Program-made: the position numbers and the translations under genes
In this document: positions 1-64,000 of the stretch, piece after piece
Layout: every line of letters starts with the position of its first letter
Position numbering within the stretch: the stretch's first letter is position 1
DNA from: Tridacna crocea
Taxonomy: Eukaryota > Mollusca > Bivalvia > Cardiida > Cardiidae
NCBI GenBank assembly: GCA_943736015.1
Contig: OX031063.1
Location: 39,820,672 to 39,884,671, forward strand
DNA length: 64,000 bases
Reading direction: 5' to 3'
The notes under the pieces: model-generated
The model's database searches: none
Told to the model about the DNA's origin: nothing
Seen by the model: the letters and a program-made list of their open reading frames with translations, nothing else

Positions 1-721
1 TGAATTGCAGCTTGCATGATTTAATTTCGGCTTGCATGATTGAAATTGCTTTTGTTTATTGTTGCCATCGGTTGCCATTATGGGTGCACTACCTGAAGGC
101 CCTTAGTTGTATTATGTAGAAGATACAAGACGAAGCCCATCCTAAGTTACATTTGGTTCTTTTAGCACACTAAGGGTATAGTACTGTTTCATGGGACCTC
201 AGTTTAATGTCTCGTCTGAAAGACTGTTGGTAATTTTAGATGACCAGCCATGGGCGATGGACTCGAACCCTCACCCTCTAGTAATCCAAGACCTGTTTCT
301 TATATATCAAGCCTAGAAAATGGGAGCTGTCTTCAAGCGAAAGTAAAATTTACATTTGTAAAAGATAATATTGTAAAGATCAACTTCAAGTGAATGACCT
401 TAGTGAACAAATGACGGGTACCCTTTTGTTACAATTTCGGCCAATTGATCTTACTAATTAGCTTTTTATAATTGTAAGTTTTTTTTATGTTTTTAAAGGC
501 GATTCCCATTCCCTAAGTACCCTCAAAACCTTGATAAAAATGTCTTCTCTACAGGTGTGGCACACTGAAGCCGCAGTTTAAACTATGTAGTTTTGACAGA
601 TTAGCAATGACGCATGCGCAGTGTCATATGTGTCAAGATGATCAGGAAGAGAGTATCCTGCAACGAATTTGTGTAAACAATTCGGATTATCGTGGCAGTA
701 AAACAATTGCAAAGTAAAAGT
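1..721 (+). promoter_or_regulatory. Upstream region / 5' UTR of the GRAF-like gene
   Basis: This is the sequence before the first coding ATG, and no coding exon is recognisable in it. It carries no copy of the hairpin MITE that saturates the rest of the window, as expected for a promoter-proximal zone. The only recognisable regulatory-looking motif is a CGCATGCGCAG box about 100 bp upstream of the ATG, listed separately. The transcription start site cannot be placed from sequence alone. Confidence 0.4.
611..621. promoter_or_regulatory. NRF-1-like palindromic motif
   Basis: CGCATGCGCAG matches the core of the animal NRF-1 consensus (YGCGCAYGCGCR) closely. It lies about 100 bp before the inferred start codon, a typical place for such a site in TATA-less housekeeping promoters. 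Its function here is inferred only from motif and position. Confidence 0.35.
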
Positions 722-875
722 ATGGGGCTAGACCCTCTTGAGTTTTCGGACTGTCTGACGGATAGTCCGATATTTAGGACAAAGTTGCATGAACACGAGA
801 AAGAGCTTGAAAGGACCAGTAAAGCCATCAAAACGTTGATCACTGATGGAAAGGAGTTGCTAAATGCATCCTAAA
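722..875 (+). CDS. GRAF-like BAR domain, exon 1 (codons 1-51 plus one base)
   Basis: The start ATG at 722 has A at -3 and G at +4, a strong context, and it opens with MGL..LEFSDC..DSP, the conserved first residues of GRAF1/OPHN1. An in-frame GTG 30 bases upstream extends the frame but has no family match. The exon encodes BAR helix 0/1 (KLHEHEKELERT, then the ITDGKELL segment). The donor is A|GTAAGT at 875/876, phase 1. The codon just before the split codon, 872-874, is TAA. The family has Lys there (human ..ISALKNL..; here ..NAS-stop-NL..), so a single T-to-A difference at 872 would restore the family residue. Reading frame, donor and next exon are otherwise intact. If real, this base would truncate the product at 50 residues, or force initiation at the exon 2 Met. 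Confidence 0.88.
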
Positions 876-3046
876 GTAAGTGTCATGTTTCCACATTTAA
901 AGGTATATTTAATTATGTATTAGGGAAGGAGCATGAATTGTAAACGTTTTGAAAAATGAGGTATACAATTTAGTCTTCAATTGTCCATTTTATACCATTT
1001 TTTCATGTCTTTTTTGCAAACCTGAATCCCTTTTTTTGCAAAATCTCACTATGGTAATTACGGTAGGGATTACGGTACCCATGGTAATTATGGCCTTTTC
1101 TCATTTCTCCATTCATTCTCGCTTCTCCATTCATGTACTACAGCGGAAAGAATAACTGCATGTGACATTTTGTTCACCCTAGGTTCTATACTACTCTGTC
1201 AGACATTATGCATTACATCCTACCGTACATCGATAGTATTTTTCCATCGAATAAGACACAAAAATGCAACACAAGAGAGTAATTTTCACAGTTTGAAAGA
1301 AAATATTGCATTAGATACACAAAAATGCAAATTTTCAGTGTTTATCAACGTTAAATACACATACCGTGTTTTGGTGCATATAACACGAACTTTTTTTTCA
1401 GCTCTGAATAATTTCAAACTGGGGACTGCGTGTTATACACTACAATAGGCAAAACCATGTTTTTCTCCTCCTTGAAAGTCGGTCGTATACCTGTTCAGAG
1501 TGGGTGGGGGAGTGGCGTAGGTACATAACGGTAAAGTTCTCTCGCCACAGCCTTAACCTTCGTCATCATCCCATTTCAACTTTTACCGATTAAAAAAAAA
1601 AAGACATTATGTTTTAATTTTATGAAAATGTACTTGTACATTCTTAATTTGTCGATTAGGATTCGTAATTTCCCGATTCTATCAGCCATTTTGGCAACGG
1701 CGAACGTACCCCGGAATGATAAATATTGATTTACCTGTTATCGTCTGATTCGTCTCATATTTTTTTTATTCTTTGTTAATAGCTAAAAATTAAACATTTA
1801 TAAAAGAGTAAAATAACGATTCAGAAAGAAATGAATGATTTAAAGATATTTTCATGTATCGCTACTTTTTACAAAAACCGTGATTTACATCATATATGCA
1901 CAGGCATAGATCTATGTTTATTTCACACCTGTCACATTTGTCAATCGAGGTGAGAAAATAAGAGATTAACTACGATATGGTCGTCAGTTCAATGTGTGAA
2001 TTTGCAAATGTCAGAAGCTGGCATGTTTTTGTAATTACCCCGAGTACACATCGAATCATTACCATTTCCACTTTGATTAAAAATGGTTATTTCCCTTTGA
2101 TAAAGTATCGCCATTTACAATTTTTCAAGACGGCGACCTGAGCTTCACATGTTACGATATTTTGGTCAATTTTTGATGCGTGTTGTACATCCGAACAACC
2201 TTTTTTCCTCGGATCTGATGCTGAAAAAGGCCTGCGTGTTATACATGCCTGCGTGGTATACACAGCGTTTTATGGTAAATGGATTGTATTTACCCTTTAG
2301 TATGAATGGGCTAGTCCGTCTAAACTGGAGTGTAGAATATTCATCAGTCATGAGCGACTGCCTTGACAATCAATCAAATGAGTGGATGAATGAGAAAGTG
2401 GCCATACTACCCAGACTGGCGAGGTATGTTTGAAAACATCCTGGGTTTGAACCTATTGATGCAAGTTTTAGTGACTTTTTACAGTTAAAAGTTTGTTTTA
2501 GACTTTATATTTGATCATTATACGAAAATTTTTATTCTTTGATCTAAATGGTGCATTTTGTGAGCTTATTTATGCTCAGGTGAAGGGAGAAAGGAGATAA
2601 CAGTATATCATTGGAATATCCTTAGATTCCTGCTATTTATAAATTTAGTGGACAAAGGTATGTTTGAATGGTACCTTCAGTCTGAAGGCATGCTCCGATG
2701 CTATTTTTTGTTACTTTTCTCCACAAGCCTTCTAAGCAGCGTTCATCAATTTATCCATTAATACGATTTTACCAGCATCTTTTCGTACGGCTCTATGCTC
2801 TATTTTTTTTTATCGAGTTTTATCTTTACCAAACAAAAAAAATGTTAAAACCTTTTAATTTGGAGCAATTGCAAACAAGACAGAAAAAAAAGATGCAACA
2901 GACAGAATTTTGTCTATGAAAGAGAAGAAAACTTGTGGGTAAAAATGCAGGTCACCAGAATTTTTTTAATCTAACTTTACCATAATGCTTAAAACTTTTT
3001 CGCTTGGGTTGACTTGTTGAAAAACATGGAACTGTTTGGTACAGGC
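876..3046. other. First 2.2 kb of intron 1: no recognised element
   Basis: This is AT-rich sequence without MITE copies, exons or clear repeats. Short open frames here have no recognisable content, and a short run with repeated GGTAATTA/GGTAC words lies near 1050-1095. The low repeat load next to the first exon may mark 5' regulatory intron DNA. Confidence 0.5.
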
Positions 3047-3275
3047 TTAACCCATTACCACACAAGAAAAATGTACACTTGTTCAAATTTCAAGCAGCTA
3101 CAGATCGCAATCTAAAAGCTACTGAAACGAGGAAATCTGTGCTTGATAGGGCAGAGAACATTGTGGGAAAAGGAGAAAATACTGGTTACCAGCATTTTCT
3201 CCATTTCCCACAATGTTTTCAAAAGGCCTCTACCTTAGGGTCATTAAAAGTCGGGATTGTGTGGTAAAGGGTTAA
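3047..3275 (-). mobile_element. TH-MITE copy, full length
   Basis: TTAACCCATTACC to GGTAAAGGGTTAA, 229 bp with TTAA at both ends. The central hairpin has several mismatches in this older copy. Confidence 0.8.
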
Positions 3276-3339
3276 CTCAAAGGATGCTTAACAAAATACC
3301 AGCCAGTTCAATGTGGAAAATGATCCTGATGAAGTATGC

Positions 3340-3490
3340 TATCGTAAACATCATGGAAAGAGGAGGAAATGATTTTTACTGACATTTTCTCCCTTTTTCC
3401 ACAGTGCTTTTCACCCATTACCATTTCCAACACTTGAGCCATACTTAAATTGTCGTCTGCCAAAGCTTCCCAAGCTTTTAAAATGGGTAT
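3340..3490 (+). mobile_element. TH-MITE remnant
   Basis: Degenerate palindrome followed by the flank B words TTGTCGTCTGC; terminal TTAA sites not recognisable. Confidence 0.55.
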
Positions 3491-3793
3491 GTCGAAATAC
3501 TTTAATGTCTGCAAAAGTCATGTGACATGTCAGCCTGTAGCAATTTCAAAGTTTTAGAAAGCGATTTCAAAGTATTTGAAAGTATAGATCAGTGATCAGA
3601 CTGCCAGTTGTATGTCATTAGTCTGAGCTTGATCTATAGTGTATGCAAAAGCACCATATTTTTCCCATAAGCATGATGATAAAGACCATGGTATCATTTT
3701 GAGGTCTTCTTACAAATGAGCGTTACTGGCATACTATTAATTCCTTGCTACATGTATGCCACAAAACTCGAGACTTGTTCTTTCTGAAGGCAT

Positions 3794-4022
3794 TCAGCTC
3801 TTTACCAAACAATTCCGACTTTTGACAATCCCAAGAAAGAAGCCTTTTGAAAACATTGAGGAAAAAGTTGAAAATGCTGATAACCAGCATTTTCTCCTTT
3901 TCCCACAATGTTTTCTACCCATCTAAAACCAAATTTCAACTTTTTAGTCACATTTTTAGTCGTCTGTAAATGCTATCAATTTGGACCAGTCTATATAATT
4001 TTGTAATTTTGTAAAGAATTAA
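3794..4022 (+). mobile_element. TH-MITE copy, full length
   Basis: Clear A flank, palindrome and B flank; the left TTAA has decayed to TCAG, the right TTAA is present. Length again 229 bp. Confidence 0.8.
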
Positions 4023-4291
4023 AGACAACCAAAATTAATTGTGATTCAAATGATTCAGATTTTCCGATGAAAACAGTTTGCAAAAAGGATAAAATGTGAT
4101 CACCAGCATTTCTCCTTTTGCCTACTAGATTAGAATTAAATAATTATCTAAAAAAAACAGAGATCATTTGCTACAATAACCTAATAGTACATGTAGTTGG
4201 ATAAAGACACCAGGAGTGTCTTGAAAAAATTACTTCAGACTTTTCATCCTGTGTAAATTTGCAATTTGTCATATTGCTGTTTTGACCTTGT

Positions 4292-4445
4292 TTTATCCCT
4301 TTACCAAAGAATCCCAACCTTTAAAGAGTAACCAGCTTTTTCTTAATTTTTTCTATCGTATCACAGACAAAACTTTCCATCAGATGAAAATTTGATTTTT
4401 TATGTTCAAGTGCTTTAAGTTTTGGCCAGTTTAAAATTTGTCATG
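4292..4445 (+). mobile_element. TH-MITE remnant, internally deleted
   Basis: Left end CCCTTTACCAAAGAATCCC and a short B flank are visible; most of the palindrome is gone. Confidence 0.5.
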
Positions 4446-4979
4446 GGGAAAAGACTAGAGAGATGAGATTTGTGCTTAGTTTACATCTAGGTATTTGTTT
4501 AAAAAAAGCAAAATTTATCCTTTCAGCATACAGTAATTAGTTCCTTCTGAACTAGAAAGAAATTCTGCCAACTCTGTAATTGCATGTACTGGTATTTTTT
4601 TTGTCTCGGAATGTTGTGCAGATTTTCTGAACAACTCTGTACTGAGTTTTACATAATTTTGAACATCTTTATAACCTAGTATATTTGTGACATTTTTTAA
4701 TTTGATGAAAAAAAAAGATGAAAGTCGAAAACAGAAAACTGGAAATAATGGGTGTTTCCCACTTCCAGCAATGTATTTTTCTCTGAACCTCATCTGCATA
4801 TCATCAGTGATATGACAAAGCTTGATTCCTTACATTTGTTATGCATATCTCATATTGCTGAGATGTTGCAATAGAACAGCTGATTATGACACATGAGATA
4901 TTTTGGAATATTGGCTAATAACAACCCACAGACATTTTTTGTTCTCTTGCATCAGTTTATTTTGAAGAACGTAGTGGCT

Positions 4980-5208
4980 TTAACCCTTTACTCCATAGGT
5001 ACTCATTTCTACACATTGCATGTAGGAGCCTTTGGAAAACATTGTGGCAAAAGATGAAATTGCTCGTGATGAGCAATTTCACCTTTTGTCACAATGTTTT
5101 CTATGCTATGAAAATGTGTCATTTACACATAAGAAATGGCTTCATCCTTGCTGTTATTTAGGGTCAATTAGAGATGCCATAGAAATGCCTTATGGGGTAA
5201 AGGGTTAA
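4980..5208 (+). mobile_element. TH-MITE, subfamily 2, full length
   Basis: TTAACCCTTTACTCCATAGG to TATGGGGTAAAGGGTTAA. It shares ends and architecture with the main family, but the interior differs: the hairpin reads GAAATTGCTCGTGATGAGCA and flank B ends in a TAGGGTCAATTAGAGAT block. Its length is still exactly 229 bp. Confidence 0.85.
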
Positions 5209-5336
5209 GAAAAATGTTCCTGTACATATCAAGCAATTTTTGCTTTCACTAAAATTTTTCACCATGCATTTAACTTTTATCAGTGGTGGTTGGCCTTTAT
5301 GTCACATGAATGATTCTTATGTTAGCTACAGTTATA

Positions 5337-5565
5337 TTAACTCTTTACCACACAATCCAGACTTTTAACGACCCTGAGAAAGTAAGCTTTTGAAAACATT
5401 GTGGGAAAAGGAGAAAATGCTGGTAAACCAGCATTTTCTCCTTTTCCCACAATTTTTTCTACCCTCCCAAAATCAATATCAATTTTTGATTCACATTCAT
5501 TTTGTCATCTGCAAATGCTTTCAATTTGGACTAGTCCAAAATTTTGTCGTTTTGTAAAGGATTAA
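5337..5565 (+). mobile_element. TH-MITE copy, full length
   Basis: TTAACTCTTTACC... to ...TTGTAAAGGATTAA with an almost perfect palindrome around GGTAAACC; a good reference copy of the main subfamily. Confidence 0.88.
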
Positions 5566-5755
5566 CTCTATACTAGACAATAAAATGTCCAAATCCTATC
5601 CATATTGAAAGCATTTGCTGGTGACTTTGAAATTATGCCAAACATGATAGTACATTTATTTGTGTTTTCAGAGATATGAAAACTGTGTGTAAAGGAGAAA
5701 ATTATGGTTACCACCTTGTAACGCAGTGTTTTCCAAGCTTTGTCAGACAGATGTG
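5566..5755 (-). mobile_element. TH-MITE remnant
   Basis: Flank B words (GTCCAAAT, ATTGAAAGCATTTGC) and a decayed hairpin (GGAGAAAATTATGGTTACCA) directly abut the previous copy. Confidence 0.5.
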
Positions 5756-5782
5756 TTAAATACTGAGTTGTTTCATGGAAAA

Positions 5783-6010
5783 TTAACTCATTACCCAATG
5801 GCATTATTTGAGGCTTGTCCAAATTGAAAGCATTTGCAGAAAACAAAATAAAAGTGACTGAATATTTGAAATTTGTTTTGTGAAAGGCAGATAACATTGT
5901 GGAAAAAGCAGAACATGCTGGCTACTAGTATTTTCTCCTTTTCCAACAATTCTTTTTTAAAGGCTTAGTTCTCAGGGTCGTAAACAGTAGGGATTATGTG
6001 GCAATGGGTG
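5783..6010 (-). mobile_element. TH-MITE copy
   Basis: TTAACTCATTACC at the left; right end CAATGGGTG without an intact TTAA. All internal blocks are present. Confidence 0.78.
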
Positions 6011-6353
6011 TAGAAGTAAAGAATGAAGTTACTCATTCATCACTGCTGTATTATGAAACGCACAGGGAACCCAACTTTCATTTTCAGGAAAAAGTTACAC
6101 ATGGGTGTGTGGGTGGGGAGAAAAATCTCTGATTCCTACATACCACTTTCTCTACTCTCATTCTCATAATCATTATCTAAAAATTCTACGTTTTTTTAAC
6201 ACTAAGTTATTATCTGGTATCACTTTTGTGAAGCTATAAGAAAAATGGACCAATTTGGTTGAATAGTATCTGTAGTATCTGTAGAAAAACCATGGTATTT
6301 TCACAAATAAAACTAAGACATAGCGACATAGGAGAAATCTCATTAATTTGTGG

Positions 6354-6514
6354 AAAAATGGCTCCTTTAGGTGTAACTGAGAAATTTGATTTGGAAAAGT
6401 TAGAAAACATGTGGGAAAAGTAGAAAATGCTGGTTACCAGCATTGACTCCTTTTCCCACAATGTTTTCTAAAGGCTTCTTTCTCAGGGTCATGAAAAGTA
6501 GGGTAATGGGTTAA
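6354..6514 (-). mobile_element. TH-MITE copy, left part lost
   Basis: Palindrome and flank A with terminal GGTAATGGGTTAA are good; most of flank B is missing or unrecognisable. Confidence 0.7.
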
Positions 6515-6739
6515 TTAGATTTCATTGTATTCAAAGAACTAGATAAATTTACATGCCTTTGACCAGTTTGCATATATAGGGTACAAATTTCTTAAATTTT
6601 GAAACATATGTTAAAATTTTATGTACATATGTTAAGTTTTGCTCTCAAAACACACATTGTCTCAATAATTTCCAAACAGCCCTGGCATGTACCATGACTA
6701 TTACGATTAAAGATGCTTTTTGGCTTAAAGTTGGCTTTT

Positions 6740-7415
6740 TATAAGCTCACATGAGCACAAATTTCTGAAGGTGAGCTTTTGTGATGGTGCTGTGTTCATG
6801 GGTCTGTTGAGCATTGTCAACTTTTACCTTGGGCATATTCCTTTCACCTGTTCTGGCACAATGTTCTGTGCTCTGCAATGTTGTTCTGGAATGTGCAAAA
6901 GGAATATTTCAGAACACAATACACTGTTCCGTAAGTATGTTCTGAATGAAGCACGTTAGGAACATTATTCGAAATCATATCAAAATAAAAGTACATTGGC
7001 ATGATAGCTGTTGCAAGAGCTACTATCTTAGCTGTGTTAGTTGAGGATATGATTAGCTGCAGAGAAAGAGAGTAGAGACGAGTCTACTATGCCCCTTTTT
7101 ATAGCACTCATATCGTAAAAAAGGACAATTGCAAATTTTGCTACGAAGAATTGTCAGTCTGTCAGCCATCTTGTATTACCTAGCAACTGGTCAACAGGTG
7201 TGCTACACCTCGATTGGATTAGAACAGTCAGGATATGTTCTGAAGAACATGGCACAGTGTAATCCGAAATACTCCATTGACCTAGAACATGTTCGGAGTG
7301 TTCGGAATAGCGAAAGGAATACGACCCTTGCGTAAACTCTATAGGCTACATTTTCAGTCTGATACTGAAACATTTGTCAGAATGTTTGTTACAATGAGAG
7401 CTGTTTTTCGTGGGA
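6740..7415 (+). repeat. Dispersed repeat of the GTGAGCTTTTGT type, split by a TIR element
   Basis: The words GAGCACAA...GTGAGCTTTTGTGATGGTGCTGTG and, after an interruption, TACATTTTCAGTCTGATAC with GTCAGAATGTTTG match the start and first unit of the larger array at 47800-48745. Residues 6832-7326 are a later insertion. Confidence 0.65.
6832..7326. mobile_element. Non-autonomous TIR DNA transposon (495 bp)
   Basis: Ends GGCATATTCCTTTC and the inverse of GGTCGTATTCCTTTC are flanked by CTTG on both sides (6828-6831, 7327-7330). Removing it leaves CAACTTTTAC-CTTG-CGTAAAC..., which lines up with the uninterrupted paralogous repeat near 47.88 kb. No transposase is visible; the superfamily is undecided. 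Confidence 0.65.
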
Positions 7416-7421
7416 ATGTCC

Positions 7422-7637
7422 CTCACCCTTTACCACACAATCCCGACTTTTAAATAGTATTTTAAATTGTAGGAAAAGGAGAAAATGCTGGTAACCAGCA
7501 TTTCACCTTTTCCCACAGTGTTTTCTACCCTTCCCAAAACGAATTGTGAATTTTTAGTCAAATTTATTTTGTTGCCTGTAACAGTAAGTGCTTTCAATTT
7601 GGACAAGTCTAAAATTTTGTCGTTTGGTAAAGAGTTA
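7422..7637 (+). mobile_element. TH-MITE copy
   Basis: CCCTTTACCACACAATCCCG to TTTGGTAAAGAGTTAT; left palindrome arm shortened, both TTAA sites one or two bases decayed. Confidence 0.78.
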
Positions 7638-7639
7638 TT

Positions 7640-7770
7640 AGCAAGACACTTGAGAGCCCTAGCCTGAAACTGGTAAAATTTATGAATATGCAAGCTGTCA
7701 CTGTGATATAAATGAAACAATGTTGACAGAGGCCTAAAACAGCATTTAACGTATCAAACAATAGTTTTAG
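7640..7770 (+). repeat. SINE 3' fragment
   Basis: GCAAGACACTTGAGAGCCCTAG ... GTCACTGTGATATAAATGAA ... CCTAAAACAGCATTTAACG matches the body and tail of the SINE at 46387; the tRNA head is missing. Confidence 0.55.
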
Positions 7771-7990
7771 GAATTAAATCGAAATAACTGGTCTGAAATT
7801 CTCTGATGGTATTCAAAACATGAAACAGTCATTATTTTCAGGACTTGCAACAAGGGGGGTGACTTTAATTTTGAACTCTTTGCCAGTTGACAAATTTTTT
7901 AACTGGACCAAGTAGAGATCACCTTGTGTGCAGTCTGATCTTGATGATGCCTGCAAAAAGTGCCCTAAGTCACTTTTAGTAATCCAAGGT

Positions 7991-8192
7991 TTAACTCTCC
8001 ACACGACAAAATTTTGGACCAATCCAAATTGAAAGCATCTGCAGACGTCAAAATAAACGTGAAATTTGAATTTTGATTTGGAAAGGGTAGAAAACATTGT
8101 GGTTACCAGCATTTTCTCCTTTTCCTTCCATGTTTTCAAAAGCTTTCTTTCTCAGGGTTGTTAAAAGTCAGGATTGTGTAGTAAAGAGTTAA
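7991..8192 (-). mobile_element. TH-MITE copy, one palindrome arm deleted
   Basis: TTAACTCTCCAC... to ...GTAGTAAAGAGTTAA; the left hairpin arm is cut to GAAAACATTGTGG joined directly to TTACCAGC. Confidence 0.78.
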
Positions 8193-8277
8193 GCTAAGGT
8201 AAGGCTGATAATTAGCCATGGTATATCATTACCCTCTAGGCCACTAAGTTCAACTGACTGATCTTTTGCGGAGAGTG

Positions 8278-8367
8278 TTGATTTTCAATTTCAATTTTTT
8301 ATTCAAATTGATTTAGTTTCTGCAAATGCTTTCAATTTGGATTAGTCCAAAATTTGGTAAAGAGTTG
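8278..8367 (+). mobile_element. TH-MITE flank B fragment
   Basis: Only the right third (TTTCTGCAAATGCTTTCAATTT and GGTAAAGAGTT) remains. Confidence 0.6.
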
Positions 8368-8691
8368 AGCAGGATAAGAATAAGAGGTAGCAGTATGCTT
8401 CAGCTATGGGTCAAGGATACAACAGTGGGGTAATCCAGAGATACTACAAAGATTAGATATAAATAAACTCCACATGATATCCAAATGAAGAGATTATAGC
8501 CAGCACTGGAACATTTTGAAGTTATATTTTATGATGGAGATAACCTAGATTTATCATATCAAAGTATGATCTATTTCCACTCTGTTGTTGATGTGAAATT
8601 CCGAACCTGAACAAATCTGCCAGCTCTAAAGGAGAGGAGTTATCCTGCTGAATATGAAATGAACCTTGCAAGCTGATAGTACAACCCAAAG

Positions 8692-8909
8692 TCTGGCAGT
8701 CTCCCTGGTTTTTACGACCCCAAGATAGAAACCTTTTGAAAACATTGTGGGAAAAGGAGAAAATGCTGGTAACCAGCATTATCTCCTTTTGCCACAATGT
8801 TTTCTACCCTACTGGAAAAAAAATTAGATTTTTGAATTACGTATATTTTGTCGTCTGCAAATGCTTTCAATTTGGACCAGTCTAAAATTTTGTCGTTTGG
8901 TATAGAGTT
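8692..8909 (+). mobile_element. TH-MITE copy
   Basis: A-flank variant CCCTGGTTTTTACGACCC with good palindrome and B flank; left terminus eroded. Confidence 0.75.
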
Positions 8910-8941
8910 GATATTCTAAAGGTAGGCTCAAAGCTATAATA

Positions 8942-9107
8942 CAGCCACGTAGGAAGCATTTCAAGATTGGGGGGGCTAACTTCGAAATACTGAGATTTTT
9001 TGCGTAGTAATTGCATTGCGCTAAAAACTCATATTTTAGTTACTATGATTTTCAAAATTATTGGGGGGGCTGAGCCCCCCCTAGCCCCCCCTGTTCCTAC
9101 GGGCCTG
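8942..9107. mobile_element. Short TIR element with GGGGGGGCT blocks (166 bp)
   Basis: Ends CAGCCACGTAGGAA and the inverse of CAGGCCCGTAGGAA, flanked by TAATA on both sides (8937-8941, 9108-9112). It carries two GGGGGGGCT runs and a near-palindromic G-run/C-run hairpin near its right end. Non-coding MITE of unassigned family. Confidence 0.6.
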
Positions 9108-9184
9108 TAATATCATTATACAACAAGGTTTATAATTCAGACAGGACAATAACTGTATCATTCACTTGCAAAAATAATTTCCTT

Positions 9185-9310
9185 AACAAACTGATCCTAG
9201 ATCAAGATGCTTTTGCAGACAATTTAGATCGAGATCAGACTGCATGTTTTGTGCAGCCTGATCCTGATGTACACCATCTGCAAAAGGTCAGTGTGACAAG
9301 CTTGGCAGTG
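9185..9310. repeat. Dispersed GATCAGACTGC repeat
   Basis: AGATCAAGATG...GAGATCAGACTGCATG...GTGCAGCCTGATCCTGATGTAC. Related pieces recur at about 7880, 17405, 18795, 21095, 23575, 23790, 39400, 47580 and 49545. Origin unknown. Confidence 0.45.
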
Positions 9311-9517
9311 TTGGAGTTAAAAGCATTTCTCTATGAAGATGAGCTTACAGAGTATTTCCTAAACCTCCGAGTCGCAAAGCTCAAGATGGCACCCAGAATT
9401 ATGGCCATATGTCTTCCAGTATTATGGTAAATGTATGAAACCTAGACAATTTTTGATACCTAGATAGATAAAGAAAGAAAGCACACTGATGACGTAAAAG
9501 TTTGAACTCTGGCTATT

Positions 9518-9746
9518 TTAACCCTTCACCACACAATGACGACTTTTGACGCCCCTCAGGAAGAAGCCTTTTGAAAAGATTGTGGGAAAAGGAGAAAATG
9601 CTGGTAACCAGCATTTTCTCCTTTTCCCACAAAGTTTTCTACCCTATCAATGCAAAATTGCATCATTTGAGCCACTTTGTAATTGTCGTCTGCAAGTGCT
9701 TTCAATTTGCATAGGTCTAAAACTTTGCTGTGTGGTAATGGGTTAA
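9518..9746 (+). mobile_element. TH-MITE copy, full length
   Basis: TTAACCCTTCACCACACAAT to TGTGGTAATGGGTTAA, 229 bp. Its ends match each other over about 16 bases, more than usual. The B flank is the ATTGCATCATTTGAGCCAC variant. Confidence 0.88.
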
Positions 9747-9839
9747 GATTGTCTTGGCTGCTGTGTTCCAATACCCAAAAGTTATGCTTAACAAAATGAA
9801 AAAAAAATCTGCATGTACATGTATTTAGTGGTGAGTTGT

Positions 9840-9930
9840 AGGAATAGTAATCTGGAGGCCGGGGGTTTAATCTTCCCTGGGGATCTGGGCTTTTTACCTG
9901 GGTTGCCCTGGGGCAAGACACTGTAGAGCC
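9840..9930 (+). repeat. SINE fragment
   Basis: GGAGGCCGGGGGTTTAATCTTCC followed by TTGCCCTGGGGCAAGACACT and GAGCCCTAG resembles the B-box end and body of the local SINE. Confidence 0.45.
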
Positions 9931-9944
9931 CTAGAGCTTTGCAC

Positions 9945-10012
9945 AAATAAAACCAAATATTGTGCAGATAAAACCTAGGTTGTGCAGATAAAACCTAGGA
10001 TGTGCATGAATG
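9945..10012. repeat. Minisatellite, about 19-bp unit
   Basis: Three to four tandem units of the type TGTGCAGATAAAACCTAGG. Confidence 0.7.
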
Positions 10013-10344
10013 AAGAAGCCTGCAGTATGACTGAGAGAAAGTTGAAAGGGACATAAAAGGCTATTTATCCAGTGAAATCTGGATCTTCCTTGTGATAAAA
10101 AGAGAATTTTTTTTATCTTCAAGGTGTTCATCCCTATAATTTTTCACAGGCTAAAATGTAAGGTGATACTGCTGTGGCAGTCAGGGTCAGTGTTGTCACT
10201 CCCAGACAAACACAAACTCTTGTTCCCTCTCAAATGATTGACAGAGCATTGTTGTTTGTTGATGTTCAACTTTTTACAACTTCTTTTTTAGACACAATTT
10301 GATGCAGATGAAAATGGGACTTTCACAAACCAGAGGTACAGAAA

Positions 10345-10470
10345 AGAGAATTCTTTGTTCAAAACTGTTTTGTCTCTCATGATTTCACTAAACCTATGTT
10401 GGGGATAATCATTAGAATGGTGCATGCACCATATTCCAGTCATGTTTGTGGTCCATATATGACAATATTT
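10345..10470. repeat. Degenerate foldback repeat
   Basis: CTCATGATTTCACTAAACCTATGTTGGGGATAATCATTAGAATGG with a GGTGCATGCACC centre resembles the foldback element at 18450 in word order, but is much decayed. Confidence 0.4.
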
Positions 10471-10520
10471 CTAAAAGGCTTTTTGGGCAATCTGAAAAAT
10501 CTGCCATGAGAGGCATGGAA

Positions 10521-10724
10521 GTAACCCTTTACCACACAATCCAAAGTTTTGATGACCCTTAAAAATATGACTTTGAAAATGGTTACCAGCTTTTTCTCCT
10601 TTTTCCACCACATGTTTATGCCTAATCTGAAACAAATTTCAGATTTTAAAGCACATGTATTATGTCATTGCAAATGCTTTCAATTTGGACAGGTCTAAAA
10701 TTTTGTTACTTGGTAAAAAGTTAA
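10521..10724 (+). mobile_element. TH-MITE copy, first of a three-copy chain
   Basis: GTAACCCTTTACCACACAAT to TTGGTAAAAAGTTAA; hairpin left arm mostly deleted. Shares its right TTAA with the next copy. Confidence 0.75.
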
Positions 10725-10961
10725 CTTTTGACAAGTGTCCAAACTTTGAAGTTGGTAAAATTGAAGCATTTGGAGACAAGTTAAAGGTAACTCAGATGAT
10801 AATTTGTGTCTTTGATAGGGTAGAAAAGATTGGGAGAATAGGAGAAAATCCTTTAACCAGCATTTTCCTCTTTCCTTAAATCAGCATTTTTGCCTTTTCC
10901 TACAAAGTTTTTAAAAGGCTTTTTCTTCAGGATAGCTATATTCTGAAATTTTAAAAATTAA
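10721..10961 (-). mobile_element. TH-MITE copy, degenerate
   Basis: TTAACTTTTGAC...AGGGTAGAAAAGATTGGGAG... to TTAAAAATTAA; duplicated hairpin loop (two CAGCATTTT blocks). Confidence 0.6.
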
Positions 10962-11172
10962 CTCTTTACCAAACGACTAAATTTTAGACTAGTTCAAATT
11001 CAAAGCATTTGTAGGTGATACAATACATGTACATGTAAGTGTAACTGAAAAAATCAAAATTTGTTTTGAGAAGGATAGAAAACATTATTGGAAAAGGAAA
11101 AAAAATGCTGGTTTTCAAAAGGATTTTTTTCTCATGGTCATTAAAAGTCAGGCCTTTGTGGTAAAGCATTAA
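10958..11172 (-). mobile_element. TH-MITE copy next to exon 2
   Basis: TTAACTCTTTACCAAACGAC to GTGGTAAAGCATTAA. The right hairpin arm is deleted. It ends about 25 bp before the exon 2 acceptor. Confidence 0.78.
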
Positions 11173-11197
11173 TGTAGATCTATTTGCTTTATTTCAG

Positions 11198-11293
11198 ACT
11201 TGGCCAAGGCTCAGAAACAGTTTTCTCAAGATTTAATGGACTTTAACTTCGAATGTATAGGGCATGAACAGACAGATGATGAAAAGCTGATTT
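11198..11293 (+). CDS. GRAF-like BAR domain, exon 2 (codons 52-84)
   Basis: The acceptor TTTATTTCAG|AC and donor T|GTGAGT bound 96 bases in phase 1-1. The exon encodes NLAKAQKQF..DLMDFNFECIG followed by TDDEKLI, matching human NLSSAKRKF..SLNEFKFQCIG and TDDE. The split codon with exon 1 gives Asn and the one with exon 3 gives Ser. A truncated hairpin MITE (10958-11172) ends only about 25 bp before the acceptor, so the branch point region probably lies in MITE-derived or immediately adjacent DNA. Confidence 0.93.
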
Positions 11294-11471
11294 GTGAGTA
11301 TAAACTATTTGTCACATTTGTTATTATCATTAATTTTGCTGTATTCTGGTGTTGTGGAAGGGGACATTGTTCCATTGAATTGAAGAAAAAAATGTCCTGT
11401 CACATGGCATAATGGTGATACTACCGATATGTCCTATGCATTTACCCATCTGACCAAAACAATCCCATCTT

Positions 11472-11700
11472 TTAACCCTTTACCAAACGACAAAATTTTA
11501 TACTGATCCAAAATTGAAAGCATTTGCAGACAACACATAAATGTAACTGAACAAGTGAAATTTGTTTTGGAAGGGGTAGAAAACATTGTGGGAAAAGGAG
11601 AAAATGCTGGTTACCAGCATTTTCTCCTTTTCCCACAATGTTTTCAAAAGACTTCTATCTCAGGGTCGTAAAAACCAGGGATTGTATGGTAAAGGGTTAA
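11472..11700 (-). mobile_element. TH-MITE copy, full length
   Basis: TTAACCCTTTACCAAACGAC to TATGGTAAAGGGTTAA, 229 bp, hairpin perfect around CTGGTTACCAG. Confidence 0.9.
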
Positions 11701-11852
11701 CTTGGATGGGTTGTCTTTTTCACGATGTTTCCAAAAGGCTTCTTTCTCAGGGTCGTTAACAGAATGTGTAGATCAGTGGTAGAACTCTCGCCCTCTAAGC
11801 AATATATTTTCTCAGGGTCGTTAAAAGTCGGGATTGTGTGGTAAAGGGTTAA
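11697..11852 (-). mobile_element. TH-MITE half copy split by a tRNA-like segment
   Basis: The A flank TTTCTCAGGGTCGTTAA occurs twice. Between the two runs lies AGATCAGTGGTAGAACTCTC, which looks like the A-box end of a tRNA-derived SINE. Ends in GTGGTAAAGGGTTAA. Confidence 0.6.
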
Positions 11853-12010
11853 AGACACAGAAAAAGATGCCTTTAAAACACTGTGGGAAAAGGAAAAAAA
11901 TGCTTTTTGCAAGCATTTCACCTTTTTTGATAGTTTTTTCTACTCTATCAAAGCCATATCTCACCATTTGAGCAGGAATAAATTTGTTTACTGCAAATTA
12001 GTGCTTTTAA
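11852..12010 (+). mobile_element. TH-MITE remnant
   Basis: Recognisable hairpin arm ACACTGTGGGAAAAGG and a decayed B flank (CACCATTTGAGC). Confidence 0.5.
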
Positions 12011-12394
12011 CTGTTACCAAGAGACATTGTCTCAGCTGTATTATCCCGCGCTAGATAGCATTCTATAAATACTGATCTGTCTAATACGGGCATCCTGGGT
12101 ACAGAACCGAACCACTTTCCTAGGCAACAACCATTACTTTGAATTTAAAACTAAAATAAAGGTTTACTCAATAAAACGCTACCCAGTGCAATTCACTCAG
12201 CTGTGATAGCAGTTTAGAGAAATCTGGAGTGTAAAGCAGGTCTCATTAATTTTCTTCTCAAACATATTGATAAAAGCTATTTTCAACATTCCTACTTTAT
12301 AGAGCGTAATATTACAGTCTGCCTGCTTTTGGGGGTAGTGATGCGTCATACAAGACAGTCGAATCTTCGAAGAATATGACATGCACAGACAACG

Positions 12395-12599
12395 GTCTCA
12401 GCTGTTTCCAAATTGAGATCATTTGCAGATGACAGTTTCATTGTGGCTGGGATGGTGCTAATTTCTTTGATTGGGTAGAAAACAATGTAGAAAAGGAGAA
12501 AATGCTGGTTACCAGCATTTTCTTCTTTTCCCACAGTGTTTTCAAAAGACATCTTTACTAGGGTTGTTAAAAGTCAGCATTGTGTGGTAAAGAGGTAAA
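12395..12599 (-). mobile_element. TH-MITE copy, left end lost
   Basis: Flank B words, good hairpin, and right end GTGTGGTAAAGAGGTAA. Confidence 0.72.
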
Positions 12600-13387
12600 C
12601 TGGACCAGCCTAGAAAAGCGTAAAGGGTTAATCTTATGTTATCTCAATAATGAGACGCCCCGGTGATCTTTTTCATATTTGGACATTTACTGTACACCGT
12701 ACCGTCTCAAGTCCGTCGTAAATTTTCCAGTAGCAAATATAGAGCGCTATACCGACTTTCGGTTTCGTCGGTTTTATCTGTATTGCAGTGAAATGCAATT
12801 AAATTTTAGTACTAATCATGACCAGAAACAAATTGTTAAACCATTCATTACATAAAAAGCTTGTAGAAGTCGTTTTCAACATGTTTATCTCGGAAAAATC
12901 ACGGACAAAATTTATTGTGCGTGGCAGTCATTTTGAATGTTTTCGAGAACGTAAACAGCTCGAGTCACCGATGAAATGCCCGGTATTTTCTCATGATCAG
13001 TGTTTGAATTGAAAATATTTGTATTTCAAATGAGAGAATCTTGAAAACTCAAGCCACAGGTATGTTTTAAGGTCTAGTTTTGTGCTTTATTTGGGAAATT
13101 ATAAGAGTTCAAACTTGAGCACAAAATCTGTACAGAACTTTCAACTGATTTTGTCCAGATTGTCTCTGTACCCAGAGGCGATCAGTCGAAAAGTAACATC
13201 GCCTTTGGGGATAGTTATCTGTGTACTAAATCTTATGTGTACATTTGTCTCAATTTTTATGGAAATATATATCTCTTATTTTTGCAAGTGAATGATAAAG
13301 TTATTGTCCTGTCTGAATTATCCTTGTTGAATACTGATATGTCAAACTGGAAATATTATCTCTCCCTGTAGCAAGTAAGCTTTAGAT
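12600..13387. other. Intron 2 segment without recognised element
   Basis: No repeat, exon or RNA gene recognised in this stretch. It has slightly higher CpG than its surroundings near 12650-12970. Confidence 0.4.
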
Positions 13388-13482
13388 TTAACCCTTTGGC
13401 TTTTGAGACAATTTGACTCTGTCATATGCAAATTCTTTGAATTTTAACAAGTCTAAAATTTTGATGTTTGGTAAAGAGTTAA
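13388..13482 (+). mobile_element. TH-MITE deletion derivative (95 bp)
   Basis: TTAACCCTTTGGC to TTTGGTAAAGAGTTAA with only flank B between; the palindrome is entirely deleted yet both TTAA sites remain. Confidence 0.68.
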
Positions 13483-13658
13483 AATTTAGTCATTTGGTAC
13501 ATAGTTATCTCTGAATAGACTTTAACTGTCTTATCCAGATGCACAACATAGGTATTGTCAATGATAATTTCAAAGATTAGGCTTGAATTTGCGCAGTCTT
13601 GAAACCCTCCTGGAAAAAATGTTCAATGACCTCCAAAATGATCAGTATAAATCAAGGT

Positions 13659-13896
13659 TTAACTCTTTACCACACAAGCAAATAATAGACTTGTCCAAAT
13701 TGAAAGCATTTAAACATAGCTCAAAAGATGGATTTCGTCTTTTATAGAATACTGTTGAAAACATTGTGGGAAATAGAGAAAATGCTGGTTACCAAGAAAA
13801 TGCTGGTTACTAGCATTTTCTCCATTTCGCACAATGTTTTCAAAAGGCTTCTTTTAAGGGGTCATTAAAAGTTGGGATTGTGTGGTAATGAGTTAA
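13659..13896 (-). mobile_element. TH-MITE copy, first of a pair sharing TTAA
   Basis: TTAACTCTTTACCACAC to TGTGGTAATGAGTTAA. A duplication of AAAATGCTGGTTAC lengthens the hairpin loop. Confidence 0.82.
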
Positions 13897-14124
13897 CTCA
13901 TTACCAAATGAAACAATTTTAGACTGGTTCAAATTGAAAGCATTTGCAGACGACAAAATAATTTAGGTGACTGAAAAATTGAAATTTGTTCTGGGAAGGG
14001 TAGAAAACACTGTGGGAAAAGGAGAAAATGCTGGTTACCAGCATTTTCTCCTTTTCCCACAGTGTTTTCAAAAGGTTTCTTTCTCAGGGGTGTCAAAAGT
14101 AGGGATTGTGTGGTAATGGGTTAA
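13893..14124 (-). mobile_element. TH-MITE copy, second of a pair sharing TTAA
   Basis: TTAACTCATTACCAAATG to TGTGGTAATGGGTTAA; hairpin perfect with the ACACTGTGGG arm variant on both sides. Confidence 0.88.
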
Positions 14125-14223
14125 ACTACTGACATATGTTAAACAGAATGACAAAAGGATGACTTCTTGATGAGAAGAAAATTGTAAAATTGTTCAGTAA
14201 AGCAATACCGGAGGTATTACAGT

Positions 14224-14452
14224 TTAAGCTATTACCATACAATCCCAATTTTAACGACCCTGTAGGAGAAGGGTTTTGAAAACATTGTGGGAAAAGGAGA
14301 AAATGCTGGTTGCCAGCATTTTCTCTTTTTCCCAAAATGATTTCTTCCCCATCCAAAACAAAAAATCATCATTTCAGTTACAATTAATTTGTCATCTGCA
14401 AACCCTTTCAATTTGGGCCAGTCTAGATTTTTGTCATTTGGTAAAGAAATAA
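14224..14452 (+). mobile_element. TH-MITE copy
   Basis: TTAAGCTATTACCATACAAT to TTTGGTAAAGAAAT; right TTAA decayed, spacing kept at 229 bp. Confidence 0.82.
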
Positions 14453-14559
14453 TGATAGTTTTTCATGTGATGGCAATATCTTGTTACTGGTTTTCTCATT
14501 ATTAGGCTCCTGTGTAGTTCTTTGGTACTCTGATAAACTGTAGACTCTATGCTCAAGCT

Positions 14560-14788
14560 TTAACCCATTACCAAACGACAATATTTTAGACTGATCCAAA
14601 TTGAAAGCATTTGCAGACAACAAAGTAATAGCAACTGAAAATTTGAAATTTGTTTTGTGAAGGGTAGAAAACATTGTGGGAAAAGGAGAAAATGCTGGTT
14701 ACCAGCATTTTCTCCTTTTCCCACAATGTTTTCTAAAGGCTTCTTTCTCAGGGGCGTCAAAAGTAGGGATTGTGTAGTAATGGGTTAA
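14560..14788 (-). mobile_element. TH-MITE copy, full length
   Basis: TTAACCCATTACCAAACGAC to TAGTAATGGGTTAA, 229 bp with a perfect hairpin; looks young. Confidence 0.9.
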
Positions 14789-14894
14789 TAGAAGCACAAA
14801 CCTAAAATTTCATCAGCTTGACACAGCAATCCTTTTTTTTTTGTGATTCTGAAGAAGAGGAAGAACAAGAAGATGAAGGTATTTGAAACTATAA

Positions 14895-15123
14895 GTAAAC
14901 TCTTTGCTACGCAATCCTAACTTTTAACGCTCATTAGAAAGAAGCCGTATGAAATACTGTAGAAAAGGGAGAAAATGCTGATAACTAGCATTTTCTCCTT
15001 TTCCCACAGTGTTTTCTACCATTTCCAGACCAAGTTTCAATTTTTCAGTCACTTTTATTTTGTCATGTGCAAGTGCTTTCAATTTGGACCAGTCTAAAAT
15101 GTTGTTGTATGGTAAAGAGTTAA
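14895..15123 (+). mobile_element. TH-MITE copy, first of a pair sharing TTAA
   Basis: GTAAACTCTTTGCTACGCAA to TATGGTAAAGAGTTAA. Confidence 0.83.
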
Positions 15124-15348
15124 CTCTTTACCAAAAGACACAGTTTAGACTTGTCCAAGTTGAAAGAATTTGCAGACAACAAAATAAACTTGACCCAAAG
15201 AGTGAAACTTGACTTTAGAAGAGTAGAAAACATTGTGGAAAAAAGGAGAAAATGCTGGTTACCAGCATTTTCTCCTTTTCCCGCAATGTTTTCAGAAGGC
15301 TTTTTCCTCTGGATCATAAAAATCTGGGATTGTTTGTTAAAGGGTTAT
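15120..15348 (-). mobile_element. TH-MITE copy, second of a pair sharing TTAA
   Basis: TTAACTCTTTACCAAAAGAC to TGTTAAAGGGTTAT; the two copies sit head to head with B flanks facing each other, making a larger inverted repeat. Confidence 0.85.
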
Positions 15349-15361
15349 GTGTTGCTCAGAT

Positions 15362-15478
15362 GATTAGATTTGTCTTTGAAATGGAAGAGGTTGAAGAAAA
15401 TTGAGAAAATTACTGGGTACCAGCATTCTCCCCACTCCTTCAGTGTTGTCAAGAACTTCTTCCTCACGAACAATTAAC
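15362..15478 (-). mobile_element. TH-MITE remnant
   Basis: Decayed hairpin (GAGAAAATTACTGGGTACCAGC) and TTCTTCCTC of flank A. Confidence 0.45.
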
Positions 15479-15564
15479 CCCTTATGCTATAGTAAAATTT
15501 TGGACTCCTGTGTATTGCAAGCCATTGCAGAAGACAAGGTGGTTCAGTTTATGGTATAAGTCTT

Positions 15565-15793
15565 TTAACCCTTTCCAAAATGACAAACTTTTGGACTTGA
15601 CCAAATCGAAAGCATTTGCAGACGACAAAATAAAAGTGACTGAAAATTTGAAAGTTGTTTTGTGAAGAGTAGAAAACATTGTGGGAAAAGGAGAAAATGA
15701 TGGTTACCAGCATTTTCTCCTTTTCCTACAATGTTTTCCAAAGGCTTCTTTTTAAGGATCGTCAAAAGTAGGGGTTTTGTGGTAATGGGTTAA
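15565..15793 (-). mobile_element. TH-MITE copy, full length
   Basis: TTAACCCTTTCCAAAATGAC to GTGGTAATGGGTTAA, 229 bp. Confidence 0.87.
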
Positions 15794-15908
15794 AGTATAG
15801 AAAACATAGTGGACAAGACAGATGTTGGTTAGCAGCATTTTCTCTTTTTCCCTCAACGTTTTGGAAAGCCCTTCTCTCAGTGTGGTTACAACTTTGGATT
15901 GTTGGGAT
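15794..15908 (-). mobile_element. TH-MITE remnant
   Basis: Hairpin-derived ATAGAAAACATAGTGGACAA and GCAGCATTTTCTC only. Confidence 0.5.
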
Positions 15909-15952
15909 AATAATGGCCTGCAACATGCAAAAAAGAGCTTTCAGACATTGGC

Positions 15953-16181
15953 TTTACCCTTTCCCAAACAATCCCTGGTTTTTACAGGTTAAGAATAGAA
16001 GCCTTTTGAAAACATTGTGGGAAAAGGAGAAAATGCTGGTAACCAGCATTTTCTCCTTTTCCCACAATGTTTTCTACCCTACCATATAGAAAAATCATCC
16101 TTTTAGCAACTGTTAATATGTCATTTGCAGAATGCTTTCAATTTGGTCTGGTCCAAAATTTGCTGTTTGGGAAAGGGTTAA
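15953..16181 (+). mobile_element. TH-MITE, subfamily 3, full length
   Basis: TTTACCCTTTCCCAAACAAT to TTTGGGAAAGGGTTAA. Subfamily 3 has CCCTTTCCC ends, AATCCCTGGTTTTTAC in flank A and CTACC.TA....AAATCATC..TT.AGCAAC in flank B. Confidence 0.87.
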
Positions 16182-16185
16182 AGTG

Positions 16186-16360
16186 TCGTCTCGGATCAAC
16201 TGCGCGTACTGCGCAGGCTGTTCCGAGACAGCACTTTGCATCCACATTTGATTTTGTCTTACAGTAGACTTGTGTGAAACAGAAAATCGTACACAATCGG
16301 AAAGTTTCATCTCGGATCAGACTGCGCAGACTATGCAGGTTGTTCCAAGACAACATTCAC
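16186..16360. repeat. Two direct copies of a TCTCGGATCA-ACTGCGC repeat
   Basis: CGTCTCGGATCAACTGCGC...GCAGGCTGTTCCGAGACA at 16189-16231 recurs as CATCTCGGATCAGACTGCGC...GCAGGTTGTTCCAAGACA at 16311-16355. Each unit is itself an imperfect inverted repeat. Possibly the source form of the dispersed GATCAGACTGC pieces. Confidence 0.5.
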
Positions 16361-16679
16361 ACAAATGTTCGAATGTTCCCCTTTGAGTGTTGCAGCCCAA
16401 ATGTGGAATGTTTTTGTATAGGGGTAATTCTATGTCTTGAACAGCACAACATACTAGATTCTTACAAAAAGGTAACCAGGCTGTAACAATTAAACCATGA
16501 AAACAAATTTTCAGCAATGTTCCATTCAGAATCTGATAAGCCCTCTGCTTTATGCGTCAGAATGTTTTTGTGATGAATTATAAACCCTTTCTGCTTTTGC
16601 CTGAAACCGCATCTTCTGTAAAAATGTATAGAACAATGCAGCACTTTAATTAAACAAAGTTCTGAAGATAGTTTATTGA

Positions 16680-16875
16680 GCCAATTTACCAAACAATCTG
16701 GTGTTTTTTGTCATTGCCTTTATGAAAAAGTCTTTTTAAAAAAAATGTTGGAAGAGGAGAAAAGTCAAGTAACCAGTATATTCTTTCCCCCACATTGTCT
16801 ATCATTTTAGCCACATTCAGTTTAACAATGCTTTTGATGTGGACTTTCCTGAAATTCATTGCAATTTCAAGAAAT
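16680..16875 (+). mobile_element. TH-MITE remnant
   Basis: TTACCAAACAATCTGGTGTT, decayed hairpin around AAGTAACCAGT, CATTTTAGCCAC of flank B. Confidence 0.55.
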
Positions 16876-16899
16876 GAACTGTTCACAAAAAAATAGGAC

Positions 16900-17103
16900 T
16901 CATCAAGTTAAAAACACTTGAAGACAACTTGATTACAAACAAATTTTGGCTCAAATGATGAGAACTGTCCTTGAAAGAAATTACAGAAAACATGCTTCGG
17001 AAAGGAGACAACACTGGGTACCAGGATTTCTCCTTTTCCCAGGATGTTTTCAAAATCTTTTTCTAACAGGTCATTAAAACATGGAACTAATTGGCAAAGG
17101 ATT
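16900..17103 (-). mobile_element. TH-MITE remnant
   Basis: Flank B, hairpin (ACACTGGGTACCAGG) and AATTGGCAAAGGATTA at the right end. Confidence 0.55.
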
Positions 17104-17109
17104 ATGGTA

Positions 17110-17688
17110 AAACTGGCATGCATGTGCTTTTCCTGCCAGTCAATACAATCAATAGTTTCTTTGAAATATTACCTGACACTCCTCAGGAATCAATATAAAA
17201 TTTTCTGGATTTACTTGACTTTCACTTTTTTTATGACTGATGATAAACTAGCTACATTAACATTATTCTAGTTCTAATCTCAATTTGATATTATGACCAC
17301 TTAATTTGTTTTGCGGCAGATCTGTTTGTACTATAATAATGGAAAACATTAAGAAGTGCAGTAACAATTTTCTGCCTGTGACATAAAGCGGCTTTCACAA
17401 TTATCATAAATTACCTCTTCAGCCATGTTAGATCAAGGTCGGACTGTACAAAACTTGCAGTAACTTGGATCTTCGATCTTTGCTGAAAAAGTGTAGGTTA
17501 AACACTACTACAAAATTGCTATTATCAGAGTCATTTCTAAGACCGTAAAATGTTAGTTGGGGTCTTTTTTTGGTTCTTAGGGTTACTATACAGAATTTCA
17601 TTCGATTATTCCTAACTTACAATAATGCTTTCTATTACCTGCTCAGTAGAGAGCTAATGAACTAAAGCAGCAGAAGTTACAATGTGTT
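17110..17688. other. Intron 2 segment without clear element
   Basis: Only a piece of the dispersed repeat (GATCAAGGTCGGACTGTAC near 17430) is recognised. Confidence 0.4.
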
Positions 17689-17795
17689 TTAACTCTTTAC
17701 CAATAGAAACATGTTTTAACTGCTCTGAATAGGGATGCTTTTCAAAGTATGATCGGAAAAGGAGAAATAAAAACTGTTTATCTTCATGCTGTTAA
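17689..17795 (-). mobile_element. TH-MITE truncated copy
   Basis: TTAACTCTTTACC and one hairpin arm (GATCGGAAAAGGAGAAA); abuts the TTAA of the next copy. Confidence 0.5.
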
Positions 17796-18020
17796 CCCAT
17801 TACCACTCAATCCCTACTTTTGACGCCCCTGAGAAAGAAGCCTTTTGAAAACACTGTGGGAAAAGGAGAAAATGCTGGTAACCAGCATTTTCTCCTTTTC
17901 CCACAGTGTTTTCTACCCCTTCCAGAACAAATTTCAATATTTCAGTCACCTTTATTTTGTCGTCTGCAAATGCTTTGAATTTGGACCAGTCCAAAATTTC
18001 CACATGTGGTAATGATTTAA
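17792..18020 (+). mobile_element. TH-MITE copy, full length
   Basis: TTAACCCATTACCACTCAAT to TGTGGTAATGATTTAA, 229 bp, perfect hairpin around TGGTAACCA. Confidence 0.9.
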
Positions 18021-18157
18021 CTGGCCGTATCTTCTTTTTGAACTAAGTTTTGTATACATGGAGAGACATAAGTCCTTCATTTTAGCCGTGTTTAATTTGT
18101 TGTCAGTAGATGCCTTTAATTTGGGTCTTATATTTTTTTCATCTGGTAAAGAACTAA
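18017..18157 (+). mobile_element. TH-MITE flank B fragment
   Basis: TTTAATTTGTTGTCAGTAGATGC and CATCTGGTAAAGAACTAA; shares the preceding TTAA. Confidence 0.55.
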
Positions 18158-18449
18158 GTAGGCTGGCTTTTGTTATGAGACTACAAAGTTTTATAGACAA
18201 CAGACAATGGCATCTGCAGCTGTGAAATTTATCATTCTGTCAGATTTTGTGATGCATTCCTTCAACCTGAATTTGTTTTGTTTGACCTGGTATCTATAAA
18301 TCATGGTTGCATGGAGGATATAATGATTTCCCATACAGCTTTTCAAGACAAAATGGCAGTGAAAATTTTAACAGTATTGGTGGTCCTTCAGATGTTGGTT
18401 TTCTTGTTTTAGCAAAACGGAAAAATTGAAAAGGAGTTAATTCAGATAA

Positions 18450-18643
18450 CCAGAGCTCAAGGTAGTGGGAGTGATTTTGATTTCAAAACTGAAATTATTA
18501 TTTATTCTCCTCTAAATCCTATGTTATGGATACTCATTAGAATCGTCTCATCGAGACGATTCTAATGAGTACCCACAACATAGGGTTTGAATGAGAGATA
18601 ATTATTTTAGAATACCACCACTCCCTCTTGTCTGGAGCTCTGG
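18450..18643. mobile_element. Foldback MITE, unrelated to TH-MITE (194 bp)
   Basis: CCAGAGCTC...GAGCTCTGG ends with ATAA on both sides (18446-18449, 18644-18647). The centre is a strong hairpin, TAGAATCGTCTC/GAGACGATTCTA, with arms reaching almost to the ends. No coding capacity. Confidence 0.75.
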
Positions 18644-18894
18644 ATAACAATGAATTTTATTATGGTAGATCTACATGTTTTTGCATGGATTGAAGGTTAC
18701 AGGAAATCTTTTGATAATGGACATACACAAGATTTTGTTGTCTTGTAAAGAGTAAAATTGTGTGTGGGGGGGGTGTTTCAAATTGTCTCCACAAACATGT
18801 ATCTCAAGATCAGAATGGGATCTCTGTGCAGTCTTATCCTTGATCTAAAATGGTTTCAAAAGTTGCCCTCTTGAAGTTGTTATAGGCTGTGACC

Positions 18895-19100
18895 CATTAT
18901 ATCTTTACCAAGCAACATTTTAGAACTCAAATTTGTGCCTGCCCACTACGTAATGAATGTGGCCCTATGATTGAAATAACTTTTCTTTTGAAGGTTTGAA
19001 TCCTGTCACAGTGTGGGAAAGGGAGAATATGCACTATATCAACATTTTCTCCTTTTTCAAACATGTTTTCAAAAACCATCGCCTTCAGGGTTTTTCCTTC
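18895..19100 (-). mobile_element. TH-MITE remnant
   Basis: CTTTACCAAGCAACATTTTAGA, CACAGTGTGGGAAAGGGAGA and a decayed flank A. Confidence 0.5.
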
Positions 19101-19241
19101 ATTTCTTTTGCTTACCAGCAGTTTCACTTAGTTACATTTGAATAATGCCCCCCTCTTGCTTTGCAATTTACACACAGTGTGATACGACTGTCACAGATGA
19201 CTTTTACAGTAAACAGCTTGACAAATGCAAAAACTCTGCTT

Positions 19242-19494
19242 TTAACCCTTAACCATACCTGAAGAATAAATTTTAGTACTTAAAACATTGTGAGAAAAGA
19301 AGAAACTGCTTGTACCCAGCATTCTTTTTTCTTTCCATCATATTTTCTACTTTTCTTCTGCTTCGCTAGCGTAGAAAAAAATGTGGGAAAAAGGAGAAAA
19401 TACTGGTTATCTGCAACTTCTCTTTTTTCCCCACAATGTTTTCAAGAGGCTTCTTTCAAAGGGTAGTTAAAAGTCGAGATTGTGTGGCAAAGGA
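19242..19494. mobile_element. TH-MITE mosaic: two A-end halves joined
   Basis: A left half in + orientation (TTAACCCTTAACCATAC... ending TTTTCTACTTTTC) is joined to a second hairpin plus flank A in - orientation ending TGTGTGGCAAAGG. Flank B is absent from both. Confidence 0.55.
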
Positions 19495-19731
19495 ATAGCC
19501 CTTTTTCAAACAATCCTTGGTTTTCAAGACCATTAGAAAGGTGGCTTCTGAAAACATTGAGAGAAAAGCAGAAAATGCTCAGGTAACCAGCATTACCTCC
19601 TTTTTTCCCCCCCAGTGTTTTCCTTCCTTTTCAAAACAAATTTCAGTGTTTCAGTGACATTAATTTTGTCGTCTGAAAAAGGCTTCCAATTTGGGCTCAT
19701 CTAAAGTTATCCTTTGGTAAAGAGGTTACAG
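19491..19731 (+). mobile_element. TH-MITE copy
   Basis: CCCTTTTTCAAACAATCC to TTTGGTAAAGAGGTTA; hairpin loop enlarged (CTCAGGTAACC). Confidence 0.72.
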
Positions 19732-19820
19732 TTCAATTTTGTACTTGCATTTCTGTGCATCCAAATGCATCTGATAAAGCCTTCATACACAGGCACTTTT
19801 AAGTATGGTATTAAAGAGAA

Positions 19821-20031
19821 CTGAACTCTTTACCGTACAAACAAATTTTAGACTGGTTCAAATGCATATGACAAAATAATTTAACTCCAAGATGGAAATT
19901 CATTTTTAGACGGTACAAAGAATTGTAGGAAATGAGCAAAATTTAATGTTTCTTATCCACAACCCACATTGTTTTTAAAAGGCCTTTTCCCTCGGTTCCC
20001 TGAAACTTGGTATTTGGTGGTAAAAGATTCT
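19821..20031 (-). mobile_element. TH-MITE copy, degenerate
   Basis: TGAACTCTTTACCGTAC, flank B words, and TTTGGTGGTAAAAG at the right. Confidence 0.6.
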
Positions 20032-20096
20032 TTTGATAGTTTGATAATTGAGAAAACATGGTGATGATAAAATGCTGAAAAATTCCTGACTGATAA

Positions 20097-20140
20097 CTCA
20101 ATACCAAATGACATATTTTTTGACTGGACCAAATTCAAGG
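20097..20140 (-). mobile_element. TH-MITE end fragment
   Basis: AACTCAATACCAAATGACAT followed by GACTGGACCAAATTCAAG: outer 40 bp of flank B only. Confidence 0.5.
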
Positions 20141-20361
20141 TAATAACTCTCTACTAAACGACTAATTTTTGGACTGGCCAGATTCAAAGCATCTGCAGGA
20201 CAAAAATTAAATCTTGGTAATAATTGACTTCGACTTTGATAGGGTAGAAAATACTGTAGGAAAAGGAGAAAATGCCGGTTACCAGCATTTACTCCTTTTC
20301 CAACAGTGTTTTCTATAGGCTTCTTTCTCAGGCTTGTTTAGGGATGTGTGGTGAAGAGTTG
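20141..20361 (-). mobile_element. TH-MITE copy
   Basis: TAATAACTCTCTACTAAACG to GTGTGGTGAAGAGTTGA with a good hairpin. Confidence 0.78.
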
Positions 20362-20436
20362 AGCTTTCATTTCTTTCTCCTTTGCAAACTTTAATACAGT
20401 GGCCAATTCCTTTATTTATTTTTGTTTCACTTTCCC

Positions 20437-20663
20437 TTCGACCCTTTACCATACAATCCCAAGTTTTAACAACCTTAATGGACAGGGCTTTTGAAAACAT
20501 TATAGGAAAAGGAGAAAATGTAGACAACCAGCATTTTTTCCTTTTCTCACAATGTCTTCTGTCCTTTCAAAAAAACAATTTTATAATCTGGGCCATATTC
20601 TGCATGTCTGCAAGTGCATTGAATTTGACTTGTCTGAAATTTTATTGTTTGGTAAAGGGTTAA
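20437..20663 (+). mobile_element. TH-MITE copy, first of a three-copy chain
   Basis: CCCTTTACCATACAATCCC to TTTGGTAAAGGGTTAA; shares its right TTAA with the next. Confidence 0.82.
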
Positions 20664-20876
20664 CTCATTACCAAGTGAAAAAATTCTAGACTGGTTCGAA
20701 TTGAAAGCATTTACAGACGACAAAATAAAGGTGACTGAAAAATTGGGAAGCGTAGAAAACACTGTGGGAAAAGGAGAAAATGCTGGTTACCAGCATTTTC
20801 TCCTTTTCCCACAGTTATTTTAAAAGGCTTCTTTCTCAGGGGTGTCAAAAGTAGGGATTGTGTGGTAATGGGTTAA
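20660..20876 (-). mobile_element. TH-MITE copy, second of the chain
   Basis: TTAACTCATTACCAAGTG to TGTGGTAATGGGTTAA. Its first 20 bases are identical to those of the next copy, suggesting local duplication or the same source. Confidence 0.87.
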
Positions 20877-21093
20877 CTCATTACCAAGTGAAAAAATTCT
20901 AGACTTGTTCAAATTTAAAGCATTTGCAGCTGACAAAATAAATTTAACTAAAAAATTGATACTATATTTCAAGTAGAGTACAAAACATTGCGGGAAAAGG
21001 AGAAAGTGCCGGTTTTCTCCTTTTCCCACAAGTTTTCAAAGACCTGCTCCCATTAGGGTCATTAAAACTTAGGATTGTGTGGTAAAGGGTTAA
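20873..21093 (-). mobile_element. TH-MITE copy, third of the chain
   Basis: TTAACTCATTACCAAGTG to GTGTGGTAAAGGGTTAA; the hairpin has lost its tip (GTGCCGGTTTTCTCC). Confidence 0.82.
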
Positions 21094-21206
21094 ATCAAAG
21101 ATCGGACTACAAGTTCTTCTGCTGTGTGATCTTGATATGATAATACTGTTTGCAAAATAATTCAAAATGTGACAGCCTGACACTCTAAGGATGTAGGGTC
21201 ATTCAT

Positions 21207-21432
21207 TTAACTCTTTACCAAACGACAAAACATTGGACTAGTCCAAATTGAAAGCATTTGCAGACAAAATAAATATGAATCAAAAATTGAATTTTGAATT
21301 AGAAAGTGTAGAAAACATTGTGGGAAAAGGAGAAAAAGCTGGTTACCAGCATTTTCTCCTTTTCCCACAATGTTTTCATAGGCTTTCTATTTCAGGGTTG
21401 TTAAAAGTTGGGATTGTGTGGTAAAGAGTTAA
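21207..21432 (-). mobile_element. TH-MITE copy
   Basis: TTAACTCTTTACCAAACGAC to GTGTGGTAAAGAGTTAA; near-perfect hairpin. Confidence 0.88.
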
Positions 21433-21591
21433 AAGCTTAGTTAGTCATGCTCAATTTCTCTCATCAATCACTGATAAAACTTTGTGTTGTATTTTCAAGG
21501 GCTCCAGTCTAAATATTTTGTCGGTTGCCATTCATGTCACTTCCGTTTATTCTGAAATGTTCTTGTGTCTGCTGATCATAGGCAGCTTGAT

Positions 21592-21793
21592 TTAACCCTT
21601 TACCAGAAGACAACATTTTAACCTTGTCCAAATCATAAGCATTTGCAGCCGACAATTTCAAATAAATTTGAAATATGGCTCCAATAATTTGGAATTTTCT
21701 TCTGATTGGGCATTTACTCTTTTTCTCATGATGTATTCAAAAGATTTCCTTCTTAGGGTCGTCAAAACTAGGGATTATGTTGTAAAGGGTAGA
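21592..21793 (-). mobile_element. TH-MITE copy, internally deleted
   Basis: TTAACCCTTTACCAGAAGAC to TTGTAAAGGGT; left hairpin arm missing. Confidence 0.68.
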
Positions 21794-21815
21794 AGCATTT
21801 AGCAAAAAAGTCCAC

Positions 21816-22043
21816 TTAATCCTTTACCACAAAGTCCTGACTTTAAACAACCATGAGAAAGAAGCTTTTAGGCAAAAATTGTGGGAAAAGGAGAAAATGG
21901 TGGTAACAAGCATTTTCTCCTTTTCCCACAATCTTTTCTACCCTATCAGTCGGAAATCATTTTATTACCAAAATTTGATATGTTGTCTGCAGATGCTTTG
22001 AATTTGGTCCAGTCCAAAAATTTGTTGTTTGGTAAAGAGTTAA
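21816..22043 (+). mobile_element. TH-MITE copy
   Basis: TTAATCCTTTACCACAAAGT to TTTGGTAAAGAGTTAA. Confidence 0.86.
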
Positions 22044-22067
22044 TATGAAATTGGAAAAATACATAGT

Positions 22068-22296
22068 TTAACCCATTACCACACAATCCCTACTTTTGAC
22101 ACCCCTGAGAAAGAAGCCTTTTGAAAACACTGTGGGAAAAGGAGAAAATGCTGGTAAACAGCATTTTCTCCTTTTCCCATAGTGTTTTCTACCCTTCCCA
22201 GAACAAATTTCAATTTTTCAGTCACTTTTATTTTGTCGTCTGCAAATGCTTTCAATTTGGACCAGTCTAAAGTTTTCTCGTGTGGTAAAGAGTTAA
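22068..22296 (+). mobile_element. TH-MITE copy, full length, pair sharing TTAA
   Basis: TTAACCCATTACCACACAAT to TGTGGTAAAGAGTTAA, 229 bp. Confidence 0.9.
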
Positions 22297-22523
22297 CCCA
22301 TTACCACACAATCCCTACTTTTGACGACCCTTAGAGAAAGAAGCCTTTAGAAAATGTTGTGGGAAAAGGAGAAAATGCTGGTAACCAGCATTTTCTCCTT
22401 TTCCCACAATGTTTTCTACCCGTCCAAAATCAATTTTCAATTTTTGATTCACATTTATTTTGTCGTCTGCAAATGCTTTCAAATTGGACCAGTCCAAAAT
22501 TTTGTTGTTTTGTAAAGAGTCAA
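22293..22523 (+). mobile_element. TH-MITE copy, second of a pair
   Basis: TTAACCCATTACCACACAAT to TTTTGTAAAGAGTCAA; same orientation as the preceding copy, forming a tandem dimer. Confidence 0.87.
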
Positions 22524-22589
22524 AAAATTGCTGTACCGACCGGTATTTTCTTACAGTTTTTTGCTAGGTATTTTCTTACAGTTTTTTGC

Positions 22590-22648
22590 TAAACAACAAA
22601 ATTTTAGACCTGTCCAAATTTAACCTTTTACCTCGCTATCCCCAGGTT
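22590..22648. mobile_element. TH-MITE end fragments
   Basis: Outer flank B (AACAACAAAATTTTAGACC) then TTTAACCTTTTACCTCGC, two terminal scraps. Confidence 0.45.
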
Positions 22649-22878
22649 TTAACCCTTTACAGAATGACAAAATTTTAGTGTTGTCCAAATTGAAAGCATT
22701 TGCAGATGAATATTTCGATGTTGCGCAAATGGTGCAATTGTCCATTGATACGGTAGAAAACATTGTGGAAAAAAGAGAAAATGCTGATAACTAGCATTTT
22801 CTCCTTTTTTCCACAATGTTTTCTAAACGCTTCTTTCCAAAGGTTGTCAAAAGTCAGCATTATGTGGTAAAGGGTTAA
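22649..22878 (-). mobile_element. TH-MITE copy
   Basis: TTAACCCTTTACAGAATGAC to TGTGGTAAAGGGTTAA; shares its right TTAA with the next mini copy. Confidence 0.86.
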
Positions 22879-22931
22879 TGACTTGGAGAAAGAAGCGTTG
22901 TGAAAACATTTCTGCCCTGTGGTAAAGAGTT
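22875..22931 (+). mobile_element. TH-MITE mini deletion derivative (about 57 bp)
   Basis: TTAATGACTTGGAGAAAGAA, a stub of hairpin (GAAAACATTTCT) and CCTGTGGTAAAGAGTTTT: nearly all interior sequence lost. Confidence 0.5.
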
Positions 22932-23046
22932 TTAGAACTGGAAATAAATGAAAATGGGTTACCGGAAACCTTAAGGAAATTATGATAATGATAGATCTGA
23001 TGTTAACCCAGTATCTTATGATATCTACTTATATTACTAAGAGAAC

Positions 23047-23275
23047 TTAACCCTTTCCCAAACAATCCCTGGTTTTTACGGGTCAGGAAAAGAAGCCTTT
23101 TGAAAACATTGTGGGAAAAGAAGAAAATGCTGGTAACCAGCATTTTCTCCTTTTCCCACAATGTTTTCTACCCTATCATATAGAAAAATCATCTTTTTAG
23201 CAACTGTTAATTTGTCATATGCGAAATGATTTCAATTTGGTCTGGTCCAAAATTTGCCGTTTGGGAAAGGGTTAA
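23047..23275 (+). mobile_element. TH-MITE, subfamily 3, full length
   Basis: TTAACCCTTTCCCAAACAAT to TTTGGGAAAGGGTTAA, 229 bp; the best-preserved subfamily 3 copy. Confidence 0.9.
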
Positions 23276-25041
23276 ACTTTACAAATTATAAAGAAATTAA
23301 ATTTACTTTCTGTGACCACAATCACATGCATTAGTGATTGAAAAGTGTAGGAACATCTCTATGTCTCATTTTGTATGTGCCATTATAATGTGTGATGGAT
23401 CATATTTATATGTGCATTTGTTTATATGTCCAATTAGTCTGTTCATAATTATGATGATTTTGGCTAGAATATTGTAATTTGGATCAACTCTTGCAGTACA
23501 AAAAGAAAAAACATTAGTTTAACGTTTTCAGTAGGCTATATGGACTAAAATTTTTAAATATTTGGTGCTGGGCTTTGCGAGAATATCACAGCAAAGTGTA
23601 CAATGTAAATCAAAGATGAGACTGCTTTCTTTGCAGCCTCACCTTGATCAAGACTGGCTGGAAATGCTATTTTTGAGCTCTTGAGGGGTTAACACTTAGT
23701 GTGCCAAATAAACCAAACATAATTTCATTTTATCCTAGAAGTAAGACCCATAATAATTAGAATTTCATGGTTGCTTTGGCTATAGCTCGTGTATCAGCAA
23801 AGTGGACAGTGTAGATTAAAGATCAGGATGCTTGTTTTGTGCAGCCTGATCTTGATTTACATTGACTTAGCAAAGGCAAAAAAGTTGTGACATAATGCTC
23901 TAAGGGGTAAGATAAGGTCACAAGCAAGATAAAAACTGATGTTTGATCTGGAATCTTGCTGTGAAGATAAACATGGGATATCAGCTCTATGGCCAAAAAA
24001 ATCAACAAAGTTCAAAGTTATATATAATAAGGGGGATAAGATGTTAATTTAACTATGATACAATTTTAAAGTAGTATATTTATGATTCTAATAGCCACTT
24101 TAGTCTGACTTTCTTATTATACAAATTATTGCTTTTATAGCCATGAGAGAGAAAAACTATTTTCACAATGTTTTGTTGCCTTCAGAAAACAAATTCAATG
24201 AATTTAGATACTTAATGTTCTGAAGAATGCCTGAGCCAATTAAATGAGAGCTTGAGATAGAATTTTTAGCTCTTCTGTTGAAAAGCAAGTTAAGCTTTAC
24301 ATAATTATATTATAAGACCATACATGGATCCGTGGCGATAAGATAAACCGACTACCTTAGTTACTGTTGCCAAGGTCTCACAAACAAACGTATTCAATAC
24401 ATATACAGTATAGCAGATAGGCTACTTAAATCGTGCTGTCATGACCGTTTCTCTCAATAAAATTCCTGAAAAAGTAATTTAATAATATATTTCTATCGAT
24501 GATAAATTCTCAGTAAGCAATTTAAAGGTGCTTAACTGATTTATATACGGAGATGTATTAAAAGGGCGAATTACGGGGGCGACGTACAATGTAACAGATT
24601 TACATGTTTAAACAAAAATTTGAACATATAAAAAACATCAACAAATCTCCGTTTTGCCACAGAATAATAGAATTAACGATACTTATTGCTTTCGTTGAGC
24701 TAGTAAAGTCATCTCAGTATCATACCAAATTAAATAACACTGAATTACAAGCCTTTCGAAAAGTTTATAGAATGTCTGATTCAACAGAGACGTTTAAGTT
24801 AATTAAAAATTTCAATATTACGTAGGGGGAAAAGGGTTGTCTGATGATTATAAAATGTGTCAAGTGTGTTGTCAATTAAGAAAATTGTTAATATCATTGA
24901 CGGTAGTATATGATATACTGATGACAACGGGTGGTCAAGTTGATTAGAGCGGTAATTTGCTTTGCAATCAAACACACTTCTTATCAAATTAACAGTTTAC
25001 CAACACACCCTTTGTGCTACAGTGCAGATGTGCTAATCCAT
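23276..25041. other. MITE-free stretch of intron 2
   Basis: Two pieces of the dispersed GATCAGACTGC/GTGCAGCCTGATC repeat lie near 23600-23660 and 23795-23880. Otherwise I see no exon, RNA gene or mobile element. A MITE-poor block of 1.8 kb is unusual within this intron. Confidence 0.45.
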
Positions 25042-25265
25042 TTAAACTCGTCACCAAATTACAAAATTTTTAGAGCAATCCAAACTCAAATATTTGCAGA
25101 CAACAAATTGAATGATTCAAAAATTGAAATTTGTTTTTGAAAGAGCGCAAAACACAGTGACAAAAGGATAAAATCAATGTTACAAGCATTTTCTCCTTTT
25201 TCCGCAATGCTTTTAAAAGCTTTCTACGGGTCGTTAAAACTCGGTGTTATGTGGTAAACGGTTAA
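25042..25265 (-). mobile_element. TH-MITE copy, old
   Basis: TTAAACTCGTCACCAAATTA to TATGTGGTAAACGGTTAA; hairpin with many mismatches. Confidence 0.75.
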
Positions 25266-26029
25266 AACATCAAGTCAAGAGAAAAATTTCCAAGTTCCAC
25301 CAGATCAGAAGTTAGACTTTTTTTAAATATGAAATATACTCCTAGTGAGGAAGAACTACACCGTCAAAGTGCTTATTGTAATCAGCAGGTTCTTTAAATC
25401 CAAGACTAATCATCATGTAATTTGCAATCTGATCTGTATCTACACATCAGAGATCGTATATACGATCCCAGTACACATTCACCATATTCTTCATGCACCA
25501 TGGGTTAAGATTAATGTCAAATTGAAACATTGGTAACAAGTTACGCGGCCACTTTTTGGATGTGCATAGGTAATTGAACAAGTTTAATATTATTAATACT
25601 TCATATAGGTCTATTTTTAGCTTTGTTTTTCAGTTTTCTCTTTCAGAGAGGAAAAATCATAGAATACTTTGAATTAATCCATTTTCCAGCGCTGATCAGC
25701 TCTTTGCATAAGTTCAAATTTTCAGTAATCATCACAATTTAAACTTGTCTATAGCCTCTGCGTGATCTCACGTCATCGGTACACGTTCGCAAAGCACATT
25801 TTTTAAGCTTTTTTTAAAATTCAAACGTTAAAAACACAACCTAAGTAAAGAGAATTGCATTCTTCCAACGTTAACAGTCGTTTATTTGTGAGCCGAAATA
25901 GCAGAAACCAAGGTAGGACATCGGGTAGAATAAATGCGATGTCCTGATTGGTCAAATATCGATTTCCACGGATCCATGTATTGTCAATCAGGTATCCTCC
26001 CATGTTTGCGTCATTGTTATCTTCTGTAC
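25266..26029. other. Intron 2 segment without recognised element
   Basis: Nothing recognisable on either strand. Confidence 0.4.
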
Positions 26030-26259
26030 TTAACCCTTTCCCAAACAGTCCCTGGTTTTTACGGGTCTGGAATTAGTAGCCTTTTGAAAACATTGTGGGA
26101 AAAGGAGAAAATGCTGGTAACCAGCATTTTCTTCTTTTCCCACAATGTTTTTTACCCTATCATAGACAGAAATCATCTTTTCAGCAAGAGTTGAATTGTC
26201 GTCTGCAAATGCTTTCAATTTGGTCTGGTACAAAAGTTTGTCATTTGGGTAAGGGTTAA
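26030..26259 (+). mobile_element. TH-MITE, subfamily 3, full length
   Basis: TTAACCCTTTCCCAAACAGT to TTTGGGTAAGGGTTAA. Confidence 0.88.
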
Positions 26260-26429
26260 GCTTTTATTTTCTGATGTCTTATCGGACACTCCAGAACAAA
26301 CTGAATTAAAAAGAATATTACAAAAAAAAATTGGTGTTTCCAAAAAAAAAATATGGGCCTCTTCTATGAACGATTCAAAGGTACGGAAGATCATAATACA
26401 GATTATATACACATTAATTTTGTTTGTTT

Positions 26430-26575
26430 TCGTTTGCTGACCTTGGGCAAGGCACATCAGAGCCCTGCCTTAGTACTAGTGAAACCAGGAAATGAATATG
26501 TGAACTGTTGCCTTTATGTGATTGAAATGATATTGAAAGCAGCATAAAACAAAACATTCAATCAATCATTTTGCT
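26430..26575 (+). repeat. SINE 3' part
   Basis: GACCTTGGGCAAGGCACATC, GAGCCCTGCC, TGTGATTGAAATGATATTGA and a TTCAATCAATCA tail; head missing. Confidence 0.6.
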
Positions 26576-26623
26576 TCACAGGTCTATTTAATTATTTTTG
26601 TAAAAATCAAAACATTTAATTAA

Positions 26624-26794
26624 GAAATAATCTTCTTCCTATCGTGGTATATCGTTCAATAAACCACAGTTGTGAGTTATGAGGCACAATAAATAATCCA
26701 CGAGGGCGATAGACCGAGTGGTTTATTCATTGCGCCTCATAACTCACAACGTGGTTTATTGAACGATATACCACGATTGAAAGAAGATTATTTC
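26624..26794. mobile_element. Large foldback (inverted-repeat) element, about 170 bp
   Basis: Arms of about 75 bp: AAATAATCTTCTT...CGTGGTATATCGTTCAATAA...GTTGTGAGTTATGAGG and their inverse, around a short loop with GGGCGATAGACC. Arms are over 85% matched. No coding capacity and no relation to TH-MITE. Confidence 0.75.
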
Positions 26795-27059
26795 GATTCT
26801 AACATGGTCAATTCTTAATTACAGGAAAACAAGTTCAAACGTAGAGTAAAAACGCGGATAAATATTATGTTCCATTGAATAACTCACTCAGTGAATGACG
26901 TCACTCTGCATGGATTGTCGCAGATTTTACCACGCTTTCCTTGCACTGTGTTTATAGAGCGGAATTTGCGTGTCATGTTAGAATTAACTATAATATCTTG
27001 GCTGTTAACTCTTCATAATATTTGGGTAGATGATAAATTGTTACTCTCATCCAATTTCA

Positions 27060-27232
27060 AATCAATTAATTATGCAGAATGATGAATTCAATTAAAACCA
27101 AGTTACTGGGATTGGTCTGTGGAAAGGTAGCAAACATTGTGGGTGAAGGAGAAAATTCTATAAACTAGCATTTTATTGTTTTTCCCCAATGTTCTCTGTC
27201 AGGATCTTTAAAGCCAGGACTGGTAGCACTGA
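27060..27232 (-). mobile_element. TH-MITE remnant
   Basis: GGTAGCAAACATTGTGGGTGAA with a decayed right arm and AAGCCAGGACTG. Confidence 0.5.
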
Positions 27233-27299
27233 CATTTTTGTTGCAATTCATTTGTCCAGCCCTTGTATCAGACTGACACAAAGCATTAATGGCTTCTTG

Positions 27300-27500
27300 T
27301 ATAACCCCTTACCCTGTAAGGTATTTCTATGGTATCTCTAATTGACCCTAAATAACAGCAATGATGAAGCTGTTTCTTATGTGGATATCACACCTTTTGA
27401 TAGCATAGAAAACATTGCAATTTCACCTTTTGCCACAATGTTTTCCAAAGGCTCCTACAAGCAATGCGTTAAAACAAGTATGTATGGAGTAAAGGGTTAA
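27300..27500 (-). mobile_element. TH-MITE, subfamily 2, internally deleted
   Basis: TATAACCCCTTACCCTGTAA to TGGAGTAAAGGGTTAA; the left hairpin arm is deleted next to GAAAACATTGCAATTTCACC. Confidence 0.78.
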
Positions 27501-27664
27501 ATGTATCTCTGCAAAATAACTGGTTATGTTGTGATCACTTACATTGTGTTTTTTCCCAGCCGAATCATCAGGCTTAATTTAAGTAAAATGTTTCTGCTAC
27601 ATTTCCATAGCAATTTTTAATTGGCATGATCATGAAGTAAAACTTTTAACTGATGAGCTACCAC

Positions 27665-27894
27665 TTAACCCTTTCCCAAACAATCCCTGGTTTTTACGGG
27701 TCAGGAACAGAAAACCTTTTGAAAACATTGTGGGAAAAGGAGAAAATGCTGGTAACCAGCATTTTCTCCTTTTCCCACAATGTTTTCTACCCTATAATAT
27801 AGAAAAATCATCTTTTTAGCAACTGTTAAGTTATTATCTGCAGAATGCTTTCAGTTTGGTGTGGTCCAAAACTTGATGTTTGGGAAAGGGTTAA
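27665..27894 (+). mobile_element. TH-MITE, subfamily 3, full length
   Basis: TTAACCCTTTCCCAAACAAT to GTTTGGGAAAGGGTTAA; perfect hairpin. Confidence 0.9.
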
Positions 27895-27902
27895 CAGTGT
27901 AC

Positions 27903-28130
27903 TTAACCCTTTACCAAACAAAAAAATCTTAGACAGGTCTAATTGAAAGCACTGGCAGAGGACAAAATAAACATTACTTAGAAATAGAAATTTGCATCCA
28001 GCAGGGTTGGAAACATAGTGGAGAAAGGAGAAAATGCTGGTTAGCAGCATTTTCTCCTTTTCCCACAATTTTTTCAAAAGGCTCTTATCTCAGGGTCGTA
28101 AAAATCAGGGATTGTTTGGGAAAGGGTTAA
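27903..28130 (-). mobile_element. TH-MITE copy
   Basis: TTAACCCTTTACCAAACAAA to TTTGGGAAAGGGTTAA. It lies 8 bp from the previous copy in inverted orientation, and combines a TTTACC end with a TTTCCC end. Confidence 0.86.
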
Positions 28131-28285
28131 CTGTATCCTGTTCTAGTTAGAAACTTGACAAAGTCAGTCCCTCAATAATGTACTATACAGCCCATAATTT
28201 CTGGAAATCTAGTATGTCACAAAGAAAAAGTTCTGCTATCTAGCTTTCTGGTGTATTTGGTACAGACTGACAGAAATTACATGTG

Positions 28286-28457
28286 CTAATCCTTTACCAC
28301 ACAATCTAAACTTTTCACACCCCTGTGAAAGAAAGAAGACTTTTGAAAATATGGTGGGAAAAGGAGAAACTCAAATTGTCGGTCACTTTTATTTTGCCAT
28401 TTGCAAATGCATTGGATTCAGACAAGCCTAAAAATATTGTCGTTTGGTAATGATTAA
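28286..28457 (+). mobile_element. TH-MITE copy, right hairpin arm deleted
   Basis: CTAATCCTTTACCACACAAT to TTTGGTAATGATTAA. Confidence 0.75.
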
Positions 28458-28579
28458 AGACCCTGACAGTCTTATTATAGCGACACTTACCATGACATCA
28501 TGCATTCTGGATCTCCTGACACAAGTTCCATAAATAGATTTCAGATGTGCTGGGATAAAAACAAAGCTTAGCAAACGCT

Positions 28580-28699
28580 GAAAGATACGACAACAAAAAA
28601 ATGCAGCAATATCAACATTATCTCCCTTCTCCATAATGTTTTCCATAAATTGTCTTTCTCTTGGTAGTAAAGATGAAGGATTATTTAGCTAAAGGTTAA
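28580..28699 (-). mobile_element. TH-MITE remnant
   Basis: Half hairpin (ACATTATCTCCCTTCTCCAT) and TTAGCTAAAGGTTAA. Confidence 0.45.
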
Positions 28700-28728
28700 C
28701 TCTTTACCTCACAATCCCGACTTTTAAC

Positions 28729-31126
28729 GGTTCCGGGACGTTTCGCCCCAAAACCATTTCCTCCCCTAGTCGTTTCTCCCCCAAGACGTTTCCCCCCAGG
28801 TCGTTTCCCCCCTGGTCGTTTCGCCCCCACTGGTCGTTTCGCCCCCCTGGTTGTTTCCCCCCTAGTCGTTTCGCCCCCTTTTCAAGAAAAGCTGAATTGC
28901 ACCTTAGAACTTTTATAAATTTTAATAGCAGGACAATATTTAGAAACACAATATGCATTTTTTTGTTTGGCATTTGCATAATTTGGACAATGAGACACTT
29001 ATCAAAAATTTAACTCTTACTCGTGTGGTAAAAATTGTTACATTAAAAAGAAAGCAAAAAGCTTCTATTAATGAAAGAATCATCACCCTAGCTTTACAAC
29101 GGCCAATTTTTCGGTTACTGACAGAAAAAAAAGGAAGTATCAAGAGTTGCTCAAATTGTGATGTTATTGTCTGAATAGTCCAATTCAATGAAAAGAGGAG
29201 TAAATACTGGTAACCGGAATTTACTTTTTTCCCACATTGTTTTAAATTGCTTTCATTCAAGTACCAGGCTATCAACGGTTATTGCATTTTACCAAAACAC
29301 CTCCCCTTTTTGTGTTATTTGTACATGGAAACAATAAAGAGTAAAACAAGAGCCATCGTAGACGGATTTTGCTCCCCGAACAGGTCTCTGTTTAGGAAAG
29401 TGAAGGCTGTCGGTAAATAGTTGGTCACAGGAGAGGAGGGTGGGGGTGAAACAGGCTACTTGGGTTTGGTCCCGTCTGCCAAACAGCATTTGTCAATGTT
29501 CAATTTACTAAGGGCAATATAGGCAACAACTTATCAGACATTAAGCACCCTTTTCCCGTAATGGTTTGACATAGATTAAAAAAAGGGGGCACATGTTGAA
29601 ACTTTTCATAAACAATATGAATGCGAAGATTCATGGAATTTTGACGAAAACTGACGGAGTTATTACTAGAAATTGATTGTTTTTTTTTTTTACAAGAAAC
29701 CCCCTTTTTCCATGATACATCGTCAAATTGGAAAACCGAGAAAAATACATCGGCGCAAGATCCTTCATATGAAGTTTCATCCAATTTAGTCCAGGAGTTG
29801 TGGAGAAATGGCTTCGGACGAACGGAGAGATGGAGAGAAGGACGCATTCTGGATTGAAGTTCACAACTTTTCTGTATAATATCAACCCTTTTCACGATGA
29901 ACCTCAGAAATATAAATGATAAATCAAGACAGTATAAATCTCTTTACACATTTGTATTTCTACATAAAGGTATATAAACGCATCTGTACCTTTTGATAAA
30001 AATTGGCCCAGACAATATTGAAAGTAATGCACAATGTGACAAAGGATTACGTAATCAATTAAGCGACTTCACAGTAGCAAAGTCAAGCTGACAAAGATTG
30101 CGTAATACGTAATTAACGAGTTGATAATCAGTGGCCTAATAGGATTATGACAGCACGTGGTAGCCTTTTGACCAACAACACGGTGGACTCTTTCAAGCAG
30201 AAAACAATTTTGGGTGTCATTAATAGATAACCTAGAAGGTGAAAGAGCGGTAAAGACCAAGATCAGGTCGGCGTCATGTGGTGCATCATCTTTGTCTGCT
30301 ATACGTAGGTGATCAGCATCGTGACAAAAGGAGATACAGTTCTAAATGACTCTTTTCCCTGATTTTTTTTTGTTCTGAATTTTAACCTTAATCTAGGATT
30401 GGCTTTTTTATAATACATGTATATATAAACTATTGGCGGACATTCACGTTTCCTTTGGAAATGATGATTCTATTACATAACTATACAACGGCAGTTATAT
30501 CAGTATATATATTCAGTCTAGTTTTTTTCTTGTCATGATTTTTCATTTTACTTTTTGGACAAAAAAAAAATCTTGCAGATATAATTATAGAAGTTTAATT
30601 TTGCATAAAACATGCGTTTTCACACCTCAGCATTAGTCACATTCATTGCGCGAAAAACATTGCGTGATTAATAACTCAACAAAATAAACAAGGTGATCAA
30701 CGTTATCGATGAAAAACCTTAATACTTCAGTTTATTGTATCAAAAGACTATCAAGGACTATCGTCGGTAAACATGTATGTATATATATTTTCTTTCTTCT
30801 TCTTTTCAGAAAATTATGATTCTGTAGAAGCTTATTGGCTTATGTACTATGTACATGTGGCCTCGATTACTTTATGATTTTAATTAGATCTAATGTAATA
30901 ATTCTTAATATACACTATCATTCAAGAATCTTTGAACCATTATTCTCTTAAGGTGCTCATTGTCTCTCTGCTTCTCTTGTTAAATTATTTTGGGGGCGAA
31001 ACGACTAGGGGAGGAAATGGTTTGGGGGCGAAACGACTAGGGTCCGGGGGCGAAACGACTAGGGGTGAAAAATAGAGGCGAAACGACCAGGGGGGAAACG
31101 TCTTGGGGGCGAAACGTCCTGTTACC
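28729..31126. mobile_element. Foldback DNA transposon with CGTTTCGCCCC terminal arrays (2.4 kb)
   Basis: The outer ends GGTTCCGGGACGTTTCGCC and the inverse of GGTAACAGGACGTTTCGCC are followed inward by tandem units of the type GTCGTTTCGCCCCC (28735-28880), mirrored as GGGGGCGAAACGACTAGG (30990-31115). The 8-bp word CTTTTAAC flanks both sides (28721-28728, 31127-31134). Architecture (long inverted arrays, 8-bp duplication) fits Foldback/MULE-type elements. The 2.1-kb interior has no recognisable transposase; it holds one decayed hairpin MITE at about 29185-29290. Confidence 0.75.
29185..29290 (-). mobile_element. TH-MITE remnant inside the foldback element
   Basis: AAAAGAGGAGTAAATACTGGTAACCGG with TTTTTTCCCACATTGTTTTAA. 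Confidence 0.5.
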
Positions 31127-31340
31127 CTTTTAACTACCCTTAGAAAGAAAGCCTTTGGAAACATTGTGGAAATAGGAGAAAATACTGGTAACCAGCATTT
31201 TCTATAATTCTGAAAATGTCTTATACCCTTTCCAAATCAAATTTCAATTTTTGATTCACATTCATTTTGTCATCTGCAAAATTAATGCTTTGAGTTTGGA
31301 CTAGTCCAAAATTTTGTTGTTTGGCAAAGAGTTAAACTTG

Positions 31341-31546
31341 TTAATCCTTGCCACTAAATTCTGAGTTTTAAAACCCTGATAGGGAATTATTTTTTTTGAT
31401 ACATTGAGGGAAAAGGAGAAAATGCTGGTTACTAGCATACAGTGATCAGAGACAAATTTCATACTTTGAATCATATTTGATTTGTCATCTGCAATTGCTT
31501 TGAATTTGGATGAGTCTTATAATAACTGTTGTATGGTAAAGAATTA
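31341..31546 (+). mobile_element. TH-MITE copy, right hairpin arm lost
   Basis: TTAATCCTTGCCACTAAATT to TATGGTAAAGAATTAA. Confidence 0.75.
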
Positions 31547-31929
31547 ACAAAGGACAGGTCAGAGATAGGTTGTAAAATTTCTATCTCAGGATCCACTTCT
31601 TCAACTCTTTTGTACTTTTGTACTATCATGATCCTCTCATACAAAAGTTTGGATGGAAAATATCATAGGAAAGGAAGAAATGTTCCCAATGAGAATTATT
31701 GGTATCTACCATTTCATTTTTTTTTCAATCATCGCCCATTATTTAACCCATGAGTTAATGCCAAAACTGAGTGTAGCCATGAACAGGATATGGACAGGAT
31801 ATGAGTTCTTAATCCGCCTCATCAAAAAGATTTTGCATCAATTTATGTTCCCTTTCTGTCTACCAATTTTCGGTGTGATGAATCAAACCTCTTCATACCC
31901 CTGCAAAATGAATGTTTTCAGGAGTATAC

Positions 31930-31985
31930 TGGAATGAGCCTGTCTGTCTGTGTGTATCCGTCCGTGTGTCTGTCTGTATACAAAA
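31930..31985. repeat. Simple repeat, (TCTG/TCCG)n
   Basis: GTCTGTCTGTGTGTATCCGTCCGTGTGTCTGTCTG; probably tied to a decayed tandem-repeat element, similar to the start of the insert at 58697. Confidence 0.6.
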
Positions 31986-32256
31986 TAATAGTAATTGGCT
32001 GTTTCTGTCAAAGTGCTGGCGGCAGTATTAAGTCACTTTCAGTGATAGCTTTCCTGTAGTGCAGACTACTTTGAAAATCACTGTGGCAAAGGTACATTTT
32101 ACTTATAGCAAGCACAATTATAATCTTACTATATTCGATTTTAAGGTGGCACTGTAAAATAAAGCAAAAAAGTCTTTTGCTGGAGCTAATTAAACCAGTA
32201 CTTAAATACCAGGGATAAGAGAACGGGGTATTGATGCATTAAGTACTGGAACTTAC

Positions 32257-32485
32257 TTAAACCATTACCACACAATCCCTACTTTTGATGCCCCTGAGAA
32301 AGAAGTCTTTAGAAAACATTGTGGGAAAAGGAGAAAATGCTGGTTAGGAGCATTTTCTCCTTTTCCCACAATGTTTTCTACCCTTCACAAAACAAATTTT
32401 AAATTTTCAGTCACTTTTATTTTCTCGTCTGCAAATGCTTTCAATTTGGACCAGTCCAAAATATTGTCGTTTCGTAATGGGTTAA
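32257..32485 (+). mobile_element. TH-MITE copy, full length
   Basis: TTAAACCATTACCACACAAT to TTCGTAATGGGTTAA, 229 bp. Confidence 0.9.
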
Positions 32486-32586
32486 GTTCTTATTGTGGTC
32501 AGTCTATATCAAGATCAGACTTACCTCATGGACAGACTTAAGAGATGCTATTGAGAGAAATATAAAACAGGGCCTGTTCTCATGAA

Positions 32587-32809
32587 AAAACCCTTTACCA
32601 CATAGTGACAAAGCTAAAAGACCCTTAGGAAGGAGCCTTTTGAAAAAAATGCTGGAAAAGGAGAAAATGGTGGTAACCAGCATATTCTCCTTTTCCCACA
32701 AAGTTTTCTACCGTATCAAAGAAACATTGCCTCATTTCAGCCTCTTAGTTCACTGCAGATGCTTTCAATTTGGATAGTTCTTTAATTTTGCTGTATGATA
32801 AAGAGTTGA
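32587..32809 (+). mobile_element. TH-MITE copy
   Basis: CCCTTTACCACATAGTGAC to GTATGATAAAGAGTTGA; ATTGCCTCATTTCAGCC variant of flank B. Confidence 0.78.
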
Positions 32810-32885
32810 TTTGTCCTATTTTGCTCAAGTCTGCTGTATGGCCCATACTTCAACTAAAGTTGAGCCCAACCAGGTTGCTCATTGG

Positions 32886-33115
32886 TTAACCCATTACCAA
32901 ACGACAAAATTTTAAGTTTGTCGAAATTGAAAGGAATTGCAGGCGACAAAATAAAAGTGACTGAAAATTTGAAATTTGTTTTGTGAAGGGTAGAAAACAT
33001 AATGGGAAAAGGGAGAAAATGCTGGTTACCTGCATTTTCTCCTTTTCCCACAATGTATTCTAAAGGCTTCTTTCTCAGGGGCATCAAAAGTAGGGATTAT
33101 GTGGTAATGGGTTAA
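32886..33115 (-). mobile_element. TH-MITE copy, full length
   Basis: TTAACCCATTACCAAACGAC to TGTGGTAATGGGTTAA. Confidence 0.9.
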
Positions 33116-33567
33116 CGCACATGTATCTGTCTGACTTGTTACCTGGTGGTTGCGTGTTCCATGCCCAGTTGGGGCAAACTTTCTTTCTGGCGGTGTTTGC
33201 TTTTCACCAGTCTTCTGATGAAGGTTAAAAAAGTAGTCATTGACTCAAGACTGGAATATGGTGTCCATTCTGGATTAATGAATGTTACCTATGTCTGTAA
33301 ATCTTAGGGAAATGCATCTAACAAACTCAACTTAAGTCAGAAACTTAGTCCATAAGGAGGATGTGAGCCAAGTAAGAGACTAAAATTTTTTTGTGACACC
33401 TGTACTAATGCACTAGACATGTCATCATGAATAATTTTATGCATATTGATATACTGAAATACTAGCACAAATATGTTTATTTCTGTATTATAAAGTATTA
33501 TAAACTATAGTATCAGATGTCACTTCAAACCCCTTCACATTTGTACTGTGCTTATTTTATTATCTTA

Positions 33568-34774
33568 CACCCTGGTTACACAGACTGTCGGGCTTACATC
33601 GATTTCAAATCGGTCTAATTATTTCAATTTTTTTTTCGCTTTTGATCGGTTGTCGTAGGTGGCTTTATTTCAAGCTGTTTGTGTAAATGGGTATCGGCGA
33701 TAAACAGGTGTTCAATCGTTCTTAAAAATATTCCATCTTGCGCTGGTAGAGGCCCAATCGGGATTAAAGATATTTTCATCGATTGAAATGCTAAAATTTT
33801 GTCGGATCTCACAGCATGTAAAACGGTGTTCAGTCGGGCATGTCGGTGATTGATCGGTGTTTGATCAGTGGTCAAACATTTTCTGTTGTATGTGGTCGGT
33901 GGTACATATGTGGTAATCCGTCGCAGATCGGTGGTATCGGTATTAAAGAGCTTGCATATCTCTTATCACAAGTTGTTGTCGGTTCTTTCAACAAAAGATG
34001 TGTACAAGTGATGAGAACCGATTAATTTAATGCAGTTCACTGGCTGACGTCATGGAAGATGGAACAGCATTCGAGCAGTTTGGCCCTCTGCTGCTGCAGC
34101 AAGCCCTTTCCAATGTCAGACAGGCTTTTCAGCTAGTCCATGAGCCCAGAGGAGACCATAGGCGCCGTCGCAGGAGACAAAGGAGTTAGTGGTCTACCGC
34201 CTGCACCCCTGCTACCACGGCCATAACCTCTTTCCTTCACATTGGAGTAGAGACAAACATGAGGGTAATGCCTTTGCCGACGGATTCCTGGGAGTTCCCT
34301 TTGACCCACATACTAAGACAACCCGAAACTTGACACAGAATTGTTACAGAATCAATCATATATGGCACTGGTCAATTATTGTGGAAACGGAATTAAAATG
34401 CTTGTCGCACATGTAACAGTGTGTCTCATGGATTCCATATTTCGATTCTCAGCTTTTTACATCGGTGATTAGTATCAGTTCATCGGTGGCTCTTGGGTGG
34501 CTTGTCGATGGCCTACAGGTGATATCGGTGGTAGATAAGTGGTTAATCGGTTATTTTGTAATATTTTCACTGATTGAGAATTTTAAGCATGTTTGAAAAT
34601 CTCAATTGGTAACTTTTCATCGATGAAATTCATCTTTTCCCGATAGCTTTTGATAGGTAGAGAATGGGTGACCAATATGTGACATCGGAGGTAAATAGGT
34701 TTTCGTCGGTTCCCTCCCTACTTCGCTTAAAAAGACTACCGATATATCAGCGATAGCTCTGTGTAACCGGGGTG
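33568..34774. mobile_element. PIF/Harbinger-like non-autonomous element (1.2 kb)
   Basis: Terminal inverted repeats CACCCTGGTTACACAGA and the inverse of CACCCCGGTTACACAGA are flanked by TTA on both sides (33565-33567, 34775-34777), the 3-bp TWA-type target of PIF/Harbinger. Subterminal DNA is rich in GATCGGT/ATCGGTG words on both sides. A GC-richer island at 34040-34440 holds a 45-codon frame from ATG 34052 (MEDGTAFEQFGPLLLQQALS at the start, six Arg near the end). It could be a remnant of a transposase N-terminus, but the catalytic region is absent. Confidence 0.75.
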
Positions 34775-34839
34775 TTACCAATTTGTACACATACAGGTCA
34801 GTGACATGTCATGTTTTGCAGTCAACCCTCTACCAGTCT

Positions 34840-35096
34840 CTCTTTACCAGTCGATAAAATTTTATACAGGCCTAAATTGAAAGCATTTGTAGAAGACAAA
34901 ATAAATGTAACTCAAAAATTGAAATGTATTTCTAGCAGGGTAGAAATTATTGTGGGAAAAGGAGAAGTTACCAGCATTTTCTCCTTTTCCCACAATGTTT
35001 GTTCCCAATCAAAAACAAAAATAATCCATTCAGTTCCATTTAATTTGTCGTCTGCAAAGTTCGACAAGTCTAAATTTGTGTGGTTTGGTAAAGTCA
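34840..35096. mobile_element. TH-MITE mosaic with flank B on both sides
   Basis: CTTTACCAGTCGATAAAATT plus full flank B at the left, the hairpin, then a second full flank B (TAATTTGTCGTCTGCAAAG) ending GTTTGGTAAAG. The entire 250 bp is thus one long inverted repeat. Confidence 0.78.
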
Positions 35097-35560
35097 TTTC
35101 TAACTACTATATAATACATGAATGATTTCATGTGGAAAAATTTGTGAATTACCAATCTAGGGCATGTTTTGTAAGGTTTCAAAAGTTTGCGAATGTTTGA
35201 TGAAATGTGCGAAATCGTAAAAATTGTCATGCGGCAAAAATTTCCACTTATGCATTTGACATCTTCAGATGCATTTGATTTGAATGAATTCAAAATAATA
35301 CTATACAGTGGTAAGGCATTTTTAATGGGGTCCTGTATTGTTCAAAGCTCGGGGCACTTGATTAGTAATTCAGAGGCCCTGAGTTTGATTTGTGCTTAAA
35401 CTGCTGGTGTTTTACCATTGTGTCTATCAGGCGCCCGGCGGGGAAGCTCAGTGCTTAGTGTATCTGAATTGTGAGGCAATTTTTGGCCTCGCACCTCTGT
35501 TGCATGTGAGACAAGTAGACAGCGGCTTTTGGTCAGTGAGTTACGCTTAGCAGCCTAAGG
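35097..35560. other. Intron 2 segment with SINE-like scraps
   Basis: GGGGCACTTGATTAGTAATTC...GAGTTTGAT (35346-35395) and GGGGAAGCTCAGTGCTTAGTG (35440-35460) resemble tRNA-derived A/B-box pieces; nothing else recognised. Confidence 0.35.
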
Positions 35561-35715
35561 GTTAAATAGTGTAGGAAAAGAAAAAAATGTTGGTAACCAG
35601 AATTCCTCTGCTTTCACATTGTTTTCTAGCTGTTGAAGGACAAATTTCATGATTGAAAAAAACATTTCTTTCATTTATAATGTGCACATACTTTGAGTTT
35701 TGGCAAGTCATAAAG
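35561..35715 (+). mobile_element. TH-MITE remnant
   Basis: GTGTAGGAAAAGAAAAAAATG, decayed loop, and GAGTTTTGGCAAGTC of flank B. Confidence 0.5.
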
Positions 35716-35850
35716 TGCCTTTCAAGTTTAAAGCTTCTGACAAATTAAGAGTGATACCAATGCACCAAAGTTCTTAGATAGTGTAGAAAACATTTTGGGA
35801 AAAAGAAAAAATGCTTGTAACCAGCATTTTCTCCTTTTTCCTTACAATCA
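35716..35850 (-). mobile_element. TH-MITE truncated copy
   Basis: Decayed flank B and a good hairpin that stops where the next TTAA copy begins. Confidence 0.6.
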
Positions 35851-36079
35851 TTAACTCTTTACCACACGAAAAAATTTTAGACTGGTCCAAATTGAAAGCA
35901 TTTGCAGACAACAAAATAAAGGTGACTGAAAAATTGAAATTTGTTATGGGAAGGGTAGAAAACACTGTAGGAAAAGGATAAAATGCTGGTTACCAGCATT
36001 TTTTCCTTTTCCCACAGTGTTTTCAAAAGGCTTCTTTCTCAGGGGTGTCAAAAGTAGGGATTGTGTGGTAATGGGTAAA
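35851..36079 (-). mobile_element. TH-MITE copy, full length
   Basis: TTAACTCTTTACCACACGAA to TGTGGTAATGGGTAA; it interrupts the preceding truncated copy, and A-end scraps at 36090-36125 and 36180-36200 follow. Confidence 0.85.
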
Positions 36080-36388
36080 TAAGGCATCTTGTCATGGTTG
36101 TTTAAACTCAGGATTGTGCTGTAAACACTGAAAAACATGAACCGTAATGAAAAAAACAAAATGAAAGAAAAATGTGATGGCACTGTGAGGTAAAGGCTAA
36201 AACACTTGATAGCCCCATAGTTTCCATAATTCCAGACGAGAAAGCTTTTTGTAAATTTGATAGCTCAGACTTGGCACTCAATGCAACATGGAAAAACAAT
36301 AATAGGTCATCCATTATTTAGGTTAGGGGATCAATACAATAAGCTAAATAACCCTGTACATTATACAGATCAGGCTTTTACTTAGCCT

Positions 36389-36613
36389 TTAACTTTTTAC
36401 CACACAATAATAGCTTTTAATGACCCTGAGGATGATTTGCCTGTTGAAAATATCGTGGGAAAAGGAGAAAATGCTGGTAACTAGCATTTTCTCCTTTTCC
36501 CACAGTATTTTGTATCCTGTCAAAGCGAAATTGCACCATTTTTAGCCACTTTGAAATTATTGTCTGCAAAATGCATTCAATTTCTAAAATTTTGCCATAT
36601 GGTAAAGGGTAAA
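36389..36613 (+). mobile_element. TH-MITE copy, pair sharing an end
   Basis: TTAACTTTTTACCACACAAT to TATGGTAAAGGGTAA. Confidence 0.83.
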
Positions 36614-36839
36614 CTCTCTACCAAAAGTCAAGATTTAGGACATGTCCAAATTGAAAGCAGTTGCAGAAGATAAATTAAATATGGCAAGAATGACCCGAAA
36701 TTTTTGCTTGATAAAGCAGTAAATGTCGTGGGAAAAAGAGAAAATGCCTTTAGCAGCATTTTCTCCTTTTCTCACAATATTTTCAAAAGCTTTCTCTTTG
36801 AGGGGCATTAAAAGTCATCATTGTGTGGTAAAGGCTTAA
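36610..36839 (-). mobile_element. TH-MITE copy, second of a pair
   Basis: TAAACTCTCTACCAAAAGTC to GTGTGGTAAAGGCTTAA. Confidence 0.82.
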
Positions 36840-36859
36840 AGACCTTATAGAAGAAGCCC

Positions 36860-38320
36860 TTAACCTTTTACCAAACAATGCTGACTTGATGACCCTGAGG
36901 AAGAAAGCTTTTGAAAACAGTGTGGGAAAAGGAAAAATGCTGGCAACCAGCATTTTCTTCTTTTTATACGCCCGTCGAAGACGGGACATATTATGGGATC
37001 ACACGTGGCGTCCGGGCGGGCGGGCGGCGTCCAGTTCTTTGTCCGGAGCATATCTACAAAACTATTCTAGCTAGGGTTATGAAATTTCATGGGTGGATAG
37101 ATCTCATGGAGGGGGAGTGCAGTGCACAGGAACCATAACTCTTGCTCGCTTAATTTTTGAGTTATTGCCCTTTGTTGTTTTTCATACTTGAATTTTGTCC
37201 GGAGCATATCTCCAAAACAATACTAGCTAGGGTTATGAAATTTCATGGGTGGATAGATCTCATCGAGGGGGAGTGCAGTGCACAGGAACCATAACTCTTG
37301 CATGCTTAATTTTTGAGTTATTGCCCTTTGTTGTTTTTCATACTTGAATTTTGTCCGGGGCATATCTCCAAAACTATACTAGCTAGGGTTATGAAATTTC
37401 ATGGGTGGATAGATCTCATCGAGGGGGAGTGCAGTGCACAGGAACCATAACTCTTGTTTACTTAATTTTTGAGTTATTGCCCTTTGTTGTTTTTCATTCT
37501 TGAATTTTGTCCGGAGCATATCTCCAAAATTATACTACCTAGGGTTATGAAATTTCATGGGTGGATAGATCTCATCGAGGGCGAGTGCAATGCACAGGAA
37601 CCATAACTCTTGCTTGCTTAATTTTTGAGTTATTGCCCTTTGTTGTTTTTCATTCTTGAATTTTGTCCGGAGCATATCTCCAAAATTATACTAGCTAGGG
37701 TTATGAAATTTCATGGGTGGATAGATCTCACCGAGGGGGAGTGCAGTGTACAGGAACCATAACTCTTGCTTGCTTAATTTTTGAGTTATTGCCCATTGTT
37801 ATTTTTCATACTTGAATTTTGTCCGGAGCATATCTCCAAAACTATACTAGCCAGGGTTATGAAATTTCATGGGTGGATAGATCTCATCAAGAGGAAGCGC
37901 AGTGCACAGAAATCATAACTCTTGCTTGCTTAATTTTTGAGTTATTGCCCTTTGTCGTTTTTCATACTTGAATTTTGTCCGGAGGATATCTCCAAAACTA
38001 TACTAGCTAGGGTTATGAAATTTCATGGGTGGATAGATCTCATCAAGGGGGAGCGCAGTGCACAGGAATCATAACTCTTGCTCGCTTAATTTTTGACTTA
38101 TTGCCTTTTGTTGTTTTTCATACTTGAATTTTGTCCGGTGCATGCCCCAGCTTTACAATTTGGGGTAAGACGGGCGTATCTTGCGACAATTTGCCGCTCT
38201 TGTTGCACTATGCTTTTATACTCTCAAAGAAAGTTCCAATCATTTGAGTAAACTGAATTTGCTGCCTGCAAACACTTTCAATTTAGACAAGTTTAAGATT
38301 CTGTTGTTTGGTATATCAAT
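36860..38320 (+). mobile_element. TH-MITE copy split by tandem-repeat element 1
   Basis: Left part TTAACCTTTTACCAAACAAT up to CATTTTCTTCTTTT; right part from GCACTATGCTTTTATAC to GTTTGGTATATC. Together they make one copy of normal size. Confidence 0.82.
36966..38204 (+). mobile_element. Helentron/pearl-like tandem-repeat element 1
   Basis: Starts ATACGCCCGTCGAAGACGGG (a GAA-loop hairpin) and ends GACGGGCGTATCTTGCGAC...CCGCTCTTGTT, so the first 11 bases recur inverted near the 3' end. The interior is seven units of exactly 156 bp, marked by TTTGTCCGGAGCATATCTCC at 37038 and every 156 bp to 38130. Non-coding. End structure and T-rich target fit Helentron-derived pearl/HINE elements of bivalves. 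Confidence 0.75.
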
Positions 38321-38334
38321 AAGAAAAGTTTGAA

Positions 38335-38612
38335 TATGTCAAAATAATTATTGGACTTGTCCAAAATGAGAGCATTTTGTTGGTTGACTTGAAAAACCTT
38401 GTAAGTACAGCTTGAAATAAGCTGTTGTAACACAAGTTTTTTGAAGTAAACTGATGGATTTCCAGAGTTTGAATAGGGATCCAATGATGATTGGTCTTGT
38501 GTTGGATTGGGAAATTTAGATAATGCTGATACCAGTATTTTCTCCTTATTCCACTTAGAAAAGTACTTTCCCACAGGTAGGTAGTTGAAATTCCGGATTG
38601 TTTAGTACCAAG
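38335..38612 (-). mobile_element. TH-MITE remnant
   Basis: TTGGACTTGTCCAAAATGAG, GATAATGCTGATACCAGTATT and CGGATTGTTTAGTACC; heavily decayed. Confidence 0.5.
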
Positions 38613-38794
38613 ACAAGCATACAATGCAAACTCCAAACCCAGTCTATGATGTACCTAGTTATTTGCTAATTGAATAATCACTCTCCTGCCTTTCGCTAAT
38701 TGGAGTTCCATAACAACCACCAATATTTGTAGCTACACCCACTGCTCCCAACACTAAAATAGCACTTGTTAACCATTTATCGAGCTGTCTGAAC
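38613..38794. other. Short intronic gap
   Basis: No element recognised. Confidence 0.4.
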
Positions 38795-38998
38795 TATCCC
38801 AGTCATAGGGATGGGGAAGAAAAAGGCTTATGGGAAAAATTGTGGAAAAAGGAGAAAATACTGATAATTACCATTTTCTTCTTTTTCCACAATGTTTTCT
38901 ACCAGTTCAAAAGGCAAAAATTGCATCATTTCATGTGTCCAAAGTGTTGTCAGTAAAAATTAATGCTTTCGTAGGGACCAGTCTCAAATTTTAATGTC
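38795..38998 (+). mobile_element. TH-MITE remnant
   Basis: AAAAATTGTGGAAAAAGGAG hairpin and ATTGCATCATTTCATGTGTCC flank B. Confidence 0.6.
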
Positions 38999-39099
38999 TT
39001 TATATACAAAATAATGAAATACGAACAAGAAGCATTGATAAATCATTGAAATTTTTAAATGTTTGTTACAAAACTAAAACTTGTTAAGGAGGAATTTGA

Positions 39100-39154
39100 A
39101 ATTATGTCTTCCAATGGGTTTTTACAGCACAGGATTGTTTGGTAAAGGGTTAAA
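39100..39154 (-). mobile_element. TH-MITE A-end fragment
   Basis: TTTACAGCACAGGATTGTTTGG then TAAAGGGTTAA. Confidence 0.5.
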
Positions 39155-39774
39155 TAAAGCACAGCAATTTTTGGTATAGGGTTTGATTATACACAGATCT
39201 GATGATTGCAGATGAAATGCTTTTAAATTAAAACTAATTAAACAAAAGCTTAGCTGGCCAAATGGAGCAATTTTCCACTCAATATATTTTTGAGCCATGT
39301 TCTAGCAAAAAAACGGTGAATGTTCTCTGTGTTATATGATACCAAGCAATCCATCACACAATCATGGATCCATAAGGCCTGTTTTGTATAAGAATTTTGT
39401 TCATGTCAAAAATTGACCAATGGCAAAAAGTCTCGACCCTGGTCAGTATGAGCGAACTGGGCAAACTGACCAAGATCATTCTGCATAAAGCCCTCTTTTC
39501 ACAGAGTATGGCTCTTTAGAATTTGTCATGGTCTTTCTGCAGTAGCAGAGGTTAGTAATATTCTTTGATAGATAGTTTGCCGCAATGTATGTTACACAGT
39601 CTTGGCACTTTTCAAAGCCTGCAAGCTTATAACCCATTTCTCGATTGTTAGTGACAGGAATATAATAGTAAGAAAGGTAGCCTTACGTGATTGATTTTGA
39701 TATACTGATTATACCCATACTTTCTTTTTACTGCAGAACCAAAGGTTTAGAGAAATAAAGAAGTCCCCTGTAGG
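39155..39774. other. Intron 2 segment without clear element
   Basis: One piece of the dispersed repeat (CTGGTCAGTATGAGCGAACTG...TGACCAAGATC, about 39435-39480); otherwise nothing recognised. Confidence 0.4.
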
Positions 39775-39968
39775 TTAACCCTGTAACCAAAGCACTTACA
39801 ACATGTGAAATGTTGGTAAAATGGTGTAGATTGTCTAGCCATGGATGAAAAACATTGTAGGAAAAGGAGAAGATGCTGGTTACCAGCATGTTCTCTTCCT
39901 ACTATGTTTTTTGAAACCCTTCTAAGTATAGTTTGCAAAAACTCAGGATTGTGTTTGGATAGAGTTAA
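39775..39968 (-). mobile_element. TH-MITE copy, degenerate, pair sharing TTAA
   Basis: TTAACCCTGTAACCAAAG to GTGTTTGGATAGAGTTAA. Confidence 0.72.
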
Positions 39969-40188
39969 CTTTCTACCACACAATCCTGACTTTTAACGAC
40001 CCTGAAAAAGAAAGCCTTGAAAAACATTGTGGGGAAAGGAGAAAATGCTGGTAACCAACATTTTCTCCTTTTCCCACAGTGTTTTCTACCCTTTCCAAAA
40101 TTTCAGTTTTTGATTCTCATTAATTGTATTTTGTCGTCTACAAAATTAATGACTAGTCCAAAATTTTGTCATTTGGAAAGAGTAAAGG
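39965..40188 (+). mobile_element. TH-MITE copy just upstream of exon 3
   Basis: TTAACTTTCTACCACACAAT to CATTTGGAAAGAGTAAA; good hairpin. Exon 3 starts 114 bp downstream. Confidence 0.82.
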
Positions 40189-40301
40189 GCTTGGTTACCC
40201 AAGGTGATTTCTCTTTTGTGGTGCAAAAGTCTGTGCAGGTCTTGTTTGATATTGTGAAAATGTAAGCACATCTAAGTTTTTTTCATTTGTTTCTTTTTCA
40301 G

Positions 40302-40363
40302 CAAGTGCCCTGAAAGAGTTTGGAAAGTTGATGAGTCGGATAGAGGATGAGAGAGAAAGAATG
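40302..40363 (+). CDS. GRAF-like BAR domain, exon 3 (codons 84-104)
   Basis: A strong pyrimidine tract ending TTCTTTTTCAG and a donor ATG|GTAAAG bound 62 bases, which complete the split Ser codon and add ALKEFGKLMSRIEDERERM. This matches the human SLQEFATVLRNLEDERIRM segment. It follows a 29-kb intron packed with transposons, and no other in-phase exon is needed between it and exon 2. Confidence 0.93.
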
Positions 40364-40789
40364 GTAAAGTACCTAATTAGTAGAAATTTAGATTTGGATT
40401 TTGAAACTCAGTAACACTTGTTTAGAATGAAAGCATGTAAGAGTTGAGCATTCAAGAAAGCATTTTCACACACAGCAAAAGTGCTCAATTTTTCAGATTG
40501 ATTCCAAAGACCTTACAGGGATGTACAAAGCTTTTTCCCCCCAGTAAATGTATTTCTTGGAAGAAAGTGCCCCTCTTTTCCTTTCTGTTTATTCTTCTTG
40601 ACAAACGTGTTATCCGTCATCATTGAAGTGGAGAAATGGAACAGGATCTCTTTTTTTGCAACATTCTGCAAGTTCATCTCCAAAGTTCCGCAATATTTCT
40701 TGCTGCTTCAATTACTCTATTTAGTAGACTAGACTGTTTCATATTTTTTGTTGTGGACTATAAGTCTTTTATCAAACATTTACAACATT

Positions 40790-40873
40790 TTTATGTCTGA
40801 AAAGTGAAAAAAAAAAGATGGTGGTAAGAGATATTTTCATCTTTTTCCACAATGCTTTCAACCCTTTCTAAGG
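40790..40873 (+). mobile_element. TH-MITE remnant
   Basis: AAAAGATGGTGGTAAGAGATATTTTCATC then TTTTTCCACAATGCTTTC. Confidence 0.45.
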
Positions 40874-41100
40874 TTAACTCTTTACCAAACAATCCCGACT
40901 TTTAACCACCCTGAGAAAGAAAGCTTTCGAAAACATTGTGGGAAAAGGAGAAAATGCTGGTAACGAGCATTTTCTCCTTTTCCCACTATGTTTCTACCCT
41001 TTACAAATCAAATTTCAGTTTCTGAGCAACATTTACCTAGTCGTCTGAAAATGCTTTTAATTTGGACTAGTCCAAAATTTTGTCATTTGGTAAGAAGTGA
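40874..41100 (+). mobile_element. TH-MITE copy
   Basis: TTAACTCTTTACCAAACAAT to ATTTGGTAAGAAGTGAA. Confidence 0.84.
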
Positions 41101-41120
41101 ATCCCATCAGTTTAGCCACA

Positions 41121-41200
41121 TTAACCCTTTACCTCACAATCACAGCTTTTAAGGACCCTAAGGAGAAATGGTTTTGGAAACACTATGGGAAAAATTCTGG
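41121..41200 (+). mobile_element. TH-MITE truncated to flank A and half hairpin
   Basis: TTAACCCTTTACCTCACAAT and GGAAACACTATGGGAAAAATTCTGG, then unrelated sequence. Confidence 0.6.
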
Positions 41201-41466
41201 TTTAGACCTAACAAAAATAGTCTGTGTTTAGGGTTTTGGTTTGATATGCTATAGGTAGGGAATTTTTTTTCCAGAAAATTTTTACATGCACCATGTGCCA
41301 AAAGATTTTTGATCGGACGGTGTGAGCTGAACGATAAGAGAGAGCAAAAATTTGGAAAATCCATCTGCTGAGGAAAAAACCTATGTAACTGCAGCTGTTA
41401 AAGGCTTTTACTTACAGTCTTATAACACTAATACAAGCTGTTGTAACTTTATTTTGAATAATACTT

Positions 41467-41696
41467 TTAACTCGTTACAACACAATCCCTACTTTTGATG
41501 CCCCTAGGAAAGAAGCCTTTAGAAAACATTGTGGGAAAAGGAGAAAATGCTGGTAACCAGCATTTTCTCCTTTTTCCCAAATGTTTTCTACCCTTCACAA
41601 AATAAATTTCAAATTTTTAGTCACTTTTCTTTTGTCATCTGCAAATGCTTTCGATTTGGACAAACCCCGAAATTTTTGATGTTTGGTAAAGGGTTA
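41467..41696 (+). mobile_element. TH-MITE copy, full length
   Basis: TTAACTCGTTACAACACAAT to GTTTGGTAAAGGGTTAT. Confidence 0.87.
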
Positions 41697-41749
41697 TCCA
41701 GATATGGGCAAGAATATGAACTTTTAGCAAACAGGTATTTTTACCAGCT

Positions 41750-41846
41750 GGAAACAAATTTCAATTCTTGAGTAGCATATATTTTGTTGTCTGCAGGTGC
41801 TTTCAATTTGGAGCAGTCTAAAATTTATCGTTTGGTATAGAATTAA
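41750..41846 (+). mobile_element. TH-MITE flank B fragment
   Basis: TTTTGTTGTCTGCAGGTGCTTTC to TTTGGTATAGAATTAA. Confidence 0.62.
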
Positions 41847-41917
41847 ATAAAGAAAAAAAACTAGACCATGAAAATAGACTGTTGCGATATTGTTTTTGTG
41901 GCTATGAAAGGCCATAA

Positions 41918-42117
41918 TCCTGAGGACCACAGCTGTTTAAAACATTGTGGGAAAAAGTACATAGAATTATGTAGATAACCTTCGTTTTCTGTTTCCCACA
42001 ATGTTGCTTTTACCATATCAATTATTTAAATCATCTTTTTGTCTACATTTCATTCTTTATGTGCAGATACGTTTGACTTGGACAAGTCTAAATTTACATC
42101 ATTTGGTAATGGGCTGA
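41918..42117 (+). mobile_element. TH-MITE copy, old
   Basis: ACATTGTGGGAAAAAGTACA hairpin and TCATTTGGTAATGGGCTGA at the right end. Confidence 0.6.
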
Positions 42118-42572
42118 GGATTTGGTAGATTACTACACTCTTTGAAAGTAATGTGGGAGAAATTGGCCAGTCAGTGTTTTAGACTGAAAAATCTTGTCCA
42201 GGATAATTTAGCCTGTCGAAAAAGATTTGATAGGACAATTTACGAAATAGATATCAGCAGCCAAAAGTAAACAATTTGATAGTAATAATACAGGCATATT
42301 TCATATCACTCCTTCATACCATTTAAAAGTATGGATATTATTGATAACATCTGACATTTTGTTACAATATAGTTTCCAAAGATGCAAAAAGTTCCTACAT
42401 GACTCAGTTATAAGATGTAGTGATCTGTGATTTCAAACCATTGTAGTTATTCAGTGTTGACCGATTACAGTGCTGACAGCACTTTGATTTTTCAATTGTT
42501 TGATAAAAAGTTTAGGATCTGCAGCATTTTCAAGGTAGAGCTGGGGAACCCTAAACAGATAATTTTTTGATA

Positions 42573-42720
42573 GGCCTAACCATTCTTTGCTCCTTTTCCC
42601 ATAATGTTTTCTAGCCTAATTTCATAGATAAATTTCGTAATTTGGGCTACCTGTAATTTGCTGCCTGCAAATCCTCTTAATTTGTAATAGTCTGAAATTT
42701 CATCTTCTGCTAACAAGTAA
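42573..42720 (+). mobile_element. TH-MITE 3' half
   Basis: TGCTCCTTTTCCCATAATGTTTTC and a decayed flank B (TGCTGCCTGCAAATCC). Confidence 0.55.
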
Positions 42721-42775
42721 ATTGCATAGTAGTAAACAAAGAAAGGAAACAGGTGAGAAGTATATTATCATTTTA

Positions 42776-43003
42776 ATCTTTATCAATGACAAAATTTTAG
42801 ACTTGTCCAAATTGAAAGCATTTTGCAGACAACAAAATAAAATTAATGTGACTCAAAAATTGAAACTTGACTTTAGAAGAGCAGAAACCATTGTGAGGAA
42901 AGGAGAAAATGCTGGTAGCCAGCATTTTCTCCTTTTTTCACAATGTTCTCAGGAGGCCTTCCTCTAGGTCGTAAAAACCAGGGATTGTTTGGAAAAGGGT
43001 TAA
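42776..43003 (-). mobile_element. TH-MITE copy
   Basis: TCAATGACAAAATTTTAGAC... to GTTTGGAAAAGGGTTAA; good hairpin, left terminus eroded. Confidence 0.8.
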
Positions 43004-43461
43004 CCCATTTTCTCTGAACAAGATCTTTCAAGGTTGTAACGAAATATGCACTTTCATGTTTTATGATCCCAAGGAAACTATTTATTCTACATGAAAGAAA
43101 TAGATACAATTAATTTTCTTTATCAGTATAGACAGAGAACTCTTTGTTTACTTTTCATTAAACAATTCAGACATTCTTCATGATTACCTCTTCAAGGCAC
43201 TCAAATCATGCTGAGGTTGGCTTTAGAGAGAGAGCTATTTAGACTTTAGTAATCTTGCCAAACACTGTAAATAATTTACCATTGAATTAGTAAAGCAATA
43301 ACAGGCCAATCATCAGTAAATAGAAAGACAAAGTGAAAAAAAGTGAGAAAAAAAAGAACTATTTGCTATTTCCTTGATGGGCTATGAAGCCTCTAAAATA
43401 TTGTAGACCTTGTGCCAGAATTTAACAGTGCTTTCTGGGAATGTCACATGATCATGAGTAT

Positions 43462-43719
43462 TCCATAACCACACAATCCCTACTTTGATGCCCCTGAGAA
43501 AAAAGCCTCTAGAAAACATTGTGGGAAAAGGAGAAAATGCTGGTAACCAGCATTGTCTCCTTTTCCCACAATGTTTTCTACCTGTCACAAAACAGATTTC
43601 AAATTTTCAGTCACTCTTATTTTATCGTCTACAAATGCTTTTCTCCTTTTCCTGCAATGTTTTCAAAAGCTGTCCCTCTCAGGGTCGTTAAAAGTCAGGA
43701 TTGTGTGGTGAAGAGTTAA
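43462..43719. mobile_element. TH-MITE mosaic A-hairpin-B-halfhairpin-A
   Basis: A normal + copy runs to ATCGTCTACAAATGCTT, where it switches to TTCTCCTTTTCCTGCAATG of a - copy and continues through flank A to GTGTGGTGAAGAGTTAA. The outer end of flank B is missing. Exon 4 lies 165 bp downstream. Confidence 0.68.
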
Positions 43720-43883
43720 AGTTGTGTCATCTAATATTGGGTTTAACTTTTGTATGTGTCTGTTACGGATTTTGTTAGCCGTTAATTTAGCAGAAACGTT
43801 AACAAGTAGGAAAGGTTTTAAAAATGTCTTGTACTTTCTGTTGGAATGCTGCTAATTGAATTATCGTTTCCTTTGAATTTCAG

Positions 43884-43955
43884 TTAGAGAAAGCCAATGA
43901 ACAGTTTATAAAGCCATTAGAGAACTTCAGAAAGCAACACATAGGATCTGCAAAG
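43884..43955 (+). CDS. GRAF-like BAR domain, exon 4 (codons 105-128)
   Basis: This 24-codon exon is phase 0 at both ends (acceptor TTGAATTTCAG, donor AAG|GTAAGA). It encodes LEKANEQFIKPLENFRKQHI then GSAK. The PLENFRK..IG.AK motif is nearly identical in GRAF1 (PLEKFRKEQIGAAK) and OPHN1 (PLENFRKEQIG), in the loop between BAR helices. Confidence 0.95.
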
Positions 43956-44207
43956 GTAAGAGTAGCCTGGCATTCAGGCCCTGCATTTAAGTCATTGTAA
44001 TAAACAAGGTACACAACTACAGCAAAGTCACAGAAATATGTGTTGTTACTTGCCCTTCTTCTGAAATACAGACATTTGGAAACCTTGAGAACACAGAGCT
44101 TTCGTTTTGCAGTTTTAATTGATGATTTTGTTTTAATGAAAGGGCTCTATTTAACGGACTGACACCAGTCTATGGTAAGAGTAACACCAGATGATCAAAT
44201 ACATAAC

Positions 44208-44436
44208 TTAACTCTTTACCAAACGACAAATTTTTAGACTGCTACAAATTGAAAGCATCTGCAGACAACAAAATTAATGTGGCTGAAAAAGTGAAATTTG
44301 TTTTGAGAAGGGTAGAAAACATTGTGGGAAAAGGAGAAAATGCTGGTCACCAGCATTTTCTCCTTTTCCTACAATGTTTTTAAAAGGCTTCTTTTTCAAG
44401 GTCGTTAAAGGTTGGGATTGTGTGGTAAAGAGTTAA
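44208..44436 (-). mobile_element. TH-MITE copy, full length
   Basis: TTAACTCTTTACCAAACGAC to TGTGGTAAAGAGTTAA, 229 bp; both ends of the CTCTTTACC type. Confidence 0.9.
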
Positions 44437-44606
44437 TTTGCTGTATCTACCATTTTTTGTACATTCTAGATTTCCAACTTTTTTCCCACGATTATGCCTT
44501 GCTTCTCTATGTCAAGATGTAAAAAATGTGTGCATTTGAATGATGCTCATACGAGATATATTTTCCATTATGTGTCCTCCTTTGTAATTTATGAAGAGAA
44601 AAGTAT

Positions 44607-44777
44607 TCTATATCAAACCGTATCAGGTGTGAAGGACATGAGAAAGAAGGCTTTTGAAAATATTGGGAGAAAAGTACAAAATGCTGGTTACCAGCATTTA
44701 TTCCTTTTCCCACAATATTTTGATAAGCCTTTTACTCCTAGGGTCGTTGAAAATTATGATTGATTGGGTAAAAGGAT
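44607..44777. mobile_element. TH-MITE mosaic with flank A on both sides
   Basis: GAGAAAGAAGGCTTTTGAAA, hairpin around CTGGTTACCAG, then AAGCCTTTTACTCCTAGGGTC in inverse order. A short all-inverted-repeat derivative. Confidence 0.65.
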
Positions 44778-45604
44778 GACTAAATGTTCATTGATATAGA
44801 AGAAGGTTTCTGTTACAAACAGTTGGTAGGTAATTGTATCAGGTAAAACGTTTATTGAGTAATGGGCTTTTTTATTTATTAGATTACATGTGAGGTATTT
44901 TTTAGGTAATAAACATTAATGTTGTTTTCACACCTGTTGAATAATAATACAGTACCAGAGATGCTGGGCTACTTCAGTAGCTCAGTGGGTTTGTGGTCTG
45001 ATTCCCAGCATCATGCTCAATTATCTTTTGAAGGGTTGATCTAGCCATTGTGGCATGATTCTTTTTTTTCTGTGCTGAACATTGATTGGATGTTTTTGTG
45101 GGAAAGCAGTCAGTAGTAGCTTGTGCAGAATTTTGTTTGAATTACTGTTAGTGGTCCAAGAAACTCAAGGAAAGCATGGATAGGTGCACCGGCTGCGCTG
45201 TTATTGATGCGGCCTTTTAATGCCCCTTGTATGATAACTTTTTGAAAGCAGTTTGACAGATGGAGAAACCACTGAAAACTATTCAACATGGAAATGAATT
45301 CTTAGATTTGTCTTTTCCTTTCAAGTCTGATTTTAGGTAATTTTGCAACAAGTAATGAAAACATCCCTGTTGAAGTATTCATCAACATGAGCCAATTTTT
45401 TCTGCAAAATGCATTAACATATGTAAAAAAAAATGTGTCTTTTTTTTTTTCCCACCAAGATGTGTTACCAATTCCTTTCATTGCATGTTTTGCATTACTG
45501 TTTTACACCTATTTATAATGCATTCCTACACTGTTGATCATAAAAGGTCAGTTGTGTTGGAGTAAATATGATTATACATAAATAACCCGCTGATGCCATT
45601 ATCC
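44778..45604. other. Intron 4 segment with a SINE-like scrap
   Basis: AGTAGCTCAGTGGGTTTGTGG...GATTCCCAGC (44975-45010) looks like a worn tRNA-type head. Nothing else recognised. Confidence 0.35.
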
Positions 45605-45825
45605 TTAACGCGTTACCAAACAACAAAATTTGTCCAAATTGGAAGCATTTGCAGACGTCTAAATAAAGTGACTGAAAACCTGAAATTTGTTTTGTGAAGA
45701 GTAGAAAACATTGTGGGAAAAGGAGAAAATGCTGGTTACCAGCATTTTCTCCTTTACCCACAATGTTTTCAAAAGGCTTCTTCCTCGGGGTCGTTAAAAA
45801 TCGAGGTTGTATGGTAAAGAGCTAA
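45605..45825 (-). mobile_element. TH-MITE copy
   Basis: TTAACGCGTTACCAAACAAC to TATGGTAAAGAGCTAA. Confidence 0.85.
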
Positions 45826-46279
45826 CTGCCTGAGCTAGATGCTAGGTTCTGAAATCAGGAATACCATGCATTGATAAACTTTATAAAAAGAGAATGCATT
45901 TTAAGTTATGCTTGTAAACAGAGAACAGATTGAATTCACTTGGACTATTATGAACTAACGAAGGATAAGAAAAGAAAGTATGGACTAATCTCAAGTTTGG
46001 CATGGAATTTTGAAAACATTGGTGCAAAGGAGAAATTCCTCAGGCTTATTAGAGAGTCATTCTATACAGAATAAATTTTGTGTTTTTTTACCACCATAAG
46101 GAAGAAAATTTTCGAAATTATCATAAGAAAGGAGAAAATGTCATGGAGATCCCTTCATTTGAGTCACATTTAACAAAGTATTGTGATCAGATTTCAGTAA
46201 TCCTATCTCTATATATGGTAAAAATAAAGGATAAATTAGGTAAAAGCCACCAGAAAGCAAAAATAAACTGAATGTTCAT

Positions 46280-46686
46280 TTCCAACTAGTAAGAATCAGC
46301 CTACTGGTAAAGTCCCAACCAGCAAGAATTAGTCTACTATTATATTTCCTACGTGTAAGAATTGGTCCCTGACTATATTTCATAGTGGTTGTGCGTGGCT
46401 CAGTGGTAGAGTGTGGCACTTGTGACCTGGAGGTCCTGGGTTTGAGCCCCACCTCCTCCACTTAGTTTTTGTGGGATTGTCATTGGGTAAGACAATTTTA
46501 GGGCCCTAGCTTATAATGGTGAAACACAGGACATGGATGAACATGTGAGCAGTCACTGTGATATGACTCAAATAATGTTCAAAGTGGCGTAAAACATCAT
46601 TCAATCAGTCAGGTATATCTCCAATCTGTAAGAAGGGGTCTACTGGTATATTTCCAACCAGTAAAAATTGTTCTGTGGTTGTATTT
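46280..46686. repeat. 34-bp minisatellite interrupted by a SINE
   Basis: Units of the type CCAACCAGTAAGAATTGGTC plus TACTGGTATATTT start near 46280, 46314 and 46348, and again at about 46612 and 46653 after the SINE. Confidence 0.65.
46387..46611 (+). mobile_element. tRNA-derived SINE, near full length
   Basis: The head has an A box (GTGGCTCAGTGGTAGAGTG) and a B box (GGGTTTGAGCCCC). The body has TTGGGTAAGACAATTTTAGG, GGGCCCTAGC and GTCACTGTGATATGACTC. It ends GGCGTAAAACATCATTCAAT with a CAATCAGTC tail. Non-autonomous; depends on a LINE not present here. Confidence 0.75.
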
Positions 46687-46865
46687 TAAATCAACAAACA
46701 ACTGAACCTTGTTGAAAGCATGAAGGGATGACAAATTGAATTGGTTTGACATAATTGATTTAATGTTTTAAAAAAAGCTAATAACCAGTATTTTCTCATT
46801 TTCCCACAATCCTTTAAAACTATTTTACCTCAGGGTTGTAAAAATACATGATTGTTTGGATTTAG
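46680..46865 (-). mobile_element. TH-MITE remnant
   Basis: AAGCTAATAACCAGTATTTTCTC, TTTTCCCACAATCC and ACCTCAGGGTTGTAAAAATAC. Confidence 0.55.
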
Positions 46866-47305
46866 GAGAAAGGTCTCTTAAAATATTTTATTAAATACTG
46901 CTCAGTGCAAATCTATGGATGTGCAGTTTGATTATATATAAATACCAGGGCTTAAAATTTCTGATAGCAGATCTTGGGTTGAAAGAATCAAAAGTTATGA
47001 GAGAATACATTATAATTATTGTCAGTCTTGAAATTCACTTTTAACTGGTTAGGGCATTTAAAAATCAATCAAAAAAACAGTATGAATGACAGGTGTACAA
47101 AAGGCAAATGTTTGAAGAAAAAGAAAATATTATTTTATTTTAATGTAGAAGGTGAAAAAAATGTTAGAAAAGGTCCAACGGTTTGTTAAATTAAAGGTAT
47201 TAATTCCTTTCCCAAAAGGTTTTAAAACAGTTGTAAATGATAAGGTAGTGCAAATTGGTATCTGCAAGGTAATGATTTCAAGAAGGATACTCTATTTTTT
47301 TCCAG
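46866..47305. other. Intron 4 3' end
   Basis: Nothing recognised beyond the pyrimidine tract before exon 5. Confidence 0.4.
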
Positions 47306-47407
47306 GAAGGTAAAAAGCAGTTTGATAAACAGACCCAGAAGTTTTGTGCTTCACTTGACAGATATTTAAACTTGAAAACAAAGATTGCAGACAGTACTTT
47401 CAAAGAG
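47306..47407 (+). CDS. GRAF-like BAR domain, exon 5 (codons 129-162)
   Basis: This 34-codon exon is phase 0 at both ends (acceptor TTTTTTCCAG, donor GAG|GTAAAG). It reads EGKKQFDKQTQKFCASLDRY then LNLKTK, parallel to human EAKKKYDKETEKYCGILEKH and LNLSSKKK. It is a charged amphipathic helix with the conserved LNL turn. Confidence 0.94.
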
Positions 47408-47799
47408 GTAAAGTCTTCTCTTCTTGTAACAATTTTAACATATTTCTACACAGCCTAGAGTTCAACCAGCCAAAGAGCAAGTGGCATACAGGAGAAATAT
47501 TTGGTAGTACATAAAAAATCTGAAGGGAAAAGAGCATACTGGTAATTATGAGCAAAAAGGGGCATTTAATCATGGCTGGAGCCTGGATCAGTGAATGTAA
47601 TTCGAGCCTTTGCAGACATTATCATGGATCAAGATTAGACTGCACAGAATGTGCTGTCTGAGCTTTGACTCGCAATATCATCTTCTCTTTTCTAGACAAT
47701 GATCAGAATGCCTGAATGTAGAATTGAATGAAATTTTCACTCATCAAAAAATCAAATTTGTTATAATTGCTGTTTTTCGTTTATTTTCAGCATTTTTTT

Positions 47800-48745
47800 T
47801 TGTCAGCTAACCTGAGCACAAAGTGAGCTTTTGTAATCATGCTGTGTCTGTCTTCTGTTGTGTGTCAACAACTTTTACTCTGTGTAGGCGTTGGAGGCCA
47901 CATTTTCAGTCTCATGAAATTTTGTCAGAATAATTATCGTGATAATTTCTTGGTCGAGCTTGAAAATGGGTCAGGTGGGGTCTGAATGTGTGTCTTGATA
48001 ATAAGTCACATGAGTTCCAAAATGAGTCATGTTGAATGAAAAACTTAGTCACTTGGTCAAAGCAAAGGATATCTGTGCACACAATTTAGAGGCCATGTTT
48101 TCAGTCCAATTTTCAGTTCAATATCCCTGAAAGTTTGTCAGAATGTTTGTGTTGATTATGTGTCATTGGAGTTTAAGTGTTTCAGTGGTCAAAAACCAGG
48201 TCACTATGTCAAATCTCACAAAAACCTGTAGATGTCACATTTTCAGTCAAATACTCATGAAAGTTTGTTGAAATGCCTGTCTTGATGTTATGTGAGAGCG
48301 CTTTGAAATTGGGTGATGTTTGCTTATAAACTGGGTCACTGGGACCAATCTTTGCTCTAGAGGCCACATTTTCAGTAAAATCTTATGAAACTTGGTCAAA
48401 ATGTTTCTCTTGACAACAGCTTAGATATCTTTGAAAATGGGTCATGTCAGGTCAATAACTGGGTTATTAGGTCAAATGTTTGAAGAACTTTGTGTATGCT
48501 CTAGAGGCCACATTTTCAGTCTAATACGTATGAAACTTGGTCAGAATGTTTTCTCGACAACATCTTAGATATCTTTAAAAATGAGTCGTGTGAGGTCAAT
48601 GAGTCGTGTGAGGTCAATATCTATGTTACTAGGTCAAATGTTTGAAAAACCTTGTGTATGCTCTAGAGGCTACATTTTGAGTCTAATACCTATGAAACTT
48701 GGTAACTTGGTCTGAATGTTTTTCTTCACAACATCTTTGGTAAGT
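47800..48745 (+). repeat. Divergent tandem repeat array, units of about 140-195 bp
   Basis: Six units each start near CTAGAGGCCACATTTTCAGTC (47894, 48089, 48228, 48357, 48501, 48661) and contain ATGAAACTTGGTCAGAATGT and CTGGGTTACTAGGTCAAATG. The block opens with CTGAGCACAAAGTGAGCTTTTG. It is a different, older tandem-repeat element than the 156-bp class. Confidence 0.65.
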
Positions 48746-48880
48746 TTGACAAAACATTTTCTGCATTTCCAAACATAATTGTATTCTTCCCTTTTATATA
48801 CAGATTCCATTAGCTTAGTTTATGGTCTGCAAATGCATTCAATTTAGAAAAATCTTAAGATTTTGTCATTTGATGCAGAC
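48746..48880 (+). mobile_element. TH-MITE flank B fragment
   Basis: ATGGTCTGCAAATGCATTCAATTTAG and TTTTGTCATTTGATGC. Confidence 0.5.
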
Positions 48881-48963
48881 TTATTAATTGCAGTACTCTT
48901 CATATTGTTTATGTCTTGTTTTGTGCATGAATAGATTCAAGCCATGCTGTATGAAAAGGGTAG

Positions 48964-49192
48964 TTAACATCTTTACCAAACAACAAAATTTTAGACAAGC
49001 CCAAATTAAAAGCATTTGCAGACAGCTAAACAAGTGTAATTTAAAAACTTTAATTTGTTTTTGAAAGAATAGGAAACAGTATGGAAAAAGGACAAAATGC
49101 TGTTAACCAACATTTTCTCATGTTCTCTTTTTCTCACAATGTTTTCATAAACTATCTTTTTTAGGGTCATTAAAAGTTGGGATTGTGTGGTG
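48964..49192 (-). mobile_element. TH-MITE copy
   Basis: TTAACATCTTTACCAAACAA to GATTGTGTGGTGATCC; 229 bp but the right TTAA is gone. Confidence 0.8.
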
Positions 49193-49248
49193 ATCCACAA
49201 TATCAAGGAAGTCATAACATAATTATGGCTCTAGAAAGTCCATTTTGT

Positions 49249-49475
49249 TTAACCCTCTACCAAATAATCCCTGGTTTTTACGATCCTGAGATAGAAGCCT
49301 ATCGAAAACATTGTGGGAAAAGGAGAAAATGCTGGTAACCAGCATTTTCTTCTTTTCCCACGATGTTTTCTACCCTGCTGGAAACGAATTCTAATTTTTG
49401 AGTTACCTTTATTTTGTCACCTACAAGGGCTTTCATTTTGGACTAGTCTAAAATTTTGTTGTTTGGTAAAGGGAC
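49249..49475 (+). mobile_element. TH-MITE copy upstream of exon 6
   Basis: TTAACCCTCTACCAAATAAT to TTTGGTAAAGGGACAA; CCCTGGTTTTTACGATCC variant of flank A. Confidence 0.84.
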
Positions 49476-49663
49476 AACAACTGACTGAATCATGTGGTAA
49501 ACTGGTCCATTGACATGCAAAAATGACAGATAACAAAAATTTAGACCTAGGTCAGCATGGACTGCTCAGGCTGAGCAGAGTGGATTATTTTTGCAGATGC
49601 GTCAAAACCCCTTATCTGGGAGCATGGCTCATATATCTCCAGTTTTTGCACTATTTTTTACAG

Positions 49664-49774
49664 GCTGATGCAACGTTAGATTTAGAAAGAAGAGGTTTTT
49701 ACCAGCATTCTATGAAATATGTATTGTCATTACAAGAGGTGCAAGAACGAAAGAAATTTGAGTTTGTTGAAATA
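49664..49774 (+). CDS. GRAF-like BAR domain, exon 6 (codons 163-199)
   Basis: This 37-codon exon is phase 0 at both ends (acceptor CTATTTTTTACAG, donor ATA|GTAAGT). It encodes ADATLDLERRGFYQHSMKYV then LSLQEVQERKKFEFVEI, matching the family signature YV..VQEVQERK.FEFVE. MITE copies end about 190 bp upstream and begin about 30 bp downstream, so this exon sits in a narrow transposon-free gap. Confidence 0.95.
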
Positions 49775-49804
49775 GTAAGTACCCACCAGTGTTTGTTGGT
49801 TTAT

Positions 49805-50031
49805 TCAATCGATTACCAAATAAGCCCGTGTTTTTACGTGTCTGCAGTACAAGTCTTTTGAAAACACTGTGGGAAAAGGAGAAACTGCTTGTAACAGCAA
49901 TTTCACCTTTTCCCACAGTCTTTTCTGCCCATTCGGGTAATTTTCTGCAATTGTTATGAAAGTTAGAATTGTTGTCTGCAAACTCTTTCAGTTTGGAAGA
50001 GTCTAAAATTTGTCATTTGGGAAAGGGTTAT
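49805..50031 (+). mobile_element. TH-MITE, subfamily 4, just downstream of exon 6
   Basis: GATTACCAAATAAGCCCG to TTTGGGAAAGGGTTAT. Hairpin GAGAAACTGCTTGTAACAGC; flank A has GTGTCTGCAGTA. Begins 31 bp after the exon. Confidence 0.8.
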
Positions 50032-50313
50032 GTGATTCTCGATTATTAGGACTTTGCATTGCATTGTTGAAGCTACTTTTTCATAATAAAGATTTTGGAG
50101 ACGAATGAATTTAGGACCATGCATGGCTCTGTGGAAGGCACTGGCTGCTTTTCAACATACTGTTGTTGGCAGAGGGATAAAAATATACTTCTCATTATGA
50201 TTCATTATAAATGCTTCAAAGGAGTTTTTGTCATGCCATAGCTCAAAATCATAATCCTGATATTGCTAATCTTGCCAACAACCATTATGCTGTTAGGCAT
50301 TCCCAACAATAAA

Positions 50314-51943
50314 TTTACCCTTTCCCAAACAATCCCTGGTTTTTACAGGTCTGGAATAGTAGACTTTTGAAAACGTTGTGGGAAAAGGAGAAAATGCTTG
50401 TAACCAGCATTTTCTCCTTTTTATACGCCCGTCGAAGACGGGACGTATTATGGGATCACCCGTGCCGGGCGGGCGGGCGTCCGGGCGGGCGGCGTCCAGT
50501 TCTTTGTCTGGGGCATATCTCCAAAACTATTCTAGCTAGGGTTATGAAATTTCATGGGTGGATAGATCTCATGGAGGGGGAGTGCAGTGCACAGGAATCA
50601 TAACTCTTGGTTGCTTAATTTTTAAGTTATTGCCCTTTGTTGTTTTTCATACTTGAATTTTGTCCGGGGCATATCTCCAAAACTATACTAGCACGGGTTA
50701 TGAAATTTCATGGGTGGATAGATCTCATCAAGGGGGAGTGCAGTGCACAGGAATCATAACTCTTGGTTGCTTAATTTTTGAGTTATTGCCCTTTGTCATT
50801 TTTCATACCTGAATTTTGTCCGGAGCATATCTCCAAAAATATTCTAGCACGGGTTATGAAATTTCATGGGTGGATAGATTTCATTGAGTGGGGGTGCAGT
50901 GCACAGGAATCATAACTCTTGCTTGCTTAATTTTTGAGTTAGTGCCCTTTGTTGTTTTTCATACTTGAATTTTGTCAGGTGAATATCTCCAAAATTATAC
51001 TAGCTAGGGTTATGAAATTTCATGGGTGGATAGATCTCACCAAAGGGGAGTGCAGTGTTCAGGAATCATAACTCTTGCTTGCTTAATTTTTTAGTTATTG
51101 CCCTTAGTTGTGTTTCATACTTGAATTTTGTCCGCAGCATATCTCCTAAAGTATACGAGCTAGGGTTATGAAATTTCATGGGTGGATAGTTCTCACTGAG
51201 TGGGAGTGCAGTGCACAGGAATCATAACTCTTGCTTGCTTAATTTTTGAGCTATTGCCCTTTGTTGTTTTTCATACTTGAATTTTGTCCGGAGCATATCT
51301 CCAAAACTATACTAGCTAGGGTTATGAAATTTCATGGGTGGATAGATCTCATCAAGGGGGAGTGCAGTGCACAGAAGCATAACTCTTGCTTGCTTAATTT
51401 TTGAGCTATTGCCCTTTGTTGTTTTTCATACTTGAATTTTGTCCGGAGCATATCTCCAAAATTATACTAGCTAGGGTTATGAAATTTCATGGGTGGATAG
51501 ATCTCATCAAGGGGGAGTGCAGTGCACAGAAGCATAACTCTTGCTTGCTTAATTTTTGAGTTATTGCCCTTTGTTGTTTTTCATACTTGAATTTTGTCGG
51601 CATCATATCTCCAAAATTATACTAGCTAGGGTTATGAAATTTTATGGGTGGATAGATCTCATCAAAAGGATGTGCAGTGCATATGAATCATAATTGTTGG
51701 TGACTTAATTTTTTAGTTGTTGCCCTTTGTTGTTTTTCATACTTGAATTTTGTCCGATGCATGCCCCAGCTTTACAACTTGGGGTAAGACGGGCGTATCT
51801 TGCGACAGTTTGCCGCTCTTGTTCCACAATGTTTTCTACCCTATCACAGACAGGAATCACCTTTTCAGCAACAGTTGAATTGTCGTCTGCAAATGCTTTC
51901 AGTTTGGTCTTGTCCTAAAGTTTGTCTTTTGGGAAAGGGTTAA
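50314..51943 (+). mobile_element. TH-MITE (subfamily 3) split by tandem-repeat element 2
   Basis: Left part 50314-50422 (TTTACCCTTTCCCAAACAAT to CTCCTTTTT) and right part 51824-51943 (CCACAATG to TTTGGGAAAGGGTTAA) add up to 229 bp, the exact family length. Confidence 0.88.
50423..51823 (+). mobile_element. Helentron/pearl-like tandem-repeat element 2
   Basis: Same ends as element 1 (ATACGCCCGTCGAAGACGGG ... GACGGGCGTATCTTGCGAC...GCTCTTGTT). Eight units of 156 bp (two have lost one base), marked by GAATTTTGTCCGGAGCATAT at about 50.66 kb onward. GC-rich GGGCGGGCG run after the 5' hairpin. Confidence 0.78.
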
Positions 51944-51949
51944 GTGTGA

Positions 51950-52090
51950 TTCATGGGATTTTTCTTTGAAAAGGTAAAAAAAATATTTTTTGGGGGAAAG
52001 AGGAAATGGTTGTAAGCAGCATTTTTCCTCATTTCCAATGATGTGTTTTACGTTTTCAAAGACAAATTCCAAATTCTGGTTCTGAATTGT
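51950..52090 (+). mobile_element. TH-MITE remnant
   Basis: GGGGGAAAGAGGAAATGGTTG, TTCCTCATTTCC and a worn flank B. Confidence 0.45.
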
Positions 52091-52131
52091 AAATGGTAGA
52101 AGATATTGGGATTATATACTTTTAAACTACA

Positions 52132-52357
52132 TTAACCCTTTACCAAACAATACCTGGTTTTTATGACCCTGAGATAGAGGCCTTTTGAAAACCTTGTGGG
52201 AAAAGGAGAAAATGCTGGTAAACAGATTTTCTCTTTTTCTCACAATGTTTTCTACCCTCCTGGAAACAATTTTCAATTTTTGAGTCACATTTATTTTGTC
52301 ATCTGCAAGTGCTTTCAATTTAGACCAGTGTAAAATCTGTCATTTGGTAAAAGGTAA
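52132..52357 (+). mobile_element. TH-MITE copy
   Basis: TTAACCCTTTACCAAACAAT to ATTTGGTAAAAGGTAAA. Confidence 0.84.
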
Positions 52358-52565
52358 AAACAAGACTGGCAGTATTTCTTATATTAGACTGGTTCAAAGT
52401 GAACATAGACAAATCATATTGGGAATCATCTTTGAAAGTGTAGGAAGTGTTGTAGGAAAGAGAGGAAATGCTGGTTAGTAGCATTTTTTCCTAGTTCCAA
52501 TTTTTTTCAAAGACTTCTTCCTTCAAGTTGTAAAAAAAATCCAGGATTTTTTTTCATAGAGTTAA
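52358..52565 (-). mobile_element. TH-MITE copy, degenerate, upstream of exon 7
   Basis: TTAGACTGGTTCAAAGTG, GGAAATGCTGGTTAGTAGC and TTTCATAGAGTTAA. Confidence 0.62.
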
Positions 52566-52645
52566 CCAAGAAGGACTACCATAAATCAAAGACATTGAAT
52601 TCCATCTCTGTCTGCTAAATTAATGTTTTTGTATCTTTTTTTCAG

Positions 52646-52688
52646 TTACTGGTGTTTATGTATAGTCTACTTACGTTTTACCATGAAG
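52646..52688 (+). CDS. GRAF-like BAR domain, exon 7 (codons 200-214)
   Basis: A 43-base exon with a strong acceptor (TTTTTTTCAG) and a G|GTAAGG donor encodes LLVFMYSLLTFYHE and the first base of Gly. The human counterpart is LLAFLQGLFTFYHHG. It is flanked within about 80 bp and 45 bp by two hairpin MITEs. Confidence 0.92.
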
Positions 52689-52731
52689 GTAAGGTTTCAG
52701 TTTTGTTATTCATGGAAACAATGCAAATGGT

Positions 52732-52959
52732 TTAACTCATTATCAAACAACTGAATTTTAGGCTTGTCCAAATGACAGCATTTGCAGACGACACAATAAA
52801 AGTGACTGAAAAGTTGAAATTTGTTTTGTGAAGGGAAGAAAACTTTGTGGGAAAAGGAGAAAATGCTGGTTACCAGCATTTTCTCCTTTTCCCACAATGT
52901 TTTCTAAAGGGCTCTTTCTCCGGGTCGTCAAAAGTAGGGATTGTGTGGTAATGGGTTAA
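52732..52959 (-). mobile_element. TH-MITE copy downstream of exon 7
   Basis: TTAACTCATTATCAAACAAC to TGTGGTAATGGGTTAA; near-perfect hairpin, starting 44 bp after the exon. Confidence 0.89.
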
Positions 52960-53084
52960 AAAGGATGGATCATTTTTAAAGAAATGAGTCTTGCTGTTTG
53001 AAAAGGAGGCTTAATACATCTACAAAAATATGAAGCATTGTGAGAAAAGTAGTTGGTGGCTTTGGAAAGAAAGTTGTGTTAGTA

Positions 53085-53182
53085 CTGGTGTAAGAAAGCC
53101 AGGAAACACGTGTGTCATCGACCGCCATGATATGACCTTAGCTGTTAAAGTGGCATTAAACCCCAATACAACCAACCAAATC
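53085..53182 (+). repeat. SINE 3' end of a second type
   Basis: CATGATATGACCTTAGCTGTTAAAG, GTGGCATTAAACCCC and an AACCAACC tail, typical of a mollusc SINE terminus. Confidence 0.5.
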
Positions 53183-53349
53183 AGGCTGTTCAGACTACAC
53201 AGAATGAACTGGATCAGATTTTTTTTTCTTTTGGTCACTTTTGTTTGTGTCAAAGGAAACCCCCATAGCTTTATCAGTTGACGAAATCGATTTTATGAAA
53301 CCATATATGATGACTTGCTTGGTGTAATGCATCTAAGAAATTTATACAT

Positions 53350-53577
53350 TTAACTCTTTACCACACAATCCCGACTTTGACGACCCTGAGAAAGAAGCCT
53401 TTTGAAAACCCTGTGGGAAAAGTAGAAAATGCTGGTAACCAGCATTTTCTCCTTTTCTCACCATGTTTTCTTCACTTCCTAAAACAAATTTCAATTTTTC
53501 AGTCACCTTTATTTTGTCGTCTGCATATGCTTTCAATTTGGACCAGTCTATGATTTTGTCGTTTGGTAAAGAGTTAA
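53350..53577 (+). mobile_element. TH-MITE copy
   Basis: TTAACTCTTTACCACACAAT to TTTGGTAAAGAGTTAA. Confidence 0.89.
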
Positions 53578-53649
53578 CCCACTTTTACTGGGGTGCAACT
53601 CAATTAATGGTATCATTTACATTTTATCACACGGGCATATATTTTACTC

Positions 53650-53863
53650 ATTTACTCTTACCAGATGACAGATAGGTAGACTTAAACATTTGATGACAAC
53701 AAATTGAATGCGACTCAATTGACTCGGAAGGTTAAAAAAAATAGTGGTCGGAAAGGGAAAAATGCAAGTTACTAGTATTAGTCAATTATCATTTTCAAAG
53801 AAAGTTTTTAAAAGCTTTCTGCTTACGCTGGTTTAAACATGAGATTTTTTGCTAAAGGTTTAA
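53650..53863 (-). mobile_element. TH-MITE copy, old
   Basis: CTTACCAGATGACAGATAGG to TTTTGCTAAAGGTTTAA; shares its right TTAA with the next copy. Confidence 0.65.
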
Positions 53864-54311
53864 CCCTTTACAACACAATGCTGACTTTTCAACAACACCA
53901 GGGAAGAAGCCTTTTGAATACTTGCGGGAAAAGGAGAATATGCTGGTAACAAGCATTTTTTTTCTTTTTCCACAATCTTCTCTATTCTGTCACAGACAAA
54001 TTGCACCGTTTAACCCTTTCCCAAACAAGCCCTGGTTTTTACATGTCTGCAGTAAAAGTCTTTTGAAAACACTGTGGGAAAAGGAGAAATTGCTTGTAAC
54101 AAGCAATTTCTCCCTTTCCCACAGTGTTTTCTGCCCCTTCGGATGATTTTCTGCCATTGTTATGAAAGCTAGAATTGTTGTCTGCAAACTCTTTGAGTTC
54201 GGAAGAGTCTAAAATTTGTTGTTTGGGAAAGAGTTAAACTACATTGAAATTGTCATCTGCAATTGCTCTCAGTATGGACAGGGCTAAAATTTTGTAATCT
54301 TGTAAGGTTAA
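53860..54311 (+). mobile_element. TH-MITE host copy containing a nested copy
   Basis: Outer parts 53860-54013 and 54238-54311 form one copy (TTAACCCTTTACAACACAAT to TTGTAAGGTTAA). The interruption lies in flank B between AATTGCACCG and ACTACATTGAAATTG, which join across one TTAA exactly as in the intact copy at 9518 (AATTGCATCA..GAGCCACTTTG). Confidence 0.87.
54010..54237 (+). mobile_element. TH-MITE, subfamily 4, nested in another TH-MITE
   Basis: TTAACCCTTTCCCAAACAAG to TTTGGGAAAGAGTTAA. Hairpin GAGAAATTGCTTGTAACAAG with perfectly matched opposite arm. Inserted at TTAA with the site duplicated on both sides. Confidence 0.9.
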
Positions 54312-54581
54312 AGAGGGAAAAAGAACAACCAGTCAGTAATGTTGTTAGTGTTTGGAGAAATCTTTTTATTTCAAAATTTTACTTTTGATAAATATGTTGT
54401 CCAGTTTCATCTCTCGATCATAAAGATTATATCCTAAAGAAAACCAGTATGCTCATTGTGATTATGTTTATCACACAAATGGTGAATTTTGTGACTCTAT
54501 GACTATAGTTTCAGTATATTTTGAGAATTCAAGGAGGATTCTTTTAAAGTTTATATCCAGTTTGATTGTTTTTCTATGCAG

Positions 54582-54643
54582 GTCATGAAACTGCTGCAGA
54601 TCACATGCTGTACTTGAAAACACTTCAGCAAACACTACAAAAG
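54582..54643 (+). CDS. GRAF-like BAR domain, exon 8 (codons 214-234)
   Basis: The 62 bases complete the split Gly codon and encode HETAADHMLYLKTLQQTLQK. This aligns with human GYELAKDFGDFKTQLTISIQ in the last BAR helix. The acceptor is TTTCTATGCAG and the donor AAG|GTAATT (phase 0). Confidence 0.9.
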
Positions 54644-54689
54644 GTAATTATGTTTGTCTTAACCTTGAAAAACATATAGTTTAATTCTT

Positions 54690-54845
54690 AAGAATGAAGA
54701 ATCCTGATATTTAAAAGAAAAGGCTTTTAAAAACATCATTTGAAATGGAGAATGATGCTAACCAGCATTTTCCTTTTTCCACCTTGCTGTTTTCCATTTT
54801 CCACTATGTTTTCAATCCTTCCATATACAAATATCCACCACTAGA
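54690..54845 (+). mobile_element. TH-MITE remnant downstream of exon 8
   Basis: AAAGGCTTTTAAAAACATCA, GATGCTAACCAGCATTTTCC and a duplicated TTTTCCAC arm. Confidence 0.5.
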
Positions 54846-54899
54846 GCGCTAAATGAAAGAATGAGGTAAATCATGAACAAACTGGACCTACTAGTAGTG

Positions 54900-55015
54900 T
54901 TTGACCCTTTATCAAGTAATCCATTACTAAATGACCCCAAAGAAGAAACCTGTTAAAAACATGTCAGGTAAAAGAAAAAATACTAGTAACCAACATGTTC
55001 TCCATTTAGCTGAAA
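54900..55015 (+). mobile_element. TH-MITE 5' half remnant
   Basis: GACCCTTTATCAAGTAATCC, AAGAAGAAACCTGTTAAAAAC and ACTAGTAACCAAC. Confidence 0.5.
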
Positions 55016-55225
55016 CTGACAATGATTTTTGTCATAAAATGATATTGTGAAAAGGAAAATTCAAGATCACAATGTTCTGATCTGTCAGATTTTTAGGCAG
55101 TTCATCTGTAAAAAGCTTTTCATATAGGTTGCCTTTGGTATTGAAAAATAAAACAATAAAGCAGAACACATTGAATTAAAAATTGTTGACAAAACCCACT
55201 AGACAATAAATATCTGCTATTTCAG

Positions 55226-55300
55226 ACCAGAACTAATTTTGAAGCCACAAAAGAACAAGCTGAGAATCTCATGTTAAAGATGTTAGAAGCTAGAGGCTCT
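55226..55300 (+). CDS. GRAF-like BAR domain, exon 9 (codons 235-259)
   Basis: A 25-codon exon, phase 0 at both ends, with acceptor TGCTATTTCAG and donor TCT|GTAAGT. It encodes TRTNFEATKEQAENLMLKML then EARGS. The family has TRNRFEGTRSEVESLMKKMK here, the C-terminal end of the BAR domain just before the linker to the PH domain. Confidence 0.93.
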
Positions 55301-55330
55301 GTAAGTATAGATGAATTTCACCAATTGGTT

Positions 55331-55525
55331 GTAAGCTCTTTATAATCAATCCTTTTGATGACCCAGAAGAAGAAAGTTTTAGAGACTTTTGAGAAAAGAA
55401 GAAAATGATGGTAACAAGAGTTTTCTTCTTTTCACACAATGTTTTCTATGGTATTAAAGATTAAACATAGAGCCATGTTTGATATTATATCTGCAATGCT
55501 TTCTACATGGATGATACTAAAGTTA
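55331..55525 (+). mobile_element. TH-MITE remnant downstream of exon 9
   Basis: CTCTTTATAATCAATCC, GAAAATGATGGTAACAAGAG and ATATCTGCAATGCTTTC. Confidence 0.58.
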
Positions 55526-55584
55526 TGTAAAGAATTTATTTTTTTTCCAGGCAGAAAAAAATCTTAGATAATGTCTGATTTTTA

Positions 55585-55803
55585 CAGTATTTGAGGGCAT
55601 TTTCGGCCCGTTGAAATTGAAAGCATTTGTAGATGACAAATTGAATGTGGCTCAAAAAGTGAAACTTCTCTTTGAAAGTATTGAAAACATTGTGGGAGTA
55701 GGAGAAAATGCTGGTTACCAGCATTTCTCCTTTGTCCACAATATTTTCAAAAGCTTTCTTTTTCAGGGTTGTTAAAAGTCAGAATCATGTTATAGAGGGC
55801 TAA
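55585..55803 (-). mobile_element. TH-MITE copy, left end lost
   Basis: TTGAAATTGAAAGCATTTGTAG, good hairpin, and GTTATAGAGGGCTAA. Confidence 0.7.
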
Positions 55804-56324
55804 GTTTTCGGGTGATTTTGGAAATCGTGACGATCTGTAAGTTCAGGGAGAACAATTTCTCCACTGTTTGTTTTTTAAGTCTTAGGAAGAACTAAAATCG
55901 GGTCTTCATGCCATGTTAAGGAAATGAATTTAGAGGCGGATTCTAAAATAAGATGTACCTTTGCTGTGGGAATATCTGAATGTTATGTAATAGAAGAAAC
56001 TGTGAAAGGTAGCACATGTGTTTTGTTGCAGTGTGACGTTTTTATTCTTTTGGCATGGTTATTGCTTATGATAGATACTTGATATTAGACATAGGTTATT
56101 ATAAATCATTTGCTGTGGTGGATGTAAGATTGAAAGAGTGATGTATTGTGATAGAGATATCAGATCGATGTTTCACAAATTGTTTTTGCTCCCTTTATAG
56201 CGCAATATGAATATTCAAAAGTGTAGGTATATATTGTGGTCTTTCAAACTTTGACCTTTTATGTAAAACTTGTCTGAATTCAAATCATGAGGAGACGACA
56301 TTACAAGGTACAACTAAAACAATT
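55804..56324. other. Intronic stretch without recognised element
   Basis: No exon or repeat recognised. Confidence 0.4.
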
Positions 56325-56425
56325 GAAGTTTTTTGCAAAAGTTTGGAAAATATTGTGAGGGGGAAAAGGTGAAAATGCTGGTGTCCAGCATTCCACCCGC
56401 CCACTCTGCTCCTCTCCAATGTTTC
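56325..56425 (+). mobile_element. TH-MITE half copy
   Basis: GGAAAATATTGTGAGGGGGAA, AATGCTGGTGTCCAGCATT, then CTCCAATG. Confidence 0.5.
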
Positions 56426-56453
56426 CATTACAAGAGGTGCAAGAACAAAGGAG

Positions 56454-56682
56454 ATAATCCTTTACTCCATAGATACTCATTTCACTGCATTGCTTGTAGG
56501 AGCCTTTGGAAAACATTGTGGCAAAAGGTGAAATTGCTCGTGACGAGCAATTTTACCTTTTGCCACAATGTTTTCTACACTATCAAAAGGTGTCATATAC
56601 ACACAAGAAACGGCGTCATCCTTGCTGTTATTTAGGGTCAATTAGAGATACTATAGAAATGCCTTATGGGGTAAAGGGAAAA
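56454..56682 (+). mobile_element. TH-MITE, subfamily 2, full length
   Basis: ATAATCCTTTACTCCATAGA to TATGGGGTAAAGGGAAA, 229 bp; hairpin arms TGGCAAAAGGTGAAATTGCT and inverse match almost perfectly. Confidence 0.87.
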
Positions 56683-56714
56683 GTTTCTCCTTTAGATTTC
56701 GATATGTACTTTTC

Positions 56715-56835
56715 CTACAATATTTATACCCATGCAATACTAATGCCATGACTTGAGTGGGGTTACCAGTGAATTTGTCATCTTCAAATGCTATCAGGTT
56801 GGACATGTACATACAGAATTTTATTCAATGATAAG
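56715..56835 (+). mobile_element. TH-MITE 3' half remnant
   Basis: TTTTCCTACAATATTTATACCC and TTGTCATCTTCAAATGCTATC. Confidence 0.5.
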
Positions 56836-56959
56836 AAATTGGTCAGATAGGTAATCACAGAGTTGGGCCAGAGCTGAATATGGTGCTTTCTTTGTTGTAT
56901 TGTATCTTTTCACAATTACCCTTGTTATGGTAGTTACTTTACTATGTTACATTTGTTCC

Positions 56960-57078
56960 TATAGCAAAAAGTGCCAAGTTTTGACAGTTCTTATGAAGGA
57001 GACTTTTGAACAATGTAATGTCATGTTTTTGGAAAATGAGGTGCTTGGTATTAGCATTTTGAACATTTTCCACAATGT
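56960..57078 (+). mobile_element. TH-MITE remnant
   Basis: GTGCCAAGTTTTGACAG, AAGGAGACTTTTGAAC and TTTTCCACAATGTTTTAC. Confidence 0.45.
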
Positions 57079-57097
57079 TTTACTCTTGTTAACAGCA

Positions 57098-57483
57098 TTA
57101 ATCCTTTCCAAACAATCCCTGTTTTTTAGGACTTAGAGGAAGAATGTTTTCTACCCTTCTTAACTCATTACCAAACAACAAAATTTTAGGTTTGTCCAAA
57201 TCGAAAGCATTTGCAGACGACAAAATAAAAGTGATTGAAAATTTGAATTTTGTGTAGTGAAGGGTAAAAAACATTGTGGGAAAAGGAGAAAATGCTGGTT
57301 ACCAGCATTTTCTCCTTTTACCACAATGTTTTCTAAAGGCTTCTTTCTCAGGGGCGTCAAAAGTAGGGATTGTGTGGTGACGGGTTAAATCAGATTTCAA
57401 TTTTTGAGTCACCTCTATTTTTCATCTGCAAATGCTTCCAATACTGGACTAGTCATAAATTTTGTTGTTTGGTAAAGACTTAA
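57098..57483 (+). mobile_element. TH-MITE host copy (hairpin deleted) containing a nested copy
   Basis: Outer parts 57098-57163 and 57389-57483: TTAATCCTTTCCAAACAATC... GTTTTCTACCCTTC | ATCAGATTTCAATTTTTGAG... GGTAAAGACTTAA. The hairpin had been lost (AGAAG joined to AATGTTTTC). Confidence 0.82.
57160..57388 (-). mobile_element. TH-MITE copy nested in another TH-MITE
   Basis: TTAACTCATTACCAAACAAC to TGTGGTGACGGGTTAA, 229 bp, TTAA duplicated. The host junction matches the uninterrupted order CTACC..TTCC-AAATCAGATTTC seen at about 61120. Confidence 0.9.
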
Positions 57484-57588
57484 GGCAGAAAAAAAAAGTG
57501 GAGAACAAATGACATGAAGTATAGATAGAAGTTTTATTAGGTTAGAAGTTGTGTAATTTTGTTGTGATTGTCAAATACTTCCTAGCAG

Positions 57589-57651
57589 CTGGTGGGAAGT
57601 TCGTACCAGAATGCGTCCTGGCCAGACCTTATAAACCAAACTGCTGACAAG
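57589..57651 (+). CDS. Candidate short exon after the BAR domain (21 codons)
   Basis: An open stretch of 63 bases, phase 0 on both sides, is bounded by TTCCTAG-CAG and by AAG|GTATTT. It would read LVGSSYQNASWPDLINQTAD plus K directly after exon 9. The acceptor is a tandem NAG-NAG (TAGCAG), so one Gln codon more or less is possible (start 57586). I find no match to it in vertebrate GRAF or OPHN1, whose BAR-PH linker is short. It may be a lineage-specific or alternative exon, or a chance splice-like segment. Confidence 0.35.
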
Positions 57652-57841
57652 GTATTTTATGCTATGTTCACTGATGGTTCATCGTTGCATCATGAAAACC
57701 TCACTTTTTTTGTTACCAAATGTACCTTCTGGAAATATACTGTAAAACCTGTAGTGGCAGCCTTTATTAAGCAAGCAGCTTCAAGTAAGCAAGCATTTAT
57801 TGCATTTTCAAACATCACAAATGTGTTTAAATGTACTTGTA

Positions 57842-58044
57842 TTAACTTTTTACCAAATGACAAAAGTGTAGAGTGAAAGCATTTGGGCATGATATTTTTA
57901 ATGTCACTCAAATGATAGGGTAGGAAATAGTGTGGAAAAAGGAAAAAATGCTGTTTACCAGCATTTTCTACTTCTCCCACAATATTTTCAAAAGGCTTCT
58001 TTTTCAAGGTGGTAAGAACATTTGATTGTGTTGAAGAGGGTTAA
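57842..58044 (-). mobile_element. TH-MITE copy
   Basis: TTAACTTTTTACCAAATGAC to GTGTTGAAGAGGGTTAA. Confidence 0.77.
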
Positions 58045-58124
58045 GCAAGTACATTTCAGTGTCCCTAGGGTGCTTGCTTACATAAGTTTGACTGTACATC
58101 CAAGTGCATGTTTTGGCTTAGTAC

Positions 58125-58190
58125 TGATTTACTCCTCTTCCCTCAGTGTTTTCAACAGATGCATGAGTGGAAAGTCATATTGTATGGTTA
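58125..58190 (-). mobile_element. TH-MITE A-end half
   Basis: TACTCCTCTTCCCTCAGTGTTTTC and GTCATATTGTATGGTTA. Confidence 0.45.
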
Positions 58191-58399
58191 CGCAACAATA
58201 ACAAGATTAAAATGAATTGTAGCTACACGTTCTCGACTGTAAACATGTTTTTGTTTCTTCTCTTTGTTTGAAAAACAGCTGGGGGAAAGAAATTTCTCCA
58301 AATTAGCAATGCTTCATTTTGTCGCAGATGTAACAACTTTATAGAACTAGTTTTTGCCCATGTTATATCAGGCTTATTGACATAATTAACTGTTGCACA

Positions 58400-58500
58400 T
58401 GACATATGAAAGCAATTGGGAGAAAGGAGAAATTGATATAAACAAACACTTGCTTCTTTTGCCACAATGTTTCAGAAGTTTCCTGCAGTAAGGTGAACAA
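58400..58500 (-). mobile_element. TH-MITE remnant
   Basis: GGGAGAAAGGAGAAATTGATA, CTTCTTTTGCCACAATGTTTC. Confidence 0.45.
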
Positions 58501-58521
58501 TTTTCTACTAGAGGTGGTGAG

Positions 58522-60046
58522 TTAACTCTGCACCGAACAAAAAATTTCAGACTTGTTCCAAATGAGAGTATTAATCAGCATGCATCTTCGTAGATGGCAT
58601 GTCAGAGAAAGACCTAATGATATTGCTTGGTTTCATAAGGTTACAAAACACTTGGGAATAGGAGAAAATGCTGGCCACCACCATTTTCTCCTTTTTATAC
58701 GCCCGAAGGGTCGTATTATGTTATACCCCCGGTCGTCCGTCTGTCTGTCTGTCTGTCCGTCCGTCCGTTAGCAATTTCTTGTGTGTGCAACTCCTCCTAC
58801 AGTTTTCATCGGAATTATTTGAAACTTGCCACAATGAATCTCCATGATGTCTAGTTGTGCACCTGGGTCTTAGAATTTTTATCGCTGTTTGCGTTCCAAA
58901 ATTATCTGCCCTTGATTTCTGAAATAACCAACTTCTCACTTTGAATTTTTGTTCAGCCATAACTTCCATACCATAAAAGGTACCAAATTGAAACTACATA
59001 CACTGATAGAACACATTATGGACAAGTGCAGTGCACATGAAACATAACTCTGCCACTTTTATTTTTTGAGTTATTGCCCTTTGTTAATTTTCACTTTGAA
59101 TTTTTGTCCAGGCCATAACTTCCAAACTATAAAACCTAATAACTTGCAACTTCATACACTGATAGAACACATTTTGGAGAAGTGCATTGCACATGAACCA
59201 TAACTCTGCCACAGTTATTTTTTGAGTTACAGACCTTTGTTAATTTTCAGTTTGAATTTCTGTCTAGGCCATAACTTCTAAAGTATAAAAGCTGTTAATT
59301 GGAACTTTATACACTGATAGAACACATTTTGGAGAAGTGCATCGCACATGAAACATAACTCTGCCACTTTTATTTTTTGAGTTATTGCCTTTTGTTAATT
59401 TTCAGTTTGAATCTTTGTCCAGGCCATAACTTCCGAACTATAAAAGCTAATAACTTGCAACTTAATACACTGATAGAACACATTATGGAGAAGTGCATTG
59501 TTCATGAACCATAACTCTGCGACCTTTATTTTTTTAGTTATTGCCCTTTATTGATTTTCAGTTTGAATTTTTGTCCAGGCCATAACTCCCAAACTTTAAA
59601 ACCTATCATCTTGAAACTTCAAAGACTAATAGAACACATTATGAAGAAGTGCACTGCACAAGAACCATAACTCTGCCGTCCTTCCTTTTTAGTTATTGCC
59701 CTTTGTTAGTTTTCTCTTTGAATTTTTGTCTGGGCCATAATTTCATAAATATAAAAGCTATGATTTTGAACCTTTCAAAACTGATAGAACACCTTGTGGA
59801 GAACAGCAATTCACAAAATTTGTAACTGTGCCACCTTTCTTTTTTAGCTATTGCCCTTTAATATTTTTCACATATCATGGAGATTAACTACCGTTCATTC
59901 ATGGCCCTTCCGTCATTTCAACTCATTTCACTGACAAGCCCCTTCGGGCGTATATGCGCCGCTTTGCGGAGCTCTTGTTCTTCAATGTTTTTTAAAGCCA
60001 TGGTCTTCAGGTGATTAAAATCAAAGGTTTTTTAGTAAAGGGTTAA
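58522..60046 (-). mobile_element. TH-MITE copy split by tandem-repeat element 3
   Basis: Left part TTAACTCTGCACCGAACAAA to CATTTTCTCCTTTTT, right part CTTCAATGTTTTTTAAAGCC to TAGTAAAGGGTTAA; summed length about 242 bp. Opposite orientation to the other two interrupted hosts. Confidence 0.82.
58697..59979 (+). mobile_element. Helentron/pearl-like tandem-repeat element 3 (divergent subfamily)
   Basis: Starts ATACGCCCGAAGGGTCGTAT and ends CCTTCGGGCGTATATGCGCC, a CCGCTTTGCGG hairpin, then CTCTTGTT. A (CTGT/CCGT)n microsatellite follows the 5' end. About six units of 155-156 bp with GAATTTTTGTCCAGGCCATA marks at 58951, 59106, 59262, 59417, 59573 and 59728. Unit sequence differs from elements 1 and 2 but shares GTGCA.TGCACA and GAGTTATTGCCCTTTGTT blocks in the same order. 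Confidence 0.75.
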
Positions 60047-60312
60047 AATATAGTAGAAACATTTACTGGTTTGATAGTATTTCCAGAAGTGTACTGATAT
60101 CACTGCTCACTGTTGGCTTTGGTAGCATTATGGCCTGACATTGTAGTTCGAAGCTTTGTACAAATATGTACAAGAAACTGAAGATGTACAAGACACATTT
60201 CTTACATACCAGGCAAAAGGCAATCAAGAAATTTTGTTTGTCCCTTGTCCTTTGAAATGTTTTTGGGTTTATATTACATTCGGTCCTCCTTACCAAAGCA
60301 TTTTGCAGAGGT

Positions 60313-60541
60313 TTAACCCTTTACCCTATAGGGCATTTCTATGATATCTCTAATTGACTCTAAATAACAGCAAGGATGTAGCCGTTTTTTATGCGTATAT
60401 GACACCTTTTAATAGTATAGAAAACATTGTGACAAAAGGTGAAATTGCTCGTCACAAGCAATTTCACCTTTTGCCACAATATTTTCCAAAGGCTCCTACA
60501 AGCAATGTGTAGAAATGAGTATCTATGGAGTATAGGGTTGA
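60313..60541 (-). mobile_element. TH-MITE, subfamily 2, full length
   Basis: TTAACCCTTTACCCTATAGG to TGGAGTATAGGGTTGA, 229 bp; hairpin tip GCTCGTCACAAGC. Confidence 0.88.
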
Positions 60542-60992
60542 AAATCTCTTTTTTTGACATGTTTGTGTTTAATCTGTTTGTATTGTTTCAGGTCCTAGCA
60601 TGTGCTATGAAAGCCTCATGTTTTGTTGTATGCTACAGAAAGGAATGTTCTTTATGCATTCTCTTTAAAAACTGCCATTTTCCTGTTGCATTTTTGAAAG
60701 TTTAGACTACACATATATTTAGAGATAATATGTGCATGTAGTAGAGTCAGTTGACAAGGGTTGTAACATTTAGCAATGCTGGATGCAATACCGTGTACCT
60801 AATGAAATCACTAGCAAAAATGAGACAGTTTCACATTTAAGAATTTTCCCTCCATTTCTCATAGTGTTTTGTATGTGCCTTGTAGTTATATTTGTATCAT
60901 TCATAATGAAAATGCTTTATAATCTGTGTCCCTGTTTGAAGTGATGTCTGACAGATTTTAGATTCTACTTCTTACCAAGTACATCTAGTGTA
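60542..60992. other. Intronic stretch without recognised element
   Basis: A TTGTTTCAG-like acceptor lies near 60591 but no matching exon follows; otherwise nothing recognised. Confidence 0.4.
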
Positions 60993-61223
60993 CATAAACC
61001 TTTACCACTTGATCCAGGCTTTTAATGACCCTGAGAAAAAAGAACCTTTGAAAACACATGTGGGAAAAGGAAAAAATGCTGGTAACCAGCATTTTCTCCT
61101 TTTCCCACAATGTTTTCTACCTTTTCCAAATCAGATTTCATTTTTTGATTCACATTTATTCTTTCATCTGCAAATGCTGTCAATTTGGACTAGTCCAAAC
61201 TTTTGCTGTTTGGTAAAGATTGA
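60993..61223 (+). mobile_element. TH-MITE copy
   Basis: ATAAACCTTTACCACTTGAT to TTTGGTAAAGATTGAA. Confidence 0.84.
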
Positions 61224-61398
61224 ACCCTTTGCAAAATGGTTATGTGTTTAACAACTCTGAGAAAGAAGGGTTTTGAAAATATTGTGGCAAGGGAAGAAAA
61301 TGCTAGGAACCAATTTTCTTTCTATTCTCACAATATTTTTTAAAGGTCATTTCCCTCAGTTTCTATATAAAACACAGGTGTGTTTGGTAAATGGTTAA
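61221..61398. mobile_element. TH-MITE mosaic with flank A on both sides
   Basis: AACCCTTTGCAAAATGG, ACTCTGAGAAAGAAGGGTTT, hairpin, then TAAAGGTCATTTCCCTCAG and GTTTGGTAAATGGTTAA. Lies 88 bp before the 61487 candidate exon. Confidence 0.65.
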
Positions 61399-61486
61399 TG
61401 TTTCACATATATGTGTTTTATAAATTGAGATAACATTGTATAGAAATAGACTAATGTCATTTTGCTTCCTTTTGTTCTACAACTAG

Positions 61487-61516
61487 CTACAAGCCATGAG
61501 CCAGGCAGCTATGATG
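61487..61516 (+). CDS. Candidate micro-exon in the BAR-PH linker (10 codons)
   Basis: Thirty bases are framed by a long pyrimidine tract ending CTACAACTAG and by a good donor ATG|GTAAGA. They read LQAMSQAAMM in phase 0, compatible with exon 9 and with the candidate at 57589. No recognised family motif is present, and only the quality of the splice signals and phase supports it. Confidence 0.35.
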
Positions 61517-61819
61517 GTAAGACAGGGTGTTGTAGTGTGTAACAAAAGTGGGGTTAAAAATATTTGCTAAATATAACAGCAGCTAAAACAAGAAAAATAT
61601 ATTATAAAAGATTGAACAAAATGTATATTTTGTACAAGCAAAGGATTTTCATCACCTATGTACTTTAACAGCTTTTATATTCATTTCTCCTCATTTACAT
61701 TTTTTGCCGTCTGCTAAGAATGCACACACTTTTCAACAAAAAAATCATGGAAGATTGAGGAAACTTCTAAGCCATTGGGTGAATTTTTGATTGATTGTTT
61801 TTATTCCAATTTTTAAGCA

Positions 61820-62049
61820 TTAGCTATTTACTACACAATCTCTGCTTTAAACAACCTAGAGAAACAAGGCTTTTGAGAACATTGTGGGAAAAGGAGAAAA
61901 TGCTGGTAACCAGCATTTGCTCCTTTTACCACAATTTTTTCTACCCTTTCCAGACCAAATTTTAATTGTTCATTCACATTTATTTTGTCGTCTGCAAATG
62001 CTTCAAATTAGGACCAGTTCAAAAATTGGTCGTTTGGTAAAGAAGTAAA
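61820..62049 (+). mobile_element. TH-MITE copy
   Basis: GCTATTTACTACACAATC to TTTGGTAAAGAAGTAAA; good hairpin. Confidence 0.82.
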
Positions 62050-63261
62050 AGCCAAACTCCTCTTGAATCACCAGCACCAAATATTGTTCCCCATGGATAT
62101 CATAGGAAGATGATTCAATGACTGTTCAGAAACATGGTAAAATTTCATGTTTTTCAAATCTTTTGGCTTCCATGAAAGCTGGGCCATATCTGGGTAAAGG
62201 TCTTGCTCATTGGGTAACATTTGTTGGAAACCTTTAAAGAACTGCAGTGTATGGTTATCATCCAATCTTCAAGAAGCTTTGTGAAAATGTTGTATTTTTT
62301 TTATATCTAAATCTTCAGTTTTAAAACTGGATCATGTATGAACAAAATTAGATAAGTAAATGGGTTCAAAATCGCTCATAGCATTCACCGAATCTTTACA
62401 AGAGAATATTTTGTTGGAGATTGTTATAAGGTATGGGGGGGGGGGGGGGGTTGTTGAATTTTCCTCATGGTAGTGTTCTTTATTGTTTGCTTTTGAAAGG
62501 CTTTTGTAGGCAGATATTTTTCTTATGCTTACATCTTTCTGCTAGAGTTCAAAAGTGTTTAGCTTTTAACAAATCCAATTGATGTGCTTGATTGGAGTTC
62601 CTCTGACCATTTTGTTATGTAGAAATTATAAAGAAAATACTTTAAGGATTTCAAGGATTGATAAATTTGAAGATGGCTTAGATGTAGATCATGCTGCAAA
62701 TAATGGCATTTTGATCTTCAAATTACAATGTGGGATACACATTATTTCATAACTTTTGTATTAAACTGTATTTCATTAGCAACTTTTTCCCTTTGTATCA
62801 TGATATTTCATTAAATTTGATTTGAGCACTAGTTTTACAGTAGTAATAGGTTGCAATGTTTGGCATGAATCATCATTTTTGGTTTTCAAAGGTGAATATG
62901 ATAGATATTGGTAAGTTTTTTCAATTATTGTACCATTCCACATTATGTAATTCAACCATATTATAATTGTGATTTATCTGTGTATTTCCAATCCGAAAGA
63001 GAATTGTTTCTAAAGATCGGAAACAGACTTGTCATGTAGGAGCAGTTCTAATTTCTAATTTAGAGCTCTCAGATTTTATCCTATGTTGATTTTTTAGGAA
63101 AAGAAAAATAACTTGAACTATACTTTTTTTTTTTAAAAAAAAAGTGACCTTAGGCCAAAAAAAAAAGAAATGAAACACAGCATCAGTGAGGAAAAAGACC
63201 TACAACGCCAATTTCGAGGTTATAATGACCAGAATAACTAACAAACTATTGGGTGGTCTAG
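62050..63261. other. Right-hand intronic stretch without clear element
   Basis: Low-complexity runs (A/T tracts near 63125-63165) and a poly-G run at 62435-62450; no exon for the PH domain recognised. Confidence 0.4.
62435..62450. repeat. Poly-G homopolymer (16 G)
   Basis: An uninterrupted G run; length in the assembly is likely unreliable. Confidence 0.8.
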
Positions 63262-63415
63262 ACCAGCATTTGCACGCGGCTTTATCTCCTTTTACCATTT
63301 GTTCTCCAAACTACTGGAGACAAATCATATCATTCTAGTTGCAATTACCGGTAAAGTGTTGTCAGCATATGTGTTTAGTATGGGCAACTCTAGAACATAG
63401 TAATCAGTGAAGAGT
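63262..63415 (+). mobile_element. TH-MITE 3' half remnant
   Basis: ATCTCCTTTTACCATTTGTTC and TAAAGTGTTGTCAGCATATG; abuts the next TTAA. Confidence 0.5.
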
Positions 63416-63643
63416 TTAACTCGTTACCAAACGAAAAAATTTTAGACTAGTCCAAATCAAAAGCATTTGCAGGCAAAAAAATAAATGAGGCTTAAAAGTT
63501 GAAATTTGTTATGGGAAGGTAGAAAACATTGTGGGAAAAGGAGAAAATGCTGATTACCAGCATTTTCTCCTTTTCCCACTATGTTTTAAAAAATCTTCTC
63601 TTCCAGGGTCATTAAAACACGGAATTGTGTGGTAAGGAGTTAA
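63416..63643 (-). mobile_element. TH-MITE copy
   Basis: TTAACTCGTTACCAAACGAA to TGTGTGGTAAGGAGTTAA; hairpin almost perfect around CTGATTACCAG. Confidence 0.87.
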
Positions 63644-64000
63644 TTCTTCTATGAATTGTTACCTTTTGAGCTTTTATTTCTATTCAGTTTCCTATATGGA
63701 AACAAAATGCTGAGATGATCTTGACTATAGCATTGCATTTTCCAATAATTTTGATACCAGCTTTGCATTTCCTGTGCATTCTGAATCTTGTTTTCAGCCT
63801 TTATTTTTGACCTAGTTGCAATAGTGCTGTTCTTTTTTTTTCCATGACATTTTCCCGTTCCGCCAACGAACTATCTCTCTTTACTTTAAGCTCAGATTAT
63901 TACATAACTTTATTTTAAGATATTCAATACTTTTTTATTTACCCTCGATTTAAGCGTTTGAAAGATGATCATTCATGTACTATTGTATCTTTCTTTGTCA

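Follow-up and report, generated by a model that had tools for sequence, protein, structure and literature searches.

Three tandem-repeat elements and their MITE hosts

The window analyzed here, a stretch of 64,000 nucleotides of Tridacna crocea DNA, contains three complete copies of a tandem-repeat element, each of which interrupts one copy of an abundant palindromic MITE. The MITE is flanked by TTAA, has the termini TTAACCCTTTACCA and TGGTAAAGAGTTAA, and appears to belong to the piggyBac-like (TTAA-type) superfamily. The MITE model has 148 matches covering 37% of the window, a count that admits E-values up to 0.1, retains weak fragments, and drops matches with at least 40% overlap with a better one. 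Near full-length copies number 59, with TTAA at both ends in 30 of them, and 90 palindromes possess both arms (no more than four mismatches per arm, hosts counted). The estimate of over 60 MITE copies in a preliminary description of this DNA is thus equaled or exceeded. The elements, their parts, and the interrupted hosts are located as follows:

36861-36965, + strand: 5' part of host MITE 1 (model 1-108), whose right arm is interrupted
36966-38204, + strand: candidate HINE-type element 1, with a 156-bp tandem array at 37038-38143 (7.1 copies)
36966-36991, + strand: 5' hairpin of element 1, comprising the 5' subterminal inverted repeat ATACGCCCGTC, a GAA loop, and a partly complementary repeat
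37008-37032, + strand: microsatellite-like stretch of element 1, short and G+C-rich, between the 5' hairpin and the array, read directly
38169-38179, + strand: internal 3' inverted repeat of element 1, GACGGGCGTAT, 25 bp before the 3' end
38180-38204, + strand: 3' tail of element 1, with a weak hairpin and the last letters CTCTTGTT
38205-38316, + strand: host MITE 1, 3' part; the model match (108-219) stops at 38313
50315-50422, + strand: host MITE 2, 5' part, model 3-107
50423-51823, + strand: candidate HINE-type element 2, with a 156-bp tandem array at 50503-51756 (8.1 copies)
50423-50433 and 51788-51798, + strand: 5' and 3' inverted repeats of element 2
51824-51943, + strand: host MITE 2, 3' part
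58522-58696, - strand: host MITE 3, model 69-225, left arm interrupted
58697-59979, + strand: candidate HINE-type element 3, diverged subfamily, with a 156-bp tandem array at 58936-59871 (6 copies)
58697-58710 and 59940-59953: 14-bp inverted repeats of element 3
near 58731-58768: GTCY microsatellite of element 3
within 59954-59979: 3' hairpin of element 3
59980-60046, - strand: host MITE 3, remaining part, model 1-69

All three elements possess asymmetric inverted repeats (11 bp in elements 1 and 2, 14 bp in element 3), the 5' repeat lying no more than 1 nt from the element end and the 3' copy being separated from the 3' end by 25-26 bp. The 5' hairpin, which includes the inverted repeat, has an MFE of -5.9, -9.8, and -4.9 kcal/mol in elements 1, 2, and 3, values equaled by 3, 0, and 4 of 200 shuffles, respectively. 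The 3' hairpin is clear in element 3 (-6.0 kcal/mol, with 5 of 200 shuffles as good) and weak in elements 1 and 2 (-2.1 kcal/mol each, with 33 and 43 of 200 shuffles as good). An additional 5' T at 36965 may be part of element 1. The elements contain a microsatellite and central tandem repeats but no coding capacity; among the 45 longest stop-to-stop frames listed for the window, the longest touching them are one of 96 aa, part of which lies in the host, and one of 90 aa. The 10 open reading frames scanned of these 45 gave no match to Rep or helicase, and Rfam and tRNA scans of the whole window were empty. Searches of the window with elements 1-3, the three copies being masked, yielded no significant further match (best E-value 0.02).

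Class assignment and related systems

The proposal in the preliminary description that these are rolling-circle-type elements is borne out by their anatomy and by comparison with published elements. Judging from their sequences, they are probably non-autonomous HINEs (DINE-1/pearl/Cg_HINE type) of the Helentron/Helitron2 group, because they combine a hairpin-forming 5' inverted repeat, a microsatellite, 156-bp repeats, an internal 3' inverted repeat, and a T-rich target, although only one of the three has a clear 3' hairpin. Such elements are already known from insects and shellfish, and a comparable layout with T-rich targets is described for HINEs in the cited part of PMC4067079.

The Cg_HINE elements of Crassostrea gigas, as described in an excerpt of PMC7492417, are similar in having an 11-12 bp subTIR with a complementary inverted repeat, a microsatellite that is often GTCY, central repeats of ~140-180 bp, a 3' subTIR and palindrome, and a T-rich or TT target without TSD, other transposable elements, mostly DNA transposons, serving as targets. 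In contrast to the present case, that excerpt reports no repeated use of one MITE site, and the likeness is one of description only. Drosophila DINE-1 shares the layout, a subTIR starting with ATACCC (such as ATACCCGTTACTC), a GTCY-rich microsatellite, a 3' stem-loop (clear here in element 3), and a TT target within WTTTT, according to the cited portions of PMC2374699 and PMC4067079. The subTIR of the present elements is ATACGCCCG, their TTTT is preceded by C instead of the W of DINE-1, and their central repeats are likened to those of DINE-1 by description only. Helitron2, exemplified by Helitron-1N1_CRe of Chlamydomonas, is described in parts of PMC3627910 and PMC5148889 as having inverted repeats placed asymmetrically (0-2 bp from the 5' end and ~20-30 bp from the 3' end), hairpins at both ends, a 5' T, and insertion between TTTT and T/C with no TSD. 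The present elements differ from it by their central tandem array, a 3' hairpin that is weak in elements 1 and 2, and an apparent one-base discrepancy at the 3' junction. Among bivalves, the pearl elements, with ~160-bp central repeats and a HINE-like frame, and DTC84 are likened by description only, not by sequence (excerpts of PMC7492417 and PMC5139131).

Further matches were sought outside the window. In viral contigs, five patterns covered the ends and repeat core of the elements, the loop of the MITE, and the junction; four of them gave zero matches and one loose pattern gave 15, judged unrelated from 20-30 bases on each side; in genome contigs, an 18-mer gave 8 matches, which are bacterial or archaeal records as judged by record title only. 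Phages, searched with element 1 only, gave none. Titles and abstract openings in the literature report no Helentron or Helitron insertion into MITE arms or palindromes, which full texts could hold.

The shared insertion point and its target sequence

The three elements lie at the coordinates first proposed for them, and each starts right after CATTTTCT(C/T)CTTTTT. The MITE match stops and resumes at model positions 108 and 108 in host 1 (36861-36965 and 38204-38313, + strand), 107 and 103 in host 2 (50317-50421 and 51818-51940, + strand), and 69 and 69 in host 3 (58695-58525 and 60045-59978, - strand). Owing to local alignment, the resuming matches overlap the TTGTT ends of elements 1, 2, and 3 by 1, 6, and 2 bases, respectively. 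Position 69 on the minus-strand host is the palindrome mirror of 108; a single MITE point was hit in all three cases, in the right arm twice and at the left-arm mirror point once. The inverted orientation of one host, already noted in the preliminary description, is that of host 3, whereas the order of the resuming sequences given there was wrong, the actual ones being GCACTATG for element 1, CCACAATG for element 2, and CTTCAATG for element 3. There is no support for this point being a general hot spot of breakage, as match ends are spread across the model; bins 66-71 and 108-113 hold 7 and 3 of the 120 internal ends, hosts included.

TTTT precedes all three elements, and there is no target duplication beyond the T ambiguity at the ends. 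In each interrupted arm, a fifth T plus CC, GC, or CT takes the place of the CCC present in the partner arm. Among non-host arms ending in TTTT with a CCC partner, T comes next in only 9 of 81, which suggests that TTTTT variants were picked or that one base was altered at insertion. The fifth T is not predicted by plain TTTT^C insertion.

The chance of three hits in three depends on the target rule assumed. Sites were counted with the flanks joined, on both strands and with host sites included, under rules picked after the data were seen; f is the share of sites lying in MITE arms:

TTTT^(T/C): 129 of 1691 in arms, f^3 = 4.4e-4
TTTT^T: 26 of 880, f^3 = 2.6e-5
CTTTT^(T/C): 119 of 354, f^3 = 0.038
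CTTTT^T: 22 of 163, f^3 = 0.0025
YYCTTTT^(T/C): 109 of 193, f^3 = 0.18
YYCTTTT^T: 18 of 67, f^3 = 0.019
full 12-mer, then T or C: 88 of 93 in arms, f^3 = 0.85
full 12-mer, then T: 13 of 14 in arms, f^3 = 0.80

Three hits at one MITE point are unlikely under plain T-run targeting (2.6e-5 to 4.4e-4) and far less improbable if YYC precedes TTTT (0.019 to 0.18). The second TTTT^(T/C) of the arm, CATTTT^, is equally frequent (130 sites versus 129) yet was used in none of the three cases, so that the rule must involve more than TTTT. The site preference for the MITE arm that had been proposed is plausible as a preference for arm sequence, although it is drawn from three events.

We consider it likely that three non-autonomous Helentron/Helitron2-type elements of two subfamilies inserted independently into three copies of the TTAA-flanked MITE, guided by primary sequence. 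The landing spot is most likely shared because it spells out the usual target sequence of the elements, and the published plain target TTTT^T/C (Helitron2, excerpt of PMC3627910) coincides exactly with the insertion point. A Rep-helicase, supplied by an autonomous partner located elsewhere in the genome, would recognize the element by its 5' hairpin/inverted repeat and its 3' end; the element would be copied by rolling-circle replication, and the copy joined into T-rich DNA directly after TTTT (then T or C), with no duplication of the target. Each strand of the MITE palindrome contains the pyrimidine tract CATTTTCTYCTTTT(C/T), the arm offering CTYCTTTT^C/T. MITE arms hold 129 of the 1691 TTTT^T/C sites and, of the 193 preceded by YYC, 109, so that they are a common landing place by sequence. 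Under a short T-rich rule of this kind, an amplified MITE could become a common harbor for rolling-circle elements along with their satellite-like arrays. As to the limits of this explanation, the events number three, and f^3 is 0.0025 (CTTTT^T) or 0.019 (YYCTTTT^T) if TTTT^T is required. The unused CATTTT^ site, the fifth T, and the weakness of two of the 3' hairpins also speak against it, and no autonomous Helentron came up in the 10 reading frames scanned.

A stricter form of insertion by primary sequence, overlapping with it, is that a longer arm-specific target, about TTTTCTYCTTTT^, makes the MITE arm the main landing pad genome-wide. It would account for all three copies at the site, for the f^3 values of the full 12-mer, and for a site common to two subfamilies ~70% identical in their repeats; however, the shorter rule YYCTTTT^T/C already yields 0.18, and published relatives use TT or TTTT targets in the cited excerpts, so that we regard this form as a tentative possibility. 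If the extended motif held genome-wide, the many copies of the MITE would serve as natural replicates in measuring how Helentrons choose their targets and what exactly happens chemically at the junction, and a rolling-circle HINE lineage would have specialized on another transposon, via sequence, across two subfamilies.

In the preliminary description, the palindrome was seen as an extrudable single-stranded target, its cruciform or hairpin, not its sequence, steering insertion. The consensus palindrome does fold perfectly (-38.1 kcal/mol), and mirror points of both arms were used, but in this fold the site is base-paired within the stem, 18 nt from the 3-nt loop, which leaves the single-stranded target unsupported, and the other TTTT^(T/C) of the stem was unused in all three cases. 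The hairpin energies of the hosts rank 33, 61, and 63 of 90 (two weaker than the median and one stronger), an argument weakened by the fact that decay following insertion could also give these ranks. We consider guidance by the cruciform improbable and infer that primary sequence was the guide.

Independence of the three insertions

Elements 1 and 2 are 92.4% identical (89 of 1178 columns differ), whereas their hosts are 73.6% identical (56 of 212 columns), the rates differing with a Fisher P of 1.7e-13 when columns are taken as independent. Among 61 other copies, host 2 is the 50th nearest to host 1 and host 1 the 53rd nearest to host 2, and each is closest to a different MITE copy. As the elements are far more alike than the hosts and the nearest copies of the hosts differ, these are separate insertions, in agreement with the initial view that no single composite had been copied. 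Element 3, which had been assigned to a diverged subfamily, is indeed ~70% identical to element 1 within the repeats. Copying of one MITE-element composite, or gene conversion spreading the element among MITE copies, would explain the common insertion point and the close relationship of elements 1 and 2, but is hardly credible in view of these identities and ranks and of the inverted host 3 with its diverged element. The near full-length copy closest to host 2 is the uninterrupted MITE at 26031-26256, with 91.6% identity.

Insertion point and host repeat

Each of the three tandem-repeat elements interrupts a copy (host 1, 2 or 3, respectively) of the MITE, an abundant TTAA-flanked palindrome, and each contains an array of 156-bp repeats.

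36966-38204, plus strand: element 1, 1239 bp
50423-51823, plus strand: element 2, 1401 bp
58697-59979, plus strand: element 3, 1283 bp

When the masked window was searched with each element, nothing else reached significance (best E 0.02), and the three are thus taken to be all copies of their family there. This search also gave no match of the family to the tandem array at 48346-48618 (period 144, 1.8 copies), which belongs to a different repeat family. Arrays of 15-16 bp units, CGTTTCGCCCCC-like and reverse-complement-like GGGGCGAAACGACTA, lie at 28739-28879 and 30992-31116, about 2.1 kb apart and in opposite orientation.

The host repeat, as defined by an iterated profile, is a 225-bp palindromic MITE. 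Once overlaps were removed, the profile had 148 matches, counting weak fragments, and these cover 37% of the window. Its copies frequently adjoin one another along positions 1-64000. A short stretch at 49658-49780 matches the BAR domain of APPL proteins (PF16746, E 2.4e-9) and is possibly, judging from this match, a host-gene exon; short stretches resembling it in DNA sequence lie near 49738 and 56436 on the minus strand.

In the profile matches, the MITE is split at model position 108 by element 1, at about 107 by element 2, and at 69 by element 3. Host 3 is in the minus orientation and position 69 mirrors 108 across the palindrome centre, so that the local sequence on the element strand is the same at all three sites, CATTTTCTYCTTTTT^ (^, insertion point). 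Both the shared insertion nucleotide and the opposite orientation of one host, as claimed in the preliminary description, were therefore recovered, and the three-fold pattern is real and neatly repeated.

Kind of element and target rule

The 5' end folds into a hairpin in all three elements (TATACGCCCGTC-GAA-GACGGGACRTAT in elements 1 and 2, TATACGCCCGAAGGGTCGTAT in element 3), and an inverted copy of the 5' repeat sits 25-26 bp from the 3' end. Downstream of this copy, element 3 has a clear hairpin and elements 1 and 2 have a weak one. A microsatellite, of the GTCY type in element 3, lies upstream of the repeat array. The same layout is described for DINE-1 (PMC2374699), HINEs (PMC4067079), oyster Cg_HINE (PMC7492417) and Helitron2 (PMC3627910, PMC5148889). 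The proposed rolling-circle-type elements are accordingly filed, by structure, as HINEs, non-autonomous members of the Helentron/Helitron2 group. No autonomous partner was found among the 10 scanned ORFs of the 45 listed for the window.

In Chlamydomonas, Helitron-1N1_CRe lands between TTTT and T/C and makes no duplication (PMC3627910); DINE-1 targets the TT of WTTTT (PMC2374699), and Cg_HINE targets T-rich DNA including other transposable elements, most of them DNA transposons (PMC7492417). The sequence available in the MITE arm is CTYCTTTT^C/T. Sites were counted on both strands, with the inserts removed by script and the host sites counted in.

Arm share of target sites (f) and chance of three insertions out of three at the arm site (f^3)
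Rule; arm sites/all sites; f^3
TTTT^[T/C]; 129/1691; 4.4e-4
TTTT^T; 26/880; 2.6e-5
CTTTT^[T/C]; 119/354; 0.038
CTTTT^T; 22/163; 0.0025
YYCTTTT^[T/C]; 109/193; 0.18
YYCTTTT^T; 18/67; 0.019
TTTTCTYCTTTT^[T/C]; 88/93; 0.85
TTTTCTYCTTTT^T; 13/14; 0.80

The second TTTT^[T/C] site of the arm, CATTTT^, is present 130 times and received none of the three insertions. From these shares and the unused CATTTT^, a T-run by itself does not suffice as a rule (see TTTT^[T/C]); adding a few pyrimidines in front of it accounts for most of the site choice. The pattern is that of a known kind of element obeying a known kind of target rule. Specialisation on the MITE arm through a longer, arm-specific target, favoured by the concentration of TTTTCTYCTTTT^[T/C] in arms, is a possible, less likely reading; three events cannot tell a 7-base from a 12-base rule.

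Proposed hairpin guidance and independence of the insertions

Use of an extruded cruciform arm, as suggested earlier, is unlikely. When folded, the MITE consensus forms a fully paired 32-bp stem closed by a 3-nt loop (-38.1 kcal/mol), and the insertion point, 18 nt from the loop, would stay base-paired in the stem of an extruded copy. By DNA folding energy, the three hosts with flanks joined come 33rd, 61st and 63rd among 90 palindromes, a weaker argument against such use because arms decay after insertion.

As far as data of this kind allow, they contradict the copying of a single composite to three places, since elements 1 and 2 are closer to each other than their hosts are. The two elements share 92.4% identity across 1178 BLAST columns (74/80 aligned bases agree at the 5' end and 77/80 at the 3' end), versus 73.6% (156/212) for hosts 1 and 2 in pairwise alignment (Fisher P = 1.7e-13, taking columns as independent). 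When the hosts were aligned together with 59 near full-length MITEs, host-pair identities of 66.8, 61.7 and 62.2% fell at percentiles 15.9, 5.9 and 6.6 among 1711 non-host pairs; the copy nearest to a host differs from host to host and is uninterrupted each time. These results agree with the separate events proposed in the preliminary description, as does an identity of about 70% between the repeats of elements 3 and 1 with its diverged subfamily.

Junction bases

The partner arm of each host has CCC after the T-run, whereas at 36965/38205, 50422/51824 and 58696/59980 the interrupted arms all carry a fifth T on the left of the insertion and lack one base where they resume (GC, CC or CT). Of the non-host arms, 81 have TTTT and a partner arm with CCC; the next base is C in 69 of them, T in 9, A in 2 and G in 1; the nearest relative of host 2 (26031-26256, 91.6% identity) carries CTTTTCCCACAATG. 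The junctions, at which a T on either side could be assigned to the element or to its flank, hint that either TTTTT variants were picked in all three cases (about 0.001 from their frequency) or one base is altered or lost upon insertion.
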